Source: Collimonas sp. OK242 (lineage in GTDB: Bacteria; Pseudomonadota; Gammaproteobacteria; Burkholderiales; Burkholderiaceae_D). From it: a DNA stretch of 64,000 nt. Where the stretch lies: the NCBI RefSeq assembly GCF_900107095.1, contig NZ_FNOR01000005.1, positions 124,001 through 188,000 of the forward strand, in the 5' to 3' direction. Positions 1 to 64,000 of the stretch are shown one piece after another; position 1 is the stretch's first letter, and each line of letters opens with the position of its first letter. The translations under genes were made by a program, and so were the position numbers. The notes beneath the pieces were generated by a model. It was not told the DNA's origin. It saw nothing but the letters and a program-made list of their open reading frames with translations, and did not search any database.

Positions 1-2
1 AC

Positions 3-605
3 CTTGCCGAAAAAAGCGCAACTGCGCAGGTCGTCATGATGCTGGCTACGGACCGGACCACGCCGCCCTTGCGGGTAGCGCTGGCGACCACGCATCTGGC
101 GTTGAAAGATGTGGCGGCGGCACTGACCTTTGACAGCCTCAGCCGGACCATCGCCATCCTGCATGCCGATCTGCAGAAGAAATTCGGCCTGGCGCAGCCG
201 CGCATCCTGGTGACGGGTTTGAATCCGCATGCAGGCGAAGGCGGTTACCTGGGACGTGAAGAAATCGACATCATCAGCCCGGCCCTGCAAGCGGCCAAAG
301 CCGTCGGCATCGACGTGCGCGGTCCTTATCCGGCCGATACCTTGTTCCAGCAAAAATATCTGGCAGACGCCGACTGCGTATTGGCGATGTACCATGACCA
401 GGGTTTGCCGGTATTGAAATATGCCAGTTTTGGACACGGCATCAACATCACGCTGGGTTTGCCGTTTATTCGCACCTCAGTGGATCATGGCACCGCACTG
501 GATCTCGCCGCAGCCGGTTTGGGCCGGGCCGATCATGGCAGCATGCTGGCGGCGTTGAACGTCGCGGCGCAAATGGTGCGGCAGAGCAAATTGGCGGCTG
601 CATAG
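3..605 (+). CDS. pdxA: 4-hydroxythreonine-4-phosphate dehydrogenase PdxA (C-terminal part)
   Basis: The reading frame is already open at the window edge, so this is the 3' part of a longer gene; about 200 residues are visible. PdxA oxidises 4-phosphohydroxy-L-threonine in the DXP-dependent pyridoxal-phosphate pathway, in the cytoplasm. Family signatures are clear: VALATTHL, the [10 protein letters not shown] segment with the metal-ligand histidine, [13 protein letters not shown] and [11 protein letters not shown]. The gene precedes rsmA on the same strand, the common pdxA-rsmA order in proteobacteria (often with surA upstream, which would lie outside the window). No frameshift is visible. Confidence 0.96.
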
Positions 606-678
606 GCTGCCACGCCGAGCTGATTGCCCAAGCTCTCGCAATTGTTTTAGCTTGTCCGTCCCGCAAATAAAGAAAAAA

Positions 679-1452
679 ATGAAGAACCACATCCCCCGCA
701 AGCGCTTCGGCCAGAATTTCCTGACGGACGACACCGTGTTGTACAACATCATCGCTGCGATAGACCCGCAAGCCGACGATAATATGGTCGAGATCGGCCC
801 CGGCCTGGCCGCCATGACGCGTTTACTGCTGGAGTCGTTGAAGCAATTGCACGTAGTCGAACTCGATCGCGATCTGGTGGCGCGCCTGCAAAAGAATTTC
901 GATCCGGCGCGTTTGCACGTGCATTCCGCCGACGCGTTGAAATTCGATTTCAGCAGTATTCCTCTGACCGGCAATGGCAAATTGCGTGTGGTCGGGAATC
1001 TGCCTTACAACATTTCCAGTCCCTTGCTGTTTCACCTGGCGCAGATCGCGCCGCAGGTGCAAGACCAGCATTTCATGCTGCAAAAGGAAGTGGTAGAGCG
1101 CATGGTCGCCGCACCCGGCAGCAAAGCGTTTGGCCGCCTGTCAGTCATGCTGCAATGGCGTTACACCATGCAGTTGATGTTCATCGTGCCGCCGACCGCG
1201 TTCGATCCGCCGCCTAAAGTTGAATCAGCCATCGTGCGGATGATTCCGATTGCCCAGCCCTTGGCTTGCGACCAGAAAAAACTGGAAGACGTCGTGCTGA
1301 AAGCGTTTACGCAGAGACGCAAGGTGATCAGGAACTGCCTGGCGGGCATGTTTACGGAAAATGACTTGATTGACGTCGGTATCAATCCACAGGCGCGGCC
1401 AGAAACCATCTCGATGGAATTGTTTGTGGCGTTGGCAAATCGTTTGCCGTGA
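679..1452 (+). CDS. rsmA: 16S rRNA dimethyladenosine transferase RsmA (KsgA)
   Basis: RsmA uses S-adenosylmethionine to dimethylate two adjacent adenines in the 3' hairpin of 16S rRNA during 30S maturation. The 257-residue product begins MKNHIPRKRFGQNFL, the typical family N-terminus. It carries the SAM motif EIGPG (residues about 38-42) and the catalytic NLPY motif (about 107-110). A TTG at 652 would add nine residues, but the ATG at 679 fits the family start. It follows pdxA by about 70 bases and is probably co-transcribed with it. The length is normal. Confidence 0.96.
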   Translation: MKNHIPRKRFGQNFLTDDTVLYNIIAAIDPQADDNMVEIGPGLAAMTRLLLESLKQLHVVELDRDLVARLQKNFDPARLHVHSADALKFDFSSIPLTGNGKLRVVGNLPYNISSPLLFHLAQIAPQVQDQHFMLQKEVVERMVAAPGSKAFGRLSVMLQWRYTMQLMFIVPPTAFDPPPKVESAIVRMIPIAQPLACDQKKLEDVVLKAFTQRRKVIRNCLAGMFTENDLIDVGINPQARPETISMELFVALANRLP

Positions 1453-1468
1453 CGATCTGATCAAGCAT

Positions 1469-1523
1469 GGCCGGCGCCGGCCGCAATGGCTTATAAATCA
1501 GCTTATAAAGCGTGACTTATAAA
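1469..1523. repeat. GC palindrome followed by three CTTATAAA repeats
   Basis: Between rsmA and the convergent gloA there is a perfect 14-base palindrome GGCCGGCGCCGGCC (1469-1482). Three copies of CTTATAAA follow at 1490, 1502 and 1516, the last overlapping the gloA stop codon. The palindrome could act as a terminator stem, but no T-run follows it directly, so the role is unknown. Confidence 0.4.
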
Positions 1524-1927
1524 GCGGCGTCGGCGCCATGTCCCGCTTTGCGTTCTATCAATTCCACCTTGTAGCCGTCGGGATCCTGCACAAAGGCGAT
1601 TACGGTGCTGCCTCCCTTTACCGGGCCCGCTTCCCGCGTCACGTTGCCGCCTTGCGCCTTGACGGCCTCGCAGGCTTTGTAGGCATCTTCGACGGCGACT
1701 GCGAGGTGGCCGAACGCCGTGCCCTGGTCGTAGCTGTCGACGCCGTAGTTATAAGTCAATTCGAGTTCCGCATGATCCGGATTGCTGCCGTAGCCGACAA
1801 AAGCCAGCGTGTATTTGTATTCAGGATTGTCATTGGTGCGCAGCAGTTTCATGCCGAGCACCTTGGTGTAAAAATCGATGGAACGTTGCAGATTGCCGAC
1901 GCGCAGCATGGTGTGGAGGATACGCAT
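1517..1927 (-). CDS. gloA: Lactoylglutathione lyase (glyoxalase I)
   Basis: The 136-residue protein belongs to the vicinal-oxygen-chelate superfamily. It isomerises the hemithioacetal of methylglyoxal and glutathione to S-lactoylglutathione in the cytoplasm. Visible signatures are [16 protein letters not shown] with the first metal-ligand His, GMKLLR, the AELELTYN strand, FGHLAVAV with the second His, and a C-terminal YKVELIER with the final Glu ligand. I place the start at the ATG at 1927; a TTG four codons upstream is less likely. It lies 28 bases downstream of the YgjP-type gene on the same strand and ends toward the convergent rsmA. Confidence 0.93.
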
Positions 1928-1955
1928 GGTTTTTCTCAATGGTTAGGGAGAGAGA

Positions 1956-2933
1956 CTAGAATACCGGCAAGGTTTCATGGGCGCTGTCGCGCAGGGTTTT
2001 CCTGGCCGTTTCGAATTCGGGGAAAATCGATTGCACCGTGGCCCAGAAACGCGGGCTGTGGTTCATCTCACGCAAATGCGACAACTCGTGCGCAATCACA
2101 TAATCGATCAGCGGCAATGCAAAATGCATCAGCCGCCAGTTCAGCCGGATCTTGCCTTCCGACGTGCAAGAACCCCATTGGGTAGTCGCCGACGACAGCG
2201 CAAACGAGCGGTAGCTGACGCCGAGTTTTTCGGCATATATCGGTAGCCGTTCAGCGAACACCCGCTTGGCTTCCAGCTGCAGCCAGCCCAATACGCGATC
2301 CTTCAGCTGCTGCTCGCCGGCGTCGGCCGGCAGGCACACGATCAGTTGCTCGCTGGTCTCGTCAAAATGAATTCCCGCCCTCTGGGTAGCGTGAATCCGC
2401 AGCGTTATGTTGCGGCCCATATAGGGCAGTGCCGCACCGTCGCGCCATACCATTTGCGGTTGCATGCGGCGGGTCGAACGATCGCGGTATTCGCTCAGCT
2501 TGGTAAAAATCCAACGTTTCTTTTCACGGATGGCGATTTCGATATCACCCAGTGTGACCCACTTGGGTGCGGTGACGCGCAAGCCGTCGTCGCTGATCAG
2601 AAAACCGATGGAGCGCCGTTTCGAGCGCAGCAGGGTGTAGTCGAGTACATGTTCGTCAAAGTGCAAGCGGCGCTTGCCGGGCGCCAGTGCTGTCGAATCG
2701 CCCGGCGGTAGAGCCGGGGGCTTAGCTCTTGATTGCGGACCCGCTGGCGCTGCTCCGACAGGCGGGATACTGGCAGTCAAATCGTCGGCAAACAGGTCCA
2801 GCTGCAACGCTTGCTGTTGCAATAGCTTGCCCTGGGGCCGGCTATGCGGTCCCAGACGCGGCTTTACTGGCTTTTGATGCAATAGTTTCAATGGCGACCA
2901 AATGAGGGAATTATTGCTTCTTGGAATAAACAT
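1956..2933 (-). CDS. YgjP-type (DUF45) zinc metallopeptidase
   Basis: The 325-residue protein has a C-terminal YgjP/DUF45 domain with the zinc motif HELSHLREMNH (HExxH plus a third His) and the family signature WGSCTSEGKIRLNWRL just before it. The first hundred residues are low-complexity and Pro/Gln/Ala-rich. No signal peptide is evident, so a cytoplasmic location is likely. Substrates of this family are unknown. Its ATG at 2933 lies inside the end of plsC (23-base overlap), which argues for coupled translation in a gmhB-plsC-this gene-gloA run; a start further in cannot be excluded. A second, divergent member of the family sits in the island at 38316-39053. Confidence 0.85.
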   Translation of the reverse strand: MFIPRSNNSLIWSPLKLLHQKPVKPRLGPHSRPQGKLLQQQALQLDLFADDLTASIPPVGAAPAGPQSRAKPPALPPGDSTALAPGKRRLHFDEHVLDYTLLRSKRRSIGFLISDDGLRVTAPKWVTLGDIEIAIREKKRWIFTKLSEYRDRSTRRMQPQMVWRDGAALPYMGRNITLRIHATQRAGIHFDETSEQLIVCLPADAGEQQLKDRVLGWLQLEAKRVFAERLPIYAEKLGVSYRSFALSSATTQWGSCTSEGKIRLNWRLMHFALPLIDYVIAHELSHLREMNHSPRFWATVQSIFPEFETARKTLRDSAHETLPVF

Positions 2934-3654
2934 GCGGTGAAATCACGCGCATTTCAGATTCTATCCAATTTTCGACTTTAGCCATCAGCTGGCTGCTATC
3001 CAGGTTTTCCGGATAAATCGGCTTGCCGATGGAAACGGTGATCAGCCCGGGTTTCTTGATGAAAGAATTCTTCGGCCAGCATTCACCCGCGTTGTGCGCG
3101 ATCGGCACCACCGGTGTATTGGTTTCTACCGCCAGCCGTGTGCCGCCGTTCTTGTATTTACCGGTTTGACCGACCGGAATCCGCGTGCCTTCCGGGAACA
3201 TGATGATCCATTGGCCGTCGGCCAGTCGCTTGCGTCCTTGCACCACCACCTGCGCGAAGGCGTCGCGGCCTTTGCTGCGGTCGATCGGAATCATGCGCAG
3301 CAGGGCGATACCCCAGCCGAAGAACGGGATATAGGTCAGCGATTTCTTGAACACGAACACCAAGGGACGCGGCGTCAGCTGCAGCAAGAAAATCGTTTCC
3401 CAGGCCGACTGATGTTTGCTCAGCACAACCGCTGGCGCATCAGGGAAATTTTCAAAGCCCTTGACCTCATAGCGAATGCCGCAAATGACCTTGGCCATCC
3501 AGACCACCATGACATTCCAGCGCGCCGTCAGGTAATAACGCCGGGCGTAAGGGAAAGGCGCAAACAACATGCAAGCGAAGGACCAGACTATCGTCAAGAC
3601 GGTCATCAGCAAGAAGAACAACAGGGAACGCAAAAACAGGGAAAAACGCAACAT
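2911..3654 (-). CDS. plsC: 1-acyl-sn-glycerol-3-phosphate acyltransferase
   Basis: PlsC acylates lysophosphatidic acid to phosphatidic acid at the inner membrane. The 247-residue protein opens with a hydrophobic membrane helix (residues about 5-32). It then shows the acyltransferase motif HQSAWE (residues 81-86, the HX4E form of HX4D) and the phosphate-binding FPEGTR. I prefer the ATG at 3654 (MLRFSLF) over an upstream TTG. It lies downstream of gmhB and upstream of the YgjP-type gene, the usual Burkholderiales arrangement. Confidence 0.93.
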   Translation of the reverse strand: MLRFSLFLRSLLFFLLMTVLTIVWSFACMLFAPFPYARRYYLTARWNVMVVWMAKVICGIRYEVKGFENFPDAPAVVLSKHQSAWETIFLLQLTPRPLVFVFKKSLTYIPFFGWGIALLRMIPIDRSKGRDAFAQVVVQGRKRLADGQWIIMFPEGTRIPVGQTGKYKNGGTRLAVETNTPVVPIAHNAGECWPKNSFIKKPGLITVSIGKPIYPENLDSSQLMAKVENWIESEMRVISPHVYSKKQ

Positions 3655-3721
3655 GCAGACTCCAGGGTTTTTTCTAAACAAACTATCTTTTTTATCTGTT
3701 ACAGGGTGGAGCGCCCGTCGA

Positions 3722-4279
3722 TCAAACTGACAGCTCCACCGGTTTTTTCAACAGGAATTCAACCACCGCCGCCAGGTCTGGAAAAATCAATGTGCCGGGT
3801 GGCAGCCCGCCCTTGTCGCGGGTTTTTTCGCCTTTGCCGGTGAGCACCAGATAGGGGGCGCAACCGGCGATAAAACCTGCCTGCAAGTCACGCAGCGAGT
3901 CGCCTACCGTCGGGATCCCGCTACGCAGGCTGATTTCAAAGCGCTTGCCGATGTCTTGGAGCATGCCGGGCTTGGGCTTGCGGCAATCGCAGTGGTCGTC
4001 GGCCGAATGCGGGCAAAAGAAGATGGCATCGATTTCGGCGCCGACCAGTTGCGCCGCCTCATGCATTTTCTGATGAATCGCCATCAGCGCCTGCATATCG
4101 AACAAGCCGCGCGCAATGCCCGACTGGTTGGTCGCCACAACTACCCGGTAACCGGCCTGGTTCAGGCGCGCTATCGCCTCAAGAGAGCCCTTGATCGGCA
4201 CCCATTCATCTGGCGATTTGATGAAGGCATCAGAGTCGTGATTGATGACGCCGTCGCGGTCGAGAATGATTAGTTTCAT
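3722..4279 (-). CDS. gmhB: D-glycero-beta-D-manno-heptose 1,7-bisphosphate 7-phosphatase
   Basis: GmhB is a HAD-family phosphatase that removes the 7-phosphate during ADP-heptose synthesis for lipopolysaccharide inner core. The 185-residue protein starts MKLIILDRDGVIN, giving the nucleophile and acid aspartates of the DxD motif. It has the VVATNQSG segment and the zinc-loop cysteines and histidine in CPHSADDHCDCRKPKPGM. Its length is normal. It is followed by plsC about 70 bases downstream, so it contributes to an envelope-lipid cluster. Confidence 0.95.
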   Translation of the reverse strand: MKLIILDRDGVINHDSDAFIKSPDEWVPIKGSLEAIARLNQAGYRVVVATNQSGIARGLFDMQALMAIHQKMHEAAQLVGAEIDAIFFCPHSADDHCDCRKPKPGMLQDIGKRFEISLRSGIPTVGDSLRDLQAGFIAGCAPYLVLTGKGEKTRDKGGLPPGTLIFPDLAAVVEFLLKKPVELSV

Positions 4280-4292
4280 ATAGCATTGTATT

Positions 4293-4396
4293 CAGTTGCG
4301 GGACAGAGGCGCACGGCGAGTGTTTAAGAGCCACCGTAGCGTGGCGAATTACCCGTTTCTGGGCGACCCTTTTCTGGGCGACTCTGTCCCCAACTG
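4293..4396. repeat. REP-like inverted-repeat element
   Basis: Imperfect 15/16-base arms (CAGTTGCGGGACAGAG at 4293-4308 and CTCTGTCCCCAACTG at 4382-4396) enclose a second hairpin, GCCAC/GTGGC at 4330-4345, and two copies of TTCTGGGCGAC. The element fills the space between glyS and gmhB. The GGGACAGAG/CTCTGTCCC ends resemble the ends of REP or RAYT-associated intergenic elements of proteobacteria; that assignment is from memory and unverified. Confidence 0.5.
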
Positions 4397-4434
4397 ATTA
4401 GATAGCGCGGTTAAATTGCAAAGAAAAATAACAC

Positions 4435-6552
4435 TTAAGCGGCCAGCTTGGAAATGTCGGCGACCTGGTTCAGCATCACATGCAGGTTCGCCAGCAGCGC
4501 CAGACGGTTGTTACGCAATTGCTCGTCTTCTGCCATCACCATCACATCGTTGAAGAAGCCGTCGACGTTTTCCCGCAGCCGCGCCAATGCTTTTAACGCG
4601 GTGCTGAAATCGCCTTGGGCGAAGGCCGCGTCAACCTCGGGTTTAAGCGTATTCATCGCCGCGAACAATTGTTGTTCGGCGCTGTCGCGCAGCAAATCCT
4701 GTTGTACCGTGCTGCCAACGCCTTCGGTCTTTTTCAGGATGTTGGTGATGCGCTTGTTCGCCGCAGCCAGCGCTTCTGCTTGCGGCAACGCGGCAAACGC
4801 TTGTACCGCATCCAGGCGCTCGATGATGTTGTCGAGCCGGTCGGGCTGCTGCGCCACCACCGCTTCAATTTCGTTCGGTGAATAACCGCGTTCGCGCAGC
4901 AGGCCGCGCAAGCGTTCATACAGGAACGGCAGCAGGTCGCTGCTCGGATCCTTGAAGTTGGCGTTGCCGGCGAACTGTTGCGCAGCGTTGTTCAGCAATT
5001 GCGCCAGTGATATCGGCAGGCGCTTTTCCAGCAGCATGCGCAGGATGCCTAGCGCATGGCGGCGCAGGGCAAACGGATCCTTGTCGCCGGTGGGCTGCAG
5101 GCCGATGCCCCAGATACCGATCAGGGTTTCCAGCTTGTCCGCCAGCGCGACCGCGACGCTGGTATCGGTAGTCGGCAAGGCGTCGCCGGCAAAGCGCGGC
5201 TGATAGTGTTCCGAGATTGCCAGCGCGACGTGTTCCGCTTCGCCGTCATGGCGTGCGTAATAGTTGCCCATGATGCCTTGCAGCTCAGGGAATTCGCCCA
5301 CCATGTCGGTCAGCAGGTCGGCCTTGGCCAGCAGTGCCGCGCGTTCGGCCAGGGTGGACAATGCGGCATCGCCGCCCAGCAGTGTGGCGATCGCCGCCGC
5401 CAGCGCCTTGACCCGGTCGGTGCGTTGCAGCTGATTGCCGAGCTTGTTGTGATAGACCACATTGGCCAGCAAAGGCACGCGCTCGGCCAGTTTCTTTTTC
5501 TGGTCTTGCTCGAAGAAGAACTTGGCGTCGGACAGGCGCGGCCGGACCACGCGTTCATTGCCTCCGATGATGTAATGCGGCTCGTTGGTCTGCAGATTCG
5601 AGACAATCAGGAAACGCGAACGCAATTTGCCGGCGCTATCGGTCAAGGCAAAATACTTCTGGTTGGTTTGCATCGTCAGAATCAGGCATTCCTGAGGAAC
5701 GCTGAGGAATTCATCTTCGAATTTGCAGGCATACACTACCGGCCATTCGACCAGCGCCGTGACTTCATCCAGCAGCGCCTCCGGCATCAGTACCTGATCA
5801 TCCGCAGCGCTTGCCGACAGGGCGGCGCGAATCTTCTCCTTGCGCTCACTGAAACCGGCGATGACTTTGCCTTGTTCTGCCAGCGTAGCCGCATAGCAGT
5901 CGGCGTCGGCCAGCCTGATGCGGCCTTGCGACAGGAAGCGATGGCCTTCGGTCTGGCGGCCGGCATCCAGTCCGAGCAAGGTCAGCGGCAATACCTGGTC
6001 GCCGTGCAGCGCCACCAGGCTATGCGCTGGCCGCACAAAGCGTACGGTGTGGCCGGCGGCATGGCCATGTTGCAGCTGATAGCTCATCACTTTCGGGATC
6101 GGCAGCTTGACTACCGTATCTTCCAGCACCACTTGCAAACCGACAGGCAAGGCCACGCCTTTGGCGGTGTAGTTGTAGAAAAAGCTTTCAGCCTTGCCAT
6201 CGGGGGCGCGTTCCAGTTCGGCCGGGGTGATCGTCACCTTGCCGCACTGCGCAGCCATGGCCGCCAGTTTCTTCACCAGCGGCGCGGTTGCCCGGCCATC
6301 CGCATCCAGCGCTACCGAGACCGGCAGCACCTTTTCGCGCATGGTTTTATCGAGCGAAGTGGCGCGCACATTGCTGATGGAAACCGCCAGGCGGCGCGGT
6401 GTAGCGAAGGCGGTGGCGACGGCGCCGTCGTCCAGGAAATCGCGCGATTTCAGGCCGTTGAAAATACCGCTGGCAAAGGCATCGCCGAGTTTTGCCAGTG
6501 CTTTCGGCGGCAGTTCTTCCGTAAAAATTTCGATCAGCAGGGTGCGGCTCAT
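4435..6552 (-). CDS. glyS: Glycine-tRNA ligase beta subunit
   Basis: GlyS is the large subunit of the alpha2-beta2 glycyl-tRNA synthetase; it binds tRNA-Gly while GlyQ holds the active site. The product is about 705 residues, normal for the family. It begins [19 protein letters not shown] and contains [18 protein letters not shown], the [18 protein letters not shown] segment, and a C-terminal helical anticodon-binding-like region ending near [12 protein letters not shown]. An AAGGA sits 8 bases before the ATG at 6552. An ATG at 6567 overlaps the glyQ stop as ATGA and would add five residues. It is translationally coupled to glyQ. Confidence 0.96.
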
Positions 6553-6563
6553 GAGTGTGTCCT

Positions 6564-7544
6564 TCATGCCTTTTCCCCTGCGCGCTGCGCTACTGCCGCC
6601 ATGTATTCATCTCCAAATTCTTGCAACAACAGATCGCCGTTTTCCTTGGTGATCTCCCACATCGGGAAGCCCAGTTTGGCCCGTGAATCGTAATATGCTT
6701 GCGCCACCGCACGCGACAGGTTGCGGATCCGGCCCATATAGGCGGCGCGCTCGGTGACTGAGATCGCTCCGCGCGCATCCAGCAGATTGAAGGTGTGCGC
6801 CGCTTTCAATACCATTTCATAAGCCGGCAGCGCCAGCGGCACGTCCAGCAGGCGCTTGGCTTCAGCTTCATAGTTGCCGAACAGCGGGAACAGGAATTCG
6901 GTGTTGGCGTGTTCAAAATTGTAGGTCGATTGCTCGACCTCGTTTTGATGGAACACATCGCCATAGCTGAGCTTTTTGGCGACGCCGTTTTCAACCCGCT
7001 CGGTCCATACCAGGTCGTAGACATTTTCCACGCCCTGCAGGTACATCGCCAGCCGTTCGATACCGTAAGTGATCTCGCCCAGCACCGGCTTGCAGTCGAG
7101 GCCGCCGACTTGCTGGAAATACGTGAACTGCGTCACTTCCATGCCGTTCAGCCAGACTTCCCAGCCCAGGCCCCAGGCGCCCAAGGTCGGATTTTCCCAG
7201 TCGTCTTCGACGAAGCGCACATCGTTGCGCCTGAGATCCAGGCCGAGCGCGGCCAGCGAACCAAGGTAAAGGTCCAGGATGTTTTCCGGCGCAGGCTTGA
7301 GCACGACCTGGTATTGATAGTAGTGCTGCAAGCGATTCGGGTTTTCGCCATAGCGCCCGTCTTTGGGACGGCGCGACGGCTGCACGTAGGCGGCGCGCCA
7401 GGGTTCGGGGCCGATTGCGCGCAGGAAGGTCGCCGTATGCGAGGTGCCGGCGCCGACTTCCATGTCGTAGGGCTGCAGCAGGGCGCAGCCCTGAGCGTCC
7501 CAGTAATCTTGTAATTTAAGAATGATTTGTTGAAATGTAAGCAT
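6564..7544 (-). CDS. glyQ: Glycine-tRNA ligase alpha subunit
   Basis: This is the class II catalytic subunit of heterotetrameric glycyl-tRNA synthetase. The 326-residue protein starts [20 protein letters not shown] and shows [32 protein letters not shown] and [16 protein letters not shown], all diagnostic. It lies directly upstream of glyS and about 140 bases downstream of lnt. That gap shows no clear terminator, so expression from the lnt side is possible. Confidence 0.97.
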
Positions 7545-7684
7545 CGTTTTGTTGCTTTTCCATACGGCTAAGTGCCGGTTAATCGATTAAGTATGGCGAA
7601 TCAAACGCAGTGGCCCGACAAAAGCCAATTAAAGCAGATGATGCAGAGCGCTAAGACCAGCGATTTTAGCGGGTTTTGACTGGT

Positions 7685-9241
7685 TTAGGGCTGCTTGCGC
7701 GCTTTACGGCGGTAGTTGTACCAACTGCCCGCCAGCATCAGCAAGGCCAGGATCACCATCATCCGGTTGCCCAGCAGGATGTACGGCGTGCTGCCGCTGT
7801 AGCCTTGCACGGAGCTTGCCAAGGTCGCGCGCTCATACGAGGCCAGCTGAACGCTGACAACGCCGTGCGGATCGATCACGGCGGTGGCGCCGGTGTTGGT
7901 TGCGCGCAGCATAGGACGGCCGGTTTCCAGGCTGCGCATTTGCGAGATCTGCAAATGTTGCTGTAATGCAATTGTGTTTCCGAACCAGGCGATATTCGAC
8001 ATGTTCAGCAACAAGGTGGCTGCCGGTTTGCCGGCGGCGTTGGCGGCGGCTAGCTGGCCGGCAATTTCTTCGCCAAACAAATCTTCGTAGCAGATATTGG
8101 GCAATACCCATTGGTCTTTCACCGCGAACGGTGCTTGTACCGCTGCGCCGCCGGTGAAATCGCCGAGCGGGATATTCATCATGTCGACAAACCAGCGGAA
8201 ACCGAACGGCACGAATTCGCCGAACGGCACCAGGTGCTGCTTATCGTAGCGAAAGTAAGGGGAGGCGGGATCCTTAGCCTGGGGTGTGATGCCGATCACG
8301 CTGTTCGAGTAGCGGTAGGGGCCATCGATATAGGGAATCCCCAGCGCGATATGGCTGCCGGTTTGCTGCGAGAAATCTGCCAAGGCCGGCAAATAATCCG
8401 GCGGCAGCTCGGTTTGCAGGATCGGTACCGCAGTCTCCGGCGTGGCAATCAGGTCTGCCGGCGCGGCGCGTATCATATCGATATACAGCCGCAGGGAATG
8501 CACAATCTGCGCGGTATTGAATTTTTCTTCCTGCGGCACGTTGCCCTGCAGCAGGCGCACGGAGATCGGCTTGCCTTGCGGCGCAGTCCAGTTAATCTGG
8601 TGCAAGCCGAAGCCCGCGACCAGTATCAGCAGGGCCGCCGCGGCCGGCAGCTTGTAGCGCGGCAGCAAAGCCAGGCAGCCGGCGATCAATGCCGCGATGC
8701 CGCCTATGCCGTACACGCCGATCAGCGGCGCAAAACCTGCCAGCGGGCTGCCGGTGTGGGCATAACCCGAAATCAGCCACGGGAAGCCGGTAAACAACCA
8801 GCCGCGCACCCATTCCGTCAGCGCCCATAGGGCGGGGAAGATCGCCAGCGCAAACAGCAGCGGCGAACTCGACCAGCGTTGCCGCAACCAGAGCGCGGCG
8901 GCGGCGCACATGGCCGTGTACAGTCCCATGGCAGCTGCCAGCAACGCTACCGCCACCACCGCTAGCCCAGCCGGCAAGCCGCCAAAATCGTGCAGCGAAA
9001 TATAAATCCAGTAGACGCCATGCGCCATCCAGCCGAAGCCATAGGCCCAGCCCAGCAGCGCGCCCTGCTTGACGGTAGGAACGCGGAGCAGGCAGAACAC
9101 CAACAGCGCCAGCGTCAGCAATTGAATCGGCCACAGTCCGAATGGCGCGAAGGCGAACACGTTGATGGCGCCGATTAATGCAGCCGATAAAGCGGCCAAA
9201 GGCAGCGGAAGTTTAAAAATCGAGGTGAGGCGAAAACTCAT
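7685..9241 (-). CDS. lnt: Apolipoprotein N-acyltransferase
   Basis: Lnt transfers the third acyl chain to the N-terminal cysteine of lipoproteins in the inner membrane. The 518-residue product starts with a run of membrane helices (MSFRLTSIFKLPLPLAAL onward). A periplasmic nitrilase domain follows, and all three catalytic positions are visible: Glu in ATPETAVPIL, Lys in YDKQHLVPFGEF and Cys in NICYEDLFGEE. A final hydrophobic helix lies near the C-terminus. The open frame extends upstream into corC, but the ATG at 9241 matches the family start and leaves an 85-base gap to corC. The corC-lnt order is conserved. Confidence 0.95.
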   Translation of the reverse strand: MSFRLTSIFKLPLPLAALSAALIGAINVFAFAPFGLWPIQLLTLALLVFCLLRVPTVKQGALLGWAYGFGWMAHGVYWIYISLHDFGGLPAGLAVVAVALLAAAMGLYTAMCAAAALWLRQRWSSSPLLFALAIFPALWALTEWVRGWLFTGFPWLISGYAHTGSPLAGFAPLIGVYGIGGIAALIAGCLALLPRYKLPAAAALLILVAGFGLHQINWTAPQGKPISVRLLQGNVPQEEKFNTAQIVHSLRLYIDMIRAAPADLIATPETAVPILQTELPPDYLPALADFSQQTGSHIALGIPYIDGPYRYSNSVIGITPQAKDPASPYFRYDKQHLVPFGEFVPFGFRWFVDMMNIPLGDFTGGAAVQAPFAVKDQWVLPNICYEDLFGEEIAGQLAAANAAGKPAATLLLNMSNIAWFGNTIALQQHLQISQMRSLETGRPMLRATNTGATAVIDPHGVVSVQLASYERATLASSVQGYSGSTPYILLGNRMMVILALLMLAGSWYNYRRKARKQP

Positions 9242-9326
9242 AGGCAGCGGCGATTTTGCTCTTTTTTGCTCTTGGGTGGGCAGGACGGAACAGCACGGAG
9301 CCGCGCTGTTCCGAGCCACTCTTTTT

Positions 9327-10208
9327 TTAGGCTTTTTCCTGAACCGGTCCCGACAATTTTTCGACCAGCAAGACATGCACCTGGCGGGCATCGGCGCGCA
9401 GCACTTCAAAGCGCACATTGTCTATCGTGAACTCGTCGCCTTTACGCGGTACTCTTCCCAGATGATTGGCGACCAGGCCGCCAATGGTATCGACATCTTC
9501 ATCGACCAGCGCCGTCTCCAGCGTTTGGTTGAACTGTTCGATCTCGGTCAGCGCCTTGACCCGCCAGCGGCTGCCATGGTCGCCGTCGCGGATGGCGAGG
9601 ATGTTATCTTCTTCCTCATCAAAGTCGTACTCGTCTTCGATATCGCCGACGATCTGTTCCAGCACGTCTTCAATCGTGATCAGGCCGGCGACGCCGCCGT
9701 ATTCGTCGACCACGATCGCCATATGATTGCGATTGGCGCGGAAATCGCGCAGCAAGACGTTGAGGCGTTTCGATTCCGGGATGAAAACCGCCGGCCGCAG
9801 CATGTCGCGCACGTCGAAAGAATCTTCGGCGTAGTAGCGCAGCAAGTCTTTTGCCAGCAGGATGCCGATCACCTTGTCGCGCTCGCCATCGACGGCCGGG
9901 AAGCGCGAGTGAGCGGTCGACAGGACTTCCGGCATCCAGTCTTCTATCGGCTTGGTGACGTCGATCATGTCCATTTGCGAACGCGGGATCATGATGTCGC
10001 GGGCGGAGAGATCGGAGACCTGGAATACGCCTTCGATCATCGACAGCGCGTCGGCGTCGATCAGGTTGCGTTCGTGCGCATCTTGCAGCACATCGAGCAG
10101 TTCGGCGCGATTTTCAGGTTCGGGAGAAATCAGTGCGGTCAGGCGTTCAAATAATGACCGGTGGGGTTTAGCGTCAAATGATTTGACGCTACTAGGGTGC
10201 TCTGGCAT
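9327..10208 (-). CDS. corC: CorC/YbeX family CBS-domain protein
   Basis: The 293-residue cytoplasmic protein has two CBS domains (about residues 70-200, for example RDIMIPRSQMDMID and IVVDEYGGVAGLITIEDVLE) and a C-terminal CorC/HlyC transporter-associated domain. It is linked to magnesium/cobalt handling and, in E. coli, to ribosome function near ybeY. The N-terminus has no membrane helices, which separates it from the membrane-bound HlyC/CorC paralogues. It sits upstream of lnt as in most proteobacteria. Here it is separated from ybeY by the molybdoprotein cluster. Confidence 0.92.
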   Translation of the reverse strand: MPEHPSSVKSFDAKPHRSLFERLTALISPEPENRAELLDVLQDAHERNLIDADALSMIEGVFQVSDLSARDIMIPRSQMDMIDVTKPIEDWMPEVLSTAHSRFPAVDGERDKVIGILLAKDLLRYYAEDSFDVRDMLRPAVFIPESKRLNVLLRDFRANRNHMAIVVDEYGGVAGLITIEDVLEQIVGDIEDEYDFDEEEDNILAIRDGDHGSRWRVKALTEIEQFNQTLETALVDEDVDTIGGLVANHLGRVPRKGDEFTIDNVRFEVLRADARQVHVLLVEKLSGPVQEKA

Positions 10209-10386
10209 ATGGCGTTAGCCTTGGTTTCACATTGTTTTGGAAGCAATAGCATACAACAAATATGTGACAGGACGACGAAACGCATGGGTCAGAAAGCTTA
10301 TATCGTGATTCCGGAAGGCGATTTTCTTGCGTAAAAAAGGCGAATAATGCCAAATGGCAATATTCGCCGTATTGAGGAAATGGTAA

Positions 10387-10671
10387 TTATTTCTTCATTT
10401 CATCTTTTCCCATGTCGTCTTTCTTCATTTCATCTTTGGCCATGCCGTCTTTTTTCATAGGCATTTTCTTGTGTGTTTTCTTCTTCGCCATTTCGTCATG
10501 TCCCATGGCGTCCTTGCCCATCGCATCTTTTTCCATCGCCGGTTTGGTCATTGCATCTTTCGACATGGCGCCTTTGGACATGTCATCCTTCTTCATTGCA
10601 TCTTGCGCATAAACGCCGCCAGCAGTCATCATCAGGCAGGTAACCAACAGGGTAGTGAGGCTTTTTTTCAT
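10387..10671 (-). CDS. Secreted pentapeptide MXKDX repeat protein
   Basis: The 94-residue product starts with a clear Sec signal peptide (MKKSLTTLLVTCLMMTAGG, cleavage near VYA-Q). It then consists almost entirely of pentapeptides of the form M-x-K-D/E-x, for example MKKDD, MSKGA, MSKDA, MEKDA, MGKDA. About a quarter of the mature protein is Met and most of the rest is Lys, Asp or Glu. It matches the recognised but functionally uncharacterised MXKDX repeat family. It is the last gene of a set with a Tat-exported molybdoprotein and a b-type cytochrome, from which a nested palindrome separates it. A Met-rich redox buffer or metal binder is inference only. Confidence 0.9.
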   Translation of the reverse strand: MKKSLTTLLVTCLMMTAGGVYAQDAMKKDDMSKGAMSKDAMTKPAMEKDAMGKDAMGHDEMAKKKTHKKMPMKKDGMAKDEMKKDDMGKDEMKK

Positions 10672-10735
10672 TTCAATCTCCAGGTAAAAGTGGCAAAAAC
10701 GCCAAAAAAATCAATAAATCAATAAATACGGTTCG

Positions 10736-10854
10736 GCTGGTTCTGCAACCGTAGCGAGCGGCTCAAGGTCGGGGGTGAGAAGCGCAGCCGTACGTTAGTA
10801 CGGTGAGCATCGCAACCCCCGAGATTGGGTCGCGCAGTAGGTTGCAGAGCCAGC
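10736..10854. repeat. Three-tier nested palindrome
   Basis: Outer arms GCTGGTTCTGCAACC (10736-10750) and GGTTGCAGAGCCAGC (10840-10854) pair with one mismatch. Inside them TCGGGGGT (10769-10776) pairs with ACCCCCGA (10815-10822), and at the centre CCGTAC-GTTA-GTACGG (10788-10803) forms a perfect hairpin. The element starts two bases after the end of the molybdoprotein gene and lacks a T-run. It could be an mRNA-stabilising or processing structure, or a dispersed intergenic repeat. Confidence 0.55.
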
Positions 10855-10856
10855 AT

Positions 10857-11630
10857 TCACGATCCGCCGAACCAGTTGTAACCCTGGTCTTCCCAGTAAC
10901 CGCCAGGGTATTTGTTCGTTACTTCGATAGACATGATGTGTTTCGGATTTTTGTAGCCGAGTTTGGTCGGCATCCGCAATTTCATCGGGAAGCCGTATTT
11001 CGGCGGCAGGATCTGGCCGTCGTAAGTCAAGGTCAGCTGGGTTTGCGGATGCAATGCAGTCGGCATGTCGATGCTGGTGTGATAATCGTCGCCGCATTGA
11101 AAATCGACATATTTGGCGCTCAGGTCGGCGCCGATCTGTTGCAGAAAGTAAGAGAACGGGATGCCGCCCCAACGGCCGATGGCGCTCCAGCCTTCGACGC
11201 AGATATGGCGGGTTATCTGCTCGTTCTGCGGCATCTTGTGCAATTGCTCCAGCGTCCAGGGCCGTTTGTTGCTCACCAGGCCGACCACTTCCAGCTGATA
11301 ATCGCTGCCGTCGATTTCCGGTACTTCCTCAATGCTGTAAAACGCGTTGAACGGGAAGGGCCGGGTCATTTCGGCCCGGGTGTAAGTCGGCGCCAGGCGT
11401 TTCGGATCGAACAGCCATCCTTGCACGCCATCGTTCATGCGCGAGATGCGCTCCAGCATGCGATTGACGGACGGTTCGTCGGTGATATTGCAGCCGGTCA
11501 GCAGCGACAGGCCGCCTAGGGTAAGTGCCCGCTTTGCAAACAGGCGGCGCGATGGCAGCGCCAGTTCACTGCGAGCGTCTTTCAGTATCAATTCGGTGTC
11601 TAGCGTCGAGTTAAGCGCTTTCTTGAACAT
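10857..11630 (-). CDS. Tat-exported sulfite-oxidase-fold molybdopterin oxidoreductase
   Basis: The 257-residue protein has a textbook twin-arginine motif SRRLFAK (residues 27-33), a hydrophobic stretch, and then LLTGC (Cys47), which looks like a lipobox. It is therefore predicted to be a folded, exported and probably lipid-anchored enzyme. The oxidoreductase molybdopterin domain follows, with the conserved Mo-ligand cysteine in HICVEGW (Cys144). It resembles MsrP, the periplasmic methionine sulfoxide reductase, but is not an obvious orthologue, so the substrate is open. GAGGAG lies 6 bases before the ATG at 11630. The cytochrome b gene ends 10 bases upstream and is the likely electron donor. 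Confidence 0.88.
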   Translation of the reverse strand: MFKKALNSTLDTELILKDARSELALPSRRLFAKRALTLGGLSLLTGCNITDEPSVNRMLERISRMNDGVQGWLFDPKRLAPTYTRAEMTRPFPFNAFYSIEEVPEIDGSDYQLEVVGLVSNKRPWTLEQLHKMPQNEQITRHICVEGWSAIGRWGGIPFSYFLQQIGADLSAKYVDFQCGDDYHTSIDMPTALHPQTQLTLTYDGQILPPKYGFPMKLRMPTKLGYKNPKHIMSIEVTNKYPGGYWEDQGYNWFGGS

Positions 11631-11640
11631 GACCATCTCC

Positions 11641-12246
11641 TCAGCGGCCGCGCAGCATGGCTAGCAGCGTGCGTGGAACCAGTGCCACCATGATGATGTG
11701 CACTACAATAAATGCGACCAGAAAGCTCATCGCGCAGAAGTGCACGATCCTGGCGTTGTCGTAGCCGCCCATCAGCTCGCGCAAGAGCGGCAACTGCACC
11801 GATTTCCAGATCGCCAGGCCAGAGATCACCAGCAATATCAAATCCAGGATGACCGAGACATACGCCAGCTTTTGTACCGCGTTGTAGTGGTCGAGCGCAT
11901 CGTGCTGGAGCTTGCCGCGCAGCGCCTTGAACAGGTCCTGGATCACCTCGCTCGGACGCAGCGGAAAAAATTTCTTCCACAGGCGGCCGCTGGCAGTATT
12001 GAACAGCAGATAAACCAGGCCGTTCAAGAGCAGCAGCCACATCGCCGCGAAATGCCACTGTAAAGCGCCGCCCAGCCAACCGCCCAAGGTCCATTCGCTG
12101 GGAATGCGAAACGGGAAAATCGGCGACGCGTTATAGATGCGCCATCCGCTCAGGATCATGATGATCACGGCAAACGCATTGAGCCAGTGGGTGATGCGTA
12201 GCCAGATCGGGTGAATGACCGGTTTCTTGAGTGCAGAGGATGACAT
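11641..12246 (-). CDS. Cytochrome b561-type membrane protein
   Basis: The 201-residue protein has four predicted membrane helices with conserved histidines (RITHWLNAFAV, ALQWHFAAMWLLL, VHFCAMSFLVAFIVVHIIM). This is the pattern of the Ni/Fe-hydrogenase/formate dehydrogenase b-type cytochrome family. It would pass electrons from quinol to a periplasmic partner, here most likely the molybdoprotein encoded just downstream. The ATG directly follows the TAA of a possible 18-codon leader frame. Confidence 0.85.
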   Translation of the reverse strand: MSSSALKKPVIHPIWLRITHWLNAFAVIIMILSGWRIYNASPIFPFRIPSEWTLGGWLGGALQWHFAAMWLLLLNGLVYLLFNTASGRLWKKFFPLRPSEVIQDLFKALRGKLQHDALDHYNAVQKLAYVSVILDLILLVISGLAIWKSVQLPLLRELMGGYDNARIVHFCAMSFLVAFIVVHIIMVALVPRTLLAMLRGR

Positions 12247-12303
12247 TTAGGCCGCCTGTACAGGAGAGAGGACGATCAACGGCAACAACATGATTTGGTT
12301 CAC
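12247..12303 (-). CDS. Possible 18-residue leader peptide
   Basis: A GTG-initiated frame of 18 codons (MNQIMLLPLIVLSPVQAA if GTG is read as Met) ends in TAA directly abutting the ATG of the cytochrome b gene. GGAG lies 7 bases before the GTG. The peptide is hydrophobic and looks like an isolated signal sequence. It could be a coupling leader or chance. The rest of the 12247-12568 gap holds A/T-rich upstream DNA and a terminator, and no other gene. Confidence 0.3.
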   Translation of the reverse strand: MNQIMLLPLIVLSPVQAA

Positions 12304-12522
12304 GTTTGTCTCCGGGAGCTGTGTAATGATGGTTTTCATGTGGCTTAGTCGCAGGCCGGACCGGTTCATTACATGAATTCATCATAATCTTATTAATTAA
12401 AAAGATAAGAAGAGATATTGAATGTCTTAGTTGCAATATTTTTTACTGCAAGTCATTGATTTTAAGTAATAAAACGAAGATTTATAAACAAAGACTTATT
12501 TGTGGAAATGAATTTCGGAAAT

Positions 12523-12550
12523 AAAAAAACGCCGCAGTAGCGGCGTTTTT
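12523..12550 (-). terminator. Rho-independent terminator of ybeY
   Basis: The stem AACGCCGC/GCGGCGTT with a short ACT loop is followed on the minus strand by a run of seven T. It lies 18 bases past the ybeY stop and closes the miaB-phoH-ybeY transcript ahead of the cytochrome/molybdoprotein cluster. Confidence 0.85.
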
Positions 12551-12568
12551 GTCGAGGAATGGAGAAAA

Positions 12569-13045
12569 CTATCGATCAGCGTAGGGATTGGGCCAGCCCA
12601 GTTTGCCCAATATGTCAATTTCCAGGTCTTCCATTTCGGCCGCGTCTTCATCGTCTTCATGGTCATAACCCTGGGCATGCAGGACGCCATGCACCACCAG
12701 ATGCGCGGCATGTTCCACCACCGTCTTGCCTTGCTCTTTCGCTTCACGCTCCAGTACATCGGTGCAAAGAATGATATCGGCCTGGGTGACGCCGTTATCT
12801 TCTGCCGGACCTTCTTCCTGATCTTCGGAGTAAGCGAAAGTCAGCACATTGGTGGCGTAATCCTTGCCGCGATAGTCGCGGTTCAGGGTGCGGCCTTCTT
12901 CGGCGTCGACAAAGCGAATCGTCAGTTCCGCTGGCGCCAATAACGCCGCCTGCACCCAGCGCCGCAATTGCGGGCGCGGCACGCTATCTTGCAGGCGCGG
13001 GTCGGGATATTGCACCGACAATGAGAGTTTATTTTTTGACGGCAT
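12569..13045 (-). CDS. ybeY: Endoribonuclease YbeY (rRNA maturation factor)
   Basis: YbeY is a zinc-dependent RNase needed for 16S rRNA 3' maturation and 70S quality control. The 158-residue product carries the zinc motif [11 protein letters not shown] (H-x3-H-x5-H) near residue 120 and the ADIILC strand. The frame stays open upstream into phoH, but [18 protein letters not shown] at 13045 fits the family start and overlaps the phoH 3' end by 17 bases. This is the normal phoH-ybeY pairing. Confidence 0.94.
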
Positions 13046-14198
13046 GGCGGCTGCGGGCGGTTTTGGTAATACCGGTTGGCACCGGTTGGGCGGGTCTGAC
13101 TGCTTGCGGCGCGGCCGCTTCGATGACACCGTGGGTGGATGCTACCGGCGCGGCCTGCGCTGCGGTTTCATAGGCATCGACAATCCGCGCCACCAAAGGA
13201 TGGCGCACCACGTCGCTGCTATTGAAGCGGGTAAAGGCGATGCCGCGCACATCTTTCAGGATATTCATGGCGTCGATCAAGCCGCTCTTCTGGCCGCGCT
13301 GCAGGTCGATCTGGGTGACGTCGCCGGTGACCACGGCCTTGCTGCCGAAGCCGATACGGGTCAGGAACATTTTCATCTGTTCCGGCGTGGTGTTTTGCGC
13401 TTCGTCCAGGATGATGAAAGCATGGTTCAGCGTGCGGCCGCGCATGTATGCCAGCGGCGCGATCTCGATCGCCTGCTTTTCAAACATTTTCTGGGTGCGG
13501 TCAAAGCCCAGCAAATCGTACAGCGCGTCATACAAAGGACGCAGATAAGGATCGACCTTTTGCGCCAGGTCGCCGGGCAGGAAGCCCAGGCGCTCGCCGG
13601 CCTCGACCGCCGGCCGGGTCAGTACGATGCGCTTGACGGCATCGCGCTCCAGCGCATCGACCGCACAGGCCACCGCCAGATAGGTTTTGCCGGTGCCGGC
13701 AGGACCAATGCCCAGCGTTACATCGTGTTCCAGGATCGAGCGGATATATTGGCTTTGATGCGGAGTGCGCCCACGCAGATCGCTGCGCCGGGTTTTCAGG
13801 ACCGGGCTTTCGATATCGCTCTCGGTCAGCTCGGCATCGGCTGGATCAACCCCTGCCTCGTCGCCTGGCTCGCCGTTGGCCTTACCGTTGCTCTTGGCGG
13901 CTTTCGGCTTCTTCCCCATGCCCAGCTTGGCCCGTTGTTCCACCAGCGCCAGCTGGATTTCATCCACCGAAATCACTTTATTGGCAATCGCGTAAAACTG
14001 ATCGAGAATTTCCACTGCGCGTTCGGCATTGCTGCCGGCGGCGATAAACTTGTCGCCGCGCCGGAAAATCGATACATCCAGCGCCGCGGAAATCTGCCGC
14101 AGATTTTCATCGAGCGGTCCGCACAGATGCGCCAGCCGCGTATTGTCTAGCGGCTGCGGGATGAAGTAATGCGGCTGGGTAGGGGTTTTAGTTTTCAA
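13029..14198 (-). CDS. phoH: PhoH family ATPase
   Basis: The 389-residue protein shows the PhoH P-loop GPAGTGKT (residues about 165), the Walker [22 protein letters not shown] and the [11 protein letters not shown] sensor segment. An N-terminal KH-like region precedes the ATPase domain, and the C-terminus is a basic, Ala/Pro-rich tail. It is a cytoplasmic ATPase linked to RNA metabolism through its conserved position beside ybeY. Its exact reaction is unsettled. Confidence 0.93.
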
Positions 14199-14243
14199 AC
14201 TGTGGTTTGCTTGTCTGGTGTGCGTGGTGGGTGGGTGCCGCGA

Positions 14244-15596
14244 TTATTCCGCCAAGACGATTTCGCCGCGCAATGTGTAGACATAAGTTTCTGTAATCTT
14301 CACATCGATCAGCTGGCCGATCAGGCGCGCGCCGTCGGGGCCGGCATCAAAGTTGACTACGCGGTTGTTCTCGCTCCGGCCCTGGAATTCGGCTGGATTT
14401 TTCTTGGACGGGCCTTCGACCAGGATACGCTGCACAGTACCGACCATCGCCGCACTGATCTTGCCGATATTTTCTTCTATCACTGCCTGCAACTGCTGCA
14501 GCCGCTTCAGCTTGACCTCATGCGGCGTGTCATCCTGCAGATTGGCCGCCGGCGTTCCCGGCCGCGGGCTGAAAATGAAACTGAAGCTGTTGTCGTAGCC
14601 GATATCGGTAATCAGTTTCATCAGCGCGTCGAAATCGGCATCGGTCTCGCCTGGAAAACCGACGATGAAATCGCTCGAAATAGTGATGTTAGGGCGCACC
14701 TGGCGCAAGCGCCGGATCACCGATTTGTATTCCAGCACGGTATAGCCGCGCTTCATGGCCGACAAAATGCGGTCCGAACCGTGCTGCGCCGGCAGGTATA
14801 AATGGTCGACCAGCTTCGGCACCTTGGCGTAGGTATCGATCAGGCGTTGCGTGAATTCTTTCGGATGGCTGGTCACAAAGCGGATCCGCTCGATGCCCGG
14901 AATCTCGGCAATGTACTCGATCAGCAGCGCGAAATCGGCAATCTCGCCATCCGCCATGGCGCCGCGGAAAGCATTGACGTTCTGGCCCAGCAAAGTGATT
15001 TCCTTGACGCCTTGCTCCGCCAGCCCCGCCACTTCAGTCAGCACATCTTCAAACCGGCGCGAGACTTCTTCGCCGCGAGTGTAAGGCACCACGCAGTAGC
15101 TGCAATATTTGCTGCAGCCTTCCATGATCGAGACGAACGCAGTCGCCCCCTCGACCTTGGCCGGCGGCATGTGATCGAATTTCTCGATTTCGGGAAAGCT
15201 GATGTCGACTTGCGCATTGCCTGTGGCGCGCCGCTGGCTGATCATCTCAGGCAGGCGGTGCAAGGTCTGCGGGCCAAATACCATGTCGACATACGGCGCA
15301 CGCTTGACGATAGCCGCACCTTCCTGCGAAGCGACGCAGCCGCCGACGCCGATCAACAGATCGGGATTGTTGCGCTTCAGCTCGCGCAGGCGGCCCAGAT
15401 CGGAAAACACTTTCTCCTGCGCCTTCTCGCGCACCGAACAGGTATTCAACAGGATCACGTCGGCATCTTCCGGGCGATCGGTCTTGATCAAGCCGTCGGA
15501 GGCGTTCAAGACATCGGCCATCTTGTCCGAGTCGTACTCGTTCATCTGACAACCGAAGGTCTTGATGAATACTTTCTTTTGCATCGTTTTTTCCAT
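14244..15596 (-). CDS. miaB: tRNA-2-methylthio-N6-dimethylallyladenosine synthase
   Basis: MiaB is a radical-SAM methylthiotransferase that adds the methylthio group at A37 of tRNAs already prenylated by MiaA, whose gene is also in this window. The 450-residue protein has the N-terminal UPF0004 cluster cysteines ([29 protein letters not shown]), the radical-SAM motif CSKYCSYC and a C-terminal TRAM domain. The ATG at 15596 has AGAG 7 bases upstream; an ATG at 15584 is an alternative. It heads the miaB-phoH-ybeY block. Confidence 0.96.
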
Positions 15597-15609
15597 GACC
15601 ACTCTTTAA

Positions 15610-15960
15610 TTACAACTTGTTGCCGTTGCGCTGCGTCTCGATTTTCTGGCTGGCCTCGTCTGGCGTCAGGATCCAGACCCGGTCGATATCACCTTGCGGA
15701 TTCAGGGTGTAATTCACCAGGTAGGTATCGGTGCCGAGCGAATTGGGGATCTGGGTCAGCTGCTGGGTATTCCAGATGCGCGAGCCGGGCGACAGCCGGA
15801 GCACGTTGCCATTCATTGCGACATTCGGATAGTCGGTGATGGTCAGCTTGCCACGCAGGGTGGAGGCGGGGAAGTCGCGCTCTGCAGCCATCGCGGAAAA
15901 GGCGAGCGTCGCCAGCAGGAAAATCATCAGCAGGCGGATGGGCCGGATTGTTGTCCACAT
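15610..15960 (-). CDS. Exported protein of unknown function upstream of miaB
   Basis: The 116-residue product has a clear signal peptide (residues 1-25, ending AFSAMA-AE). It is followed by a small beta-rich domain with repeated short strands (GKLTITDYPNVAMNGNVLRL, RIWNTQQLT, YLVNYTLNPQGDIDRVWIL). GGAG lies 6 bases before the ATG at 15960. I do not recognise a family. It sits 13 bases upstream of miaB and is probably co-transcribed with it. A periplasmic location is predicted from the signal peptide alone. Confidence 0.75.
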   Translation of the reverse strand: MWTTIRPIRLLMIFLLATLAFSAMAAERDFPASTLRGKLTITDYPNVAMNGNVLRLSPGSRIWNTQQLTQIPNSLGTDTYLVNYTLNPQGDIDRVWILTPDEASQKIETQRNGNKL

Positions 15961-16282
15961 AGCAAACTCCATTCAATGAATACCATGCCGTATCCGTGCA
16001 TGGCGTTAAAAAAACACCGTTTAAGGATGGCCAAAGCGGCCAGCATTGCGGAACTGCGTAAGTGCAAGTCGCCTGTGACTGCAGTGCCGGGCCTCGTTCC
16101 CGGGGGCTGTCGGTCCGTTTGCGGGAAGCGCGGATTATAGCATTTGGCGGCTATTGCATCGAGACGCCAACTATCCCATAGAGCCGAGGCCCCTGAAAAT
16201 AACTGTACGAATGAAATTGTGTTTTTTTTATTTTTTCTTGACAGCCGGTACTTGGGTGTCGATGGACGGAAGGTTAAATGAT

Positions 16283-16310
16283 TTCCTTCTGGAAACGTAA
16301 AATCTATAAT
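16283..16310 (+). promoter_or_regulatory. Possible sigma-70 promoter of the minor-pilin operon
   Basis: A perfect TATAAT (16305-16310) lies 154 bases upstream of the first pilin gene, with a weak -35-like TTCCTT 16 bases before it. The rest of the 15961-16464 gap contains upstream regulatory DNA and no gene I can support. A TTGACA at 16238 has no matching -10. Confidence 0.35.
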
Positions 16311-16464
16311 GATGCATCTGTAGAACTTTCACAGCTTTCATTCAAGCCTATGCAGCGCAGGCCTGGGGCGCTAGGTAAGCCGATAAATTTATCGAATTAT
16401 CCCAGCTGAAAACGGTGTTCGATTAGTAACACGTAAGCAAATTTAAGAAAGAGAAGACACTTTC

Positions 16465-16938
16465 ATGTACCCGAATTCATTTCACCGTTACGCGCGCGTG
16501 CAAGCTGGTTTTACGTTAATCGAGGTAATGATCGTAGTGGCGATCGTTGCGATTCTGGCGGCGATTGCCTTGCCGAGTTACAGTGACTACGTGCTGCGCG
16601 GGAAGCTTGTCGAGGCGACAAATATGTTGTCGGCGACGCGAGCCAACATGGAACAGTACTATCAGGACAATCGCACATATCAAACCTCCGGCACTATCCT
16701 GTCGCCGTGCGATGCCGCGAGTTTAACTACGCTTAACGGCAGTCTCAAAAATTTTACGCTTACTTGCCCCACTCTTACCCCAACAACCTACACTCTCACT
16801 GCCACTGGCTCCACTACGGCTACCACGGGTTTTATCTTTAACGTAACCGATGCCAATGTACAGACGTCAACAGTAGGAGCCGCCTGGGGCGCGGGGAGCT
16901 ACGCTTGTTGGGCCATGAAGAGAGGTACGACGTGCTAA
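16465..16938 (+). CDS. pilE: Type IV (minor) pilin, PilE-like
   Basis: The 157-residue prepilin has a short positively charged leader, the PilD cleavage site G/FTLIE (after residue 15) and a conserved hydrophobic helix running to SYSDYVLRGKLVEA. It is cleaved and N-methylated by PilD and incorporated into the pilus or its initiation complex. Cysteines near residues 76, 95, 150 and the C-terminus could form disulphides. The globular part is Thr/Ser-rich and lower in GC than neighbouring core genes. It begins a six-gene minor-pilin operon, which points to a PilE-type minor pilin rather than the major subunit. Confidence 0.88.
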   Translation: MYPNSFHRYARVQAGFTLIEVMIVVAIVAILAAIALPSYSDYVLRGKLVEATNMLSATRANMEQYYQDNRTYQTSGTILSPCDAASLTTLNGSLKNFTLTCPTLTPTTYTLTATGSTTATTGFIFNVTDANVQTSTVGAAWGAGSYACWAMKRGTTC

Positions 16939-17552
16939 AGCGATCCCTTGTTGGGGAAGCGCGTGGCTTCACGCTGATCGAGCTAGCGATCACATTGACG
17001 GTAATGACGATATTGCTGCTGATGGTGGTTCCCTCATTTATCGGCTGGATGAATAATTCAAAAGTCAGGAGCGTTGCCGAGGCTCTGCAAAACGGCTTGC
17101 GTGCTGCGCAGGCTGAAGCCGTCCGGCGTAGTCATCAGACGGCCTTTGTACTGACAAATGCGGCGCCGGCACCGAACACGGCTGCCAGTACCTCTGGTAG
17201 CGGCAGCAATTGGTACATTCAAGTCCTGCCTGTATATACCGGCGAAACGCTCGGCACTGATGCTTTCGTGCAGGGCGGCGCGTTCGGTAATCTGGCTCCA
17301 GGCGTCAAGGTTACGGCTACTGCTTCCCTGGTTTGTTTTAACTCGATGGGGCGGCTGGTTGCCAATAGTGACGCCACCACAAGTGCGAATTTTGGAACAA
17401 CCTGCACTGCTCCCCCAGGGAATATCACCTATGACGTCACCCTCACTGGTGCGACGCATCCGCTTCGGGTGTTAGTTGGTCTTGGAGGGCAGGTGCGCAT
17501 GTGCGACACCACAAGAACTTTATCTCCAACAGCTCCGGATGGGTGCCCATGA
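16932..17552 (+). CDS. fimT: GspH/FimT-family minor pseudopilin
   Basis: The GTG start at 16932 overlaps the pilE 3' end by 7 bases and has AGAGG 6-7 bases upstream. The 206-residue product has the processing site G/FTLIELAITL and a GspH/FimT globular domain. Minor pilins of this class prime pilus assembly. The name fimT follows the usual annotation for this position; a specific role is not shown by the sequence. Confidence 0.85.
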   Translation: MLKRSLVGEARGFTLIELAITLTVMTILLLMVVPSFIGWMNNSKVRSVAEALQNGLRAAQAEAVRRSHQTAFVLTNAAPAPNTAASTSGSGSNWYIQVLPVYTGETLGTDAFVQGGAFGNLAPGVKVTATASLVCFNSMGRLVANSDATTSANFGTTCTAPPGNITYDVTLTGATHPLRVLVGLGGQVRMCDTTRTLSPTAPDGCP

Positions 17553-17941
17553 AGACCCCACAACGCAATCGTCTCGACCAGGCGGGCATGTCGCTCATCG
17601 AGGTGCTGATCTCCATGCTTATTTTTTCGTTCGCTATTCTTGGACTGGTCAGCTTGCAGGTGAATGCAGTCAAGGTTTCATACGGCGCAGAAGATCGTAC
17701 GCGCGCAGCGCTGATGGCAAACGAGATCATTGCGGCGATGTGGACGAAAAAAACGCTCAGCCCATCCTTGACGTCGTGGCAAACACGGTTGGCTGATCCA
17801 ACGGTTTCCGGCCTTCCTGGAAGCGCAACCGGAACGGTCAGTGCGGCAGACGCGAACGGTGTGGTGACGATCACCATTACCTGGCAAGAGCCATCGACTA
17901 AAACCGCGGACAACTATATTACCCAGGTTGCGATGCCATGA
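17549..17941 (+). CDS. pilV: Type IV pilus modification protein PilV
   Basis: The ATG overlaps the preceding stop as ATGA, so translation is probably coupled. The 130-residue prepilin has the cleavage site G/MSLIEVLISM and the conserved ALMANEIIAAMW segment seen in PilV. It belongs to the FimT-PilV-PilW-PilX priming complex that starts pilus polymerisation with PilY1. Confidence 0.88.
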   Translation: MKTPQRNRLDQAGMSLIEVLISMLIFSFAILGLVSLQVNAVKVSYGAEDRTRAALMANEIIAAMWTKKTLSPSLTSWQTRLADPTVSGLPGSATGTVSAADANGVVTITITWQEPSTKTADNYITQVAMP

Positions 17942-19161
17942 ATCAGCCACTTCTTACTCATAAACGCCAGGGCGGATTTAGCCTGATCGAATTGATGGTG
18001 GTGATCGCCATCGTGCTAGTGATGTCGCTGGCTATTTTTGGCGTGATGTCGACCAGCGAAGGTAAAAAACGCACCTTGACCTCGGTGAACGATATCAACC
18101 AGTCAGGAAATTTTGCGCTGTTCCAGCTCGAAAAGGCTCTACGCAATGCCGGCTCCGGGTTTTCCCAAAGTTATACGCAGTCGTTTGGATGTCGGTTATT
18201 CGCGTATCAGAAGCAGGCTACACCTGGCAATACTGGCGTGGTTCTTCCTTTTCCTGGCGCAACCATGGCAAACCCTTTCAATACGCTGAACGCTACGGTG
18301 AGCGGGTCATACGTGTTGGCACCAATGATCATCGCGAGTGGGGCAACTACGCCCGGCATGAGCGGGAAGACATCCGATGCGCTCATCGTCATGGCCGGGG
18401 CGGCCGGATATGGCGAGGTGCCAACGGCGTTCGCCAATACAGCCACTTCGACACAGCTTAATTTGCAAAGCACCTTGTCCTTCAATCCAAATGATTTTGT
18501 CCTTGTAGCAGATGAGGCTGGCAGCGCCGGGTCATTGCCTTGCATGATTCAACAGGTTGACTCGGGCTTTACGGCCAGCGGCAACGCCACGGCATTGCCG
18601 CTGGCGGGCGCCTATTACGCCAGCTCGATTAAGGCTAAAGACGGCACGGTTAGAAACCTGGTGGATTTTTCGAATGACGCCCTAGCCATGGGCATTGGCA
18701 ATCCCGCTGGTAACCCGCCATCGTTCCAGCTGTTTGGCGTGGGAGACAACGATGTCTTGTTGCAATACGATTTGCTGCAAGGGGGCACGTACGACACGCC
18801 GATACCGATCGCAGACGGCGTGTTTGAGATGCATGCGTTGTACGGCGTAGATACCAATAACGACGGCTTGGTTGATACCTGGGTTGATCCATCGACGACC
18901 GGTTACGACTACGCCACGCTTGAAAGCGGAACCATCGCTGCGAACCAAACACTCTTGACAATCAAAGCGATTCGCCTCGGCCTGATCATGCGGACTTCGC
19001 TGCCGGAGAAAGCGCCGGCGACCACAGGACCGTTAGTCTTATTCTCAGATCTGGGGACAACACTCACGTTCAAGCGAGCCTTGAGCGCCGCAGAACAAAA
19101 TTATCGATATCGGATTATTGAGTCGACTATCCCGCTTCGCAATTCACTGCTGTTAAATTGA
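17938..19161 (+). CDS. pilW: Minor pilin PilW
   Basis: It begins in an ATGA overlap with pilV. The 407-residue product has the prepilin site G/FSLIELMVVIAI and a long PilW-type globular region including NFALFQLEKALRNAGSGF. It also contains a DTNNDGLVDTW sequence that resembles a calcium-binding loop. PilW couples PilX and PilV in the tip complex. Confidence 0.9.
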   Translation: MNQPLLTHKRQGGFSLIELMVVIAIVLVMSLAIFGVMSTSEGKKRTLTSVNDINQSGNFALFQLEKALRNAGSGFSQSYTQSFGCRLFAYQKQATPGNTGVVLPFPGATMANPFNTLNATVSGSYVLAPMIIASGATTPGMSGKTSDALIVMAGAAGYGEVPTAFANTATSTQLNLQSTLSFNPNDFVLVADEAGSAGSLPCMIQQVDSGFTASGNATALPLAGAYYASSIKAKDGTVRNLVDFSNDALAMGIGNPAGNPPSFQLFGVGDNDVLLQYDLLQGGTYDTPIPIADGVFEMHALYGVDTNNDGLVDTWVDPSTTGYDYATLESGTIAANQTLLTIKAIRLGLIMRTSLPEKAPATTGPLVLFSDLGTTLTFKRALSAAEQNYRYRIIESTIPLRNSLLLN

Positions 19162-19164
19162 GCC

Positions 19165-19794
19165 ATGAAATCTGCGCCTAACTACACTCTCCGCCGTGCC
19201 CCGCAACGTTCAGCGATGCGCCGCCACGGGCAGCGCGGGATCATCCTGGTCGTGACCATGTTCGCCTTGATCATACTGATGATTTCCGGCATCGCCCTGG
19301 TGCGTTCTTTCGATTCTTCACTTGTATTGGCCGGCAATATGGCATTCAAGCGGGATCTGGTTAATCAGGGAGAGCGCGGGATGTCGGCAGCGATTCTCTC
19401 CATGAAAGGCTCGGGCGCGCTGGTGTCGGAAATTACACGGGAAAGCGATCTGGTAACTAGCAATTATTCGGCTTCGCTCTTGGCTACGGATGCGCATGGC
19501 ATCCCGGTAATCCTGCTCAAAGACAGTGCATGGACCACCGCCGGGATGACTGCTGCCGATGATATTACTGACGGGTTAAGCGGTGTAAAGATCCGCTATG
19601 TAATTGACCGCCTGTGCTCGGCGTCAGGTGCTGCCAGCGCGGCAAACTGCATTGTCAGTACTTACGGCGACAAGGGCGGCACAGCTAACCCGAAAAGAGC
19701 TACGGCAATCACTCCGCCGGTATATCGGATCAGCGTGCGCGTCACCGGTCCCCGCAGTACCCAAACATACTTGCAAACGACGTTCTCACTCTGA
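19165..19794 (+). CDS. pilX: Minor pilin PilX
   Basis: The 209-residue protein has the PilX N-terminus (RGIILVVTMFALIILMISG, lacking the usual Glu5, as in other PilX proteins) and the conserved Ser/Met-rich NQGERGMSAA region. It is needed with PilV, PilW and PilY1 for pilus assembly. It follows pilW after three bases and precedes pilY1. Confidence 0.88.
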   Translation: MKSAPNYTLRRAPQRSAMRRHGQRGIILVVTMFALIILMISGIALVRSFDSSLVLAGNMAFKRDLVNQGERGMSAAILSMKGSGALVSEITRESDLVTSNYSASLLATDAHGIPVILLKDSAWTTAGMTAADDITDGLSGVKIRYVIDRLCSASGAASAANCIVSTYGDKGGTANPKRATAITPPVYRISVRVTGPRSTQTYLQTTFSL

Positions 19795-19837
19795 ACGCAC
19801 GTCAAAAAAAACGCAAAAACATAACTGGAGTTTCAAC

Positions 19838-22800
19838 ATGGCTACCATATCTCTTTTTCGGCGAACTGCTGTTTTTTTTCGATTTCTTGCCGTCACCGGT
19901 ATGGCGCTGCTATCTTTTCCGAGTCACGCGGCAATTACGCTTTCCGATCAGCCTATTTTCTCTTCCATCACGGTTCCCGGGAATCTGTTGTTGCCGCTGT
20001 CGGTGGAATATCCGACGGCCTTGAGTCAAGCCTATCCGTACACATCCAATCCGTATACGCCGGCTAGCACTTATCTTGGCTATTTCGACGGAGCCAAGTG
20101 TTACAGCTATCAAGCCGATACGACAACGCCGGCAAACGGCTATTTCAAGCCATACGGCGCTGCCACCAGCCATGCATGTACTAGCACTGCGACTAATCCC
20201 CTATGGAGCGGTAACTGGCTCAATTGGGCGAGTATGCAGACGATCGATTCGTTTCGCTGGGCGCTGACGGGCGGCTACCGCTCGGTGGACACGGCAACTT
20301 CGACGATTCTTGAAAAGGCTTATGCGTCGGGACAAGGCGGCAATGGTGAGACGCCGAACAAAACCATTCCTTCATCGTCGGGTTCTGCGACGGATGTGAC
20401 CGGCGCAACACCTTTTACCTGGTCGGCAGTCACCTCACGCATTTGGGGTGTCGGAAATCAGATCTGGGTTTCCGGTATCAGTTCCGGTAGCCTGGATAGC
20501 ACATCTACAAGCAGTACAGTAAACTACACGGGGCAATACGGGGACGGGAGTTTGTCCAGCACGCCAGTGCAAACCTGTGTCGCTACACGGAAGAAAACCT
20601 CCAATAGTTTTGGGACCCCAACGTGTACATCGACCGCGACCACCGCTTACAACTCCAGTCCGATCACGTCTACGCAAGGCCCTACCTGCACGAATAGCAA
20701 TAATGGCCTTACCCAGACTTGTGTAACGATTAGTCCCACCAATGTGAGAGGAACCTCAGATCCGTCGCAAGTATATGCCCTCAATGCCAGAGTCCAGGTA
20801 TGCAACAGTGCCGTGGGCCTGGAATCCAATTGTGTTGCGTATGGTTCCAATTACAAGCCGCAAGGCTTGATGCAGCAGTACGCGATGAAAATTCGATTTG
20901 GTGCCTTTGGGTATTTGAATGACTCGTCAATTAAGCGGGACGGCGGGGTGTTGCGTGCGAACATAAAATACATAGGCCCGCGACAGCCAGTGCCAGGGGC
21001 GCCGGATGTTGCCAATTCCTTGGCTGAGTGGAGTTCCACGGACGGTACTTTCGTTGTCAACCCAAACCCGCTGGATGCTACGGCTTCAGGTGTGACTAAC
21101 AGCGGCGTAATGAATTATTTGAATAAATTCGGGGAAGCCGCTCAGACGTATAAGACTTATGATCCGGTCAGTGAACTGTATTACGCAGGAATTCGCTATT
21201 ACAAACATCTGGGAGATTGGTCGACATACTCGTCGATCCCCACGGGCTCTTCGGCCATGCTGGACGGCTTTCCGGTCATTACCGGGACAAGCACGGATCA
21301 AACCAAGGCTTCGGGTTGGGTTGACCCAATTCTGTACAGCTGTCAAAAGAACTTCATCCTGGGGATCGGCGACGTAAATACCCATGCAGATGCAAACCTG
21401 CCAGGAAGTACCATCGGTAATAGCACCTACGAAACAACCACCAGGCCAACGGATACCTCCGTTGATGTGACGACTGCAACCAGCATGGTTGGTACATTGG
21501 AAGGATTGGGTACTACTGCCACTCCGCTTGGAAAAAAGTATGTCGGTGACTATGCGACTTATTTCATTGCCGGCCTTGCCTACGATTCGCATGTTAAGGA
21601 CATACGGCCAAACGATTTTAAGAATTCGGATGGGACCAAGAACGGAATACAGACAATTTCGACCTATTGGCTGGACGTTCAGGAATACCAAACATATACA
21701 AACAACAATCAATTTTACCTGGCGACGAAATACGGTGGATTCACGGTACCGAAGGATTTCGATCCATATGCGTCGACCAATGCATTGAATACTTTGACCA
21801 TCACGGGTACTCCGGCCTCTACAACTGCCTTGACCGACTCGATGTGGCATACCACGACTGACACGGTCGGCACCAACAAGCGCCCTGACAACTATTTCAG
21901 CGCCGGACAGGCAGACAAAATGGTCAGCGGCTTGCAATCGGCATTTGCCAATATTGCCAATGCAATCACGGGATCCGGAACCGCCTTTTCTAATACCTCG
22001 GCAAATGTCCCCTCAGGTAGCCTAAGCTATGCCACGCAATACTCAGACTCCTGGACCGGAGATGTGATTGCCACGAAGGTAACCTACGACGCAGACGGGA
22101 ATCCGGCATTCAGCGCACCTATCTGGAATGCAAAGTCTGTGCTGCAAGCGCAAACCGGCAGACAAATTGTCACCTGCTGCACCACTACAGGTGCGGGTTT
22201 GCCTTTTCAGGACGCCAGCTTGAAAGATGCATCGCAACTGAATAGCCGTACCAACTATGCAACATTTTCCAACATAGCCGGAGTAGGAGCTACCTCCCAG
22301 TCGGCCGCGAATTATCTCGCCTATTTACGCGGCGACCAGAGTCTTGAGGTCAGCAAGGCAGGCGGCATTTATCGGACGCGTTCATTTTTGCTGGGCGATA
22401 TTGTCAACTCCAAGGCAAATCCTGTGGCTGCCCCTGCAAGTCTGTTCTCTGAGAGTGCTAATCCAGGTTATAGCAATTTCAAGAGCACATATAAAAATCG
22501 CTCTACCGTTGTATACGTGGGCGCCAATGACGGCATGATGCATGCGTTCGACGGGTCAAGTACCGGTGGCAAAGAATTGTTTGCATACGTTCCAAGTTTT
22601 GTATATGGAAGCACAACCACAGCACCGCTGAGCGGATTGGCATCCTTGGGCCGCCTGGATTTCACGCATCACTTCCTGGTGGATGGCACGCCGCAGGTTT
22701 TTGATATCGACACCCAATTGACCGGAAGCCCGGTAACGGCTTCCACCGCCTCCACTGCTGCGTGGAAATCGATCTTGATCGGCGGCCTTGGCAAAGGCGG

Positions 22801-23893
22801 TCAGGGCTATTATGCGATAGACGTCACAGATCCGACTACCTGGACCAGCGAAACCGCATTGGCCAGCAATGTATTATGGGAGTTCACGAATGCCCATATG
22901 GGGTATTCATATGGCGATCCGGTGGTGGTTAAAACCAAAAAATACGGGTGGGTGGCAATTTTAACCTCCGGTTATAACAACGATGACGGGGTCGGTTATT
23001 TCTTTATCGTGAATCCGAAAACCGGCGCATTGCTTGAGACGGTGTCGACTGGCGCGGGGTCGGTTGCCAGTCCTGCCGGACTGGCGCGTGCTTCGGCTTA
23101 TGTTCCGGATTTTACGGATGGCACAGCAGACTCGGTATATGCCGGCGATCTTTTAGGGAATGTCTGGCGGCTGGATCTGACAGCTTCAGCCGGCACCTCG
23201 TATGCCGTTACCAACATTGCCACGTTGACAGATAAAGACACGTCTGGCGCTGCGCAACCGGTGACGACGGCGCCGCTTATCGAGGTGCAGCCCAACACAT
23301 CCAAGCGCTATGTCCTGGTTGGCACTGGCCGCCTGCTCGCATTTACCGATGTCCCAACCACCCAGACCCAGACATTTTATGCGATCCTGGATGGTAAATC
23401 GGCCTTGGGTTCCTTTTACACATCGGCTACCTTGCCTAAAGGCATATCCTTTCCGATCGGTCGCACCAGCATGATTGCGAATACCGATGTCACAAAAGCG
23501 ATCGTTGCGGATACGACTAAACCGATGGGGTGGTATCACGATCTGGCTGCAGGTGAGCTGGTAAATATTCCGCTTTCGGCCAATTCAGGTTTCGTCACCT
23601 TTGCAGCCAATCTGCCGAGCGGCGACGTCTGCAGCAATACAGGTTCCAATGAAATCTATGTGATCAATTTCGGCTCAGGCCAGTCGGTAGTGACCGACAG
23701 TGCCGGGAACATCATTGCCTCTTCTACCGCTCTTGGCGGCTTGATCACCGATGTGGCGATTCTTAATGTCGGTGGCAAACTTCGCGTGCAGGCTGGCAAT
23801 AATCAGGGGAAAGTTGTCAACATACCTGGAGCATTGGGTGGCGCAAATTCCTTGAAACGTCTGAATTGGCGTGAAATTCCCACCTCTGACTGA
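19838..23893 (+). CDS. pilY1: Type IV pilus tip adhesin/assembly protein PilY1
   Basis: The 1351-residue protein begins with a signal peptide ending PSHA-AITL. The first half is Ser/Thr-rich. The C-terminal half is a PilY1/PilC beta-propeller with VVYVGANDGMMHAFDG, LIGGLGKGGQGYYAIDVTDP, EFTNAHMGYSYGDP and SVYAGDLLGNVWRLDL. PilY1 sits at the pilus tip, promotes extension against PilT and mediates attachment. The loop before YAGD reads DFTDGTADS, which keeps only part of the DxDxDxxxD-type calcium site. CTGGAG lies 7 bases before the ATG at 19838; the frame is open upstream inside pilX but that is not coding. Confidence 0.93.
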   Translation: MATISLFRRTAVFFRFLAVTGMALLSFPSHAAITLSDQPIFSSITVPGNLLLPLSVEYPTALSQAYPYTSNPYTPASTYLGYFDGAKCYSYQADTTTPANGYFKPYGAATSHACTSTATNPLWSGNWLNWASMQTIDSFRWALTGGYRSVDTATSTILEKAYASGQGGNGETPNKTIPSSSGSATDVTGATPFTWSAVTSRIWGVGNQIWVSGISSGSLDSTSTSSTVNYTGQYGDGSLSSTPVQTCVATRKKTSNSFGTPTCTSTATTAYNSSPITSTQGPTCTNSNNGLTQTCVTISPTNVRGTSDPSQVYALNARVQVCNSAVGLESNCVAYGSNYKPQGLMQQYAMKIRFGAFGYLNDSSIKRDGGVLRANIKYIGPRQPVPGAPDVANSLAEWSSTDGTFVVNPNPLDATASGVTNSGVMNYLNKFGEAAQTYKTYDPVSELYYAGIRYYKHLGDWSTYSSIPTGSSAMLDGFPVITGTSTDQTKASGWVDPILYSCQKNFILGIGDVNTHADANLPGSTIGNSTYETTTRPTDTSVDVTTATSMVGTLEGLGTTATPLGKKYVGDYATYFIAGLAYDSHVKDIRPNDFKNSDGTKNGIQTISTYWLDVQEYQTYTNNNQFYLATKYGGFTVPKDFDPYASTNALNTLTITGTPASTTALTDSMWHTTTDTVGTNKRPDNYFSAGQADKMVSGLQSAFANIANAITGSGTAFSNTSANVPSGSLSYATQYSDSWTGDVIATKVTYDADGNPAFSAPIWNAKSVLQAQTGRQIVTCCTTTGAGLPFQDASLKDASQLNSRTNYATFSNIAGVGATSQSAANYLAYLRGDQSLEVSKAGGIYRTRSFLLGDIVNSKANPVAAPASLFSESANPGYSNFKSTYKNRSTVVYVGANDGMMHAFDGSSTGGKELFAYVPSFVYGSTTTAPLSGLASLGRLDFTHHFLVDGTPQVFDIDTQLTGSPVTASTASTAAWKSILIGGLGKGGQGYYAIDVTDPTTWTSETALASNVLWEFTNAHMGYSYGDPVVVKTKKYGWVAILTSGYNNDDGVGYFFIVNPKTGALLETVSTGAGSVASPAGLARASAYVPDFTDGTADSVYAGDLLGNVWRLDLTASAGTSYAVTNIATLTDKDTSGAAQPVTTAPLIEVQPNTSKRYVLVGTGRLLAFTDVPTTQTQTFYAILDGKSALGSFYTSATLPKGISFPIGRTSMIANTDVTKAIVADTTKPMGWYHDLAAGELVNIPLSANSGFVTFAANLPSGDVCSNTGSNEIYVINFGSGQSVVTDSAGNIIASSTALGGLITDVAILNVGGKLRVQAGNNQGKVVNIPGALGGANSLKRLNWREIPTSD

Positions 23894-23923
23894 CCGTGAG
23901 AAGCAGGGGTAGTTGGTGATGTT

Positions 23924-24631
23924 TTGAATAAATGGCTGGACAATTGTAATTCCAAGCGATGGGCGGCCGGACGCTGCCGTCTTTCGCTGTTATCTTTGTG
24001 TGTGTCAGTGGGCATGCATATTTTGCTGGTGTTCATTGCAACCAGACCGGTTATGTCTGGCCAACACTTGCGCGAGAACGCACAGTTGTTGCAAATGACC
24101 TTATATGTCGGGGTAGGCGAAGCAAAGGCAACTGCCTCTGTGCCAAGCCCAATTCTAGCTGAGCCCCCAGTCCGATCGGTGCGTCCGATACCCATAGATG
24201 CTGGCAAAACCAAACCGGGAAGTGGGAGCATAGGCGAAGTGACCCCTAAAGCTGGTCTAGCCGAGCGGGGGGGCGACTTACAGGATGAGTTACCTTCGAC
24301 CTTCCTGCCTTCCAGCGAGATGGACCTTGGCGCCGTGCCGGTCTCCGAACCCGATAGCCAATTCCTTGTCGGTGTGAAGAGTAGCGGTTCGCCCATCAGA
24401 CTACGCCTCTATGTCGATAAATATGGAGTTGTCAAAGACATTCGAGTCCTGCAAGCCGATGATGCGGACGGGTTGGCGGTTGAGCGTCTGGTCGCCATGT
24501 TTTATGCCACCGCATTTATTCCAGCGCGGCGCGAGGGGATGGATATGTCTTCGTATATGGATATTGAACTGCATATCACCGATTTCGCCGGTGTTTCTTC
24601 GGCACCGGTAGCGTCGCCGCAACAGCCTTGA
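23924..24631 (+). CDS. TonB C-terminal-like membrane-anchored protein
   Basis: The 235-residue product has one N-terminal membrane helix (about residues 19-40), a Pro/Ala/Gly-rich spacer and a C-terminal TonB-like domain. That domain has the pattern IRLRLYVDKYGVVKDIRVLQ followed by VERLVAMFYATAFIPARREG. It would span inner membrane and periplasm like TonB. No ExbB/ExbD genes are nearby. It follows pilY1 by 30 bases, suggesting co-transcription with the pilins. The only in-frame start before the helix is a TTG at 23924 with no good ribosome-binding site, so the N-terminus is uncertain. Confidence 0.7.
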   Translation: MNKWLDNCNSKRWAAGRCRLSLLSLCVSVGMHILLVFIATRPVMSGQHLRENAQLLQMTLYVGVGEAKATASVPSPILAEPPVRSVRPIPIDAGKTKPGSGSIGEVTPKAGLAERGGDLQDELPSTFLPSSEMDLGAVPVSEPDSQFLVGVKSSGSPIRLRLYVDKYGVVKDIRVLQADDADGLAVERLVAMFYATAFIPARREGMDMSSYMDIELHITDFAGVSSAPVASPQQP

Positions 24632-24702
24632 GACGATAACGCGATACAACAAAAAAGAGTTGGGTGCGGTCAGGATTTAGGAATTAACAGCCAAAAAAAA
24701 CA

Positions 24703-24740
24703 AAAAACCCGCATCAGCACTAGGCTAGAGGCGGGTTTCT
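24703..24740 (-). terminator. Orphaned terminator of the tRNA-Met gene
   Basis: The stem AAACCCGC/GCGGGTTT is followed on the minus strand by a long T-rich run, so it terminates leftward transcription. No minus-strand gene now feeds it. It lies about 30 bases beyond the left copy of the att repeat, exactly where a terminator for the tRNA gene would have stood before the island inserted. On the plus strand it may also end the pilin operon, but the U-tract there is poor. Confidence 0.6.
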
Positions 24741-24771
24741 GTACGTTGCTGGACTTCTTCAAACGTGTTCT

Positions 24772-24819
24772 TGGTGGTGATAGGTGGACTTGAACCACCG
24801 ACCCCAGCATTATGAGTGC
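24772..24819 (-). repeat. attL: 48-bp copy of the tRNA-Met 3' half
   Basis: These 48 bases are identical to 46213-46260, the part of the tRNA-Met gene from the anticodon stem to the encoded CCA end. The 5' half of a tRNA is absent here, so this is the left attachment-site remnant and not a functional tRNA gene. Confidence 0.95.
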
Positions 24820-24890
24820 AAGAATATGCTTCCACCCATGTTTCCTGCTGTTTTAAAAGTCTAATAAAATCAGCTACTTAGGTGATAGTT

Positions 24891-24943
24891 GTCCACTGTT
24901 GGCCATGCTGGTACACTGCCGAATAAGTCCACAAAAAGGCCAC
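24891..24943 (+). promoter_or_regulatory. Two arm-site-like repeats before the integrase gene
   Basis: GTCCAC-N4-GGCCA (24891-24905) and GTCCAC-N5-GGCCAC (24927-24943) lie 36 bases apart between attL and the integrase start. A 19-base copy with two differences recurs at 46125-46143 near the other end. Such repeats flanking both att cores are what is expected of integrase arm-binding sites; this is inference. Confidence 0.45.
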
Positions 24944-24952
24944 GGCGATCAC

Positions 24953-26287
24953 ATGAAAGCCTATATCACCCGAGACCTCCTGCGCGATACTAAGCCGGGC
25001 GGCAAAGTCATGGATATTGCCGACACCGTCGTCAAAGGCTTTATTGTCCGGGTGACACTCGGCGGCGCCATGGTATATGGCATTCGGTATACTACCGGAT
25101 CGGGAGTACAAGTCCGCTATTCCCTGAATAAATCCTTTCCGACAACAAGCGTCAGCGACGCCCGCGAAGAAGCGCGTATTCTGTTAGGCAAGGTCGCCGC
25201 CGGTGAAAACCCCGCCCAAGAAAAGAAAGCCAAAGCGGTCGGCAGGCTCACCCTAGGGGCATTTATTGACGGTGATTACGGCAACCATCTGCAAAGCAAG
25301 ACGAAAACCGCCGACGCGACCATTCTTCGCCTGAAAAAGTGCTTTGCCAAATTCCTCGGCACGGCGCTGCAAGACATAGATTCCCTTGCTATTGAGCGAT
25401 GGCGTGCGGCCAGGATCAAAGCCGGCATCAGCGCCTCCACGGTCAACCGCGACATCGGCGCGCTCAAACCGCTGTTTTCGCGTGCGGTCGAATGGAAAAA
25501 ACTACAAGAAAATCCACTAAAGCGGTTTAAGCCGCTCGGCAGCGATACGGACCCGATTGTCCGGTTTTTGTCGGCGGAAGAAGAGACTCGGCTTCGCGTC
25601 GCGTTGGACAAGCGCGAAATGCGGGATCGGGCGGGCCGCGCTCGGGCAAACTTGTGGCGGTCGGCCAGGCGCTATGATCTGCTGCCGGAACTGGCACCGT
25701 CGCATTTTGTTGATTATCTGCAACCAGCCATCCTACTCTCTATTAATACGGGCATTCGACAAGGAGAGCTGATCAATTTGTTGTGGAAAGATATTGATCT
25801 GGGGCAGGATGCCAGCTTGTTTATCCCTGGGAAGATCGCCAAAAGCGGTAAGGGCCGGCATGTTCCGCTGAACGACGAAGCCAAGGCTGTGTTACTTCGC
25901 TGGAAAGCGCAACGGGGCGCAAATGAAATCGTATTTCCGGGCCGGGATGGCAATCGCATCGCCGAAGTCAAAACCGCCTGGCGCAAATTGTTGCGCGACG
26001 CCGCGATTGAAAACTTTCGCTGGCACGACATGCGCCATCACTTTGCAAGCCATCTGGTGATGCTCGGGATTGATCTGAACACCGTGCGTGAACTGCTGGG
26101 CCACGCCGACTTGAAAATGACCTTACGGTATGCGCATCTTGCACCGGCACACAAAATGAGCGCGGTGCAAAAACTAATGGGTAGGATGTCGTCGACTGAG
26201 AAAATCACGCCTACCCAGGGGATGACGGATCACGAAACCATGGCGCCAATGTCAAATTTGACGTCATTGAAGGCTGCTGAAAAATAA
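24953..26287 (+). CDS. Tyrosine-family site-specific integrase (P4-like)
   Basis: The 444-residue protein has an N-terminal DUF4102-like arm-binding domain (MKAYITRDLLRDTKPGGKVMD, SLNKSFPTTSVSDAREEA), a core-binding SAM-like domain and a catalytic domain. Catalytic residues visible are Arg in NTGIRQGEL (about 269), Lys in KIAKSGKG, His and Arg in WHDMRHHFAS (about 358/361), His in GHADLKMT (384) and Tyr in RYAHL (about 393). I choose the ATG at 24953; an upstream TTG at 24899 falls in the arm-repeat region. It lies next to attL, and the 48-bp core in the tRNA explains its target choice. Confidence 0.95.
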   Translation: MKAYITRDLLRDTKPGGKVMDIADTVVKGFIVRVTLGGAMVYGIRYTTGSGVQVRYSLNKSFPTTSVSDAREEARILLGKVAAGENPAQEKKAKAVGRLTLGAFIDGDYGNHLQSKTKTADATILRLKKCFAKFLGTALQDIDSLAIERWRAARIKAGISASTVNRDIGALKPLFSRAVEWKKLQENPLKRFKPLGSDTDPIVRFLSAEEETRLRVALDKREMRDRAGRARANLWRSARRYDLLPELAPSHFVDYLQPAILLSINTGIRQGELINLLWKDIDLGQDASLFIPGKIAKSGKGRHVPLNDEAKAVLLRWKAQRGANEIVFPGRDGNRIAEVKTAWRKLLRDAAIENFRWHDMRHHFASHLVMLGIDLNTVRELLGHADLKMTLRYAHLAPAHKMSAVQKLMGRMSSTEKITPTQGMTDHETMAPMSNLTSLKAAEK

Positions 26288-26379
26288 ACAGTTTGATGCA
26301 CGATTTCGTCGACAGTGCGACATGCTGCCTGCTTTTCCCTACTAGTACCAACTTGGATAAATACGCCTAAGGAGCGCGA

Positions 26380-27180
26380 ATGAGATTGATTTTACCTAGC
26401 AATCGTAAGTATCTTTCCGTGCTGGAAACCATTGACTTGTTGGCAGAACAAACTGCTATTTTTGCTTTCAAGCAAAGTGATGATTCTTATATTTCGGCCA
26501 GTATGAGGGAGGATGGTTGGGTGCAAGATATTAAAGGAACCTGGTCGCACCGACCCGATGTGCCGCGCGCTGCCAGGGAAAAGCACCATCTAGACATTCT
26601 GCGCGAAAAACAAAAAAAACACTGGACGAGTGCCATCCGCAGCGCCGTGGTAGTGGGGAGGTTGGTTGTACGTGATGCTGCGGGGCTTGAGAGTGAGGCA
26701 GAGGACGATATATTGAATTTGTTCATTAAAACAAAAGAAATTTCTGCCTGGCTGTCGGGTCCCGATTCCCGCTATTTCATCGTGTTTGACAAAAAACCGG
26801 TCGTGACGGAAGCCGAGTCCCCCGTGCAACGCGTGCAGGAACTGGAACGGGTTGAACCCGATGATGATCCGGCGACCGAACCGAAGTCTGCGCCGCAGGT
26901 CGGCCGCACAACAACGCACAAGCTCAACGAAAAAGAACGCCGAGTACTCGACGCCGAAATCGAGATAGCCAAGTCACGAGCATTAAACCCTAGCGACTAC
27001 CATAGCGTCTGGGCTGAAATTGTAAAAATGGCGTCCGCAAAAGAAGGGTGTTTTATTGAATATAGCCATTCGTTGAATGCGGCAAAATACAGGAGCGGAA
27101 ACGGGGTGGGCACCTTTACTAAAGCCAACCTGAAAGACCGCATGAAACGTGAGGCCGCACGGCGCCAAAGGGCGAAATAG
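26380..27180 (+). CDS. Hypothetical island protein
   Basis: The 266-residue protein has GGAG 5 bases before its ATG. The N-terminal half looks folded (LPSNRKYLSVLETIDLLAEQ, DGWVQDIKGTW), a middle acidic/Pro segment is linker-like, and the C-terminal 90 residues are highly charged and basic at the end (RMKREAARRQRAK). The pattern LNEKERRVLDAEIEIAKSRAL suggests a helical hairpin. Similar proteins occur near integrases of islands, but I do not recognise a function. The last 20 bases overlap the 10-bp phased repeat array. Confidence 0.7.
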   Translation: MRLILPSNRKYLSVLETIDLLAEQTAIFAFKQSDDSYISASMREDGWVQDIKGTWSHRPDVPRAAREKHHLDILREKQKKHWTSAIRSAVVVGRLVVRDAAGLESEAEDDILNLFIKTKEISAWLSGPDSRYFIVFDKKPVVTEAESPVQRVQELERVEPDDDPATEPKSAPQVGRTTTHKLNEKERRVLDAEIEIAKSRALNPSDYHSVWAEIVKMASAKEGCFIEYSHSLNAAKYRSGNGVGTFTKANLKDRMKREAARRQRAK

Positions 27181-27230
27181 GGCGAAGTAGGGCGCAATCG
27201 AGCGGCAAAGGGCGGCAGCGGGCGCGCCCA
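27161..27230 (+). repeat. Seven-unit 10-bp phased repeat array
   Basis: Seven consecutive decamers share the pattern GGCG-N5-G or close to it: GGCGCCAAAG, GGCGAAATAG, GGCGAAGTAG, GGCGCAATCG, AGCGGCAAAG, GGCGGCAGCG, GGCGCGCCCA. The array begins in the end of the preceding gene and stops about 85 bases before the HTH gene. Ten-base phasing places each unit on the same DNA face, typical of protein-binding arrays. A perfect hairpin CCACTG-N6-CAGTGG (27270-27287) lies in the leader that follows. Confidence 0.55.
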
Positions 27231-27314
27231 TAGGGTTATCTAAAAAAAATACATATTGTGTTTCCGGGACCACTGAAGCAGCAGTGGATTTACAACACCG
27301 GATAAGGACACACA

Positions 27315-27722
27315 ATGAAAAAGGCAGCTTCGACGGTCGACGAGTTTTGTTTTGCTAACGGCCGCCTCTCCAAATCATTTTTCTACAAACTCGTTAAAAG
27401 TGGCCAAGGCCCGAAAATTCTCAAGGTCGGTAACCGCACGCTGATTACAGATGAAGCAGGTGCCGAATGGCGCGCAGAAATGCAAATGCGTACTGATATG
27501 GCGACCCTGGAATTTATCAAAGCCAATGAGTCCAAGCTGATCCATACGTTGGTGTTCGGCAAACCGGACCTGGTGGACCGCGAATGCCTGTCGCCGACCG
27601 ACCGGGAGTTGCTGGAAAAAGTAGAAGCCAAAAACGCGCTCTTGATCGCCAGGGATTCCACCTGCCAAGAGCGCATAACAGCGCTGATCGAGTATAAACG
27701 CCTGCTGACCGGGGGCGTGTAA
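27315..27722 (+). CDS. AlpA/excisionase-like HTH protein
   Basis: The first 55 of 135 residues (TVDEFCFANGRLSKSFFYKLVKSG through KVGNRTLITDEAG) match the winged-helix excisionase/AlpA pattern: a short helix-turn-helix and then a basic strand that reads a DNA groove. The C-terminal half is helical with no known domain. AAGGA lies before the ATG. In P4-type elements and phage-inducible islands such proteins control excision and early gene expression. It heads a tight chain of overlapping genes up to 29287. Confidence 0.72.
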   Translation: MKKAASTVDEFCFANGRLSKSFFYKLVKSGQGPKILKVGNRTLITDEAGAEWRAEMQMRTDMATLEFIKANESKLIHTLVFGKPDLVDRECLSPTDRELLEKVEAKNALLIARDSTCQERITALIEYKRLLTGGV

Positions 27723-28081
27723 TGAAAAACCATCAACTCCCCCTGATTGACGCGTTGTGCGTTGATAGCGTCAAGGATTCTGGCCCGTCACGTCCCGCAC
27801 ATAAATTTGTTGGCACGGTCAACCCGACGCACTGGACAGCATTGCTTGCGTTGCTGCGCAACGCGTTGCCTTCCGATCAATTTTCCCGCATCGGTCATCC
27901 CACCAGCGGAACAGATTTTGCCGAAGAATTGCGCCAGCTCGGGCTTGAACTGCCAACCGTTCAAGTACCTATCGTCAGCGGTAATGACGATGTTGTTCAT
28001 GGCGAAGTGTACGCGCTGACAGTTGCTGACGTGCGTCGCATCAACCGCTGGTTTGCAAAGACCGGAGGCGTATATGCCTAG
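27722..28081 (+). CDS. Small phage-type hypothetical protein
   Basis: The start overlaps the previous stop as TAATG. The 119-residue product has a helical middle (HWTALLALLRNALPSDQFSRI) and a C-terminal region VYALTVADVRRINRWFAKTGGVYA. I do not recognise a family. Co-translation with the HTH gene and the next two genes places it in the island's early or replication module. Confidence 0.7.
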   Translation: MKNHQLPLIDALCVDSVKDSGPSRPAHKFVGTVNPTHWTALLALLRNALPSDQFSRIGHPTSGTDFAEELRQLGLELPTVQVPIVSGNDDVVHGEVYALTVADVRRINRWFAKTGGVYA

Positions 28082-28355
28082 CCCTACTTATCCAATGCCG
28101 AACACGCTGGCTGCGCGGCTCTTGACGGCAATGCTAAATAACGACATGCACCGTCATCCTGAGTTCGTTCAATCAGTCGGCCCCACGAAACTGGCCGCCG
28201 CTGTCAAAGAACTCAGGAGCCTTGGCTGGTCAGTTGAAATGTTCGAGGTGCATGCGCCAATTGAAGAAGACCCGCATCGACATGTCGCGTTCTATTACCT
28301 CGCGGATGCCGAACATACGCTGCGCGCAGCATTCGGTTCCGAGGAGGGCTTGTAA
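28074..28355 (+). CDS. Small phage-type hypothetical protein
   Basis: The 93-residue product starts at an ATG inside the previous gene's last codons (8-base overlap). It includes TLAARLLTAMLNNDMHRHPEF and an amphipathic AAAVKELRSLGWSVEMFEV segment. No known domain is recognised. An upstream extension of the frame is possible but lacks a ribosome-binding site. Confidence 0.65.
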   Translation: MPSPTYPMPNTLAARLLTAMLNNDMHRHPEFVQSVGPTKLAAAVKELRSLGWSVEMFEVHAPIEEDPHRHVAFYYLADAEHTLRAAFGSEEGL

Positions 28356-29287
28356 TGGTCAAGCGTACTCAAACCACAAGCGCATCTTCCGCTGACGAAG
28401 CCAAGTCGGGACCGCTTTATCGTGCTGGCACGTTAAAGCGCGACCGCCGCACCAACGAACAGCTAGAGCAGCTTGATCAGCAAATTATTGACGTGTTGAA
28501 AGATGATCACCCGCAGTCTGTACGACACGTTTTTTACCGCATGACCGATCCGCGCTTACCCGAGCCGGTCGAGAAGTCCGACCGTGGCTATCGTCACGTT
28601 CAGGACCGCTGCGTCAAGCTGCGGCGCTCGGGTCGCGTGCGGTATGACTGGATTGCGGATATGTCTCGGCGCGGTTACTTCGTCACTACTTTTTCAGGAA
28701 AAGGAGATTTTCTGTCCCGTATGGCCGGGTTGTATCGTTCTGACTTGTGGGCGCTGTCGGATTATCGCTGTGAGGTGTGGTGTGAAAGCCGGAGCATTGC
28801 CAGCGTTATACAAAAGGACTGCACTGAACTGGCAGTTGATTTGTACCCATGTGGCGGCTTCTCTAGCCTGTCATTCGTCCATGAAGCGGCAGAAGCGCAC
28901 AACTATTCCGACGATGGTCGCCCACTGATTATTTTCTATATTGGTGACTATGACCCGGCAGGCGTAATTATCGACGTTGCGCTTGAGCGCGAATTGCGTT
29001 TACACCTGAAGCCATCGATTAAATTACATTTTCAACGCATCGGCATCAACGAGGATCAGATTGCGTTATATGACCTACCGACCAAACCCCGAAAGGAGTC
29101 CGACACGCGCTCGCTCCAAGTTGCCTCCACTGTCGAAGCCGAAGCGATGCCAGCACGTATTCTTCGTGCCTTGCTGCGCCAACAAATAGAGGAACTGTTG
29201 CCCGAGGGCGCATTGGCATCGGCGAAGGTCGCAGAGGAATCCGAGCGCGCTGGCCTGCGCATGTTGGCGGGTACTTTCGGTGAGTAA
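28355..29287 (+). CDS. Spo11/TopoVI-A-like TOPRIM protein (candidate Topo mini-A)
   Basis: The 310-residue protein has the two-domain layout of the Spo11/topoisomerase VI A family. A winged-helix domain (about 36-110) contains SVRHVFYRM, matching the R-x-I/V-F/Y-Y pattern around the catalytic tyrosine (Tyr61 here) and the family segment YRHVQDRCVKLRRSGRV. A TOPRIM domain follows, with Glu144 in WCESRSIASV and the DxD pair in YIGDYDPAG (Asp198/Asp200). The C-terminal VEAEAMPARILRALL also fits TopoVI-A. No B subunit (GHKL ATPase) gene is present nearby. It would nick or cleave DNA in the element's replication or recombination. Function is inferred from motifs only. Confidence 0.72.
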   Translation: MVKRTQTTSASSADEAKSGPLYRAGTLKRDRRTNEQLEQLDQQIIDVLKDDHPQSVRHVFYRMTDPRLPEPVEKSDRGYRHVQDRCVKLRRSGRVRYDWIADMSRRGYFVTTFSGKGDFLSRMAGLYRSDLWALSDYRCEVWCESRSIASVIQKDCTELAVDLYPCGGFSSLSFVHEAAEAHNYSDDGRPLIIFYIGDYDPAGVIIDVALERELRLHLKPSIKLHFQRIGINEDQIALYDLPTKPRKESDTRSLQVASTVEAEAMPARILRALLRQQIEELLPEGALASAKVAEESERAGLRMLAGTFGE

Positions 29288-29298
29288 AGCTATTTATC

Positions 29299-29490
29299 GT
29301 GCCCAGCACGTTAAACCTTCGACCTTGCCCATTCTGCGGCGGATCGGCCACGCTCGCTCCAATGCGGAATGCACAGGAATGGTGGCGTGTACGCTGCAAC
29401 AATTACCACTGCGGCGTCACCCCCTGGGCGATGCCGGATGCAGAACAAGCCGTCAACGCCTGGAATCGGAGGCCAGATGACGAAGCATAA
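29299..29490 (+). CDS. Lar-family restriction-alleviation-like zinc protein
   Basis: This 63-residue GTG-initiated protein has the Lar-type pattern CPFCGG near the start, a second Cys pair in RCNNYHCG and the typical ending AVNAWNRR. Lar of the Rac prophage protects DNA from type I restriction by modulating the methylase. Here an intact type I system is on the same island, which makes the pairing notable. The first start codon after an upstream stop is GTG, with only a weak ribosome-binding site. Confidence 0.75.
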   Translation: MPSTLNLRPCPFCGGSATLAPMRNAQEWWRVRCNNYHCGVTPWAMPDAEQAVNAWNRRPDDEA

Positions 29491-29996
29491 CCATGTAAAG
29501 GGAGCGCTTCCTTTTCATTTTGTGGCGATCCCGATGGATGTTATCCGCTCCGCTGCGTGGCAGTCGTTACCACCTAATGCGGTAGTGCTGGCCATCGCTC
29601 TGATGGGCCAATATACCGGCAAGAATAACGGCCGGCTTTGTCCTGCGTTTGTCGTTATGGAACGTTGCGGATGGACCTCGAAGAGAACGCTTATCAATGC
29701 TAAACGCGCACTGCTTGAATGCCCGTTCGTTGTACTCACGCGAAAAGGCCATCCCCCCCCGGACCGCTGAGTGGCTGGCGTTTACGTGGTGGCCGCTACA
29801 TTACGAGAAGTCGATGGATATTGACCCAAAGACATTCCCGTACTTGAATTTCTCCGAACTAAAGAGAATCGATCCCAACGACGGACGCGGAAACCCGCCG
29901 GATAAATTAATTCCTGTGGTGCAGAAACGGAACCAATACCCTGAAAAAAAGGTGCCAGGAGGTGCAGAAAATGCACCACAAGACGCCACAGCATAG
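29477..29996 (+). pseudogene. Replication-type winged-helix gene, frameshifted at a C8 run
   Basis: From ATG 29477 (GGAGG upstream) the protein reads PFHFVAIPMDVIRSAAWQSL and then a helix-turn-helix region (AFVVMERCGWTSKRTLINAK), like small phage or satellite replication/regulatory proteins. The frame leaves at eight C residues (29753-29760) and stops at 29770. With seven C it would continue RTAEWLAFTWWPLHYEKSMD to 29996, giving 172 residues. The continuation is plainly coding, so this is a single-base indel: a true mutation, a slipping tract or a sequencing error. The 3' end carries palindromic iterons. Confidence 0.72.
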
Positions 29997-30070
29997 CGCC
30001 TATCGGTACAGAAACTGCACCACTGTTCATAGTGCAGTGCCATTTTGTTCATCGGTACAGTTTCTGCACC
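29918..30070 (+). repeat. Palindromic iterons GGTRCAG-N3-CTGCACC
   Basis: Three 17-base near-palindromes occur at 29961-29977, 30005-30021 and 30054-30070, with a weaker fourth at 29918-29934. Starts are 43, 44 and 49 bases apart. The first two lie inside the 3' coding end of the frameshifted replication-type gene and the others downstream of it. This layout suggests an origin or operator bound by that protein. The remainder of 29997-30357 shows no gene. Confidence 0.6.
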
Positions 30071-30357
30071 AGTTATAGAGTTTGCCATCTGTGGACTTGT
30101 TTATCGTTCGCATCTGACCACATGGTTCAGGAAACGTGGCTGATGATTTCGGCACTATCCTGGATCGGGAACACGTTTTTACTCATCGGCGTCGCACACC
30201 CGGCGCCTTTCCCATAGAAAGTAAGAACACCCGGATTCTGCGCCACCAAAAATGATAAATTGTTGGGCGCGACCGGAACCAGCATGCGACCGCTTGTTGC
30301 AGGCACCACCGCGTAGACGACCGCCATCCACCTTAGCTAGAAAGAGAGTTCACAGCA

Positions 30358-31398
30358 ATGTTCAACATCCTCATCGACACCAGCGTGTGGCTCGACCTTG
30401 CCGAGGACCCGAAGCAGACGCCGTTACTCAATTTGCTCGTAGAGCTGCTGTCGGGTGGGTTCATGAACATCCTTGTGCCTCGCATCGTGATCAACGAGTT
30501 TCAGAAGAACCGCAACCGGGTCGCGAAATCGAGCGCAAAGAGCCTTTCAACGCACTTCAACCTCGTCAAGGACGCCATACGCAAAGCTGATGGCGACAAG
30601 AGGCAGAAAGACAAGGTATTGGGCTACCTGTCCGAAGTGGATCACCGCATCCCAATCCTGGGTGGTGCAGCCGAGGGCACATTAGCTCGGATCGACAATA
30701 TCCTCGCTGCCGCAACGGTCATCGAAGCGAGCGACGAGATCAAGGTTCGAGCCGCTGACCGTGCGCTGCATCGGAAGGCACCTTGCCACCATGAGAACAA
30801 AAACTCAATGGCTGATGCGGTGCTGATCGAGACCTACTTCGAGTGCGTCAGGACGATGGGGGGCGCGGGCCAAAGGTTTGCGTTTGTCACGCACAACAAG
30901 CACGACTTCAGCCTCATCAACGGCAACCAGAAGCTGCCGCACGCTGACTTTGCTAGTTCGTTCTCGAAGATCAAGTCGATGTATTTTATCAACCTTGCCG
31001 AGTGCCTACGACGTATCGACCCGATGCGTGTCACTTACGCAATGTGGGAACAGGAATGGGAGCAAGAGCCTAGGAGCCTCTCCGAGATGCTCAATGCAAT
31101 GGATCGGTTGGCAACACAGGTTTGGTACAACCGACACAAGTACCTCGCTTGGCAGGTTGAAAAGGGCAAGCACAAGATCGTCAGCCGCGAGGAATGGGAC
31201 AAGGGAAAGCTGAGCGGTCAAACCCACACCGTCGAGGATATTTGGGAGGGTGCGCTCAGGGGAGCCAAGAAGGCGGAGAGGACGCTTGGCAAAGGCAACT
31301 ACGGCCCTTGGACTGATTTCGAGTGGGGAATGATCAACGGGAAGCTGTCTGCCCTCCGCTGGATGCTTGGTGAAGACTGGGACGAACTGTACACGTAG
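30358..31398 (+). CDS. PIN-domain (DUF4935-like) putative ribonuclease
   Basis: The N-terminal 190 of 346 residues form a PIN-type nuclease domain with four acidic positions in order: Asp7 in ILIDTSVWLDL, Glu47 in RIVINEFQKN, Asp153 in SMADAVLIETYF and Asp183 in FVTHNKHDFSL. The C-terminal 150 residues are charged and helical with several Trp (WEQEWEQEP, RWMLGEDWDEL). This length and layout differ from VapC toxins, and no antitoxin-like gene is adjacent. It stands alone between the iterons and terminators, so a single-gene defence or RNase role is plausible but unproven. Confidence 0.75.
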   Translation: MFNILIDTSVWLDLAEDPKQTPLLNLLVELLSGGFMNILVPRIVINEFQKNRNRVAKSSAKSLSTHFNLVKDAIRKADGDKRQKDKVLGYLSEVDHRIPILGGAAEGTLARIDNILAAATVIEASDEIKVRAADRALHRKAPCHHENKNSMADAVLIETYFECVRTMGGAGQRFAFVTHNKHDFSLINGNQKLPHADFASSFSKIKSMYFINLAECLRRIDPMRVTYAMWEQEWEQEPRSLSEMLNAMDRLATQVWYNRHKYLAWQVEKGKHKIVSREEWDKGKLSGQTHTVEDIWEGALRGAKKAERTLGKGNYGPWTDFEWGMINGKLSALRWMLGEDWDELYT

Positions 31399-31777
31399 AG
31401 TGTGTCCACAGTACGATAGCGGCCATCACCAACTTGTGACCATTGGCCCGATAACGTCATATGGTCGCAGCGAATATGCCGACGAGTCGCCTCGAAACAA
31501 TTGCGAAAATTTACGTATTTAGTCAATCATATGCCGTCGAAAAACTATTTTTTTACGGACTACAGTTAGGTATTGAGTTCTTATGTATCTCGTCGTAAAG
31601 TAGCAAGCGTGGGGTGACCCACGTCACACAGACTCTTGCTCTATCCAAGTAGCCCTACCGTTTCGGCGGGTGAATCGGACGTCAAAGACAAAGTGTTTTT
31701 ATCTGGCCCAGCCAGGTACAAATCTTTTTCGGAAACGTCATGACTCAGCCCTCAAAACCGATTGCATCAACACCATC

Positions 31778-31806
31778 AAACCTGGCCTTATCGCCGGGTT
31801 TTTTGC
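31778..31806 (+). terminator. Rho-independent terminator
   Basis: AAACCTGGC pairs with GCCGGGTTT across a CTTATC loop (one T.G pair) and is followed by six T. It would end transcription coming from the PIN gene. Confidence 0.7.
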
Positions 31807-31815
31807 GTTTACGAC

Positions 31816-31850
31816 CCGCCCCCATCAGCTCGATGCCGGCGGTTTTTTTT
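31816..31850 (+). terminator. Possible second terminator
   Basis: CCGCC (31816-31820) can pair with GGCGG (31838-31842), followed by eight T. The loop is long (17 bases), so this is weaker than the terminator just before it. Confidence 0.4.
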
Positions 31851-32248
31851 CGAGAAAACAGAATGCCAATGCGGACCTATCTTGCGATTTCGAGCGAGAC
31901 AGGTGTGGCCGCACGCACGACCAAACGCGTGATCGACCGGTATGCAGTCTGGCATCGCGGCTCCACGCAGATGGATGTGCGGCGTGGAGCGTAACTGCTG
32001 TCAAGGTGGAGCGGACGACACCTCAAAAAAATGTGCATGGGCCTGCATCGGCCCCCACCGCAAAAAGACTGGCCCTGTCTAACCTTACAGGCGAGCCAAC
32101 GCAGCGTAGCTGAAGCGACTGCAAGGAAGGCACGGGTCCAAATGGTGAGACAAGCCCGTGTCGACTGAATTCAGCCTCCTAGAGGGCGTGGCAGCCAGAG
32201 GGTATTTCTGGATGTGGCGCAGTTGAGAGCCTGGACCTACATCAAAGG

Positions 32249-32292
32249 CCCACACCTCTCACCTTTGGAGAGCTGTGGGTGGCTGTTTTTTT
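32249..32292 (+). terminator. Hairpin with T-run before the small terminase gene
   Basis: CCCACA/TGTGGG and CTCTC/GAGAG form a two-part stem with one C.C mismatch, followed after six bases by seven T. It ends about 68 bases before the terminase start. It may be a terminator for an upstream small transcript or part of a packaging signal. Confidence 0.5.
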
Positions 32293-32359
32293 CAGTACCG
32301 GAAAACGGTTCACCAAAAGCTATGCAGTAAAAGCAGCACGAAATTTTAAGGAGTGCATT

Positions 32360-32926
32360 ATGAAAAATAACCTAAACCATGGCGAACTCAATAGCCGGCA
32401 GCTTCGATTCATCGACGAGTACCTGATTGATCTCAACGCGACGCAAGCCGCAATTCGGGCCGGATACTCCAAGAAAACAGCGGCAGAGCAAGGCTTTGCG
32501 TTGTTAAGAAAACCTCAGATACAGCAGGCGATCCAGGTCCGGCAGAAGGAACTGGCGAACAAAGCCGGCGTCACACGCGAACGCATCGTCAGTGAGTTGG
32601 CCAAGATAGCCTTTTGCGACATGCGTAAACTGTTCAATGGCGATGGCAGCATGAAGCTGGTGGCCGACCTTGACGACGACACTGCTGGTGCGTTGGCGAG
32701 CGTGGAGACGGCTGAAATCAAAGCCACAGGCGAACCTGGACAGCCGCAAAACTTCACCAAAAAAATTCGATTGTGGGACAAGCTGGGCGCACTGGAAAAA
32801 CTGATCAAGCACCTGGGACTGGAAGATGTCGCCAAGCCTGAGCTGGAAGCAACGACCGAAGCTCTGGACGATAGCTTCGACAAACTGCGCGAAGCATTCA
32901 GGAAGCGGCTGGCACAAGTTGACTAA
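32360..32926 (+). CDS. Phage terminase small subunit
   Basis: The 188-residue protein matches the Terminase_2 family. Its DNA-binding N-terminus reads LNSRQLRFIDEYLIDLNATQ then AAIRAGYSKKTAAEQG, and a helical region with GVTRERIVSELAKIAFCDMR follows. AAGGAG lies 6 bases before the ATG. Small subunits recognise the packaging site and recruit the large ATPase/nuclease. No large subunit, portal or capsid gene follows. A stand-alone terS is a hallmark of phage satellites that redirect a helper's packaging machinery. Confidence 0.9.
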   Translation: MKNNLNHGELNSRQLRFIDEYLIDLNATQAAIRAGYSKKTAAEQGFALLRKPQIQQAIQVRQKELANKAGVTRERIVSELAKIAFCDMRKLFNGDGSMKLVADLDDDTAGALASVETAEIKATGEPGQPQNFTKKIRLWDKLGALEKLIKHLGLEDVAKPELEATTEALDDSFDKLREAFRKRLAQVD

Positions 32927-33302
32927 AGTGACGAAGGCCATGTTGACGCTGGTTGACGACGTGCGTCATGGGCAGGGTGCCGGCGATCCTCGGGGGCGCG
33001 TCAGGTCAGCTCCCGCCGCTGTTACCAAACCGTTAAGAACCGTTACCGTAAGCGAATCGGCAGCCAAGAATGACCCTGCCACGCCCCATCACGACGATCT
33101 TCACCTTGCCCACGTAAGCAGCCGCCGAAGCCATCAGGACGTGGCAAGACGCAGGCGACGGCGGATACAGCGCTGCTCGGTGCGGCATTCAGGCACCACC
33201 AACACGCCAGGACCGCGTACTTGTAGCACCTTTAATCCTCATTGCCGTTGCCTCGTCACAGATGATGGCTATGTACAGCGATGACGTTGGCGACCACTCA
33301 GC

Positions 33303-33449
33303 CAGATCGATGTCGACGAAGTATGGGGATATTTGCCGCAACGTTAGCAAACGGCTGCGGGTAAGAAACTAAAAACAGCGCCGGCACTTGGGGTCGGAAT
33401 CACAGACAAAACTTGGAGTGTTGAAAATATTGCGGCGTTACTGGATTAA
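33303..33449 (+). pseudogene. Fragment of an IS transposase
   Basis: One frame reads QIDVDEVWGYLPQR, then a stop, then KKLKTAPALGVGITDKTWSV and ENIAALLD to a final stop. The DExW motif followed directly by the KTPAMxxGITD-type C-terminus indicates an IS1-like transposase with a large internal deletion. The region from 32927 to 33302 has no supportable gene and may be further debris. Confidence 0.45.
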
Positions 33450-33532
33450 ATGTCAAACTCGGCTCTCAGCAATGAAAGCCGAATTGACGCTCCACAAATT
33501 TATGATGGCGCCGAAGTAGAAAATCAAATTTC

Positions 33533-33721
33533 TTATTTCGATCCGCGCAGACTTTGCGCGTACGCATCGGTCGTTTTGACAGTTACGCTTACTCGTGGAT
33601 CGCCGAAGACATGTGAAAGGTCAGATGGGCGATATGTTCCTGTCTGCGCAAAATGGCTCTGCATGTCTTTAACTGTCTCTTGAACGGTAGACCCACTCTT
33701 ATCAGTTTTCTCATTAATCAT
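33533..33721 (-). CDS. Small protein coupled to the Ntn hydrolase
   Basis: The 62-residue product (MINEKTDKSGSTVQETVKDM start) contains QTGTYRPSDLSHVFGDPRVS. Its ATG overlaps the last codons of the Ntn-hydrolase gene by 8 bases, with GGAG 6 bases upstream inside that gene, so translation is probably coupled. No family is recognised. The tight coupling suggests a partner, adaptor or substrate of the hydrolase; that is inference. Confidence 0.6.
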   Translation of the reverse strand: MINEKTDKSGSTVQETVKDMQSHFAQTGTYRPSDLSHVFGDPRVSVTVKTTDAYAQSLRGSK

Positions 33722-34601
33722 TATATTCTCCATCGGTAATTGCAGCATCCCACGGTTTATGTCGAACCCAGCGGAATTTACGATCAGTTGTTATTACAGC
33801 TATTTCAATAGGGCCACCACAAACTTGCGCCATGCTAGAAAATTTCATTGCCTTAATCGTGCAGTGTATGCATGAGTACACATAATCGATAGCGTCTCGA
33901 ATCGGTAATGTAGCATGTGAAAACTGCTGTTGCTGCACCACATCCTCTAAATCGGCTTGTGTTCCATTCCATTTTCCCGACGATAAGATTGCCTGTTTTA
34001 AATTGGCATCTGCGCCAAAAATAAGTCTACTTATGATGTTAGGGACGCCCCACCATTGCGACCCCTCCATCTTATTCAATGTCGGCACTGGCTTAGGCGC
34101 AAGAGGGTCAAAGGTTATGCTAGCAGCCTCCGGTGTTCGACTCGGCAAAAGATACCCAGCAATACAAAAACCGACTACTAAGCTTGTTCTTAAATTCGTG
34201 AACTCATCTTCTTCGAGTTTAGTCCGGGCCACTGGGTTTTGCGGATTCGCTGCTGGATCATATGGCCCTTTCGCACTCAAAGCAATCACTCTCTGAGTAA
34301 GATCAAATGCGCAATACTCCGCCCAAAACATATCCGTAAAGCGTTGAGCCACCTCGGCTACGGATATCGGCTTGTTGGCGGCCAAATCGTCGCCTAGCCG
34401 CGCTAAAATAGTCCGGTAGCTAACAGGCCCGAGTCCTCCAAGGCCCCAAGTTATCAATGCTAGGGTACTGCCCTCACCAATTTCAAAAACTTTCTGAGTG
34501 AAATCAAAGTAATGCATTCCTGTGCCGCATGGCACAGAAGATGTGCTATCTGCGCCGAGCACGATTCCCTCTGGTGAGAGGTAGCATACTGCAATTGTCA
34601 A
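33714..34601 (-). CDS. Proteasome-fold (Ntn) hydrolase-like protein
   Basis: The N-terminus TIAVCYLSPEGIVLGADSTS, followed by QKVFEIGEGSTLALITWGLG, has the strand-turn-strand and GADS pattern of proteasome beta/HslV-type Ntn hydrolases, in which an N-terminal Thr is the nucleophile. The open frame reaches a TTG at 34628. A TTG at 34601 has GGGGA upstream and would place Thr directly after the initiator Met, so I prefer it (295 residues). The protein is longer than HslV, with an extra C-terminal region. No unfoldase gene is adjacent. The segment is more A/T-rich than the rest of the island. Confidence 0.62.
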   Translation of the reverse strand: MTIAVCYLSPEGIVLGADSTSSVPCGTGMHYFDFTQKVFEIGEGSTLALITWGLGGLGPVSYRTILARLGDDLAANKPISVAEVAQRFTDMFWAEYCAFDLTQRVIALSAKGPYDPAANPQNPVARTKLEEDEFTNLRTSLVVGFCIAGYLLPSRTPEAASITFDPLAPKPVPTLNKMEGSQWWGVPNIISRLIFGADANLKQAILSSGKWNGTQADLEDVVQQQQFSHATLPIRDAIDYVYSCIHCTIKAMKFSSMAQVCGGPIEIAVITTDRKFRWVRHKPWDAAITDGEYND

Positions 34602-34749
34602 CTGAGTCCCCGGTAAGTAACTTGGCAATAAGCTAAGAGCGAAGTCTTATGAATCATGCTCCAGCTTCATGTTTTCTGCCACTAATTATTTAAGGAAATC
34701 AACTATTAAACCGTGATTACAACGAAATTTTACCAAAACTCGATTAAAT

Positions 34750-34974
34750 TCAATCATGATCAAAGATCATCGCAGTTTCGGAGTTGGTCATGTAGTAACG
34801 GCGCATAGGCAGGCATCCTATGAGTGTAGCTAAATCGGATGGGAAAAAGCTGGCAGCACCGCACGGCCATGTCAGTTTGATAGTGGCCAGTTTAGGGTCG
34901 GCGTCCCAAGTAATTGTATAGGCTGTTTCGGCTGATCCCAAGGTCCCTGGCGATCTGCGCTTTCTGGTCGCCAC
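34750..34974 (-). CDS. Possible small ORF or gene fragment
   Basis: A 74-codon frame overlaps the resolvase 3' end by 83 bases. The part beyond the overlap (ITWDADPKLATIKLTWPCGA onward) looks more protein-like than the overlapping part. It may be a remnant of a gene displaced by the resolvase segment. No family is recognised and the start is unknown. Confidence 0.25.
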   Translation of the reverse strand: MATRKRRSPGTLGSAETAYTITWDADPKLATIKLTWPCGAASFFPSDLATLIGCLPMRRYYMTNSETAMIFDHD

Positions 34975-35452
34975 GCTCTACGCGGGCTTTTAATTCAGCG
35001 GCTTCTTGCTCGCTTAGTTGCTGTCTGCGGCCTTTGTACACTCCCTTGGCCTTGGCGAGGGCGATGCCTTCACGCTGGCGTTCGTGAATCATCGAGCGCT
35101 CGAACTCGGCCACTGCGCCCAGCAGCGTGAGCAGCAGATTGTTCATCGGACTATCGTCACCGCTAAACCTCAGGCCCTCTTTGACGAAACGCACCGCGAT
35201 ACCGTCGGCGGTCAGGGTTTTGACGATGTGGCGCAGGTCATCTACGTTGCGCGCCAGCCTGTCCATGCTGTGGACTACCAGCGTGTCGCCCTCACGCAGG
35301 AAGTCGAGTGCCAGGGCCAGTTGTGGACGCTTGGTGTCCTTGCCACTGCATTTGTCGGTGAACACCTTGTCCAGGGCGATGCCGTCAAGCTGACGGGCGA
35401 CGTTCTGGTCCAGACCCGAAACCCTGATATAGCCTACCTGTTTGCTTTTCAT
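34892..35452 (-). CDS. Serine recombinase (resolvase/invertase family)
   Basis: The 186-residue protein has the small resolvase layout: catalytic Ser in GYIRVSGLDQN, VVHSMDRLARNVDDL, the E-helix region AEFERSMIHERQREGIALAK, and a C-terminal HTH (AQIARDLGISRNSLYNYLG). GGGAGA precedes the ATG at 35452. Relatives resolve cointegrates of Tn3-type transposons or multimers of plasmids. No Tn3 transposase is present. A dyad directly upstream could be its operator/res subsite. Confidence 0.92.
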   Translation of the reverse strand: MKSKQVGYIRVSGLDQNVARQLDGIALDKVFTDKCSGKDTKRPQLALALDFLREGDTLVVHSMDRLARNVDDLRHIVKTLTADGIAVRFVKEGLRFSGDDSPMNNLLLTLLGAVAEFERSMIHERQREGIALAKAKGVYKGRRQQLSEQEAAELKARVERGDQKAQIARDLGISRNSLYNYLGRRP

Positions 35453-35462
35453 GACCGTCTCC

Positions 35463-35489
35463 CTAACTAAGTACAATGTGTACAGTTAG
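35463..35489. promoter_or_regulatory. Dyad upstream of the resolvase gene
   Basis: CTAACTAAGTACA and TGTACAGTTAG form an inverted repeat around ATG with a 2-base bulge. Another TGTACA-type half site occurs near 35540. The position, 10 bases upstream of the resolvase start, suits a resolvase-binding res subsite that also autoregulates the gene. Confidence 0.45.
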
Positions 35490-35614
35490 AGTCTAGACGT
35501 TGAAGGATGGATGTCAAGAAATAATAAAACAACCCTATTTGTACATCATCAGGGGCCATAAAGTGTCAACCTAATGTGTCATGCTGGCGTATACCCTACT
35601 TATACCTGTATGAC

Positions 35615-35642
35615 GGCTATCTTGGCATTTGCCAAGATAGCC
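35615..35642. repeat. Perfect 13-bp-arm palindrome
   Basis: GGCTATCTTGGCA and TGCCAAGATAGCC are exact reverse complements separated by TT. No T-run follows, so it is not a standard terminator. It lies between the resolvase and the next gene, inside a 374-base gap (35453-35826) that otherwise shows no gene. Confidence 0.65.
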
Positions 35643-35826
35643 AGATATCCCCGCCGACGTCATCGAGGCATACGTCGCCGAAAGCAAGCATGAGCGGTAA
35701 GCTAGTATCGGCCAAGGCGATCCTGTCGCCGTTCACTCCGCAAGGTGGCGCGTGGCGCTATCCTTGCATGGGGTATGTCGGAAAATCAACTTGATGCGAT
35801 ACTGCGTCATACAGGAGGAAGTCTCG

Positions 35827-36450
35827 ATGAACCAAGACCCCAGGTACCCGGACCTGATGCAGGAGATCAAAGAGCGGCTATATGCGATTGAAGACGTTTT
35901 AAGTGGGCGTACCGCACTTCAAGGACCGCTGGCACATGAGTTCTGTTTTCTTCAGCTTCGGGTCATCTGTGAATGCACCTCTTTTGCATGCGTTATCGCG
36001 CACGCATACATCAAGGAACTGCAGGCCCCAAAGTTTCAAAAGGAGTGGTCGGCGGATACCCTGATGAAGGCACTCGACGGGCTGCACCAAGACTTCTACC
36101 CAAAGCCACGGACGATGACCGTTACGGACGACAGAGTCCAATTGGATGAGATCGACGCCCCGTACCTGACAAAGGCCGACCTAAAGAAGTTGAACGGTAT
36201 CTGTGGCGACAAACTCCACCGTGGGTCACCCGAGAAATACGCCTTCAACCCGACACCGGAGCGCCTAGCAGAAGATCGCCAAACGATCATTGAGTTTGGC
36301 AACAAGGTTTTCCGGCTGATGGAGTCGCACTTGATGACGCACCGGCACGACGCACGGTACATTCTGTGTCGCTTTCAAGAGCGCGGTGTGCCGGTAGAAG
36401 TGTGGTTCGCCGCCGCAGGCGATAATGTCGCAGCGGCCAATAGGTCATGA
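35827..36450 (+). CDS. Hypothetical island protein
   Basis: The 207-residue product starts at MNQDPRYPDLMQEIKERLYA with AGGAGG 8 bases upstream. The N-terminal half is helical (FCFLQLRVICECTSFACVIA), and a later segment APYLTKADLKKLNGICGDKLHRGSPEKY has the Asn-x-x-Cys-Gly-x-x-Leu-His pattern of HEPN-like or apea-type helical domains. That resemblance is weak and I do not assign a family. It is transcribed on its own toward the convergent gene at 36732. Confidence 0.65.
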   Translation: MNQDPRYPDLMQEIKERLYAIEDVLSGRTALQGPLAHEFCFLQLRVICECTSFACVIAHAYIKELQAPKFQKEWSADTLMKALDGLHQDFYPKPRTMTVTDDRVQLDEIDAPYLTKADLKKLNGICGDKLHRGSPEKYAFNPTPERLAEDRQTIIEFGNKVFRLMESHLMTHRHDARYILCRFQERGVPVEVWFAAAGDNVAAANRS

Positions 36451-36731
36451 CTCAGGTGACGAGGTATTTCGAGTCGCTACCACCCTTGGCATGACAACAA
36501 GTGACCGATTTCGGCGCACAAACTCGAAGTGCCGTTCTGGGGCGATCCCGATCTTTCATGTACGCTCAGATTCCGTGCGCATCTGACACGGCATTAGCCA
36601 GCAACTTAACATTCATGCTGCTTGCGCCCATCAGCTAATAAAACATGAACGCCAACATTGCAGCATCATCTTCAAGCATCGCCAGCAAGGTCAACAGGTG
36701 CTGATGGCCGAACACCGAATAGGCACACGCA

Positions 36732-37445
36732 CTATGCTTCTCCTTCGTCATGAAGCTTTTTGGCGCGGCATATCGGACCCTTCAGTTGATAAGGTCCTGC
36801 CTTTCCGAGAAAAGCCCCTTTGATGTCCAGCCAAGCGGTGTCGTGTTCGCGACAAGGCGCGGCCCAGAGTTTGTCATGATCCAGCAGAATTCTTGGTCCG
36901 ACAACACCCGTAGGCAACCTCTCTATTCCGCCACCGAGCTTTATACGCCGGGTGCAGAACCAAACCTTTGCCAGGTTCGGCGTGAGAGAGTCGATCAAAA
37001 AGTGTTTCGGAATCTGTGCCTCGCCCTCATCCTCGAAATTTTCATTCAGCTCCCGACCAAAGACAACATCCAGAAGTTTCGCATTGAGGCGAAGGCGCAG
37101 CGCTATGATGATCCGTTTCTCAAATTCCAAGCCAAATTTATAGTCCCCTCGAAAATGTGCGCGATACCCGGTTCTCGCATTGAAGAACCAATCGAATAGC
37201 CCGACGCCTACGCTGAATTGGACGACCGCCCGGCAGTCGTCTGGTTGAGACCCTGCGTGTTCGCGACCGAAACGCACGTCACTGCGACAGAGTGCGTCAT
37301 CCAGCGCCCTCACGGTCGCCTTCAGCAACGCACGCGGCGGTCCTGCAATTTCTAGTGCTGATGCTCGATCAAGGTCGGAGCAAGCTATCTGGTTGAAGCA
37401 CCAGCTCGACTTGTCAGGAAGGCGTGAGAGCGAATGATCCGACAT
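36732..37445 (-). CDS. Hypothetical island protein
   Basis: A 237-residue frame starts MSDHSLSRLPDKSSWCFNQI and contains ALRLRLNAKLLDVVFGREL, a run that looks like a folded domain, and a C-terminal Lys/Glu-rich end. An ATG with an upstream context at 37445 is the best start. No family is recognised. The opposite strand also has a shorter frame here, but the minus frame is longer and has a more natural residue mix. No other gene is seen in 36451-36731 or 37446-37699. Confidence 0.5.
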   Translation of the reverse strand: MSDHSLSRLPDKSSWCFNQIACSDLDRASALEIAGPPRALLKATVRALDDALCRSDVRFGREHAGSQPDDCRAVVQFSVGVGLFDWFFNARTGYRAHFRGDYKFGLEFEKRIIIALRLRLNAKLLDVVFGRELNENFEDEGEAQIPKHFLIDSLTPNLAKVWFCTRRIKLGGGIERLPTGVVGPRILLDHDKLWAAPCREHDTAWLDIKGAFLGKAGPYQLKGPICRAKKLHDEGEA

Positions 37446-37699
37446 TGTGTGCGCCTCCAGGTGTCCAAAAAATACTGGCAAACGCCGATTACTGTCGCGA
37501 GGCAAGCGCCTTCTCCGCCAAGAGTGCCGCCACTGTATGCTGCGAACGTGCGAATGCCTGCTTCTTGTAGCAACGCATAGCTATGCATTGCGATCCATTC
37601 CGGCCTTTCGCCCCGCTCAAAAGCGGCCGTTCAACTCAGAAGTAACCTGCCGGACGGCTTATTGCGCAAGTCCTGTTGACCGCCGGATTGGGCGTCATT

Positions 37700-38218
37700 T
37701 CAGGCAAGCTGCTGCACTGCCTGCCAAGTTGTAGTTACCACTGAATCCGTGAGTCCAAGTTTGGATAGCTCAACATAGATACCTCGAACGTACTCGCGGC
37801 AGCTTCCGCTCGAACCTGAAGCGAGCGCGATAAGATTAGCGAGTTCGGTGGTAGAGTCGACTTTGATTTTGTTAGGGCCTTCATAGAACGCTATGAAGGC
37901 TTTGGCGAATTTGCCGTCTCGAAGCGTGATTGACATTTGCTTGAGGTTGAAACCGTTGCCCTCACGTTGACGAAGGTAAGCAAGGACGCTGTCGGCTTTC
38001 TCGTCCGGGAACTCAAAGGCTATGCCACAGCAAACCGCCTGTTCTGCTTGCTCAATGTTGAGCGTGGGGCCGGGACTTGCCTTGCTTCCCCAGTTCTTGA
38101 TCGATGCTTTGTTGAACGCACGGCGGTAACCAGGTAATTCACCGACAACGCGTTGCAGACAACAGTGGTTTTGTTCCCACCCATCCCACATAAGTGAGCC
38201 ATAGCCGAATATCCACAT
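37700..38218 (-). CDS. Gamma-glutamylcyclotransferase (ChaC/GGCT)-like protein
   Basis: The 172-residue protein begins MWIFGYGSLMWDGWE, the substrate-binding YGSL loop of the GGCT fold, and continues VVGELPGYRRAFN. A likely catalytic Glu lies in YLRQREGNGFNL. AGGAGG lies 4-5 bases before the ATG at 38218. Family members cleave gamma-glutamyl peptides such as glutathione to 5-oxoproline. It is the last gene behind hsdR and the YgjP-type gene, about 100 bases downstream, so it may be co-expressed with the restriction system. Confidence 0.82.
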   Translation of the reverse strand: MWIFGYGSLMWDGWEQNHCCLQRVVGELPGYRRAFNKASIKNWGSKASPGPTLNIEQAEQAVCCGIAFEFPDEKADSVLAYLRQREGNGFNLKQMSITLRDGKFAKAFIAFYEGPNKIKVDSTTELANLIALASGSSGSCREYVRGIYVELSKLGLTDSVVTTTWQAVQQLA

Positions 38219-38315
38219 AACACCTCCTGTAAGAACGCAATGATTTCCCAGCCATCGCAAGCGCTGCCAACGGTTGCCGAAGAGCGACATAGCTGCTGAT
38301 TCAGCCACGGATAAG

Positions 38316-39053
38316 TTAATAATCCCAACTTTCATGCGCCAGCAATCCAGAATTTAGCTCATCCCGATGTAGCCGCCAACTCGGCATATTGGCATCCATC
38401 AAGCCCGTAAAACGATCATTGTGGTGTCGCTCCAGCAAGTGCGTCAGTTCATGAACGACGATGTACTCCAGGCACTGTACCGGCTTCTTGGCAAGTTCAA
38501 GGTTCAACCAGATGCGTTGGGCATTCGTGTTGCAACTACCCCACTTGGTCTTCATCTTCTTGATGCCCCAGGCCGCCGCCTGCACACCAATAATCGGTTG
38601 CCATTTCTCCAGCAGCGGTGGAATTATGTTTTTTAACTGCTCGCGATACCAACGCAACAAAACCTCTTCGCGTTGCTCCGCGCTGGCGTCGAGGCGCACT
38701 TGGAGGTCGATAATCGCTTTGTTACGCATGACGACCTTGCCTGCGCCTTGGTGATCAGTGATGCGAAGGCGATAGCGTTGCCCGAGAAAATAGTGGCTCT
38801 CGCCGCTGACCATTTCGCGTTGGGACTGACGCGGCTGGGCATCAAACTTTGCCCGTTGACGTTTGATCCACCCCAGCTTGCCGATCACCGCCAGCCGTAC
38901 CGCATCGTTGCTAACTGCCAATGGTGCAGCCACTCGGACCCGCCCTTGGGGTGGATAGACACCCAAGTGCAGGTTCTTGATGTCCTTGCGCACCACCTCC
39001 ACGGCCAAGCCGTTGATCGTGATCTGGTGCTTTTCTGTTCCTTTAATAATCAT
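38316..39053 (-). CDS. YgjP-type (DUF45) metallopeptidase of the hsd operon
   Basis: The 245-residue protein has HELTHLLERHHNDRF (HExxH with a further His) preceded by WGSCNTNAQRIWLNLELAK. These are the two family signatures. The ATG lies inside the hsdR 3' end (11-base overlap), so it is translated with the restriction subunit. DUF45 proteins are often found behind type I hsdR genes; their substrate is unknown. Cytoplasmic, no signal peptide. It is distinct in sequence from the core-genome member at 1956-2933. Confidence 0.9.
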   Translation of the reverse strand: MIIKGTEKHQITINGLAVEVVRKDIKNLHLGVYPPQGRVRVAAPLAVSNDAVRLAVIGKLGWIKRQRAKFDAQPRQSQREMVSGESHYFLGQRYRLRITDHQGAGKVVMRNKAIIDLQVRLDASAEQREEVLLRWYREQLKNIIPPLLEKWQPIIGVQAAAWGIKKMKTKWGSCNTNAQRIWLNLELAKKPVQCLEYIVVHELTHLLERHHNDRFTGLMDANMPSWRLHRDELNSGLLAHESWDY

Positions 39054-42000
39054 GCTGATTTTTCACCAACTCCAGAATGTCATTGGTAAGTTGTTCGTCG
39101 TCTTTTAGCACCGCCCTAATTGCAAATTTAACCGTTTTGATCTTGTTCGCGTTGCTGCGCCAATCATCCTGCGCTTTCAGCCGCACCGCATGGTCAACCG
39201 CCAGCGCCAGCGCTTCATCCTTGCCGAGGTTGTCATACAGCGCCCGCTTGGCAGCGTTATCCAAGGTCGCGGGGTAAGTCGCGCCCGTCGCCGGATTTTT
39301 CACCTGCTTGGCCAATGCCACAATCTCCGCCAGATACTGCTCGTAATCGAGCGCGTTCTGCTTGCGCTTCTCGATCAACGCATCCAGCAGTTCCGACATT
39401 TTCTCGTAGTACATCGGATTGATCGGCTGCTCGTCGATGATCAACTTGCGCACGTTGTTCTCGATGGTTTCCGCTACCGCCTCTTTGTTCTCGCGAATGC
39501 CCTTGGGCAGCGCACCTACCGCATCGGCGCCGCGCTCAACGATGAGCTGGATCAGCGACATATCATCAAAGGCCGAAATCTTCTCACTCTCCTCGGCCCG
39601 AATGTAGGTGTCGATCAGGTGACGCATGGCCGGCTCATACATCTTCAGGTCGATGTAGTCGCCGCTGGCCAGTTTCACCTCATTGCGGGCCTTCTCGAAA
39701 TGATCGGCTTCCGCCTTGATGGCGTCGATCTCCGCTAACGTATAGCCTGCCTGTTCCATTTCATTGGCCAGATTGGCAAAGGCACGGATGAATCCGGCGG
39801 TGAACTTGTACAAGGCCAGTCGCTTCGGCTCGTTTTCCTTGAGCTGTGCCGCGTTGCCCGAGTCAATGGCGCAAAAGTAACGCAGATAGGCCGCCGTATC
39901 CTGAGGCGCATCGACCGGCTCGCACAGCGCCTTGATCGCTTCCCGTGCTTCCTCCAGATGCTCGCGTGCCTTGCCCAGCCGGTCTTGTAGCAGGCCCGCC
40001 ACGTCGCTCTTGTCATAGCCATCGAGTGCGCCAGCGGTGTAATCGTGGATCGACGTCGCCAGGCTCTTGAACAAGTCCTTGTAGTCGATGATGTAGCCGT
40101 ATTCCTTGTCCTCTCCATCTAGCCGGTTGACCCGGCAGATGGCCTGGAACAAACCGTGATCGCGCATCTGCTTGTCGATGTAGAGATAGGTGGCCGAGGG
40201 CGCATCGAAGCCGGTCAGCAGCTTGTCCACCACGATCAGCAGCTTCATCTGTCCCGGTTCGTCGATGAATTTTTTCTTGACCGCTTTCTCGAACGCTTCC
40301 GGCTCCTGGCCACCCAGCATCTTGTTGTAAATGCCGTATTGCCGCAGTTTCTCGGTCAGCCCCTCGCCGGATTCCTCGCCCTTGATGTCGGCTGCTGATG
40401 GCCTGTAGCTGGTCACGATGGCGCATTTGCCCGCCAGATCAGTCTTGTCGAACAGTTCATAGAATTTGCATGCCTGGTAAATGCTGCCCGACACCAGCAT
40501 CGCATTGCCGTAGCCGCTCTTGAGCCTGTCGCGAGTTTCCATGTCCATCAGGATATCGGCCACGATCTTCTCCAGGCGCGACTGGGAGGACAGCACCCGC
40601 TGCATGGTTCCCCATTTCTGCTTGAGCTGCGCACGCGCCAGATCGGTCAGGCCCTTGGTCTTGGCCTCGAACCACTGGTCGATTTTCTTTTGCGAGGTAA
40701 TATTCTGGTCAATATCACGTGCCTCATAGCGCAAATCCAGCACCACGCCATCGCGCACCGCCTCATCGAACTTGTAAGTGTGGATGTAGTCGCCAAATAT
40801 TTCGATACTTTTCTGCTTATCAACCTTGAGCAGTGGCGTGCCGGTGAATCCGATGAACAGCGCACTGGGCAGGATCGCCATCATCGCCTTGTGTAACTCG
40901 CCGGACTGGGTGCGATGGCACTCATCCACAAACACGGTCAGGTCGCCCTTGGCCAGAAAGCCGGTCGGCAGTGCCTTTTTCATGTCAGCGATGTACTTGG
41001 CAATATCGGCAGCGCTGCCGCCCGCGTCTTCGTCTTCCTTGCCGCCGAATTTGTGGATCAGCGAACACATTAGCCAGGGCTTGCTGGTATTCAGCGTGGC
41101 GATCAGGTCGGCGCCGCTGCTGGTGCGGTAAATATCTTCGTTAACGCCCTTGAATACTTTTTCGATCTGCTCATCGAGTTCGGTGCGGTCGGTGATGATC
41201 AGCACTCGGGCATCCGGTCGGTTCTCGCGTAGCCACTTGGCCAGCCACACCATCGTCAGGCTTTTGCCCGATCCCTGCGTATGCCAGATGATGCCGCCCT
41301 CGCGCCGCTGCACATGCTGCTGTGCGGCGCGCACGCCGAAATACTGGTTCTGGCGGCACAGCTTCTTGGTACCGGCGTCGAATACGATGAAATCGTGGAT
41401 CAGCTCCAGCAAACGCGGCTTGCAGCACACCTGCGTCAGGTGTCGGTCAAGCAGGTTCTCGATGGGACTTTCTTCCTTCCATGTCAGGTAATACTTCTCT
41501 GGCGTCTGGATACTGCCGTAACGCATGCCCTCGGTATCATTGCCGGCCATTACCAACTGCATCGTGGAGAAAAAGTGCTGAATGAAGACGGGCTTCTGGT
41601 TATCCAGATTCTGGCGTATCCCCTCGGCCACCGACACGGTTGAGCGCTTGAGTTCCAGGACGGCCAGCGCGATGCCGTTCACATACAGCACCACGTCCGG
41701 GCGCTTGTCATATCCCTTGATATTGGCCGAGGCGTCCGCTGCCTTGATGGCAACTTCTTCCGCGATGCCAAAATGATTATTGAGTGGATGTTTCCAGTCG
41801 ATCAGCCAGACGGTCTGAGTGTTTTCACCTACTTCTGGTTTCACCTTTACGCCATAGCGTAGCAGCTCATAGACTGCCTTGTTGCGGTCGTAGATGGTTT
41901 TGCTGGTATCACCGGCAGCCTTGTCGAGAATATGCCGTGCCCGGCTGATTAGCGCAGCATCAACGCCTTGCTTTTCCAAAAAGGTATCCAGCAAGTCCGT

Positions 42001-42123
42001 GTCGATATTGCGGTTGTCGACGCGGTCGATCCAGCTGCCTAGATAGTCGTAGCCCAGCGTGTCGCGGAACAGTTTGATCACCCGTTCCTGGGTTTTTTTC
42101 TCAATTTGGCCGACCATACTCAT
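39043..42123 (-). CDS. hsdR: Type I restriction enzyme R subunit (HsdR)
   Basis: The 1026-residue motor/nuclease subunit has an N-terminal PD-ExK nuclease region (RPDVVLYVNGIALAVLELKR). Superfamily 2 helicase motifs follow: WHTQGSGKSLTMVWLAKWL (Walker A), VFVDECHRTQSG (DEAH-like), LFIGFTGTPL and AICRVNRLDG. It translocates and cuts unmethylated DNA in complex with HsdM and HsdS. The start overlaps the hsdS stop as ATGA. The subunit is intact with no frameshift. Confidence 0.96.
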   Translation of the reverse strand: MSMVGQIEKKTQERVIKLFRDTLGYDYLGSWIDRVDNRNIDTDLLDTFLEKQGVDAALISRARHILDKAAGDTSKTIYDRNKAVYELLRYGVKVKPEVGENTQTVWLIDWKHPLNNHFGIAEEVAIKAADASANIKGYDKRPDVVLYVNGIALAVLELKRSTVSVAEGIRQNLDNQKPVFIQHFFSTMQLVMAGNDTEGMRYGSIQTPEKYYLTWKEESPIENLLDRHLTQVCCKPRLLELIHDFIVFDAGTKKLCRQNQYFGVRAAQQHVQRREGGIIWHTQGSGKSLTMVWLAKWLRENRPDARVLIITDRTELDEQIEKVFKGVNEDIYRTSSGADLIATLNTSKPWLMCSLIHKFGGKEDEDAGGSAADIAKYIADMKKALPTGFLAKGDLTVFVDECHRTQSGELHKAMMAILPSALFIGFTGTPLLKVDKQKSIEIFGDYIHTYKFDEAVRDGVVLDLRYEARDIDQNITSQKKIDQWFEAKTKGLTDLARAQLKQKWGTMQRVLSSQSRLEKIVADILMDMETRDRLKSGYGNAMLVSGSIYQACKFYELFDKTDLAGKCAIVTSYRPSAADIKGEESGEGLTEKLRQYGIYNKMLGGQEPEAFEKAVKKKFIDEPGQMKLLIVVDKLLTGFDAPSATYLYIDKQMRDHGLFQAICRVNRLDGEDKEYGYIIDYKDLFKSLATSIHDYTAGALDGYDKSDVAGLLQDRLGKAREHLEEAREAIKALCEPVDAPQDTAAYLRYFCAIDSGNAAQLKENEPKRLALYKFTAGFIRAFANLANEMEQAGYTLAEIDAIKAEADHFEKARNEVKLASGDYIDLKMYEPAMRHLIDTYIRAEESEKISAFDDMSLIQLIVERGADAVGALPKGIRENKEAVAETIENNVRKLIIDEQPINPMYYEKMSELLDALIEKRKQNALDYEQYLAEIVALAKQVKNPATGATYPATLDNAAKRALYDNLGKDEALALAVDHAVRLKAQDDWRSNANKIKTVKFAIRAVLKDDEQLTNDILELVKNQHDY

Positions 42124-43370
42124 ATCAAACGAATCCTTCCAGTTAGGAGATTCTGCATCATGCCCTGCTTGAGGGCGCGGGTCTTATCGTGGCGGTTTTC
42201 GAGAGCGGCAAGTTCAGCGTCCATGTCGGAGATCACCGTGGCGATGGCAATTTGTTCAGGCAGCGGTGGAAGAGTTAATTCAATCGCAGAAAGTACACCC
42301 TTGCTAAGCGAAGGTAATGCCGTTGTACTCACTAAATTCCCCAGGTTCGTGTTAAGTAGCACGTAATGAATGAAGCGACTATAGGCACGACCGGCATCCA
42401 ATACGAACGCCGCCATGTTGTTATCCAAGCAGCTTGCTTTAATAAGAATTTTCTTTCGTTCCAAAAATACAGCGGCACCGACTTTGGCAAATACGATACT
42501 TTCAGCGGGAAAGGCTGTTGCACCAAGCTGCTTTCGCAATGCTTCGCTGATGTAATTATTTGCAGTGTCCATGAAAATTTCGTTACCCACATGGTTCATG
42601 TCAGAAACCTTGAAGAGTGGATATGTCCCTACCGTCGCCCCTTGGACCTTGGTTGGGAACCCGCTGCCACCGCGGAACTGGCCGATGTCGCCGGCTTTAA
42701 CCCGCTTCCACTCCCCGCTAAACCCCGGCAGACGGGTCTGGCCGGTGAGAAGTTGTTGCATGGCGGCTTGTTTGAGGTCGCGCTTCTTGGCGATGAGTTG
42801 GTCCAGCCCGCTGATCAGGGCATCCACATCGGACAAGGCGGCTGCGATTGCCTGTTGCTCGGGGAGAGAAGGAAGCGGGACCTGATATGCTTTCAACCAA
42901 GGGTATTCAATACTCTCTACAGTCGTACCTGACTTCAAACAAGTTGCCAATATTCGCTGCCCACTACCGACAAGAACGTGAAGCAAGTAATCCGAGTCAA
43001 CCTTTACGCCAGGAATCACTGCCTTGATATCCTGATTGATGGCAATCGGCTTGGTGTTCTTTGATACAGGCAGATACCTTCTTAGGATTCCGCTCCGGGT
43101 TACGATCAAGACACTGTTTGGAGGTAGAAGTGTAGTACTTGATTGTTTCACAGCAGCTTCAGTGATTTTCATTGGAGTATCTGAAATCAACACGGACTTG
43201 ATATCACCAGATGATGCCCATGGCACGTTTCCGTTAGACCAGAACATCGGATTTTGCATAGAAGGGGTAGCACCTCCTTTCCAAGTACCAAGTTCATCTA
43301 GTCGCTTAGCATCCCAATCCACCGGAATCATCCCCGCTCCGGTATGCTTGTATCCCGCCTTCATCTCCAT
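42120..43370 (-). CDS. hsdS: Type I restriction-modification specificity subunit (HsdS)
   Basis: The 416-residue protein has two target-recognition domains, each followed by a conserved helical spacer. The first spacer is PLPSLPEQQAIAAALSDVDA with KKRDLKQAAMQQLLTGQTRL (about residues 165-215). The second is LPPLPEQIAIATVISDMDAE with ALKQGMMQNLLTGRIRL at the C-terminus. It sets the bipartite recognition sequence. Its start overlaps the hsdM end by 10 bases. The target site cannot be read from sequence. Confidence 0.95.
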   Translation of the reverse strand: MEMKAGYKHTGAGMIPVDWDAKRLDELGTWKGGATPSMQNPMFWSNGNVPWASSGDIKSVLISDTPMKITEAAVKQSSTTLLPPNSVLIVTRSGILRRYLPVSKNTKPIAINQDIKAVIPGVKVDSDYLLHVLVGSGQRILATCLKSGTTVESIEYPWLKAYQVPLPSLPEQQAIAAALSDVDALISGLDQLIAKKRDLKQAAMQQLLTGQTRLPGFSGEWKRVKAGDIGQFRGGSGFPTKVQGATVGTYPLFKVSDMNHVGNEIFMDTANNYISEALRKQLGATAFPAESIVFAKVGAAVFLERKKILIKASCLDNNMAAFVLDAGRAYSRFIHYVLLNTNLGNLVSTTALPSLSKGVLSAIELTLPPLPEQIAIATVISDMDAELAALENRHDKTRALKQGMMQNLLTGRIRLI

Positions 43371-45751
43371 GCCGCACCCATCTTCTTCAGATGCGCATTC
43401 ACACGGGCCGTCAAGACTTGTACTTCGTCGACGAGTTGAGGTAATGGCGTTGCGTAGCGGTCCGCTAATTCTTTGACCCGTCCAGTGAGCGCCTGCGAGA
43501 CGCGATCCAGTTCGGTCTGTACGTCAAAGGCGAGTGTGGCCAGCCATTTGTCCTCCACCACTAACGTCTTGATATCGGTCTCGGACAGCTTGGCGTACTG
43601 CGCGAATACCTTGGCGTCCAGCGCCTTCTGCGCGTCTTTGAGTTTTCTATTGCCGATGGCTTCCTGTTCGATCAGCTCAAGATAGTCGTTCAGCAGCTTG
43701 CGTTCGTCAACAGCGTCACGGTCGTTCTTAATCTCGCCCAGTCGTACCTTGGCGCTGGCCTTGGTTAACCTGCCCTTGTCGTTCCTGGCCTCTGCCAATA
43801 GACCGTCTTCGCCACTGTGTTCCTCGTCCAGTTCTTCCATTTGACGGCTGACGGCGTCGCGCTCGGCCTCATACTGATCAATGGCCTTTGCCTCGGTTGA
43901 AAAATAGCGGCGAATGATAAATCGCTGCGGGATGAGATCGGTGTTGGGTTTTCCATCCACGACTGCATTCCAGCCATCGTGTGCCACCATATAGATATCG
44001 TCCTGCATCGATTCTGCCCAATAACTCATGATGTGCTGATACACATCGTAGGCGTCCAGCAGCTTTGCTTGCTTGAAGGTGTCGAGCAGGCTTTCAGACA
44101 GCGTCTCGATCAGCGCCTTTGGGTGGCCACCGAGGGTGATGCCCATCAGTTCCGGCGTGTTAGCCGCCTTCCACTGCGCAAAAAGGACGCTGATCGACTG
44201 GTTGAATCTGGAGAATTCGGCATGGCCGAAGATGGACATCTTGATGTCGCTGGCCGCTACCTTACGCTGGCTATAACCTGGTCGATCTGCCGGAGAAAAC
44301 AACGTTGCGCGCACGCCAGGGAACACTTCCCAGTAGCGGGACAGGTCGTCAATGTCGCGGTTCGGTATGCCGCCTTGCAGATGGGCCGCGATGTCTTGCA
44401 GGTCTTCGGAGTCAGTGCTGTCGATGTAACGCGGGATGTTGAGGTTGTAGTCGTTGGTCTCGATCTCTGCCACAGGCACCAGGCGCGCATACTTGGGCGT
44501 TGCCACCTGCTTGTTGAAGGTATCCACGATCTTATGTATGTCCTGCGCGCGCAGGCGGTTCTTGTTGCCGTCCTTGATGTAGCCTTTGCTGGCGTCAATC
44601 ATAAAGATGCCCTTGCGAGCGGCGGCGTTTTCCTTGTCCAGCACGATGATGCAGGCGGGGATGCTGGTGCCATAGAACAGGTTGGCCGGCAAGCCGATGA
44701 TTCCTTTGATGTAACCGCGCTGGATAATGCGCTTGCGAATGCCACCTTCGGCACCGCCCCGGAACAGCACGCCGTGCGGCAGGATCACTGCGCCCTTGCC
44801 GGTTGTTTTTAGCGAGGCCAAGATGTGTAGCAGAAACGCATAATCGCCGTTCTTGTCGGGCGGAATACCATGTGCAAAGCGGTGGAATTCGTCTTCTGAC
44901 GGATTGAACCCATTGCTCCAGGCTTTGGTGGAGAACGGGGGATTGGCGACCACGAAGTCGAACGTCTTGAGACTACCGTCGGCCTGTTTAAAATGCGGAT
45001 TGGACAGCGTATTGTCTTTCCAGATTTCCGCCGTAGGGCAATCGTGCAGGATCATGTTCATTTTCGCCAGCGCAGCGGTTGCGTTGTCCATTTCCTGTCC
45101 ATAGATGGTGATGTCCAGCCCAGTGGTACTGCGAGCTTCATCATGGGCTTTTAGCAGCAGCGATGCCGAGCCGCACGTAGGGTCATGCAGGGTTTGGTTG
45201 GCACTGGTAGCACTGCCGATACCGATTACCTTGGCCATAACGCGCGAGACTTCCGCCGGGGTGTAGAACTGCCCTTTGCTCTTACCCGATTCAGTGGCGA
45301 AGTGGCGCATCAGGTATTCATAGGCGTCGCCGAGAATATCGTCGCCCTCGGCGCGATTACCCTTGAAATCCAGTCCGGGTGTATTGAAGATGGACACCAG
45401 ATTGGACAGGCGGTCAACCATCTCTTTGCCCTTGCCCAGTTTCTCGGCATCGTTGAAGTCGGCAACGTCGATCACGCCCTTTAGATCGTTGGCCTCGGCC
45501 AGCTTACCGATGATCTTGTTGATCTTGTCGCCGATTTCCTTGTCACCCTTGAGCGCGACCATATCGGCGAAGCTGCCACCGGTGGGTACATCGATCAGTG
45601 CATCCTTTTGACCGGCGTATTTGTCGGAAATGTATTTGACGAACAGCAGGACCAGAACGTAATCCTTATACTGGGAAGCATCCATGCCGCCGCGCAGTTC
45701 GTCGCAGCTTTTCCAGAGGGAGTTATAGAGTTCGGATTTCTTAATTGCCAT
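43361..45751 (-). CDS. hsdM: Type I restriction-modification N6-adenine methylase (HsdM)
   Basis: The 796-residue protein has an HsdM N-terminal helical domain (MAIKKSELYNSLWKSCDELR), the cofactor motif DPTCGSASLLLKA, catalytic NPPF in FVVANPPFSTKAW, and KGQFYTPAEVSRVMA. A long C-terminal extension with coiled-coil-like stretches makes it larger than the roughly 500-residue EcoKI/EcoR124 type. The ATG at 45751 fits the family start, although the frame is open 16 codons upstream. It is the first gene of the hsdM-hsdS-hsdR-YgjP-like-GGCT-like operon. Confidence 0.95.
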   Translation of the reverse strand: MAIKKSELYNSLWKSCDELRGGMDASQYKDYVLVLLFVKYISDKYAGQKDALIDVPTGGSFADMVALKGDKEIGDKINKIIGKLAEANDLKGVIDVADFNDAEKLGKGKEMVDRLSNLVSIFNTPGLDFKGNRAEGDDILGDAYEYLMRHFATESGKSKGQFYTPAEVSRVMAKVIGIGSATSANQTLHDPTCGSASLLLKAHDEARSTTGLDITIYGQEMDNATAALAKMNMILHDCPTAEIWKDNTLSNPHFKQADGSLKTFDFVVANPPFSTKAWSNGFNPSEDEFHRFAHGIPPDKNGDYAFLLHILASLKTTGKGAVILPHGVLFRGGAEGGIRKRIIQRGYIKGIIGLPANLFYGTSIPACIIVLDKENAAARKGIFMIDASKGYIKDGNKNRLRAQDIHKIVDTFNKQVATPKYARLVPVAEIETNDYNLNIPRYIDSTDSEDLQDIAAHLQGGIPNRDIDDLSRYWEVFPGVRATLFSPADRPGYSQRKVAASDIKMSIFGHAEFSRFNQSISVLFAQWKAANTPELMGITLGGHPKALIETLSESLLDTFKQAKLLDAYDVYQHIMSYWAESMQDDIYMVAHDGWNAVVDGKPNTDLIPQRFIIRRYFSTEAKAIDQYEAERDAVSRQMEELDEEHSGEDGLLAEARNDKGRLTKASAKVRLGEIKNDRDAVDERKLLNDYLELIEQEAIGNRKLKDAQKALDAKVFAQYAKLSETDIKTLVVEDKWLATLAFDVQTELDRVSQALTGRVKELADRYATPLPQLVDEVQVLTARVNAHLKKMGAAWR

Positions 45752-46124
45752 GAATGAGGTTACTTTATTGTGAATACGTACTAGGGGTGCGCGGGCCAAT
45801 GCATGGGCTAGTGCGTCGAGCAGATGTGTGACCGTGTTCGTGCGACAGTCGTCGCCATGAATTTACCAGAACGCTGGCCACCACTGTCCGCGTATCGGCG
45901 CACCGCTTATGTGCTGTCGGTTGAATGGTTTGCTTGAGGTCTTCGATCATGCAGGAGGTGATTACAGTCGGGATTTGATGAGATGTCATCTTATCTTATG
46001 CGTCGCACTGCCGAGATGGAATGTTGTAGTGCGGCCTGGACAAGGGCGGCGATGGGTGGATGTGCAAGTGCGCTCGCACGCAGTCAGGAAGGAGTGCCGG
46101 AAATCGACGGCCCGCTTGCCAAAA
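45752..46124. other. Gap at the island's right end, no gene seen
   Basis: Upstream region of hsdM and right end of the island. Only short, unsupported frames occur on either strand. It must hold the hsdM promoter, but I see no clear -35/-10 pair. Confidence 0.5.
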
Positions 46125-46143
46125 AAGTCCACAGGAAGGCCAC
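46125..46143 (+). promoter_or_regulatory. Right-end arm-site-like repeat
   Basis: The 19 bases AAGTCCACAGGAAGGCCAC differ from 24925-24943 at two positions and have the same orientation. It lies 70 bases inside the right att core. It is a candidate integrase arm-binding site. Confidence 0.45.
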
Positions 46144-46148
46144 AAACG

Positions 46149-46181
46149 AAAAAACCGACTGATTAGAGTCGGCCTTTTTTA
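46149..46181 (-). terminator. Island-borne terminator now serving tRNA-Met
   Basis: CCGACT-GATTAG-AGTCGG with T-runs on both sides forms a bidirectional terminator 32 bases beyond the tRNA 3' end. It belongs to the island side of attR, so the tRNA now uses a terminator brought in by the element. Confidence 0.8.
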
Positions 46182-46212
46182 TCGTAAGTGATTGATTAAT
46201 ATCACTAAATTC

Positions 46213-46260
46213 TGGTGGTGATAGGTGGACTTGAACCACCGACCCCAGCATTATGAGTGC
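46213..46260 (-). repeat. attR: 48-bp att core inside tRNA-Met
   Basis: Perfect copy of 24772-24819. It covers the tRNA from the anticodon stem to the CCA end, so insertion left the gene intact at this end. Confidence 0.95.
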
Positions 46261-46289
46261 TGTGCTCTAACCAACTGAGCTATATCACC
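46213..46289 (-). tRNA. tRNA-Met(CAU), elongator type
   Basis: The 77-base cloverleaf folds fully: acceptor GGTGATA/TATCACC, D stem GCTC/GAGC, anticodon stem CAGCA/TGCTG with loop CTCATAA, T stem GGTGG/CCACC, and an encoded CCA. The anticodon is CAT. The anticodon arm and variable loop (CACTCATAATG, GGGTC) resemble the E. coli elongator tRNA-Met rather than the initiator or the lysidine-modified Ile2 tRNA. It is the attachment site of the island. Confidence 0.93.
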
Positions 46290-46302
46290 AATGAAGCCCT
46301 AA

Positions 46303-46332
46303 ATTATGACGCATTCCGCCAAATCCTGTCAA
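46303..46332 (-). promoter_or_regulatory. Promoter of tRNA-Met
   Basis: On the minus strand TTGACA (46327-46332) and CATAAT (46303-46308) are separated by 18 bases, ending 13 bases upstream of the tRNA 5' end. This is a near-consensus sigma-70 promoter. Confidence 0.85.
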
Positions 46333-46375
46333 GAAAAACAGCTTCCGGATGCTTTTCAAGGGCAATTTCGTGGTG

Positions 46376-47356
46376 TTATCGCTGTTTGAGGGCTGTAATC
46401 ACTGCCTCCAGCACCGTATCGGCAACATGATCGCCAATACAGTCAATCACAAGCCGCTCCGGCATGGAGCGCAACCAGGTAAGCTGGCGTTTGGCTAGCT
46501 GGCGGGTGGCGGCGATGCCTTTTTCCCGTAGTTCCTGGTAGCCGTACTGGCCGTCCAGATATTCCCAGGTTTGGCGATAGCCGACGCAGCGCATCGACGG
46601 CAGGCCGAGGTGCAGGTCGCCGCGGGCGCGTAGTGTTTCGACTTCCGCTATAAGGCCGCCGCTTTGTATATCCAGCATCAGATCGAAGCGCCGGGCGATC
46701 CGCTCATGCAGCACGCTGCGGTCTGACGGCTCCAGGGCTATCGGCAATATGTCGAACGGCAGTTCCGGCGCTGGCCGGTCGGTCAGCAGCGAGGACATGG
46801 TCTGGCCGCTCAGTTCGATGATTTCGAGGGCGCGCTGGATGCGCTGGCTATCGTTGGGTTTGAGGCGGGCGGCGGTGACCGGGTCGAGCTGCGCCAGCTT
46901 GGCGTGCATGCCGGGCACGCCGATCAGGGCGGCTTCGGCATCCAGCCGGGCGCGCAGTTGCGGATCGGCTTGCGGCAGGGCGTCGAGGCCGTCGCGCAGG
47001 GCTTTGAAATACAGCATGGTGCCGCCGACCATCAATACCAGCTTGCCGCGCGCATGGATTTCATTGAACAGGCGCAGCGCATCGTCGCGGAATTGCATGG
47101 CCGAGTAGGATTGCGTCGGCTCCATGATGTCGATCAGGTGGTGCGGCGCCGTGGCAAGTTCGTCGCGGCTGGGCTTGGCGGTGCCGATATCCATGCCGCG
47201 ATATACCAGGGCCGAATCGACCGAGATGATTTCGGACGGGATGTGTTTCGCGATTTCCAGTGCGGCGGCGGTTTTGCCGGATGCGGTGGGGCCCATGATG
47301 GCGACTACCAGCGGCTTGGCTGTGGCCGAGGTTGGTGTTGCAGGCTGTGATGACAT
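46376..47356 (-). CDS. miaA: tRNA dimethylallyltransferase MiaA
   Basis: MiaA prenylates A37 of tRNAs reading UNN codons, providing the substrate of MiaB. The 326-residue protein has the P-loop [34 protein letters not shown], and [11 protein letters not shown]. The C-terminal part includes [14 protein letters not shown]. The ATG at 47356 lies 5 bases beyond the mutL stop, the classic mutL-miaA coupling. A longer frame into mutL is not needed. Confidence 0.96.
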
Positions 47357-47361
47357 ACCGC

Positions 47362-49230
47362 TTATTGACCGCGCAAGAATAATTTGTCCAGGTCCGACAG
47401 CGCCAGCTGGCTCCAGGTGGGGCGGCCGTGATTGCATTGGTCGGCGCGTTCGGTGGCTTCCATTTGCCGCAGCAGGGCGTTCATTTCCGGCGCCGTCAGG
47501 CTGCGGTTGGCGCGCACCGCGGTATGGCAGGCCAGGGTGCCGAGCAGTTCATTGCGACGTTCGACCAGGACGCGCGAGCCGCCGAATTCACGCACATCGC
47601 GCAACACGTCGCGTGCCAGCGTCTGGGCGTCGGCGTTCTTCAACAATGCCGGGACCGAGCGCACTGCCAGCGTGGCGGGCGAGATGGCGGCGATATCGAA
47701 ACCCAGCGCATGCAGGGTTTCCTGGTTTTCTTCGGCGGTGCCGACTTCAACCGCATCGGCAAAGAAGGTCACCGGGATCAGCAGCGGCTGCACCTGCATC
47801 GCATCGTCATCCAGGGCGCCTTTCAATTGTTCGTACAGAATGCGCTCGTGTGCCGCGTGCATGTCGACCAGCACCAGGCCTTTGGTGTTTTGCGCAAGGA
47901 TGTAAATACCGTGCAGCTGGGCCAGCGCAAAGCCTAGCGGGAAATCGTCGCTGGGCAGCGTTTGGCTGGCAGGCTGCAGTGCGGCCGGATAGTTTGCGGC
48001 GACGCTGCCGGCAGCGCGGTCACTATCCGTAAACAATGCGCCGTAATTAGCCATGGTTTGCGCCACGCCGTTGATGGCGGGCGCAAATTGCGGGCCGAAT
48101 GAGGTTTGCTGCTGGGGCATTTGTGCAGCGGGCTGCAGAATCGCCTGCAGATGCTCTTGCGAACCGCGAATCCACGGCATCGCGCCGCTGGGCGAGGGCA
48201 ATGGCGCCGGCGTTGCGCCAAACGAGGTGGCGGAAGTTTGCGCCAGCGCGCGGCTGACCGCATGGAACACGAACTGGTGAACCGCGCGGCTGTCGCGGAA
48301 GCGTACTTCGATTTTCGACGGGTGCACGTTGACGTCTACCAGTGCCGGGTCGAGGTCCAGTCCCAAGACGTACGAGGGATAGCGGTCGCCGTGCAGCACG
48401 TCTTGATAGGCGGCGCGCACCGCGTGCACCAGCAATTTGTCACGCACGAAGCGGCCGTTGACGTAGAAGTACTGGGCGTCGGCGCGCGCCTTGGAGGCGG
48501 TCGGCAAACCGACGAAGCCATGCAGGCGCAGCGGTCCGGCGCCTTCATCCAGCGCCAGGCGGGCATTGGCGAATTCGTTGCCGAGGATGCTGGCGCTGCG
48601 CTTGGCGATTTCGGTGATGTTCCAGTGGTCGACAGTCTTGCCGTTGTGCGTCAGCGAAAAAGACACATCCGGCCGCGCCAGCGCGATGCGCCGTACCACT
48701 TCAGCGGAGTGGCCGAATTCGGTCTGGTCCGATTTCAGGAATTTACGCCTGGCTGGCGTATTGAAATACAGGTCCTGGACGTCGACCGTGGTGCCCTGCG
48801 CGCCGGATGACGGCGTCACGGCCAGCGTGCTGCCGTCGATTTCCGAGGCGTGGCTGGCGTCGGCGGTGCGCGAGGTCAGGGTCAGCAGCGATACCGAAGC
48901 AATGGATGCCAGCGCTTCGCCGCGGAATCCTAGCGTGGCGACATTTTCCAGATCGTGCAGCGAACTGATTTTTGATGTCGCATGACGCGCCAGCGCCAAT
49001 GGCAGTTGTTCCGGCGCGATACCGCGGCCGTTGTCGGTAATGGCGATGCGTTTGACGCCGCCTTGTTCCAGCCGCACCGTGATTTGGGTGGCGCCTGCGT
49101 CCAGCGCATTTTCCAGGAGTTCCTTGACCACGGCGGAGGGTCGTTCGACCACTTCACCTGCCGCAATTTGCGAAATCAGGTTGTCTGGGAGTTGCTGGAT
49201 AGCGCGGATGGGAGAGAGCGGTGCATTCAT
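47362..49230 (-). CDS. mutL: DNA mismatch repair protein MutL
   Basis: The 622-residue protein has GHKL ATPase motifs at the N-terminus ([38 protein letters not shown]), a Pro/Gln/Ala-rich linker and a C-terminal dimerisation domain. The C-terminal domain carries [12 protein letters not shown] (residues about 456-467), which fits the DxHA-x2-E-x4-E endonuclease motif, plus [11 protein letters not shown] and CNHGRPT. It is therefore predicted to be a nicking MutL, unlike the E. coli protein. It precedes miaA. Confidence 0.95.
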
Positions 49231-49371
49231 GTGGCGATTATACCGAAGCGCGCCGCCGCCGCAGCGAGTTGCCTCCCGGAAGCCTTGTCATTGTCAGCAC
49301 AAACAATTGCCGGACCTAATTGTTTGCTGTCTTTCGTAGTGTATTATTCCGGCGCTAACTAAGGAAAAAAT

Positions 49372-50016
49372 ATGGACTTTATGCAATTCATGGACGTCAT
49401 TCTGCACGTCGATAAATCCCTTGGCTTTTTGATCAAGGAATACGGCACCCTGGTCTATATGGTTCTGTTCCTGATCGTTTTTTGCGAAACCGGCCTGGTG
49501 GTATTGCCGTTTTTGCCTGGCGATACCTTGTTATTTATCGGTGGTGCGTTTTGCGCAACAGGTGAAATGAATATCTGGCTGCTGATGGGTATGCTGATTA
49601 TTGCGGCAACTACCGGCAACACGCTGAATTACTGGATAGGCAGCGTGATCGGGCATAAGGTCTACACCCACGATTATCGATGGCTGGACAAAAAGGCATT
49701 GCAAAGGACCCATGCGTTTTACGAGCATCACGGCGGCAAGACCATCATCCTGTCGCGTTTCGTGCCTATCGTGCGGACTTTCGCACCGTTTGTGGCCGGG
49801 GTGTCCGAGATGACTTTCTCCAAGTTCCAGTTCTTTAATATTACCGGCGCCTTGATGTGGGTGGTCGGCCTGGTTTCGGCCGGCTATTTCTTCGGCAATA
49901 TCCCGATTATCCGCGATCACCTGAACACGATTGTGCTGGTCGGGGTTGGCGCCGCAGTGGTGCCGGTGGCGCTGGGCGGCCTGTGGAAGTTCTACCGGAA
50001 AATGCGCGGCGTATAA
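49372..50016 (+). CDS. DedA/SNARE-associated family membrane protein
   Basis: The 214-residue inner-membrane protein has the DedA signatures FCETGLVVLPFLPGDTLLF and FSRFVPIVRTFAPFVAG-type (SRFVPIVRTFAPFVAGVSEM), with five to six hydrophobic segments. DedA proteins act as lipid-carrier translocases or affect membrane potential; which applies here is unknown. AAGGAAA precedes the ATG. It is divergent from mutL and is followed by a strong terminator. Confidence 0.92.
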   Translation: MDFMQFMDVILHVDKSLGFLIKEYGTLVYMVLFLIVFCETGLVVLPFLPGDTLLFIGGAFCATGEMNIWLLMGMLIIAATTGNTLNYWIGSVIGHKVYTHDYRWLDKKALQRTHAFYEHHGGKTIILSRFVPIVRTFAPFVAGVSEMTFSKFQFFNITGALMWVVGLVSAGYFFGNIPIIRDHLNTIVLVGVGAAVVPVALGGLWKFYRKMRGV

Positions 50017-50047
50017 GTAAAGTCGAAGCACAGCCGAAGCACAATGA

Positions 50048-50086
50048 AATAAGGGCGCGCTGCAAGATTTGCAGTGCGCCCTTATT
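50048..50086. terminator. Bidirectional terminator between dedA-like gene and amiC
   Basis: AATAAGGGCGC/GCGCCCTTATT forms a long stem, extended by CTGCA/TGCAG with one mismatch, between two convergent genes. The ends are A/T-rich on both strands. Confidence 0.85.
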
Positions 50087-50109
50087 ACTTTAAAATCTGG
50101 ATCGGCGGC

Positions 50110-51468
50110 TTAGGTCAAACGGTTCCGTGCCAGCGGCGGATTATGGGCAAAATACTTCTTGATCCCTTTCAGGACCGCATCCGCCATCTGATCCTGATAA
50201 GCGTTGTCAGTCAGTCTCGCTTCTTCTTCCGGATTGGAAATAAAAGCGGTTTCAATCAGGATGCTAGGAATATCCGGCGCTTTCAACACCGCAAAACCGG
50301 CTTGCTCGACCGCGCCCTTGTGCAATTTGTTGATGCCGCCGATTTCATTCAATACCGCGCTGGCGAGTTTCATGCTGTCGTTGATCTGTGCCGTGGTCGA
50401 CAAGTCCAGCAGCACGCTCGCCAGTTGACGGTCATGGCTCTGGATATTGATGCCGCCGATCAGGTCGGCCGAGTTTTCCTTGTTGGCCAGCCAGCGTGCA
50501 GCGGTTGAACTGGCGCCTTTTTCCGACAGGGCAAATACCGAGGAGCCGCGTGCGGTCGGCGTCACGAAGGCGTCGGCATGGATGGAAACGAACAGGTCGG
50601 CTTGCACCTTCCTGGCCTTCTGCACGCGTACGCCGAGCGGTACAAAATAATCGGCGTCGCGCGTCAGCATCACCCGCATGTTCGGCTGTTGCTCGATCTT
50701 GGCCTTGAGCCGCTTGGCAATCGACAGCACGACGTCTTTTTCACGGTTGCCGCCGCGCCCGGTGGCGCCCGGGTCTTCACCGCCATGTCCCGGATCGAGG
50801 GCGATGGTGATCATGCGCGTTAAGGTCGGGGTCGGGGTTTTGTCGGGTTTGGGATCGACGCGGGCGATCTGCGGCGGTGGCGGCTCGGGTTGCGCTTGCA
50901 GCGGCGGTTTTGGCTCCGGCGGTTTGGTTTGCGCTACTGGCGGCGCGACTTCGCCCGGGTTGGCGGATGGCCATTCACCCTTTTCGATCATGGCGGCGAT
51001 CGGGTCGGGCGGGTTGGCCGGATACAAATCGAATACCAGCCGATGCTGGTAGCCGCCCACCGGATCCAGGGTAAACACCTGCGGTTTGACTTCTTCCTTC
51101 AGGTCGAACACCAGCCGCACGACGTTGGGGCGGTTCTGTCCGACCCGGACCTGTTTGATATAGGGATCGTTAGGCTGAATCTTGGCGACCAGTTCCTTCA
51201 AGGTAGGATTGAGTTCGATGCCTTCGATATCGACCACCATGCGGTCCGGATTTTGCACCAGGAAATGGGTGGTTTTCAGTTCCGAGTCGTTTTCCAGGGT
51301 GACGCGGGTGTAGTCCTCTGCCGGCCAGACCCGTACTGCGACAATTTGCGCGGCGCGCGCCGACAGCGGCGCCAGTACTGAAATGAGCAAGGTGCCGCCG
51401 GCCTTGAGTATGGTGCGGCGAACCTTTGATTTTAAAGGTTTGGTGCAAATTTCAATCGAGCGAGACAT
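50110..51468 (-). CDS. amiC: N-acetylmuramoyl-L-alanine amidase AmiC
   Basis: AmiC hydrolyses septal peptidoglycan in the periplasm to separate daughter cells. The 452-residue protein begins with a twin-arginine-like signal (KVRRTILKAGGTLL, cleavage near ARA-AQ) and has an AMIN domain (about residues 40-145). A Pro-rich linker follows, then an Amidase_3 zinc domain with ALDPGHGGEDPGATG, NREKDVVL, FVSIHADAF and LIETAFISN. It overlaps tsaE by 37 bases, the usual tsaE-amiC coupling. Confidence 0.95.
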   Translation of the reverse strand: MSRSIEICTKPLKSKVRRTILKAGGTLLISVLAPLSARAAQIVAVRVWPAEDYTRVTLENDSELKTTHFLVQNPDRMVVDIEGIELNPTLKELVAKIQPNDPYIKQVRVGQNRPNVVRLVFDLKEEVKPQVFTLDPVGGYQHRLVFDLYPANPPDPIAAMIEKGEWPSANPGEVAPPVAQTKPPEPKPPLQAQPEPPPPQIARVDPKPDKTPTPTLTRMITIALDPGHGGEDPGATGRGGNREKDVVLSIAKRLKAKIEQQPNMRVMLTRDADYFVPLGVRVQKARKVQADLFVSIHADAFVTPTARGSSVFALSEKGASSTAARWLANKENSADLIGGINIQSHDRQLASVLLDLSTTAQINDSMKLASAVLNEIGGINKLHKGAVEQAGFAVLKAPDIPSILIETAFISNPEEEARLTDNAYQDQMADAVLKGIKKYFAHNPPLARNRLT

Positions 51469-51926
51469 TGACTACCCTTATCAGATAACGCCTGCAATTC
51501 TACATCACGTCCCCTGTCGGAAACATGGGAAACACTGAGTAATACATTGATGTCGGGCGGCGGCAACGCGGCAGCGGCTTTTTCCGGCCATTCGACGATA
51601 CAGATGGTGCTTTGGTTGAAATATTCGCGGAAACCGGCCTCCAGGAATTCATCCGGACTGGCCATCCGATACAAATCGAAGTGCATCACTTCGACCGCCT
51701 GTTGGGCTATCTGGATGGTATAAGGTTCCACCAAAGTGTAAGTAGGGCTTTTGACGTGGCCCTCATAACCGGCAGCGTGCAGCAAGGCGCGGGTCAGCGC
51801 GGTTTTGCCCGCCCCCAGGTCGCCATGCAAATGGAACGCCAGCCCGGGCAGCAAGGCTCTCGCCAATGCGGCTCCCAGAGCGCTGGTTCCGGCTTCATCG
51901 TGCAGGTGGGTAGTAAAATGGGGCAT
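51432..51926 (-). CDS. tsaE: tRNA threonylcarbamoyladenosine biosynthesis ATPase TsaE
   Basis: TsaE is the ATPase that supports TsaBD in t6A37 formation on ANN-decoding tRNAs. The 164-residue protein has the P-loop HGDLGAGKTALTRALL, KSPTYTLVEPY, and MHFDLYRM. It is divergent from queG, separated by a 14-bp tandem-repeat array, and is followed by amiC. With miaA, miaB and queG it makes this window rich in tRNA-modification genes. Confidence 0.95.
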   Translation of the reverse strand: MPHFTTHLHDEAGTSALGAALARALLPGLAFHLHGDLGAGKTALTRALLHAAGYEGHVKSPTYTLVEPYTIQIAQQAVEVMHFDLYRMASPDEFLEAGFREYFNQSTICIVEWPEKAAAALPPPDINVLLSVSHVSDRGRDVELQALSDKGSQCLARLKFAPNL

Positions 51927-51938
51927 CTCGTTACATAG

Positions 51939-52022
51939 TCCTTCGTATCAGGTCTTTTAAATCAAATCTTTTAAATCGAGTCTTTTAAATCGAATCTTTA
52001 GCATCAAGTCTTTTAAGTCGCC
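51939..52022. repeat. 14-bp tandem repeat, six units
   Basis: Units are TCCTTCGTATCAGG, TCTTTTAAATCAAA, TCTTTTAAATCGAG, TCTTTTAAATCGAA, TCTTTAGCATCAAG and TCTTTTAAGTCGCC. The three central ones are nearly identical. The array fills the tsaE-queG divergent intergenic region up to 6 bases before the queG start, so promoters for both must lie in or beside it. Confidence 0.85.
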
Positions 52023-52027
52023 CAGCC

Positions 52028-53149
52028 ATGGTAGTCACCGAACAAAACTTAGCAGCGCTAGCCACCACCATCAAAGCGTGGGGGCGGGAGCTTGGCTTTG
52101 CCGATATCCGCATCAGCGATGTCGATCTGGCGCAGCAAGAGGCTGGCTTCGAGGCATGGCTGGCGCTTGGCTATCACGGTGAGATGGATTATATGGCAGC
52201 GCACGGAATGAAGCGCGCCCGGCCTGCGGAACTGGTGCCCGGTGCGATCCGGGCGATTGCGGTGCGCATGGATTATCTGCCGCGCGCCTATAAAGATGAT
52301 CAGGATAGTCAGGATGGTCAGCGCAACTGGCGCTCGCGCGAACAGGCGCGGCTGGCGCCGGCCGCCGCCGGCACTGCCACAGTGTCGCTGTATGCGCGCG
52401 GACGCGATTATCACAAGGTGCTGCGTTCGCGCATGCAGCAGCTGGCGGACCGCATCAAGGGCGAGATCGGCGATTTCGGCTATCGCGTGTTTACCGATTC
52501 GGCGCCGGTGATGGAGGTGGCCCTGGCGCAGAAGGCCGGCCTGGGCTGGCGCGGCAAGCACACCTTATTGCTGAATCGCGAAGCCGGATCGTTTTTCTTT
52601 CTCGGTGAAATCCTGACCGATCTGCCGTTGCCGGTTGACGAGTCCGTCAGCTCGCATTGCGGGCAGTGCAGCGCGTGTATCGATGTCTGTCCAACCAAGG
52701 CGATCGTCGGCCCGTACCGGCTCGACGCCCGCCGTTGCATCTCTTATCTGACGATCGAATTGAAAGGCAGCATCCCGGTGGAACTGCGGCCGCTGATCGG
52801 TAACCGCGTCTACGGCTGCGACGATTGCCAGCTGTTCTGTCCATGGAACAAGTTTGCGCAACCGTCCACGCTGGGAGATTTCGATGTACGCAACGGCCTC
52901 GATCGAGCCACTCTGGTGGAATTATTCGGCTGGAGCGAGGAGCAGTTTAATAGCCGCATGGAAGGCAGTCCGATTCGCCGCATCGGCTATCAGCGCTGGC
53001 TGCGCAATATGGCGGTGGGCCTTGGCAATACCGCGGCGGCCGGCGCCGGCACGCCGGAGATCGTCGCCGCCCTGCAACAGCGCAGCGACGATCCGTCCGA
53101 GCTGGTGCGCGAGCACGTAGCATGGGCCCTGCAGCAGCATGGCGCCTGA
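52028..53149 (+). CDS. queG: Epoxyqueuosine reductase QueG
   Basis: QueG performs the last step of queuosine synthesis in tRNA, reducing epoxyqueuosine with cobalamin and two [4Fe-4S] clusters. The 373-residue protein has the ferredoxin cysteines HCGQCSACIDVCPTKAIVGP and GCDDCQLFCPWN, the DSAPVMEVALAQKAGLGWRG segment, and a C-terminal HEAT-like helical tail. The ATG at 52028 directly follows the tandem-repeat array and has no strong ribosome-binding site. Confidence 0.96.
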   Translation: MVVTEQNLAALATTIKAWGRELGFADIRISDVDLAQQEAGFEAWLALGYHGEMDYMAAHGMKRARPAELVPGAIRAIAVRMDYLPRAYKDDQDSQDGQRNWRSREQARLAPAAAGTATVSLYARGRDYHKVLRSRMQQLADRIKGEIGDFGYRVFTDSAPVMEVALAQKAGLGWRGKHTLLLNREAGSFFFLGEILTDLPLPVDESVSSHCGQCSACIDVCPTKAIVGPYRLDARRCISYLTIELKGSIPVELRPLIGNRVYGCDDCQLFCPWNKFAQPSTLGDFDVRNGLDRATLVELFGWSEEQFNSRMEGSPIRRIGYQRWLRNMAVGLGNTAAAGAGTPEIVAALQQRSDDPSELVREHVAWALQQHGA

Positions 53150-53153
53150 TTGT

Positions 53154-54047
53154 TTATTGCTGCAAAACCCACAGCCAGAAAGGCAAGGTCAGCGCCGACA
53201 GCATGGTGCCGCTGGAAATCATGAACGCTACCAGAGGGCCGTTGCCGCCCATCCTGGCGGCCAGAATGTAGGCGCTGGAGGCGGTCGGCAGGGCGCAAAA
53301 CAGGACGACTATCTGCAGTTGCGACGGCGCCAGTCCCAGCCACTGACCCAGCAGCCAGGCCATGGCCGGCAGCGCCAGCAGCTTGACCGCCAGGAAGTAC
53401 CCGGTCAGCGCTTTGGCCCTATGCGCGCCGCTTAAGCGCAGGCCAGCCCCCACCAGCAACAGGCCCAGCGCTAGCGCGGAGTTGCCGAGGCGCGACAAGA
53501 CCGCTCCCGCCACTTCCGGCATCGGCAAGCCGGACAGGCTATACAAGAGCCCGCAAGCGGTGGCGATCAGCAAGGGATTGCGCGCCAGCTCCTTGAGCAA
53601 GCCGCCGCTTTTATGCGCCAGGGCATGGACCGCCGCCAGATTGCATAAAGGTACGCCAAAGCCGATCAGCATCGCCATCATGCCGGTGGCTTGCTCGCCG
53701 CCCAGCCTGGCCGCCAGGGCCAGCGCCATATACGAATTGAAGCGGTAGCCGGTTTGCATGCCGGATTCATAATCCATAGGCGCTGCCTTGATCCACGGTT
53801 TGCCCAGCCAGGTAAGAAAGATGGCGCCAAGCAGCGCGCACATGCCGATCATCAGCATCTTGCCGCTGGTGTCGAAGCTGAGAGGGGTGCGCGCAGTGGA
53901 ATAAAAGAGCAAGGCGGGGAAGAGCAGGAAATACACCAGTTTCTCCGCCCCGGTCCAGAACCCAGTCCCCCAGTTGCTGATACGGTACAAGATCGCTCCC
54001 AGCAGTATCAGCGAGAAATCCGGAAACAACAGGTTGACGATATACAT
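53154..54047 (-). CDS. AEC-family transporter
   Basis: The 297-residue inner-membrane protein has about ten hydrophobic segments, beginning MYIVNLLFPDFSLILLGAIL, and the AEC (auxin efflux carrier) ending FMISSGTMLSALTLPFWLWVL. Substrates of bacterial members are small organic acids or unknown. The ATG at 54047 is preferred; the frame runs 15 codons further without a good start. It is convergent with queG, with only 4 bases between the stop codons. Confidence 0.88.
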   Translation of the reverse strand: MYIVNLLFPDFSLILLGAILYRISNWGTGFWTGAEKLVYFLLFPALLFYSTARTPLSFDTSGKMLMIGMCALLGAIFLTWLGKPWIKAAPMDYESGMQTGYRFNSYMALALAARLGGEQATGMMAMLIGFGVPLCNLAAVHALAHKSGGLLKELARNPLLIATACGLLYSLSGLPMPEVAGAVLSRLGNSALALGLLLVGAGLRLSGAHRAKALTGYFLAVKLLALPAMAWLLGQWLGLAPSQLQIVVLFCALPTASSAYILAARMGGNGPLVAFMISSGTMLSALTLPFWLWVLQQ

Positions 54048-54436
54048 GGAGTGGCGAATATTGTTAGAAAGCAAGCTCGATTGTAGACACACCGGGCCGT
54101 CTTGCGTAATTTAAGGGAAAAGCGCCGACATTTATTTCTGTGTGGAAAATTTGTGGTCGTCAGAGAGTATCATTTTAATAATGGTTTAGTGAAAACCTAT
54201 TTTGTTTAGTTAAAATGATTCATATAAATTATTTGTTCAATCTGCGTAACTCCTGTTACAGTGCGACCACACCAGATATTGCAGATTGTAAAAAAATCAG
54301 CAAATTGAACCGGATTTCGGTTTCCGGGAAAACAGTAGTCATGTGGCACAGAATTCAGAATTTTTAAGCGTCTGGCGAAGCGATTAAGCGATTGCCAAGC
54401 AGGTTGAATCAACAGGATTGTAGGTGGTGGTGCATA

Positions 54437-54556
54437 AGAACGGTATTGATACCGGGGATACTGAGGAGACCTTGCATTCCGAATGAAGCCGTCTAAACGG
54501 CCGGGAATGCATACGAAGTAATTTGAGGCGCATCGACAGATGCGCCTTTTTTATTT
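54437..54556 (+). ncRNA. Candidate structured RNA ending in a terminator
   Basis: Three hairpins follow one another: CGGTAT-TG-ATACCG (54441-54454), TGCATTCC/GGAATGCA enclosing GCCGT/ACGGC (54473-54511), and a terminator. No protein frame of note is present. It could be a small RNA or an attenuating leader of ogt. I cannot identify a known RNA family, and the promoter and 5' end are unknown. The rest of 54048-54436 is A/T-rich with no gene. Confidence 0.4.
54526..54556 (+). terminator. Terminator just upstream of ogt
   Basis: GGCGCATC-GACA-GATGCGCC followed by T6-ATTTT is a strong intrinsic terminator. It ends 14 bases before the ogt ATG, so it either closes an upstream RNA or acts as an attenuator. 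Confidence 0.85.
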
Positions 54557-54569
54557 TATGCTACGCGGT

Positions 54570-55103
54570 ATGAACATAATCTCAGATAGTCCGCTCAAGC
54601 GCGCCGCCGGCGGCCAGCTCCCCGCGCAGCATTTCACCGCCGTGGTCGCCGCGCCATTCGGTGCGATGGGCATACGCACCGAAGCCGGCTTGCTGCAGGA
54701 ATTGGTCTATCTACCCCCGTCATTTCACGAAAAAGACGCCACCGATGCGTTGGCCGCACGCGCGGTCAAGCAGATCGGCCGTTATCTGGAACAACCGGAT
54801 TTCCGCTTCGACCTGCCCTTGGCGCCGCTAGGCACCGCTTTCCAGCACAGAGTGTGGAAGGCGATTGCCGCAATACCGCGTGGAGAAGTGCTTACTTATG
54901 GCCAGGTCGCCAAGCTGATAGAGTCGGCGCCGCGCGCGGTTGGGCAGGCATGCGGGGCCAACTGGTTCCCGCTGGTGATTCCCTGCCACCGGGTAACCGC
55001 GGCAGGCGGCATAGGCGGCTTTTCTCATCACGACGACGTCGATGGTTTCCATTTGCGCGTCAAACGCTGGTTGCTGGAGCATGAAGGCGTGGTTGGCCTG
55101 TGA
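54570..55103 (+). CDS. ogt: Methylated-DNA--protein-cysteine S-methyltransferase
   Basis: The 177-residue suicide repair protein removes methyl groups from O6-methylguanine. It has the active-site motif IPCHRV (Cys about 143) preceded by ANWFPLV, and GEVLTYGQVAKLI of the DNA-binding helix-turn-helix. The frame extends upstream through the terminator hairpin, but the ATG at 54570 is the first start outside it. It overlaps xerD as GTGA, an unusual pairing that couples their translation. Confidence 0.92.
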   Translation: MNIISDSPLKRAAGGQLPAQHFTAVVAAPFGAMGIRTEAGLLQELVYLPPSFHEKDATDALAARAVKQIGRYLEQPDFRFDLPLAPLGTAFQHRVWKAIAAIPRGEVLTYGQVAKLIESAPRAVGQACGANWFPLVIPCHRVTAAGGIGGFSHHDDVDGFHLRVKRWLLEHEGVVGL

Positions 55104-56038
55104 GAAGGTCCAGCGCTGAGACACTAACGAAACCGGCACTAAACGCCGAACATCAAACCGCGATCGACGAGTTCTGCGACAGCTTGTGGCTGGAAGACGG
55201 CCTTGCCAAGAACTCGCTTGAAGCCTATCGGCGCGACATGACGCTGTTCGCCTTGTGGTTACAGGCGCAACCGGACGGCAAATCCTTGTTTACTACCCAT
55301 GCCGGCGATCTGAACGCTTATTTCCTGGCAAGGCATGAAAGCAGCAAGGCGACCTCCTCGAACCGTCGCCTGGCGGTGCTGAAGCGTTTTTACCTGCTGG
55401 CCTTGCGGCAAAACCGCATCAGCGTCGATCCTTGCCTGCATTTGCGCTCTGCCAAGCAAGCGCCGCGTTTCCCCAAGATCTTGTCCGAAGCCCAGGTTGA
55501 AGCCTTGTTGGCCGCGCCCGATGTTGCGACGCCGCTCGGCCTGCGCGACCGCACCATGCTGGAGCTGATGTATGCCAGCGGTTTGCGGGTATCGGAGCTG
55601 GTGTTGCTGAAAACGCTGGAAGTCGGCATGAACGAGGGTGTGTTGCGGATTACCGGCAAGGGCAATAAAACGCGTCTGCTGCCGTTTGGCGAAGAAGCGC
55701 GCAACTGGATCGTGCGCTACCTGAAAGATGCGCGCGGCCAGATCATGAACGGCCAGATGGACGATGCGTTGTTCGTGACGGCCCGCGGCGGCGCCATGAC
55801 GCGCCAGATGTTCTGGACCTTGATCAAGAAATACGCAGCCAAGGCTGCCATCAATGCGCCGCTGTCGCCGCATACCTTGCGCCACGCATTTGCCACCCAC
55901 CTGCTGAATCACGGCGCGGATTTGCGCGTAGTGCAACTGCTGTTGGGGCATGCCGACATATCTACTACCCAGATTTACACGCATGTGGCGCGTGAACGCT
56001 TGAAGGCGCTGCATGCGGCGCATCATCCGCGCGGCTGA
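55100..56038 (+). CDS. xerD: Site-specific tyrosine recombinase XerD
   Basis: XerD acts with XerC at dif to resolve chromosome dimers. The 312-residue product has an N-terminal core-binding domain (FCDSLWLEDGLAKNSLEAYR) and the catalytic set: Arg in YASGLRVSELVLL, Lys in GKGNKTRLLPFG, SPHTLRHAFATHLLNHGADL (His-x-x-Arg), LGHADISTTQIYTHV with the His and Tyr. It starts with GTG inside the ogt end. The assignment to XerD rather than XerC rests on the GLAKNSLEAYRRD and SPHTLRHAFATHLLNHG wording. Confidence 0.93.
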   Translation: MRRSSAETLTKPALNAEHQTAIDEFCDSLWLEDGLAKNSLEAYRRDMTLFALWLQAQPDGKSLFTTHAGDLNAYFLARHESSKATSSNRRLAVLKRFYLLALRQNRISVDPCLHLRSAKQAPRFPKILSEAQVEALLAAPDVATPLGLRDRTMLELMYASGLRVSELVLLKTLEVGMNEGVLRITGKGNKTRLLPFGEEARNWIVRYLKDARGQIMNGQMDDALFVTARGGAMTRQMFWTLIKKYAAKAAINAPLSPHTLRHAFATHLLNHGADLRVVQLLLGHADISTTQIYTHVARERLKALHAAHHPRG

Positions 56039-56190
56039 AATTTTGGAGACCGGATGCGGGCAGCATTGATGAAGTCGAATGGATTGGTTGGTGTTTTGAT
56101 AATCCTCCATTAAATTGAATTCTGCATCCTCCCAATTATTCTCCTGTATCCTGTAATACATCTATTCAAGAGTCTATTTAGGGGGCGCAA

Positions 56191-56376
56191 TTGGCAAAAA
56201 CGAATTTTCAGTATGAAAAACGGCAAAAAGAGTTAGAGAAGAAAAAAAAGAAGGAAGAAAAGCTGAAACGTAAGGCGGAGAAAGGTTCTTCCACCGAAGT
56301 TGAAGCAGAAGATGCGGCAGAGTCCGAACTGCCGGCGACCGGTGAGCCGGCTTCCGACGAGCCAAAACAGCCTTAA
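56191..56376 (+). CDS. Small highly charged protein
   Basis: The 61-residue product starts at TTG (56191) with a GGGGG tract upstream and reads AKTNFQYEKRQKELEKKKKK, a Lys/Glu-rich helix, then an acidic Pro/Ala tail. I recall closely similar small proteins in other Burkholderiales, which supports it as a real gene. The function is unknown. The bases 56039-56190 upstream of it are A/T-rich and likely hold its promoter. Confidence 0.7.
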   Translation: MAKTNFQYEKRQKELEKKKKKEEKLKRKAEKGSSTEVEAEDAAESELPATGEPASDEPKQP

Positions 56377-56507
56377 ACGTCAAGCGCGGCGGTCAGCCCG
56401 ATCAGCGTGGATCAGCGGCAGGGTTGTCGCTGCGTCAAGTTTTACGAACGAAAACATGATTTGCCAGCAGACGCTCAGGCACAGGGCGCTGCGTTCAAAT
56501 ACCCGGT

Positions 56508-56993
56508 ATGACAAAACATATTTCAGAGACCCCGGCGACGCAATTCTTGCGCAAGCACGGCGCGGTCTTTTCCGAGCACCCCTATGCATATGAAGAACAT
56601 GGCGGCACCACGGTATCGGCGCGCGCATTAGGCGTGGACGAACATCATGTGGTGAAGACGCTGGTGATGCAGGATGAGGCGGCCAAGCCCCTGATCATCC
56701 TGATGCACGGCGATCGCAAGGTGTCGACCAAGAACCTGGCGCGGCAAATCGGCTGCAAGTCGGTCGAGCCATGCAAGCCGGAGGTGGCGCACCGCCATTC
56801 CGGTTATCTGATCGGCGGCACTTCGCCGTTCGCTACCCGCAAGGCGCTGCCCGTCTATATAGAAGAAAGCATCCTGGCCTTGCAGAAGATATATATTAAC
56901 GGTGGCCGGCGTGGCTATTTGATCGGCATGGCGCCGCACAGCGCGGCCGATCTGTTGCAAGCAAAAGCGGTCCGGTGTGCGCTGGACGAGTAA
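56508..56993 (+). CDS. ybaK: Cys-tRNA(Pro) deacylase YbaK
   Basis: YbaK hydrolyses Cys mischarged on tRNA-Pro in trans to prolyl-tRNA synthetase. The 161-residue protein has the YbaK/ProRS-INS fold signatures: ARALGVDEHHVVKTLVM, the Lys-containing KVSTKNLARQIG, GYLIGGTSPFATRKALPV and INGGRRGYLIGM. Its length is typical. It is probably co-transcribed with plsY, which starts 52 bases later. Confidence 0.93.
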   Translation: MTKHISETPATQFLRKHGAVFSEHPYAYEEHGGTTVSARALGVDEHHVVKTLVMQDEAAKPLIILMHGDRKVSTKNLARQIGCKSVEPCKPEVAHRHSGYLIGGTSPFATRKALPVYIEESILALQKIYINGGRRGYLIGMAPHSAADLLQAKAVRCALDE

Positions 56994-57045
56994 GCAGAAT
57001 AAATGCCAGACCTGAATCAACCAAATACAAAAGAAAGAGACACGC

Positions 57046-57666
57046 ATGTACACATTGTTATTCGCGCTTGCCGCCTACCTGATCGGTTCGGTATCGTTCG
57101 GCATCATCACCAGCAAGGTATTCGGGCTGGGAGATCCGCGTACCTACGGCTCGAATAATCCGGGCGCCACCAATGTCCTGCGCAGCGGGAATAAAACCGC
57201 GGCAGCCCTGACTTTGCTCGGCGATGGTTTCAAGGGTTGGCTGGCGGTGTGGCTGACACAGAAATACGGGCCGCAATTCGGCCTGGGCGACGGCGCCGTG
57301 GCGCTGGCCGCCGTGGCGGTGTTTTTGGGGCATCTGTGGCCAGTGTTTTTCCGTTTTGCCGGCGGCAAAGGTGTGGCGACATTGCTCGGTATCCTGATTG
57401 GCATCAGCCTCTGGCTGGGCCTGGCGACCATCGCGACCTGGATGATCGTGGCCTATGCATTTCGCTATTCCTCGCTGGCGGCCTTGATTGCCAGCGTATT
57501 CGCCCCATTCTTCTATGCCTTGATGGAAGGGCCGGACATGATTTTGCTGGCAATTGTCGTCATGAGCGCCTTGCTGATCTATCGCCATGCCAAAAACATC
57601 GGCAATTTACTGGCCGGCAAGGAAAGCCGTATCGGCGCCAAGAAGAAGGGCGGCAAGACGGCGTAG
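57046..57666 (+). CDS. plsY: Acyl-phosphate:glycerol-3-phosphate acyltransferase PlsY
   Basis: PlsY transfers an acyl group from acyl phosphate to glycerol-3-phosphate at the inner membrane, the first step of phospholipid synthesis. The 206-residue protein has five membrane helices and the three motifs [20 protein letters not shown] with [33 protein letters not shown] and a later helix region. Together with PlsC at 2911 it gives both acylation steps in this window. The C-terminus is basic (GAKKKGGK). Confidence 0.95.
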
Positions 57667-57756
57667 GGCGGGCGCCTGCGCCCACGCGTGACTTCAAATC
57701 CGCCATCATGCTTAGCCGGCAACGCGGGCAAAAAACTTGCCCATCCTGCCGATGAT

Positions 57757-57796
57757 AAAAAAAGCGCTGCTCCCTTCCGGGTCAGCGCTTTTTTAC
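57757..57796. terminator. Terminator after plsY
   Basis: AAAAAGCGCTG and CAGCGCTTTTTT form an 11-base stem around a GC-rich loop, with T and A runs on both sides, about 95 bases after plsY. Confidence 0.88.
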
Positions 57797-58002
57797 TTGG
57801 ATTTACCGTAGTCGTTATATCGAATTAGCTATAAGTCAGATTTTGTTGATGTCAATATAAAACTATTGCTGCGATGCAGTATGGTATTTCAAGCTGAAAT
57901 TCAGTTTTCCATACAATGAAAAAACTAATCAACCGCAATTTCCCATAGTATTTCGCCTTGCTATGCAGCATATTTTCATATTATGAAATCAAATATCGCT
58001 AT

Positions 58003-58031
58003 TTGGAAATGGAAAAAACTCCTGTTAGAAT
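58003..58031 (+). promoter_or_regulatory. Promoter of the pyruvate dehydrogenase operon
   Basis: TTGGAA (58003-58008) and TAGAAT (58026-58031) are 17 bases apart, about 95 bases upstream of aceE. The preceding 200 bases are strikingly A/T-rich. The rest of 57797-58125 contains no gene. Confidence 0.6.
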
Positions 58032-58039
58032 TTGGCGTC

Positions 58040-58061
58040 CGTCTACAAAGTGACGTAGACG
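58040..58061 (+). promoter_or_regulatory. Hairpin in the aceE leader
   Basis: CGTCTAC and GTAGACG pair perfectly across 8 bases at the expected transcription start. It may be an operator dyad for a pyruvate-responsive repressor or a 5' mRNA-stabilising stem; no known consensus is matched. Confidence 0.4.
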
Positions 58062-58125
58062 CTTGCGACCCAACCCGCTAATCCGATGTTAAATTGGACA
58101 GGCGCACAAATTCAGGAGACTCAGC

Positions 58126-60822
58126 ATGTCAGCCCAGCTCGACCAGGTTTTGGCCCAGGCCGCCAACGATCCAGACGTCATAGAAACCCAAGAATGGCTT
58201 GATGCGCTAGAAGCTGTTATTGAAACCGAAGGCCCTGAACGCGCCCACTATCTGATGGAAAGAATGGTCGACCTGGCCCGCCGCCGCGGCGCCCAGATCC
58301 CGTTTTCCAGCAACACCGCTTACGTCAACACCATCCCGGCCCACATGGGCGAGCCTTGCCCCGGCGATCTGGAAATCGAAGAGCGCCTGCGCTCGTGGAT
58401 GCGCTGGAACGCGATGGCCATGGTGGTCAAGGCCAACCGCCTCGACGGCGACCTCGGCGGCCATCTGTCCAGCTTTGCATCGCTGGCCAACATGCTGGGC
58501 ATCGGCTTCAATCACTTCTGGCATGCTCCTTCCGAGAACCATGGTGGCGACCTGTTGTACATCCAGGGCCACTCGTCGCCAGGCATCTACGCCCGCGCTT
58601 TCCTTGAAGGCCGCCTGACTGAAGAGCAACTGCTGCATTTCCGTCGCGAAGTCGACGGCAACGGCCTGTCTTCCTACCCGCATCCGAAGCTGATGCCGGA
58701 TTTCTGGCAATTCCCTACCGTATCGATGGGCCTGGGCCCGCTGATGGCGATTTACCAGGCGCGTTTCCTGAAATACCTGCATGCACGCAGCATCGCCGAT
58801 ACCGCCAACCGCAAGGTTTGGGCCTTCTGCGGCGACGGCGAAATGGACGAGCCGGAATCGATGGGCGCCATCGGCATGGCCGGCCGCGAGCGTCTGGACA
58901 ACCTGGTGATCGTGGTCAACTGCAACCTGCAGCGCCTGGACGGCCCGGTGCGCGGTAACGGCAAGATCATCCAGGAACTGGAAAGCGATTTCCGCGGCGC
59001 CGGCTGGAACGTGGTCAAGGTGATCTGGGGCGCAGGCTGGGACGATCTGCTGGCGCGCGACAAGGAAGGCATCCTGCAACGCGTGATGATGGAAACCGTC
59101 GACGGCGAATACCAGAACTACAAGGCCAAGGACGGCGCTTTCGTACGCAAGCATTTCTTCGGCAAGCATCCGAAGCTGCTGGAACTGGTCAGCAAGATGT
59201 CGGACGACGATATCTGGCACCTGACCCGCGGCGGCCACGATCCGCACAAGATTTACGCTGCTTTCAAAGTGGCGCAAGAACACAAGGGCCAGCCGACCGT
59301 CTTGCTGGTCAAGAGTATCAAGGGCTACGGCTTCGGCAAATCGGGCGAAGCGCGCAATACTGCGCACAACACCAAGAAGCTGGACGACGAAGCCATCAAG
59401 GCCATGCGCGACCGCTTCCAGTTGCCGATTGCCGACGAGCAGCTGCCTGAAGTGCCGTTCTTCAAGCCATCCGACGACACCCCGGAAATGCAATACCTGC
59501 ACGCCCGCCGCAAAGCGCTGGGCGGTTACCTGCCGCAACGCCGGCAGAAAGCCGACGAAGTATTGGTGGTGCCGGAATTGTCCACATTCAAGGGCGCCTT
59601 GGAGCCGACTGCCGAAGGCCGTGAAATTTCCACGACCCAGGCTTACGTGCGTATCCTCAACATCCTGCTGCGCGACCCGAGCCTGGGCCAGCGCGTGGTG
59701 CCGATCATGGTCGACGAATCGCGTACTTTCGGTATGGAAGGCCTGTTCCGCCAGATCGGTATTTTCAGCCAGGTCGGCCAATTGTACGAGCCGGTCGATA
59801 AAGACCAGGTGATGTACTACCGTGAAGACAAGGCTGGCCAGATCCTGCAAGAGGGGATCAACGAAGCCGGCGGCATGAGTTCATGGATTGCTGCGGCAAC
59901 TTCCTACTCGACCAATAACCGGGTCATGATTCCGTTCTACACCTACTACTCGATGTTCGGCCTGCAGCGTATCGGCGACCTGGCCTGGGCGGCGGGCGAC
60001 ATGCGCGCCCGCGGCTTCCTGCTGGGCGGCACCGCTGGCCGTACCACATTGAACGGCGAAGGCTTGCAACATGAAGACGGCCACAGCCACGTGCTGGCTT
60101 CGACCATCCCGAACTGCGTTCCTTACGATCCAACCTTCTCGCACGAAGTCGCAGTCATCATGCATGATGGCCTGCGCCGCATGGTCACCAATCAGGAAGA
60201 CGTGTTCTACTACCTGACGCTGATGAACGAGAACTACAGTCATCCAGGTCTCAAGGAAGGCCAGGAAGAGGGCATCATCAAGGGCCTCTACCTGCTGCAG
60301 GAAGGCGGCAAGAAGAGCAAGCAACGCGTGCAGCTGATGGGTTCCGGCACGATCCTGCGCGAAGTCATCGAAGGCGCGGCATTGCTCGCCAGCGACTGGG
60401 GCGTCGATGCCGATGTCTGGTCGGCGCCGTCGTTCACCTTGCTGGCCCGCGACGGCCAGGATGTCGAACGCTGGAACATGCTGCATCCGACCGCAACACC
60501 GCGTCTGGCGCACATCACCCAATGCCTGCAAGACACCGCCGGTCCGATCATCGTCTCCACCGACTACATGCGCACTTTCGCTGAGCAGGCGCGTGCTTTT
60601 GTTCCTGCGGGCCGTACTTATAAAGTGCTGGGCACGGACGGCTTCGGTCGCTCGGATACCCGCGCCAAGCTGCGTGAATTCTTCGAAGTCAATCGCTACT
60701 ATGTGGCAGTGGCGGCATTGAAGGCCCTGGCGGACGAAGGCAAGATCAAAGCCTCGGTTGTCGCCGATGCGATTACCAAGTATGGTATCAATCCGGAGAA
60801 GCCGAATCCGGTCACGCAATAA
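58126..60822 (+). CDS. aceE: Pyruvate dehydrogenase E1 component, homodimeric
   Basis: AceE decarboxylates pyruvate with thiamine diphosphate and reductively acetylates the E2 lipoyl group. The 898-residue protein has the ThDP motif GDGEMDEPES ending in VVNCNLQRLDGPV, the N-terminal NTAYVNTIPAHMGEPCPGD, and GRTTLNGEGLQHEDGHSH. AGGAG lies 8 bases before the ATG. Its length and single-chain form fit the proteobacterial homodimeric E1. It begins the aceE-aceF-Ntn-lpdA operon. Confidence 0.97.
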   Translation: MSAQLDQVLAQAANDPDVIETQEWLDALEAVIETEGPERAHYLMERMVDLARRRGAQIPFSSNTAYVNTIPAHMGEPCPGDLEIEERLRSWMRWNAMAMVVKANRLDGDLGGHLSSFASLANMLGIGFNHFWHAPSENHGGDLLYIQGHSSPGIYARAFLEGRLTEEQLLHFRREVDGNGLSSYPHPKLMPDFWQFPTVSMGLGPLMAIYQARFLKYLHARSIADTANRKVWAFCGDGEMDEPESMGAIGMAGRERLDNLVIVVNCNLQRLDGPVRGNGKIIQELESDFRGAGWNVVKVIWGAGWDDLLARDKEGILQRVMMETVDGEYQNYKAKDGAFVRKHFFGKHPKLLELVSKMSDDDIWHLTRGGHDPHKIYAAFKVAQEHKGQPTVLLVKSIKGYGFGKSGEARNTAHNTKKLDDEAIKAMRDRFQLPIADEQLPEVPFFKPSDDTPEMQYLHARRKALGGYLPQRRQKADEVLVVPELSTFKGALEPTAEGREISTTQAYVRILNILLRDPSLGQRVVPIMVDESRTFGMEGLFRQIGIFSQVGQLYEPVDKDQVMYYREDKAGQILQEGINEAGGMSSWIAAATSYSTNNRVMIPFYTYYSMFGLQRIGDLAWAAGDMRARGFLLGGTAGRTTLNGEGLQHEDGHSHVLASTIPNCVPYDPTFSHEVAVIMHDGLRRMVTNQEDVFYYLTLMNENYSHPGLKEGQEEGIIKGLYLLQEGGKKSKQRVQLMGSGTILREVIEGAALLASDWGVDADVWSAPSFTLLARDGQDVERWNMLHPTATPRLAHITQCLQDTAGPIIVSTDYMRTFAEQARAFVPAGRTYKVLGTDGFGRSDTRAKLREFFEVNRYYVAVAALKALADEGKIKASVVADAITKYGINPEKPNPVTQ

Positions 60823-60908
60823 GGTACTGGTCTTGATAACTGGATAATAAGTTAACAAGCAATAGCAGGTAAGGGTAAGCAAGCCAGTATTAAAATTTCC
60901 ACGGCTAT

Positions 60909-60971
60909 ATATGCGGGTCTGGCGGACCTGAATTTTCTGAAAAGAAACTCAGGCCCGCCAGATTCGCATAT
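60909..60971 (+). repeat. Long hairpin between aceE and aceF
   Basis: Arms of 23 bases (60909-60931 and 60949-60971) pair around a 17-base loop with two G.U pairs and one A.C mismatch in RNA. There is no T-run after it, so it is not a normal terminator. It lies in the 178-base aceE-aceF spacer and ends about 30 bases before aceF. Confidence 0.75.
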
Positions 60972-61000
60972 GCAGCGGGCAGAATGAATGGAGCTAAGCG

Positions 61001-62317
61001 ATGAGTATGGTGGAAGTCAAAGTCCCGGATATCGGCGACGTCAGTGAAGTTGAAGTCATTGAATTGATGGTCAAGGTCGGCGACACGGTAAAGGTGGATC
61101 AATCGCTGATCACGGTCGAATCCGACAAGGCCAGCATGGAAATCCCGTCCAGTCATGCGGGCGTGATCAAGGAATTGAAAGTCAAGCTGGGCGACAAGGT
61201 CAAGGAAGGCACTTTGGTGCTGGTACTGGAAGCCGATGCGGTTGCAGCTGCACCGGCGCCAGCCAGTGCTCCGGCTGCCGCGCCAGCAGCTCCGGCCCCG
61301 GCCGCGGCGGAAAACAAACCGGCTCCGGTCGCTGCAGCAGCTCCGGCAGTATCGGCAGCGCCGGTTCACGCCAGCGGCAGCATCCCGCATGCGTCGCCAT
61401 CGGTGCGCAAATTTGCGCGTGAGCTGGGCGTTGACCTGAGCCGCGTTGCCGGCACCGGCATCAAGGCTCGCATCACCCATGAAGATGTACAGAATTACGT
61501 CAAGGGTGTGATGTCGGGTGCGGCCAGCGCTAGCCCCGCCGCTTCAGCCGGCAAGGGCGGCAGCGGTGTCGGCCTGGACCTGCTGGCATGGCCGTCGCTG
61601 GATTTCAGCAAGCAAGGCCCAACCGAGTTGCTGCCCTTGTCGCGCATCAAAAAGCTCAGCGGTCCGAACTTGCATCGCAACTGGGTCATGATCCCGCACG
61701 TCACGCAATTCGACGAAGCCGATATCACCGAGCTGGAAGAATTCCGCAAGCAAGCCAATGACAGTTTCGCCAAGGCCAAGTCGCCGGTCAAGCTGACCAT
61801 GCTGGCCTTCGTGATCAAGGCCAGCGTCGCTGCGCTGAAGAAATTCCCGGCGTTCAACTCCTCGCTCGACGGCAAGGGTGAAAACCTGATCCTCAAGCAG
61901 TACTACAACATCGGCTTTGCCGCCGACACGCCGAACGGCCTGGTAGTACCGGTGATCAAGGATGCCGACAAAAAGGGCATCAGCCAGATCGCCCTGGAAA
62001 TGGGCGAATTGTCTGCCCAGGCCCGCGACGGCAAGCTGAAGCCGGCCGACATGCAAGGCGCAACCTTCACGATTTCTTCGCTGGGCGGTATCGGCGGTAC
62101 GGCATTCACGCCGATCATCAATGCCCCTGAAGTGGCGATCCTGGGCTTGTCGAAAGCGTCGATGAAACCGGTCTGGGACGGCAAGCAATTCGTGCCGCGC
62201 CTGATGATGCCTACCTCCTTGTCTTACGATCATCGCGTGGTCGACGGCGCCATGGGTGCGCGCTTTAGCGTCTATCTGGCTGAAGTGCTGGCCGACATGC
62301 GCAAGACATTGTTGTGA
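61001..62317 (+). CDS. aceF: Dihydrolipoyllysine acetyltransferase E2 of pyruvate dehydrogenase
   Basis: E2 transfers the acetyl group from its lipoyl arm to CoA and forms the complex core. The 438-residue protein has one lipoyl domain (residues 1-78, lipoyl Lys in [11 protein letters not shown]) and an Ala/Pro linker. A peripheral-subunit-binding domain follows (SPSVRKFARELGVDLSRVAG, about 130-165). The catalytic domain ends in SLSYDHRVVDGAMG with the HxxxD motif. Many related E2 proteins have two or three lipoyl domains, so a single one is at the low end. The lipoyl segment is very similar to those of the downstream lpdA. Confidence 0.96.
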   Translation: MSMVEVKVPDIGDVSEVEVIELMVKVGDTVKVDQSLITVESDKASMEIPSSHAGVIKELKVKLGDKVKEGTLVLVLEADAVAAAPAPASAPAAAPAAPAPAAAENKPAPVAAAAPAVSAAPVHASGSIPHASPSVRKFARELGVDLSRVAGTGIKARITHEDVQNYVKGVMSGAASASPAASAGKGGSGVGLDLLAWPSLDFSKQGPTELLPLSRIKKLSGPNLHRNWVMIPHVTQFDEADITELEEFRKQANDSFAKAKSPVKLTMLAFVIKASVAALKKFPAFNSSLDGKGENLILKQYYNIGFAADTPNGLVVPVIKDADKKGISQIALEMGELSAQARDGKLKPADMQGATFTISSLGGIGGTAFTPIINAPEVAILGLSKASMKPVWDGKQFVPRLMMPTSLSYDHRVVDGAMGARFSVYLAEVLADMRKTLL

Positions 62318-62397
62318 TGCCGGGCGGCGCACAATGAAAGCCGGTTCTTTCATTTTGCGTCGCTTGCGGTCATTTGGCATACCGATGGAGAGCAACT

Positions 62398-62967
62398 ATG
62401 ACTACCTGTGTTGTCGTCAAAAAAAATGGGCAAATCGCGATTGCGTCTGATTCGCTGGTGACATTCGGCGATACCCGTTTGTCGCATGCTTATGAGGTCA
62501 ACAACAAGATATTCCAGGTTGGCGAATCGTATATCACCTTGGCCGGCACCGCGGCTCATTTCCCGGTGATGCGCAAGCTGCTGACTGGCATGGGAGAGGA
62601 CTGCAAGCTGAATACGCGCGATGAGGTATTTGAAACCTTTTCCAAGGTGCACACCATCCTCAAGGATCAGTATTTCCTGAATACCAAAGAGGATGAAGAC
62701 GATCCCTACGAGTCATCGCAGATTACCGCCTTGATTGCCAATCCTTGCGGCATTTTCGGGGTGTACTCCTATCGCGAAGTGTTCAGTTTCGATCGTTTCT
62801 GGGGCATAGGCAGCGGCCGCAATTTTGCCTTGGGCGCGATGTATGCAGTCTACGATCAGGATGTCAGCGCACAGCGTATCGCCGAAGTCGGGATTCATGC
62901 CGGCGTTGAATTCGATAAGAGCTCTGCCACCCCGATGCGCATTCACAGTTTTGCAATGAAATCCTAG
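62398..62967 (+). CDS. Ntn-hydrolase (proteasome-fold) protein in the pdh operon
   Basis: The 189-residue protein reads M-TTCVVVKKNGQIAIASDSL after a GGAG ribosome-binding site, so removal of Met would expose Thr as in HslV and proteasome beta subunits. NNKIFQVGESYITLAGTAAH is the second conserved strand pair. It lies between aceF and lpdA on the same strand with short spacers, so it is probably co-expressed with the dehydrogenase complex. A proteolytic or amidase role is inferred from fold signatures only; no partner ATPase is nearby. Confidence 0.78.
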   Translation: MTTCVVVKKNGQIAIASDSLVTFGDTRLSHAYEVNNKIFQVGESYITLAGTAAHFPVMRKLLTGMGEDCKLNTRDEVFETFSKVHTILKDQYFLNTKEDEDDPYESSQITALIANPCGIFGVYSYREVFSFDRFWGIGSGRNFALGAMYAVYDQDVSAQRIAEVGIHAGVEFDKSSATPMRIHSFAMKS

Positions 62968-63044
62968 GCGGCGCACAGCACGCAGCATCACACTACATCA
63001 CACATTTTTTCTCCTGACGGAGGAACGAGCATGGAGCAAACGCT

Positions 63045-64000
63045 ATGAGTATGGTTGAAGTCAAGGTCCCCGATATCGGCGACGTCAAAGAAGTAGAAGT
63101 CATTGAACTGCTGGTCAAGGTGGGCGATGCCGTCAAGGTCGATCAATCGCTGATCACGGTGGAATCGGACAAGGCCAGCATGGAGATTCCTTCGAGCCAG
63201 GCCGGCGTCATCAAGGAAATCAAGGTCAAGGTCGGCGACAAGGTGAGCGAAGGCTCGCTGGTTCTGGTGCTGGAGGCCGCCGGCGCTGCCGCTGCGCCCG
63301 CTGCTGCACCGGCCGCGGCGCCAGCTGCCGCCGCTCCGGCTGCAGCAATCGCACCTGCTGCGCCTGCCGCGGCGACCGGCGCCGTCAGCACGATCGAAAT
63401 CAAAGTGCCGGATATCGGCGATGTCAAGGAAGTCGACGTCATCGAGTTGATGGTCAAGGTGGGCGACAGCGTCAAGGTCGACCAGTCGCTGATTACCGTC
63501 GAATCGGACAAGGCCAGCATGGAAATTCCATCGAGCCAGGCCGGTACGATCAAGGAAATCAAGGTCAAGGTCGGCGACAAGGTTAGCGAAGGGTCGCTGA
63601 TCGTGTTACTGGAGACCGCAGCTGCAGCGACTGCCGCAGCTCCTGTTACTTCCGCCGCAGCTGCTCCGGCAGCAGCGCCTGCTGTCGCCGCTCCCGCCGC
63701 CGTCAGTTTCGCCGGCAAGGTCGATATCGAGTGCGACACCATGGTGCTCGGTGCCGGTCCTGGCGGTTATACCGCAGCATTCCGCGCCGCCGATCTGGGG
63801 CAAAGCGTGGTGATGATCGAGCGCTATCCTAGCCTCGGCGGGGTTTGCCTGAACGTCGGATGTATTCCGTCCAAGGCGCTCTTGCATGCGGCCAAGGTGA
63901 TTACCGAAGCGGAAGAAATGGCGCATTTCGGCGTCAAGATGTCGGCGCCGGAAATCGATATCGACGCCTTGCGCGGCTGGAAGGAAAGCGTCATCAAGAA
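63045..64000 (+). CDS. lpdA: Dihydrolipoyl dehydrogenase E3 with two N-terminal lipoyl domains (5' part)
   Basis: E3 reoxidises dihydrolipoyl groups with FAD and NAD+. The gene runs off the window; about 318 residues are visible. Two lipoyl domains (about residues 1-78 and 113-190), each with the [15 protein letters not shown] lipoyl-lysine segment, are joined by Ala/Pro linkers. The FAD domain follows, with [17 protein letters not shown] and the redox disulphide in [17 protein letters not shown]. The two lipoyl modules are nearly identical in protein and close in DNA, indicating a recent tandem duplication. E3 enzymes of this group usually have one. AGGAACGAG lies upstream. Confidence 0.95.

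What the first reader, a model, noticed from the sequence alone, without database searches (positions are those of the whole stretch)
24772..46260. Satellite-like island (PICI-type gene set) carrying a type I restriction operon
Seen: an att-flanked element with integrase, AlpA/excisionase-like HTH, small overlapping early genes, a replication-type winged-helix gene with iterons, and a small terminase subunit, without large terminase, portal, capsid or tail genes. Established: phage-inducible chromosomal islands typically have int, alpA, a replication gene and terS, and use a helper's capsid. Inference: this is such a satellite, or a decayed one, enlarged by a defence module (hsdMSR, DUF45, GGCT-like) and several unknown genes. 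At 21.4 kb it is larger than typical Gram-negative satellites.
Basis: partly seen in the sequence, partly recalled or inferred. Interest (0 to 1): 0.72.

Follow-up and report, generated by a model that had tools for sequence, protein, structure and literature searches.

The report
Decayed phage-satellite island with restriction cargo
A 21.5 kb piece of foreign DNA sits in a tRNA gene and looks like an old virus-parasite that needs other phages to move, now loaded with a DNA-cutting defence system; several of its relatives share an unusual topoisomerase-like gene.

Summary
The element is real. A 48-bp exact repeat (24772-24819 / 46213-46260) is the 3' end of tRNA-Met, and in 11 of 12 same-genus genomes compared the flanks meet at an uninterrupted tRNA. 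Mini-A leads to 73 loci; 12 are bounded by 42-59 bp repeats in tRNA genes and are 5.0-11.1 kb long. They differ in packaging genes: full head set, capsid plus TerS, capsid-like only, TerS only (closest to this window), or none recognised; one tail-fibre-like gene was seen. I read the island as a TerS-only satellite of that lineage, enlarged by an intact-looking type I R-M operon. It is probably not mobile by itself: the rep frame is broken, and no PF04860 portal or phrog_2/phrog_9 large terminase was found in the host genome. At 21.5 kb it misses the published PICI size criterion, so it is PICI-like, not a PICI. Mini-A also occurs beside genes of apparently complete phages.

The parts
24772..24819 (+). 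attL, 48-bp copy of the tRNA-Met 3' end
   Evidence: exact repeat with 46213-46260
24899..26287 (+). tyrosine integrase
   Evidence: PF00589 6.2e-29, phrog_1 6.3e-64
26380..27180 (+). unknown 266-aa early gene
   Evidence: no reliable family hit; no tblastn match in 74 loci at E 1e-3
27315..27722 (+). AlpA/excisionase-like HTH (weak)
   Evidence: HTH_17 E 0.061, Phage_AlpA E 0.21, below cut-off; 47% to an L003 protein over 60 aa
27722..28081 (+). unknown 119-aa gene
   Evidence: no family hit
28023..28355 (+). small gene upstream of Mini-A; true start uncertain
   Evidence: HTH_39 E 0.0092, below cut-off
28355..29287 (+). Mini-A type Top6A/Spo11-like protein (Toprim)
   Evidence: phrog_6247 2.1e-38; 24.8% to phage NP1, E 7e-18; profile hit to TopoVI-A 1d3y E 0.011; Y61, E144, D200 invariant in 50 rows
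29369..29770 (+). Rep-like gene, first part; frame broken
   Evidence: matches 26 of 74 loci, 49% to L012
29649..29996 (+). continuation of the same Rep-like gene in another frame (piece)
   Evidence: matches the following part of the L011/L012/L018 Rep
29917..30071 (.). iteron-like repeats, four copies (last inverted), candidate origin
   Evidence: spacings 43, 44, 55
30358..31398 (+). PIN-domain protein
   Evidence: PF16289 2.6e-23
32279..32926 (+). small terminase subunit (true start uncertain; an ATG lies further in)
   Evidence: PF03592 4.5e-37, phrog_51 8.7e-35
33714..34628 (-). unknown cargo; a distant homologue lies at the right end of the L048 element
   Evidence: 21.9% over 306 columns, E 1.9e-10
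34892..35476 (-). serine resolvase
   Evidence: PF00239 2.1e-35
37700..38335 (-). ChaC-like gamma-glutamylcyclotransferase
   Evidence: PF04752 1.3e-25
38316..39053 (-). YgjP-like metallopeptidase
   Evidence: PF01863 1.2e-63
39043..42123 (-). HsdR
   Evidence: PDLC03044, residues 1-1023 on profile 1-1030/1034
42120..43370 (-). HsdS
   Evidence: PDLC03098 5.4e-83, profile 13-438/443
43361..45799 (-). HsdM
   Evidence: PDLC03027, profile 1-810/810
46213..46260 (+). attR, inside the tRNA-Met gene
46213..46289 (-). tRNA-Met (CAT), integration target

Best explanation
The island descends from a phage satellite of a lineage whose usual core is integrase, small HTH protein, Mini-A protein and a replication gene. 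It integrated once into the 3' end of tRNA-Met (shown). In its active state it would have excised with Int and the HTH protein, replicated from the iterons with Rep helped by Mini-A, and used its own TerS so that a helper phage's large terminase and particles packaged it (inferred). It brought or later gained a type I R-M operon that would protect the host from unmodified phages (operon intact by sequence; activity inferred). The broken rep frame suggests that the present copy is decayed or only passively mobile (break shown in this assembly; consequence inferred). For Mini-A I favour a role in DNA replication or processing, making or resolving breaks, because it is often coupled to a replication gene (inferred; I did not search for a Top6B-type partner).
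For: Single insertion with empty sites in 11 of 12 genomes. Twelve att-bounded kin in tRNA genes of eight amino acids (L061 and L062 share site and layout). L037 (Ottowia, 10.9 kb): capsid, protease, portal, HNH, TerS, TerL and adaptor identified, leaving no room for a full tail module. L039 (Nitrosomonas, 8.1 kb, also tRNA-Met): int, small genes, Mini-A, Rep, TerS, no head gene recognised. A gene of the same Rep cluster starts within 150 bp after Mini-A in 29 of 74 rows, the window included; in others the next gene is a primase, helicase or primosomal gene. Iterons at rep gene ends of kin with 33/33/44-45 bp spacing. R-M subunits nearly full length.
Against: Likeness to kin rests mainly on Mini-A (up to 77%), Rep (49%) and a short HTH stretch (47%); Int is about 31% to its best match, and TerS matches only L024, L026 and L056. 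AlpA is below cut-off here, and the small HTH-position genes of L008, L039 and L048 had no Pfam match at E 1. The island is larger than all 12 bounded kin. Relatives of Mini-A also stand beside TerL or portal genes of apparently complete phages (L024, L025, L047, L055). One bounded kin, L035, has a tail-fibre-like gene. No helper and no mobility data.
Confidence: 0.7

Rival explanations
1. Remnant of a complete prophage: structural and lysis genes were deleted and replaced by cargo.
For: Mini-A relatives stand beside TerL or portal genes in L024, L025, L047, L055; TerS relatives occur in 229 phage records.
Against: In the starred 24-row Mini-A clade that holds the window, the four members with long att repeats at both ends, L032, L035, L037 and L039, are 8.1-10.9 kb tRNA elements. 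The only tail-type hit in them is the tail-fibre-like gene of L035, but the tail test is incomplete.
Confidence: 0.17
2. A generic integrative defence island that picked up phage-type genes and was never packaged.
For: HsdR relatives occur in 11 of 195 family genomes, our own included, while of 148 relatives only our own had a strong Mini-A match (one weak match, G063). rep is broken.
Against: Int, HTH-position gene, Mini-A, Rep and TerS stand in the order seen in L039.
Confidence: 0.1
3. Composite (compatible with the main reading): a satellite of about 8.2 kb plus a separately gained resolvase/R-M block.
For: After TerS (32926) no gene was recognised until 33714; then come opposite-strand cargo and a resolvase whose region is 80% identical to one in G008; bounded kin are 11.1 kb or shorter.
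Against: No internal att copy; GC of the two halves is equal, 0.534 and 0.535.
Confidence: 0.4

Closest known systems
Gram-negative PICIs (PMC6092414; passages read)
   Same: integrase, replication gene, HTH-type regulator position, TerS, no structural genes recognised, att repeats
   Different: 21.5 kb instead of 12-15 kb; AlpA below cut-off; rep broken; carries Mini-A; no helper known
capsid-forming PICIs (passages of PMC13230959 and PMC11389934; original paper recalled only)
   Same: kin such as L037 carry capsid, portal, protease, adaptor, HNH and terminases
   Different: the window has none of the head genes; I did not compare kin with published cfPICI sequences
Mini-A proteins (Pseudomonas phage NP1 named as example in PMC7614492, passages read; primary paper not held)
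   Same: Toprim protein of Top6A type; match to NP1 at 24.8%
   Different: the kin loci are 47-77% identical, whereas 50,697 phage records gave 70 matches, none at 60% or more, and the 40 listed were 23-28%
Type I R-M operon
   Same: HsdM, HsdS, HsdR nearly full length, one strand, overlapping
   Different: followed by ygjP and chaC, and carried in a satellite-type island

Membership tests
Gram-negative PICI | integrase, replication module and master regulator in conserved organisation (PMC6092414) | tested here: inconclusive
   Int clear; rep-like gene present but frame broken; AlpA E 0.21, below cut-off
Gram-negative PICI | att site never occupied by prophages | not tested
   only same-genus sites were compared
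Gram-negative PICI | no phage structural or lytic genes | tested here: met
   none among 20 chosen ORFs (Pfam) and 10 ORFs (PHROGs); not every ORF was scanned
Gram-negative PICI | size typically around 12-15 kb | tested here: not met
   21,489 bp including both att copies
Gram-negative PICI | induction and packaging by a helper phage | not testable with these tools
   needs experiment; no phrog_2 or phrog_9 TerL and no PF04860 portal in the own genome
capsid-forming PICI | own capsid, portal, protease, adaptor, terminases | tested here: not met
   of these only TerS was found; kin L037 has the set
Mini-A / Top6A-like | Toprim domain with E and DxD | tested here: met
   E144 and D200 invariant, D198 nearly invariant in 50 rows; DxD aligned with 1d3y; PF21180 Toprim itself reached only E 0.045, in 2 of 50 rows
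Mini-A / Top6A-like | catalytic tyrosine in an upstream winged-helix domain (recalled) | tested here: inconclusive
   Y61 invariant, but Foldseek gave no PDB match at E 0.001 or better
Mini-A / Top6A-like | DNA cleavage activity | not testable with these tools
   biochemistry needed
Type I restriction-modification | HsdM, HsdS, HsdR complete | tested here: met

The most novel reading that the evidence does not exclude
Satellites with a Mini-A core are a lineage of their own, spread mainly over Pseudomonadota, in which a Spo11/Top6A-type nuclease works with the replication module while the packaging module is exchanged freely (full head, capsid plus TerS, TerS only). The window is a TerS-only member that became a defence carrier.
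Probability: 0.4. Interest if true: 0.72.

Novelty: new variant of a known kind. Interest (0 to 1): 0.5.

Why it matters
If Mini-A marks a satellite lineage, it gives a search handle for satellites in Beta-, Alpha- and Gammaproteobacteria that capsid- or AlpA-based searches could miss, and a setting in which the unknown role of Mini-A can be tested by gene deletion. The lineage would also show packaging modules changing while the replication core stays, which bears on how PICI-like and capsid-forming satellites arise from each other.

Tried and rejected
Complete-prophage reading of the left block: kept as a rival, not the main reading, because of the short bounded kin. Tandem insertion at one att: no third att copy. 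L038 as a second satellite with R-M cargo: its tRNA-Ala 3' end occurs only once in that genome, so no bounded element is shown. L025 as a bounded element: only one copy of its tRNA-Ser 3' end in the 53.7 kb record. Structure of the 33714-34628 protein: model useless, pLDDT 31.8, so my proteasome-like impression is unproven. The AF2 Mini-A model (pLDDT 81) gave no significant PDB match; the related hits were weak T7 primase chains. Plasmid relatives of 31400-38300: only the resolvase stretch in the 20 rows listed. Head-gene states on the Mini-A tree: 9 changes, not more clustered than shuffled labels (as low in 87 of 200); the states were set by hand for 26 of 50 rows, some on contigs cut before the end of the head genes. 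Iteron counts (four or more copies in 20 of 33 kin rep genes) had no shuffle control. Gene maps of kin come from my own greedy ORF caller, not from curated annotation. The 73 loci hold near-copies across collections (L013 and L037 have identical Mini-A; L020/L051 and L026/L056 have the same gene maps). The Mini-A alignment and tree use 49 of the 73 loci plus the window. The tail test is incomplete: one search scanned 131 element ORFs but shows only the 25 commonest of 113 families (none tail); one tail-fibre-like gene was found (L035). aragorn inside my scripts printed nothing; tRNA statements rest. Literature: no paper linking Mini-A and phage satellites was noticed in searches. I saw listings for all of them and passages of six papers; the seven papers that hold both 'phage satellite' and 'topoisomerase' were not opened, and the primary Mini-A and cfPICI papers were not read.
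Full report
What is there. The island runs from 24772 to 46260. Its ends are a 48-bp exact repeat, and the right copy is the 3' end of a tRNA-Met(CAT) gene at 46213-46289 on the minus strand. A scan for further copies inside found nothing better than 24 mismatches of 48. The genus set holds 15 genomes including our own. I fetched the site from 12 of the 14 others. In 11 of these 12, about 75 bases left of attL plus the att sequence run straight into the tRNA gene and miaA; G002 lacks the left stretch. A single net insertion of about 21.4 kb is therefore shown. The neighbourhood is also used by other DNA: in G008 about 22 kb lie between the left-hand gene and the terminator.

Genes of the left block. 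Int is a tyrosine recombinase. The 135-aa protein at 27315 has an HTH of the AlpA/HTH_17 kind, but below Pfam cut-offs. In the same call the small proteins at this position in L004, L005, L033 and L037 passed a cut-off of one of the two families, those of L003 and L035 were weak, and those of L008, L039 and L048 gave nothing. The 310-aa protein at 28355 is the key gene: phrog_6247 'DNA topoisomerase' at 2.1e-38. In the phage collection it matches 70 of 50,697 records, none at 60% identity or more, among them Pseudomonas phage NP1 at 24.8%. NP1 is the phage shown as the Mini-A example in a review (PMC7614492, passages read). A profile of 50 sequences hits one PDB sequence at E up to 1, the A subunit of topoisomerase VI (1d3y, E 0.011), over the Toprim DxD stretch. 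Y61, E144 and D200 are invariant and D198 nearly so in the 50 rows. The Pfam Top6A Toprim model is reached only at E 0.045, by 2 of 50 rows. The AF2 model has pLDDT 81, but Foldseek finds no PDB match at E 0.001 or better. The assignment therefore rests on sequence.

The replication gene. The two pieces at 29369-29770 and 29649-29996 lie in different frames and match successive parts of one 220-aa protein in L011/L012. The gene is broken in this assembly; a sequencing error cannot be excluded. Its end carries four iteron-like repeats, spacing 43, 44 and 55. Kin show such repeats at the same place, with spacings of 33, 33 and 44-45 in L004, L008, L017, L026 and L056. No shuffle control was made.

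Kin through Mini-A. The gene was found in 29 viral contigs and 44 genome contigs; a few of these are near-copies of each other. It is rare: 2 of 399 genomes of the order have it at E up to 1e-40, our own included. Of the 44 genome loci, 12 (L032, L035, L037, L039, L048, L058, L060, L061, L062, L068, L070, L073) are bounded by 42-59 bp repeats that overlap a tRNA gene: Asn three times, Met and Leu twice, Val, Lys, Cys, Gln and Pro once. They are 5.0 to 11.1 kb long. Two use tRNA-Met, as the window does (L035, L039). Other loci had shorter or no repeats, often because the contig ends.

Packaging grades. L037 has major head protein, protease, portal, HNH, TerS, TerL and head-tail adaptor, the set that PMC13230959 lists for an element classed as a capsid-forming PICI. 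L060, L061, L062 and L068 carry genes of the same capsid and TerL clusters; I did not scan each member, and the portal candidate of L068 had no PHROG hit. L035 and L048 have a capsid or capsid-like gene plus a TerS, with no TerL seen (TerS of L035 by cluster with L048). L058 and L070 have a capsid or capsid-like gene and no TerL seen. L039 has TerS alone. No head gene was recognised in L032 beyond one weak hit at E 0.0096. L073 was not examined gene by gene. On the Mini-A tree these grades do not cluster more than shuffled labels do: L008 and L035 have nearly the same Mini-A but different packaging genes. This suggests exchange of packaging modules on a lasting core.

Counter-evidence. Mini-A relatives also stand beside TerL or portal genes of what look like complete phages in L024, L025, L047 and L055, so Mini-A alone does not prove a satellite. 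The window's Int is only about 31% identical to its best match among 74 loci, and its TerS matches only L024, L026 and L056. L056 has Int, Mini-A, Rep and a TerS-like gene without a recognised head gene, but no att pair was found. L035 carries a tail-fibre-like gene, and the tail test is incomplete, because one search lists only 25 of 113 families.

Cargo. HsdM, HsdS and HsdR match their PADLOC profiles almost end to end and are followed on the same strand by ygjP and chaC. HsdR relatives at E up to 1e-200 occur in 11 of 195 family genomes, our own included, so the enzyme occurs apart from the satellite. A serine resolvase, a PIN-domain gene and several unknown genes complete the island.

Helper. 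No PF04860 portal and no large terminase of phrog_2 or phrog_9 was found in the host genome, so no resident helper of those kinds is visible. Three of 15 genus genomes carry phrog_9 matches, each with in-frame stops.

How it most likely worked. Shown: one net insertion in tRNA-Met, the gene set, conserved candidate active-site residues, a break in rep, an intact-looking R-M operon. Inferred: excision by Int with the HTH protein; replication from the iterons; Mini-A acting in replication or DNA processing, because a gene of the same Rep cluster follows within 150 bp in 29 of 74 rows (window included) and primase, helicase or primosomal genes follow in others, although in five rows the next gene is the capsid gene; packaging by a helper through TerS; and protection of the host by restriction. 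The present copy is likely unable to replicate alone.

Comparison. Against the four published PICI screening criteria (PMC6092414, passages read): gene organisation inconclusive, absence of structural genes met in the ORFs scanned, site never used by prophages not tested, size not met. I therefore call it a PICI-like, satellite-derived island. I noticed no paper that links Mini-A with phage satellites (searches; listings and passages only), but the library lacks the primary Mini-A paper, and I did not read the primary cfPICI paper.

Noticed in passing
L035:14001-15317: A satellite-type element in Nitrosospira multiformis carries a 438-aa protein with a C-terminal match to phage tail-fibre families (phrog_5616, phrog_31) between its capsid gene and its TerS gene; a tail-fibre-like gene in an element without a recognised tail module is odd.
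   Followed up: partly
33714-34628 (-) and L048:15420-16277 (-): A shared unknown cargo protein (22-26% identical) at the right side of two elements of this lineage; its N-terminus reminded me of proteasome-type hydrolases (recalled), but the PDB hit was insignificant and the model failed.
   Followed up: partly
G008:C32, about 71075-93561 (L116/L117): Another member of the genus has about 22 kb of extra DNA just left of the same tRNA-Met terminator, with a resolvase region 80% identical to W34853-35636; the site looks like an insertion hot spot.
   Followed up: partly
L038:14828-17985: In a Nitrosospira MAG an hsdR-like gene (matching window HsdR only from residue 271 on) and a ygjP gene directly follow the capsid-protease-portal genes of a Mini-A element, where other kin have HNH, TerS and TerL.
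   Followed up: partly
L024, L025, L047, L055: Mini-A homologues beside phage-type TerL or portal genes, probably in complete temperate phages; possible source or sink of the satellite gene.
   Followed up: partly
30358-31398: PIN-domain protein (PF16289) between rep and TerS, with no tblastn match in 74 kin loci; could be a toxin or defence gene.
   Followed up: no
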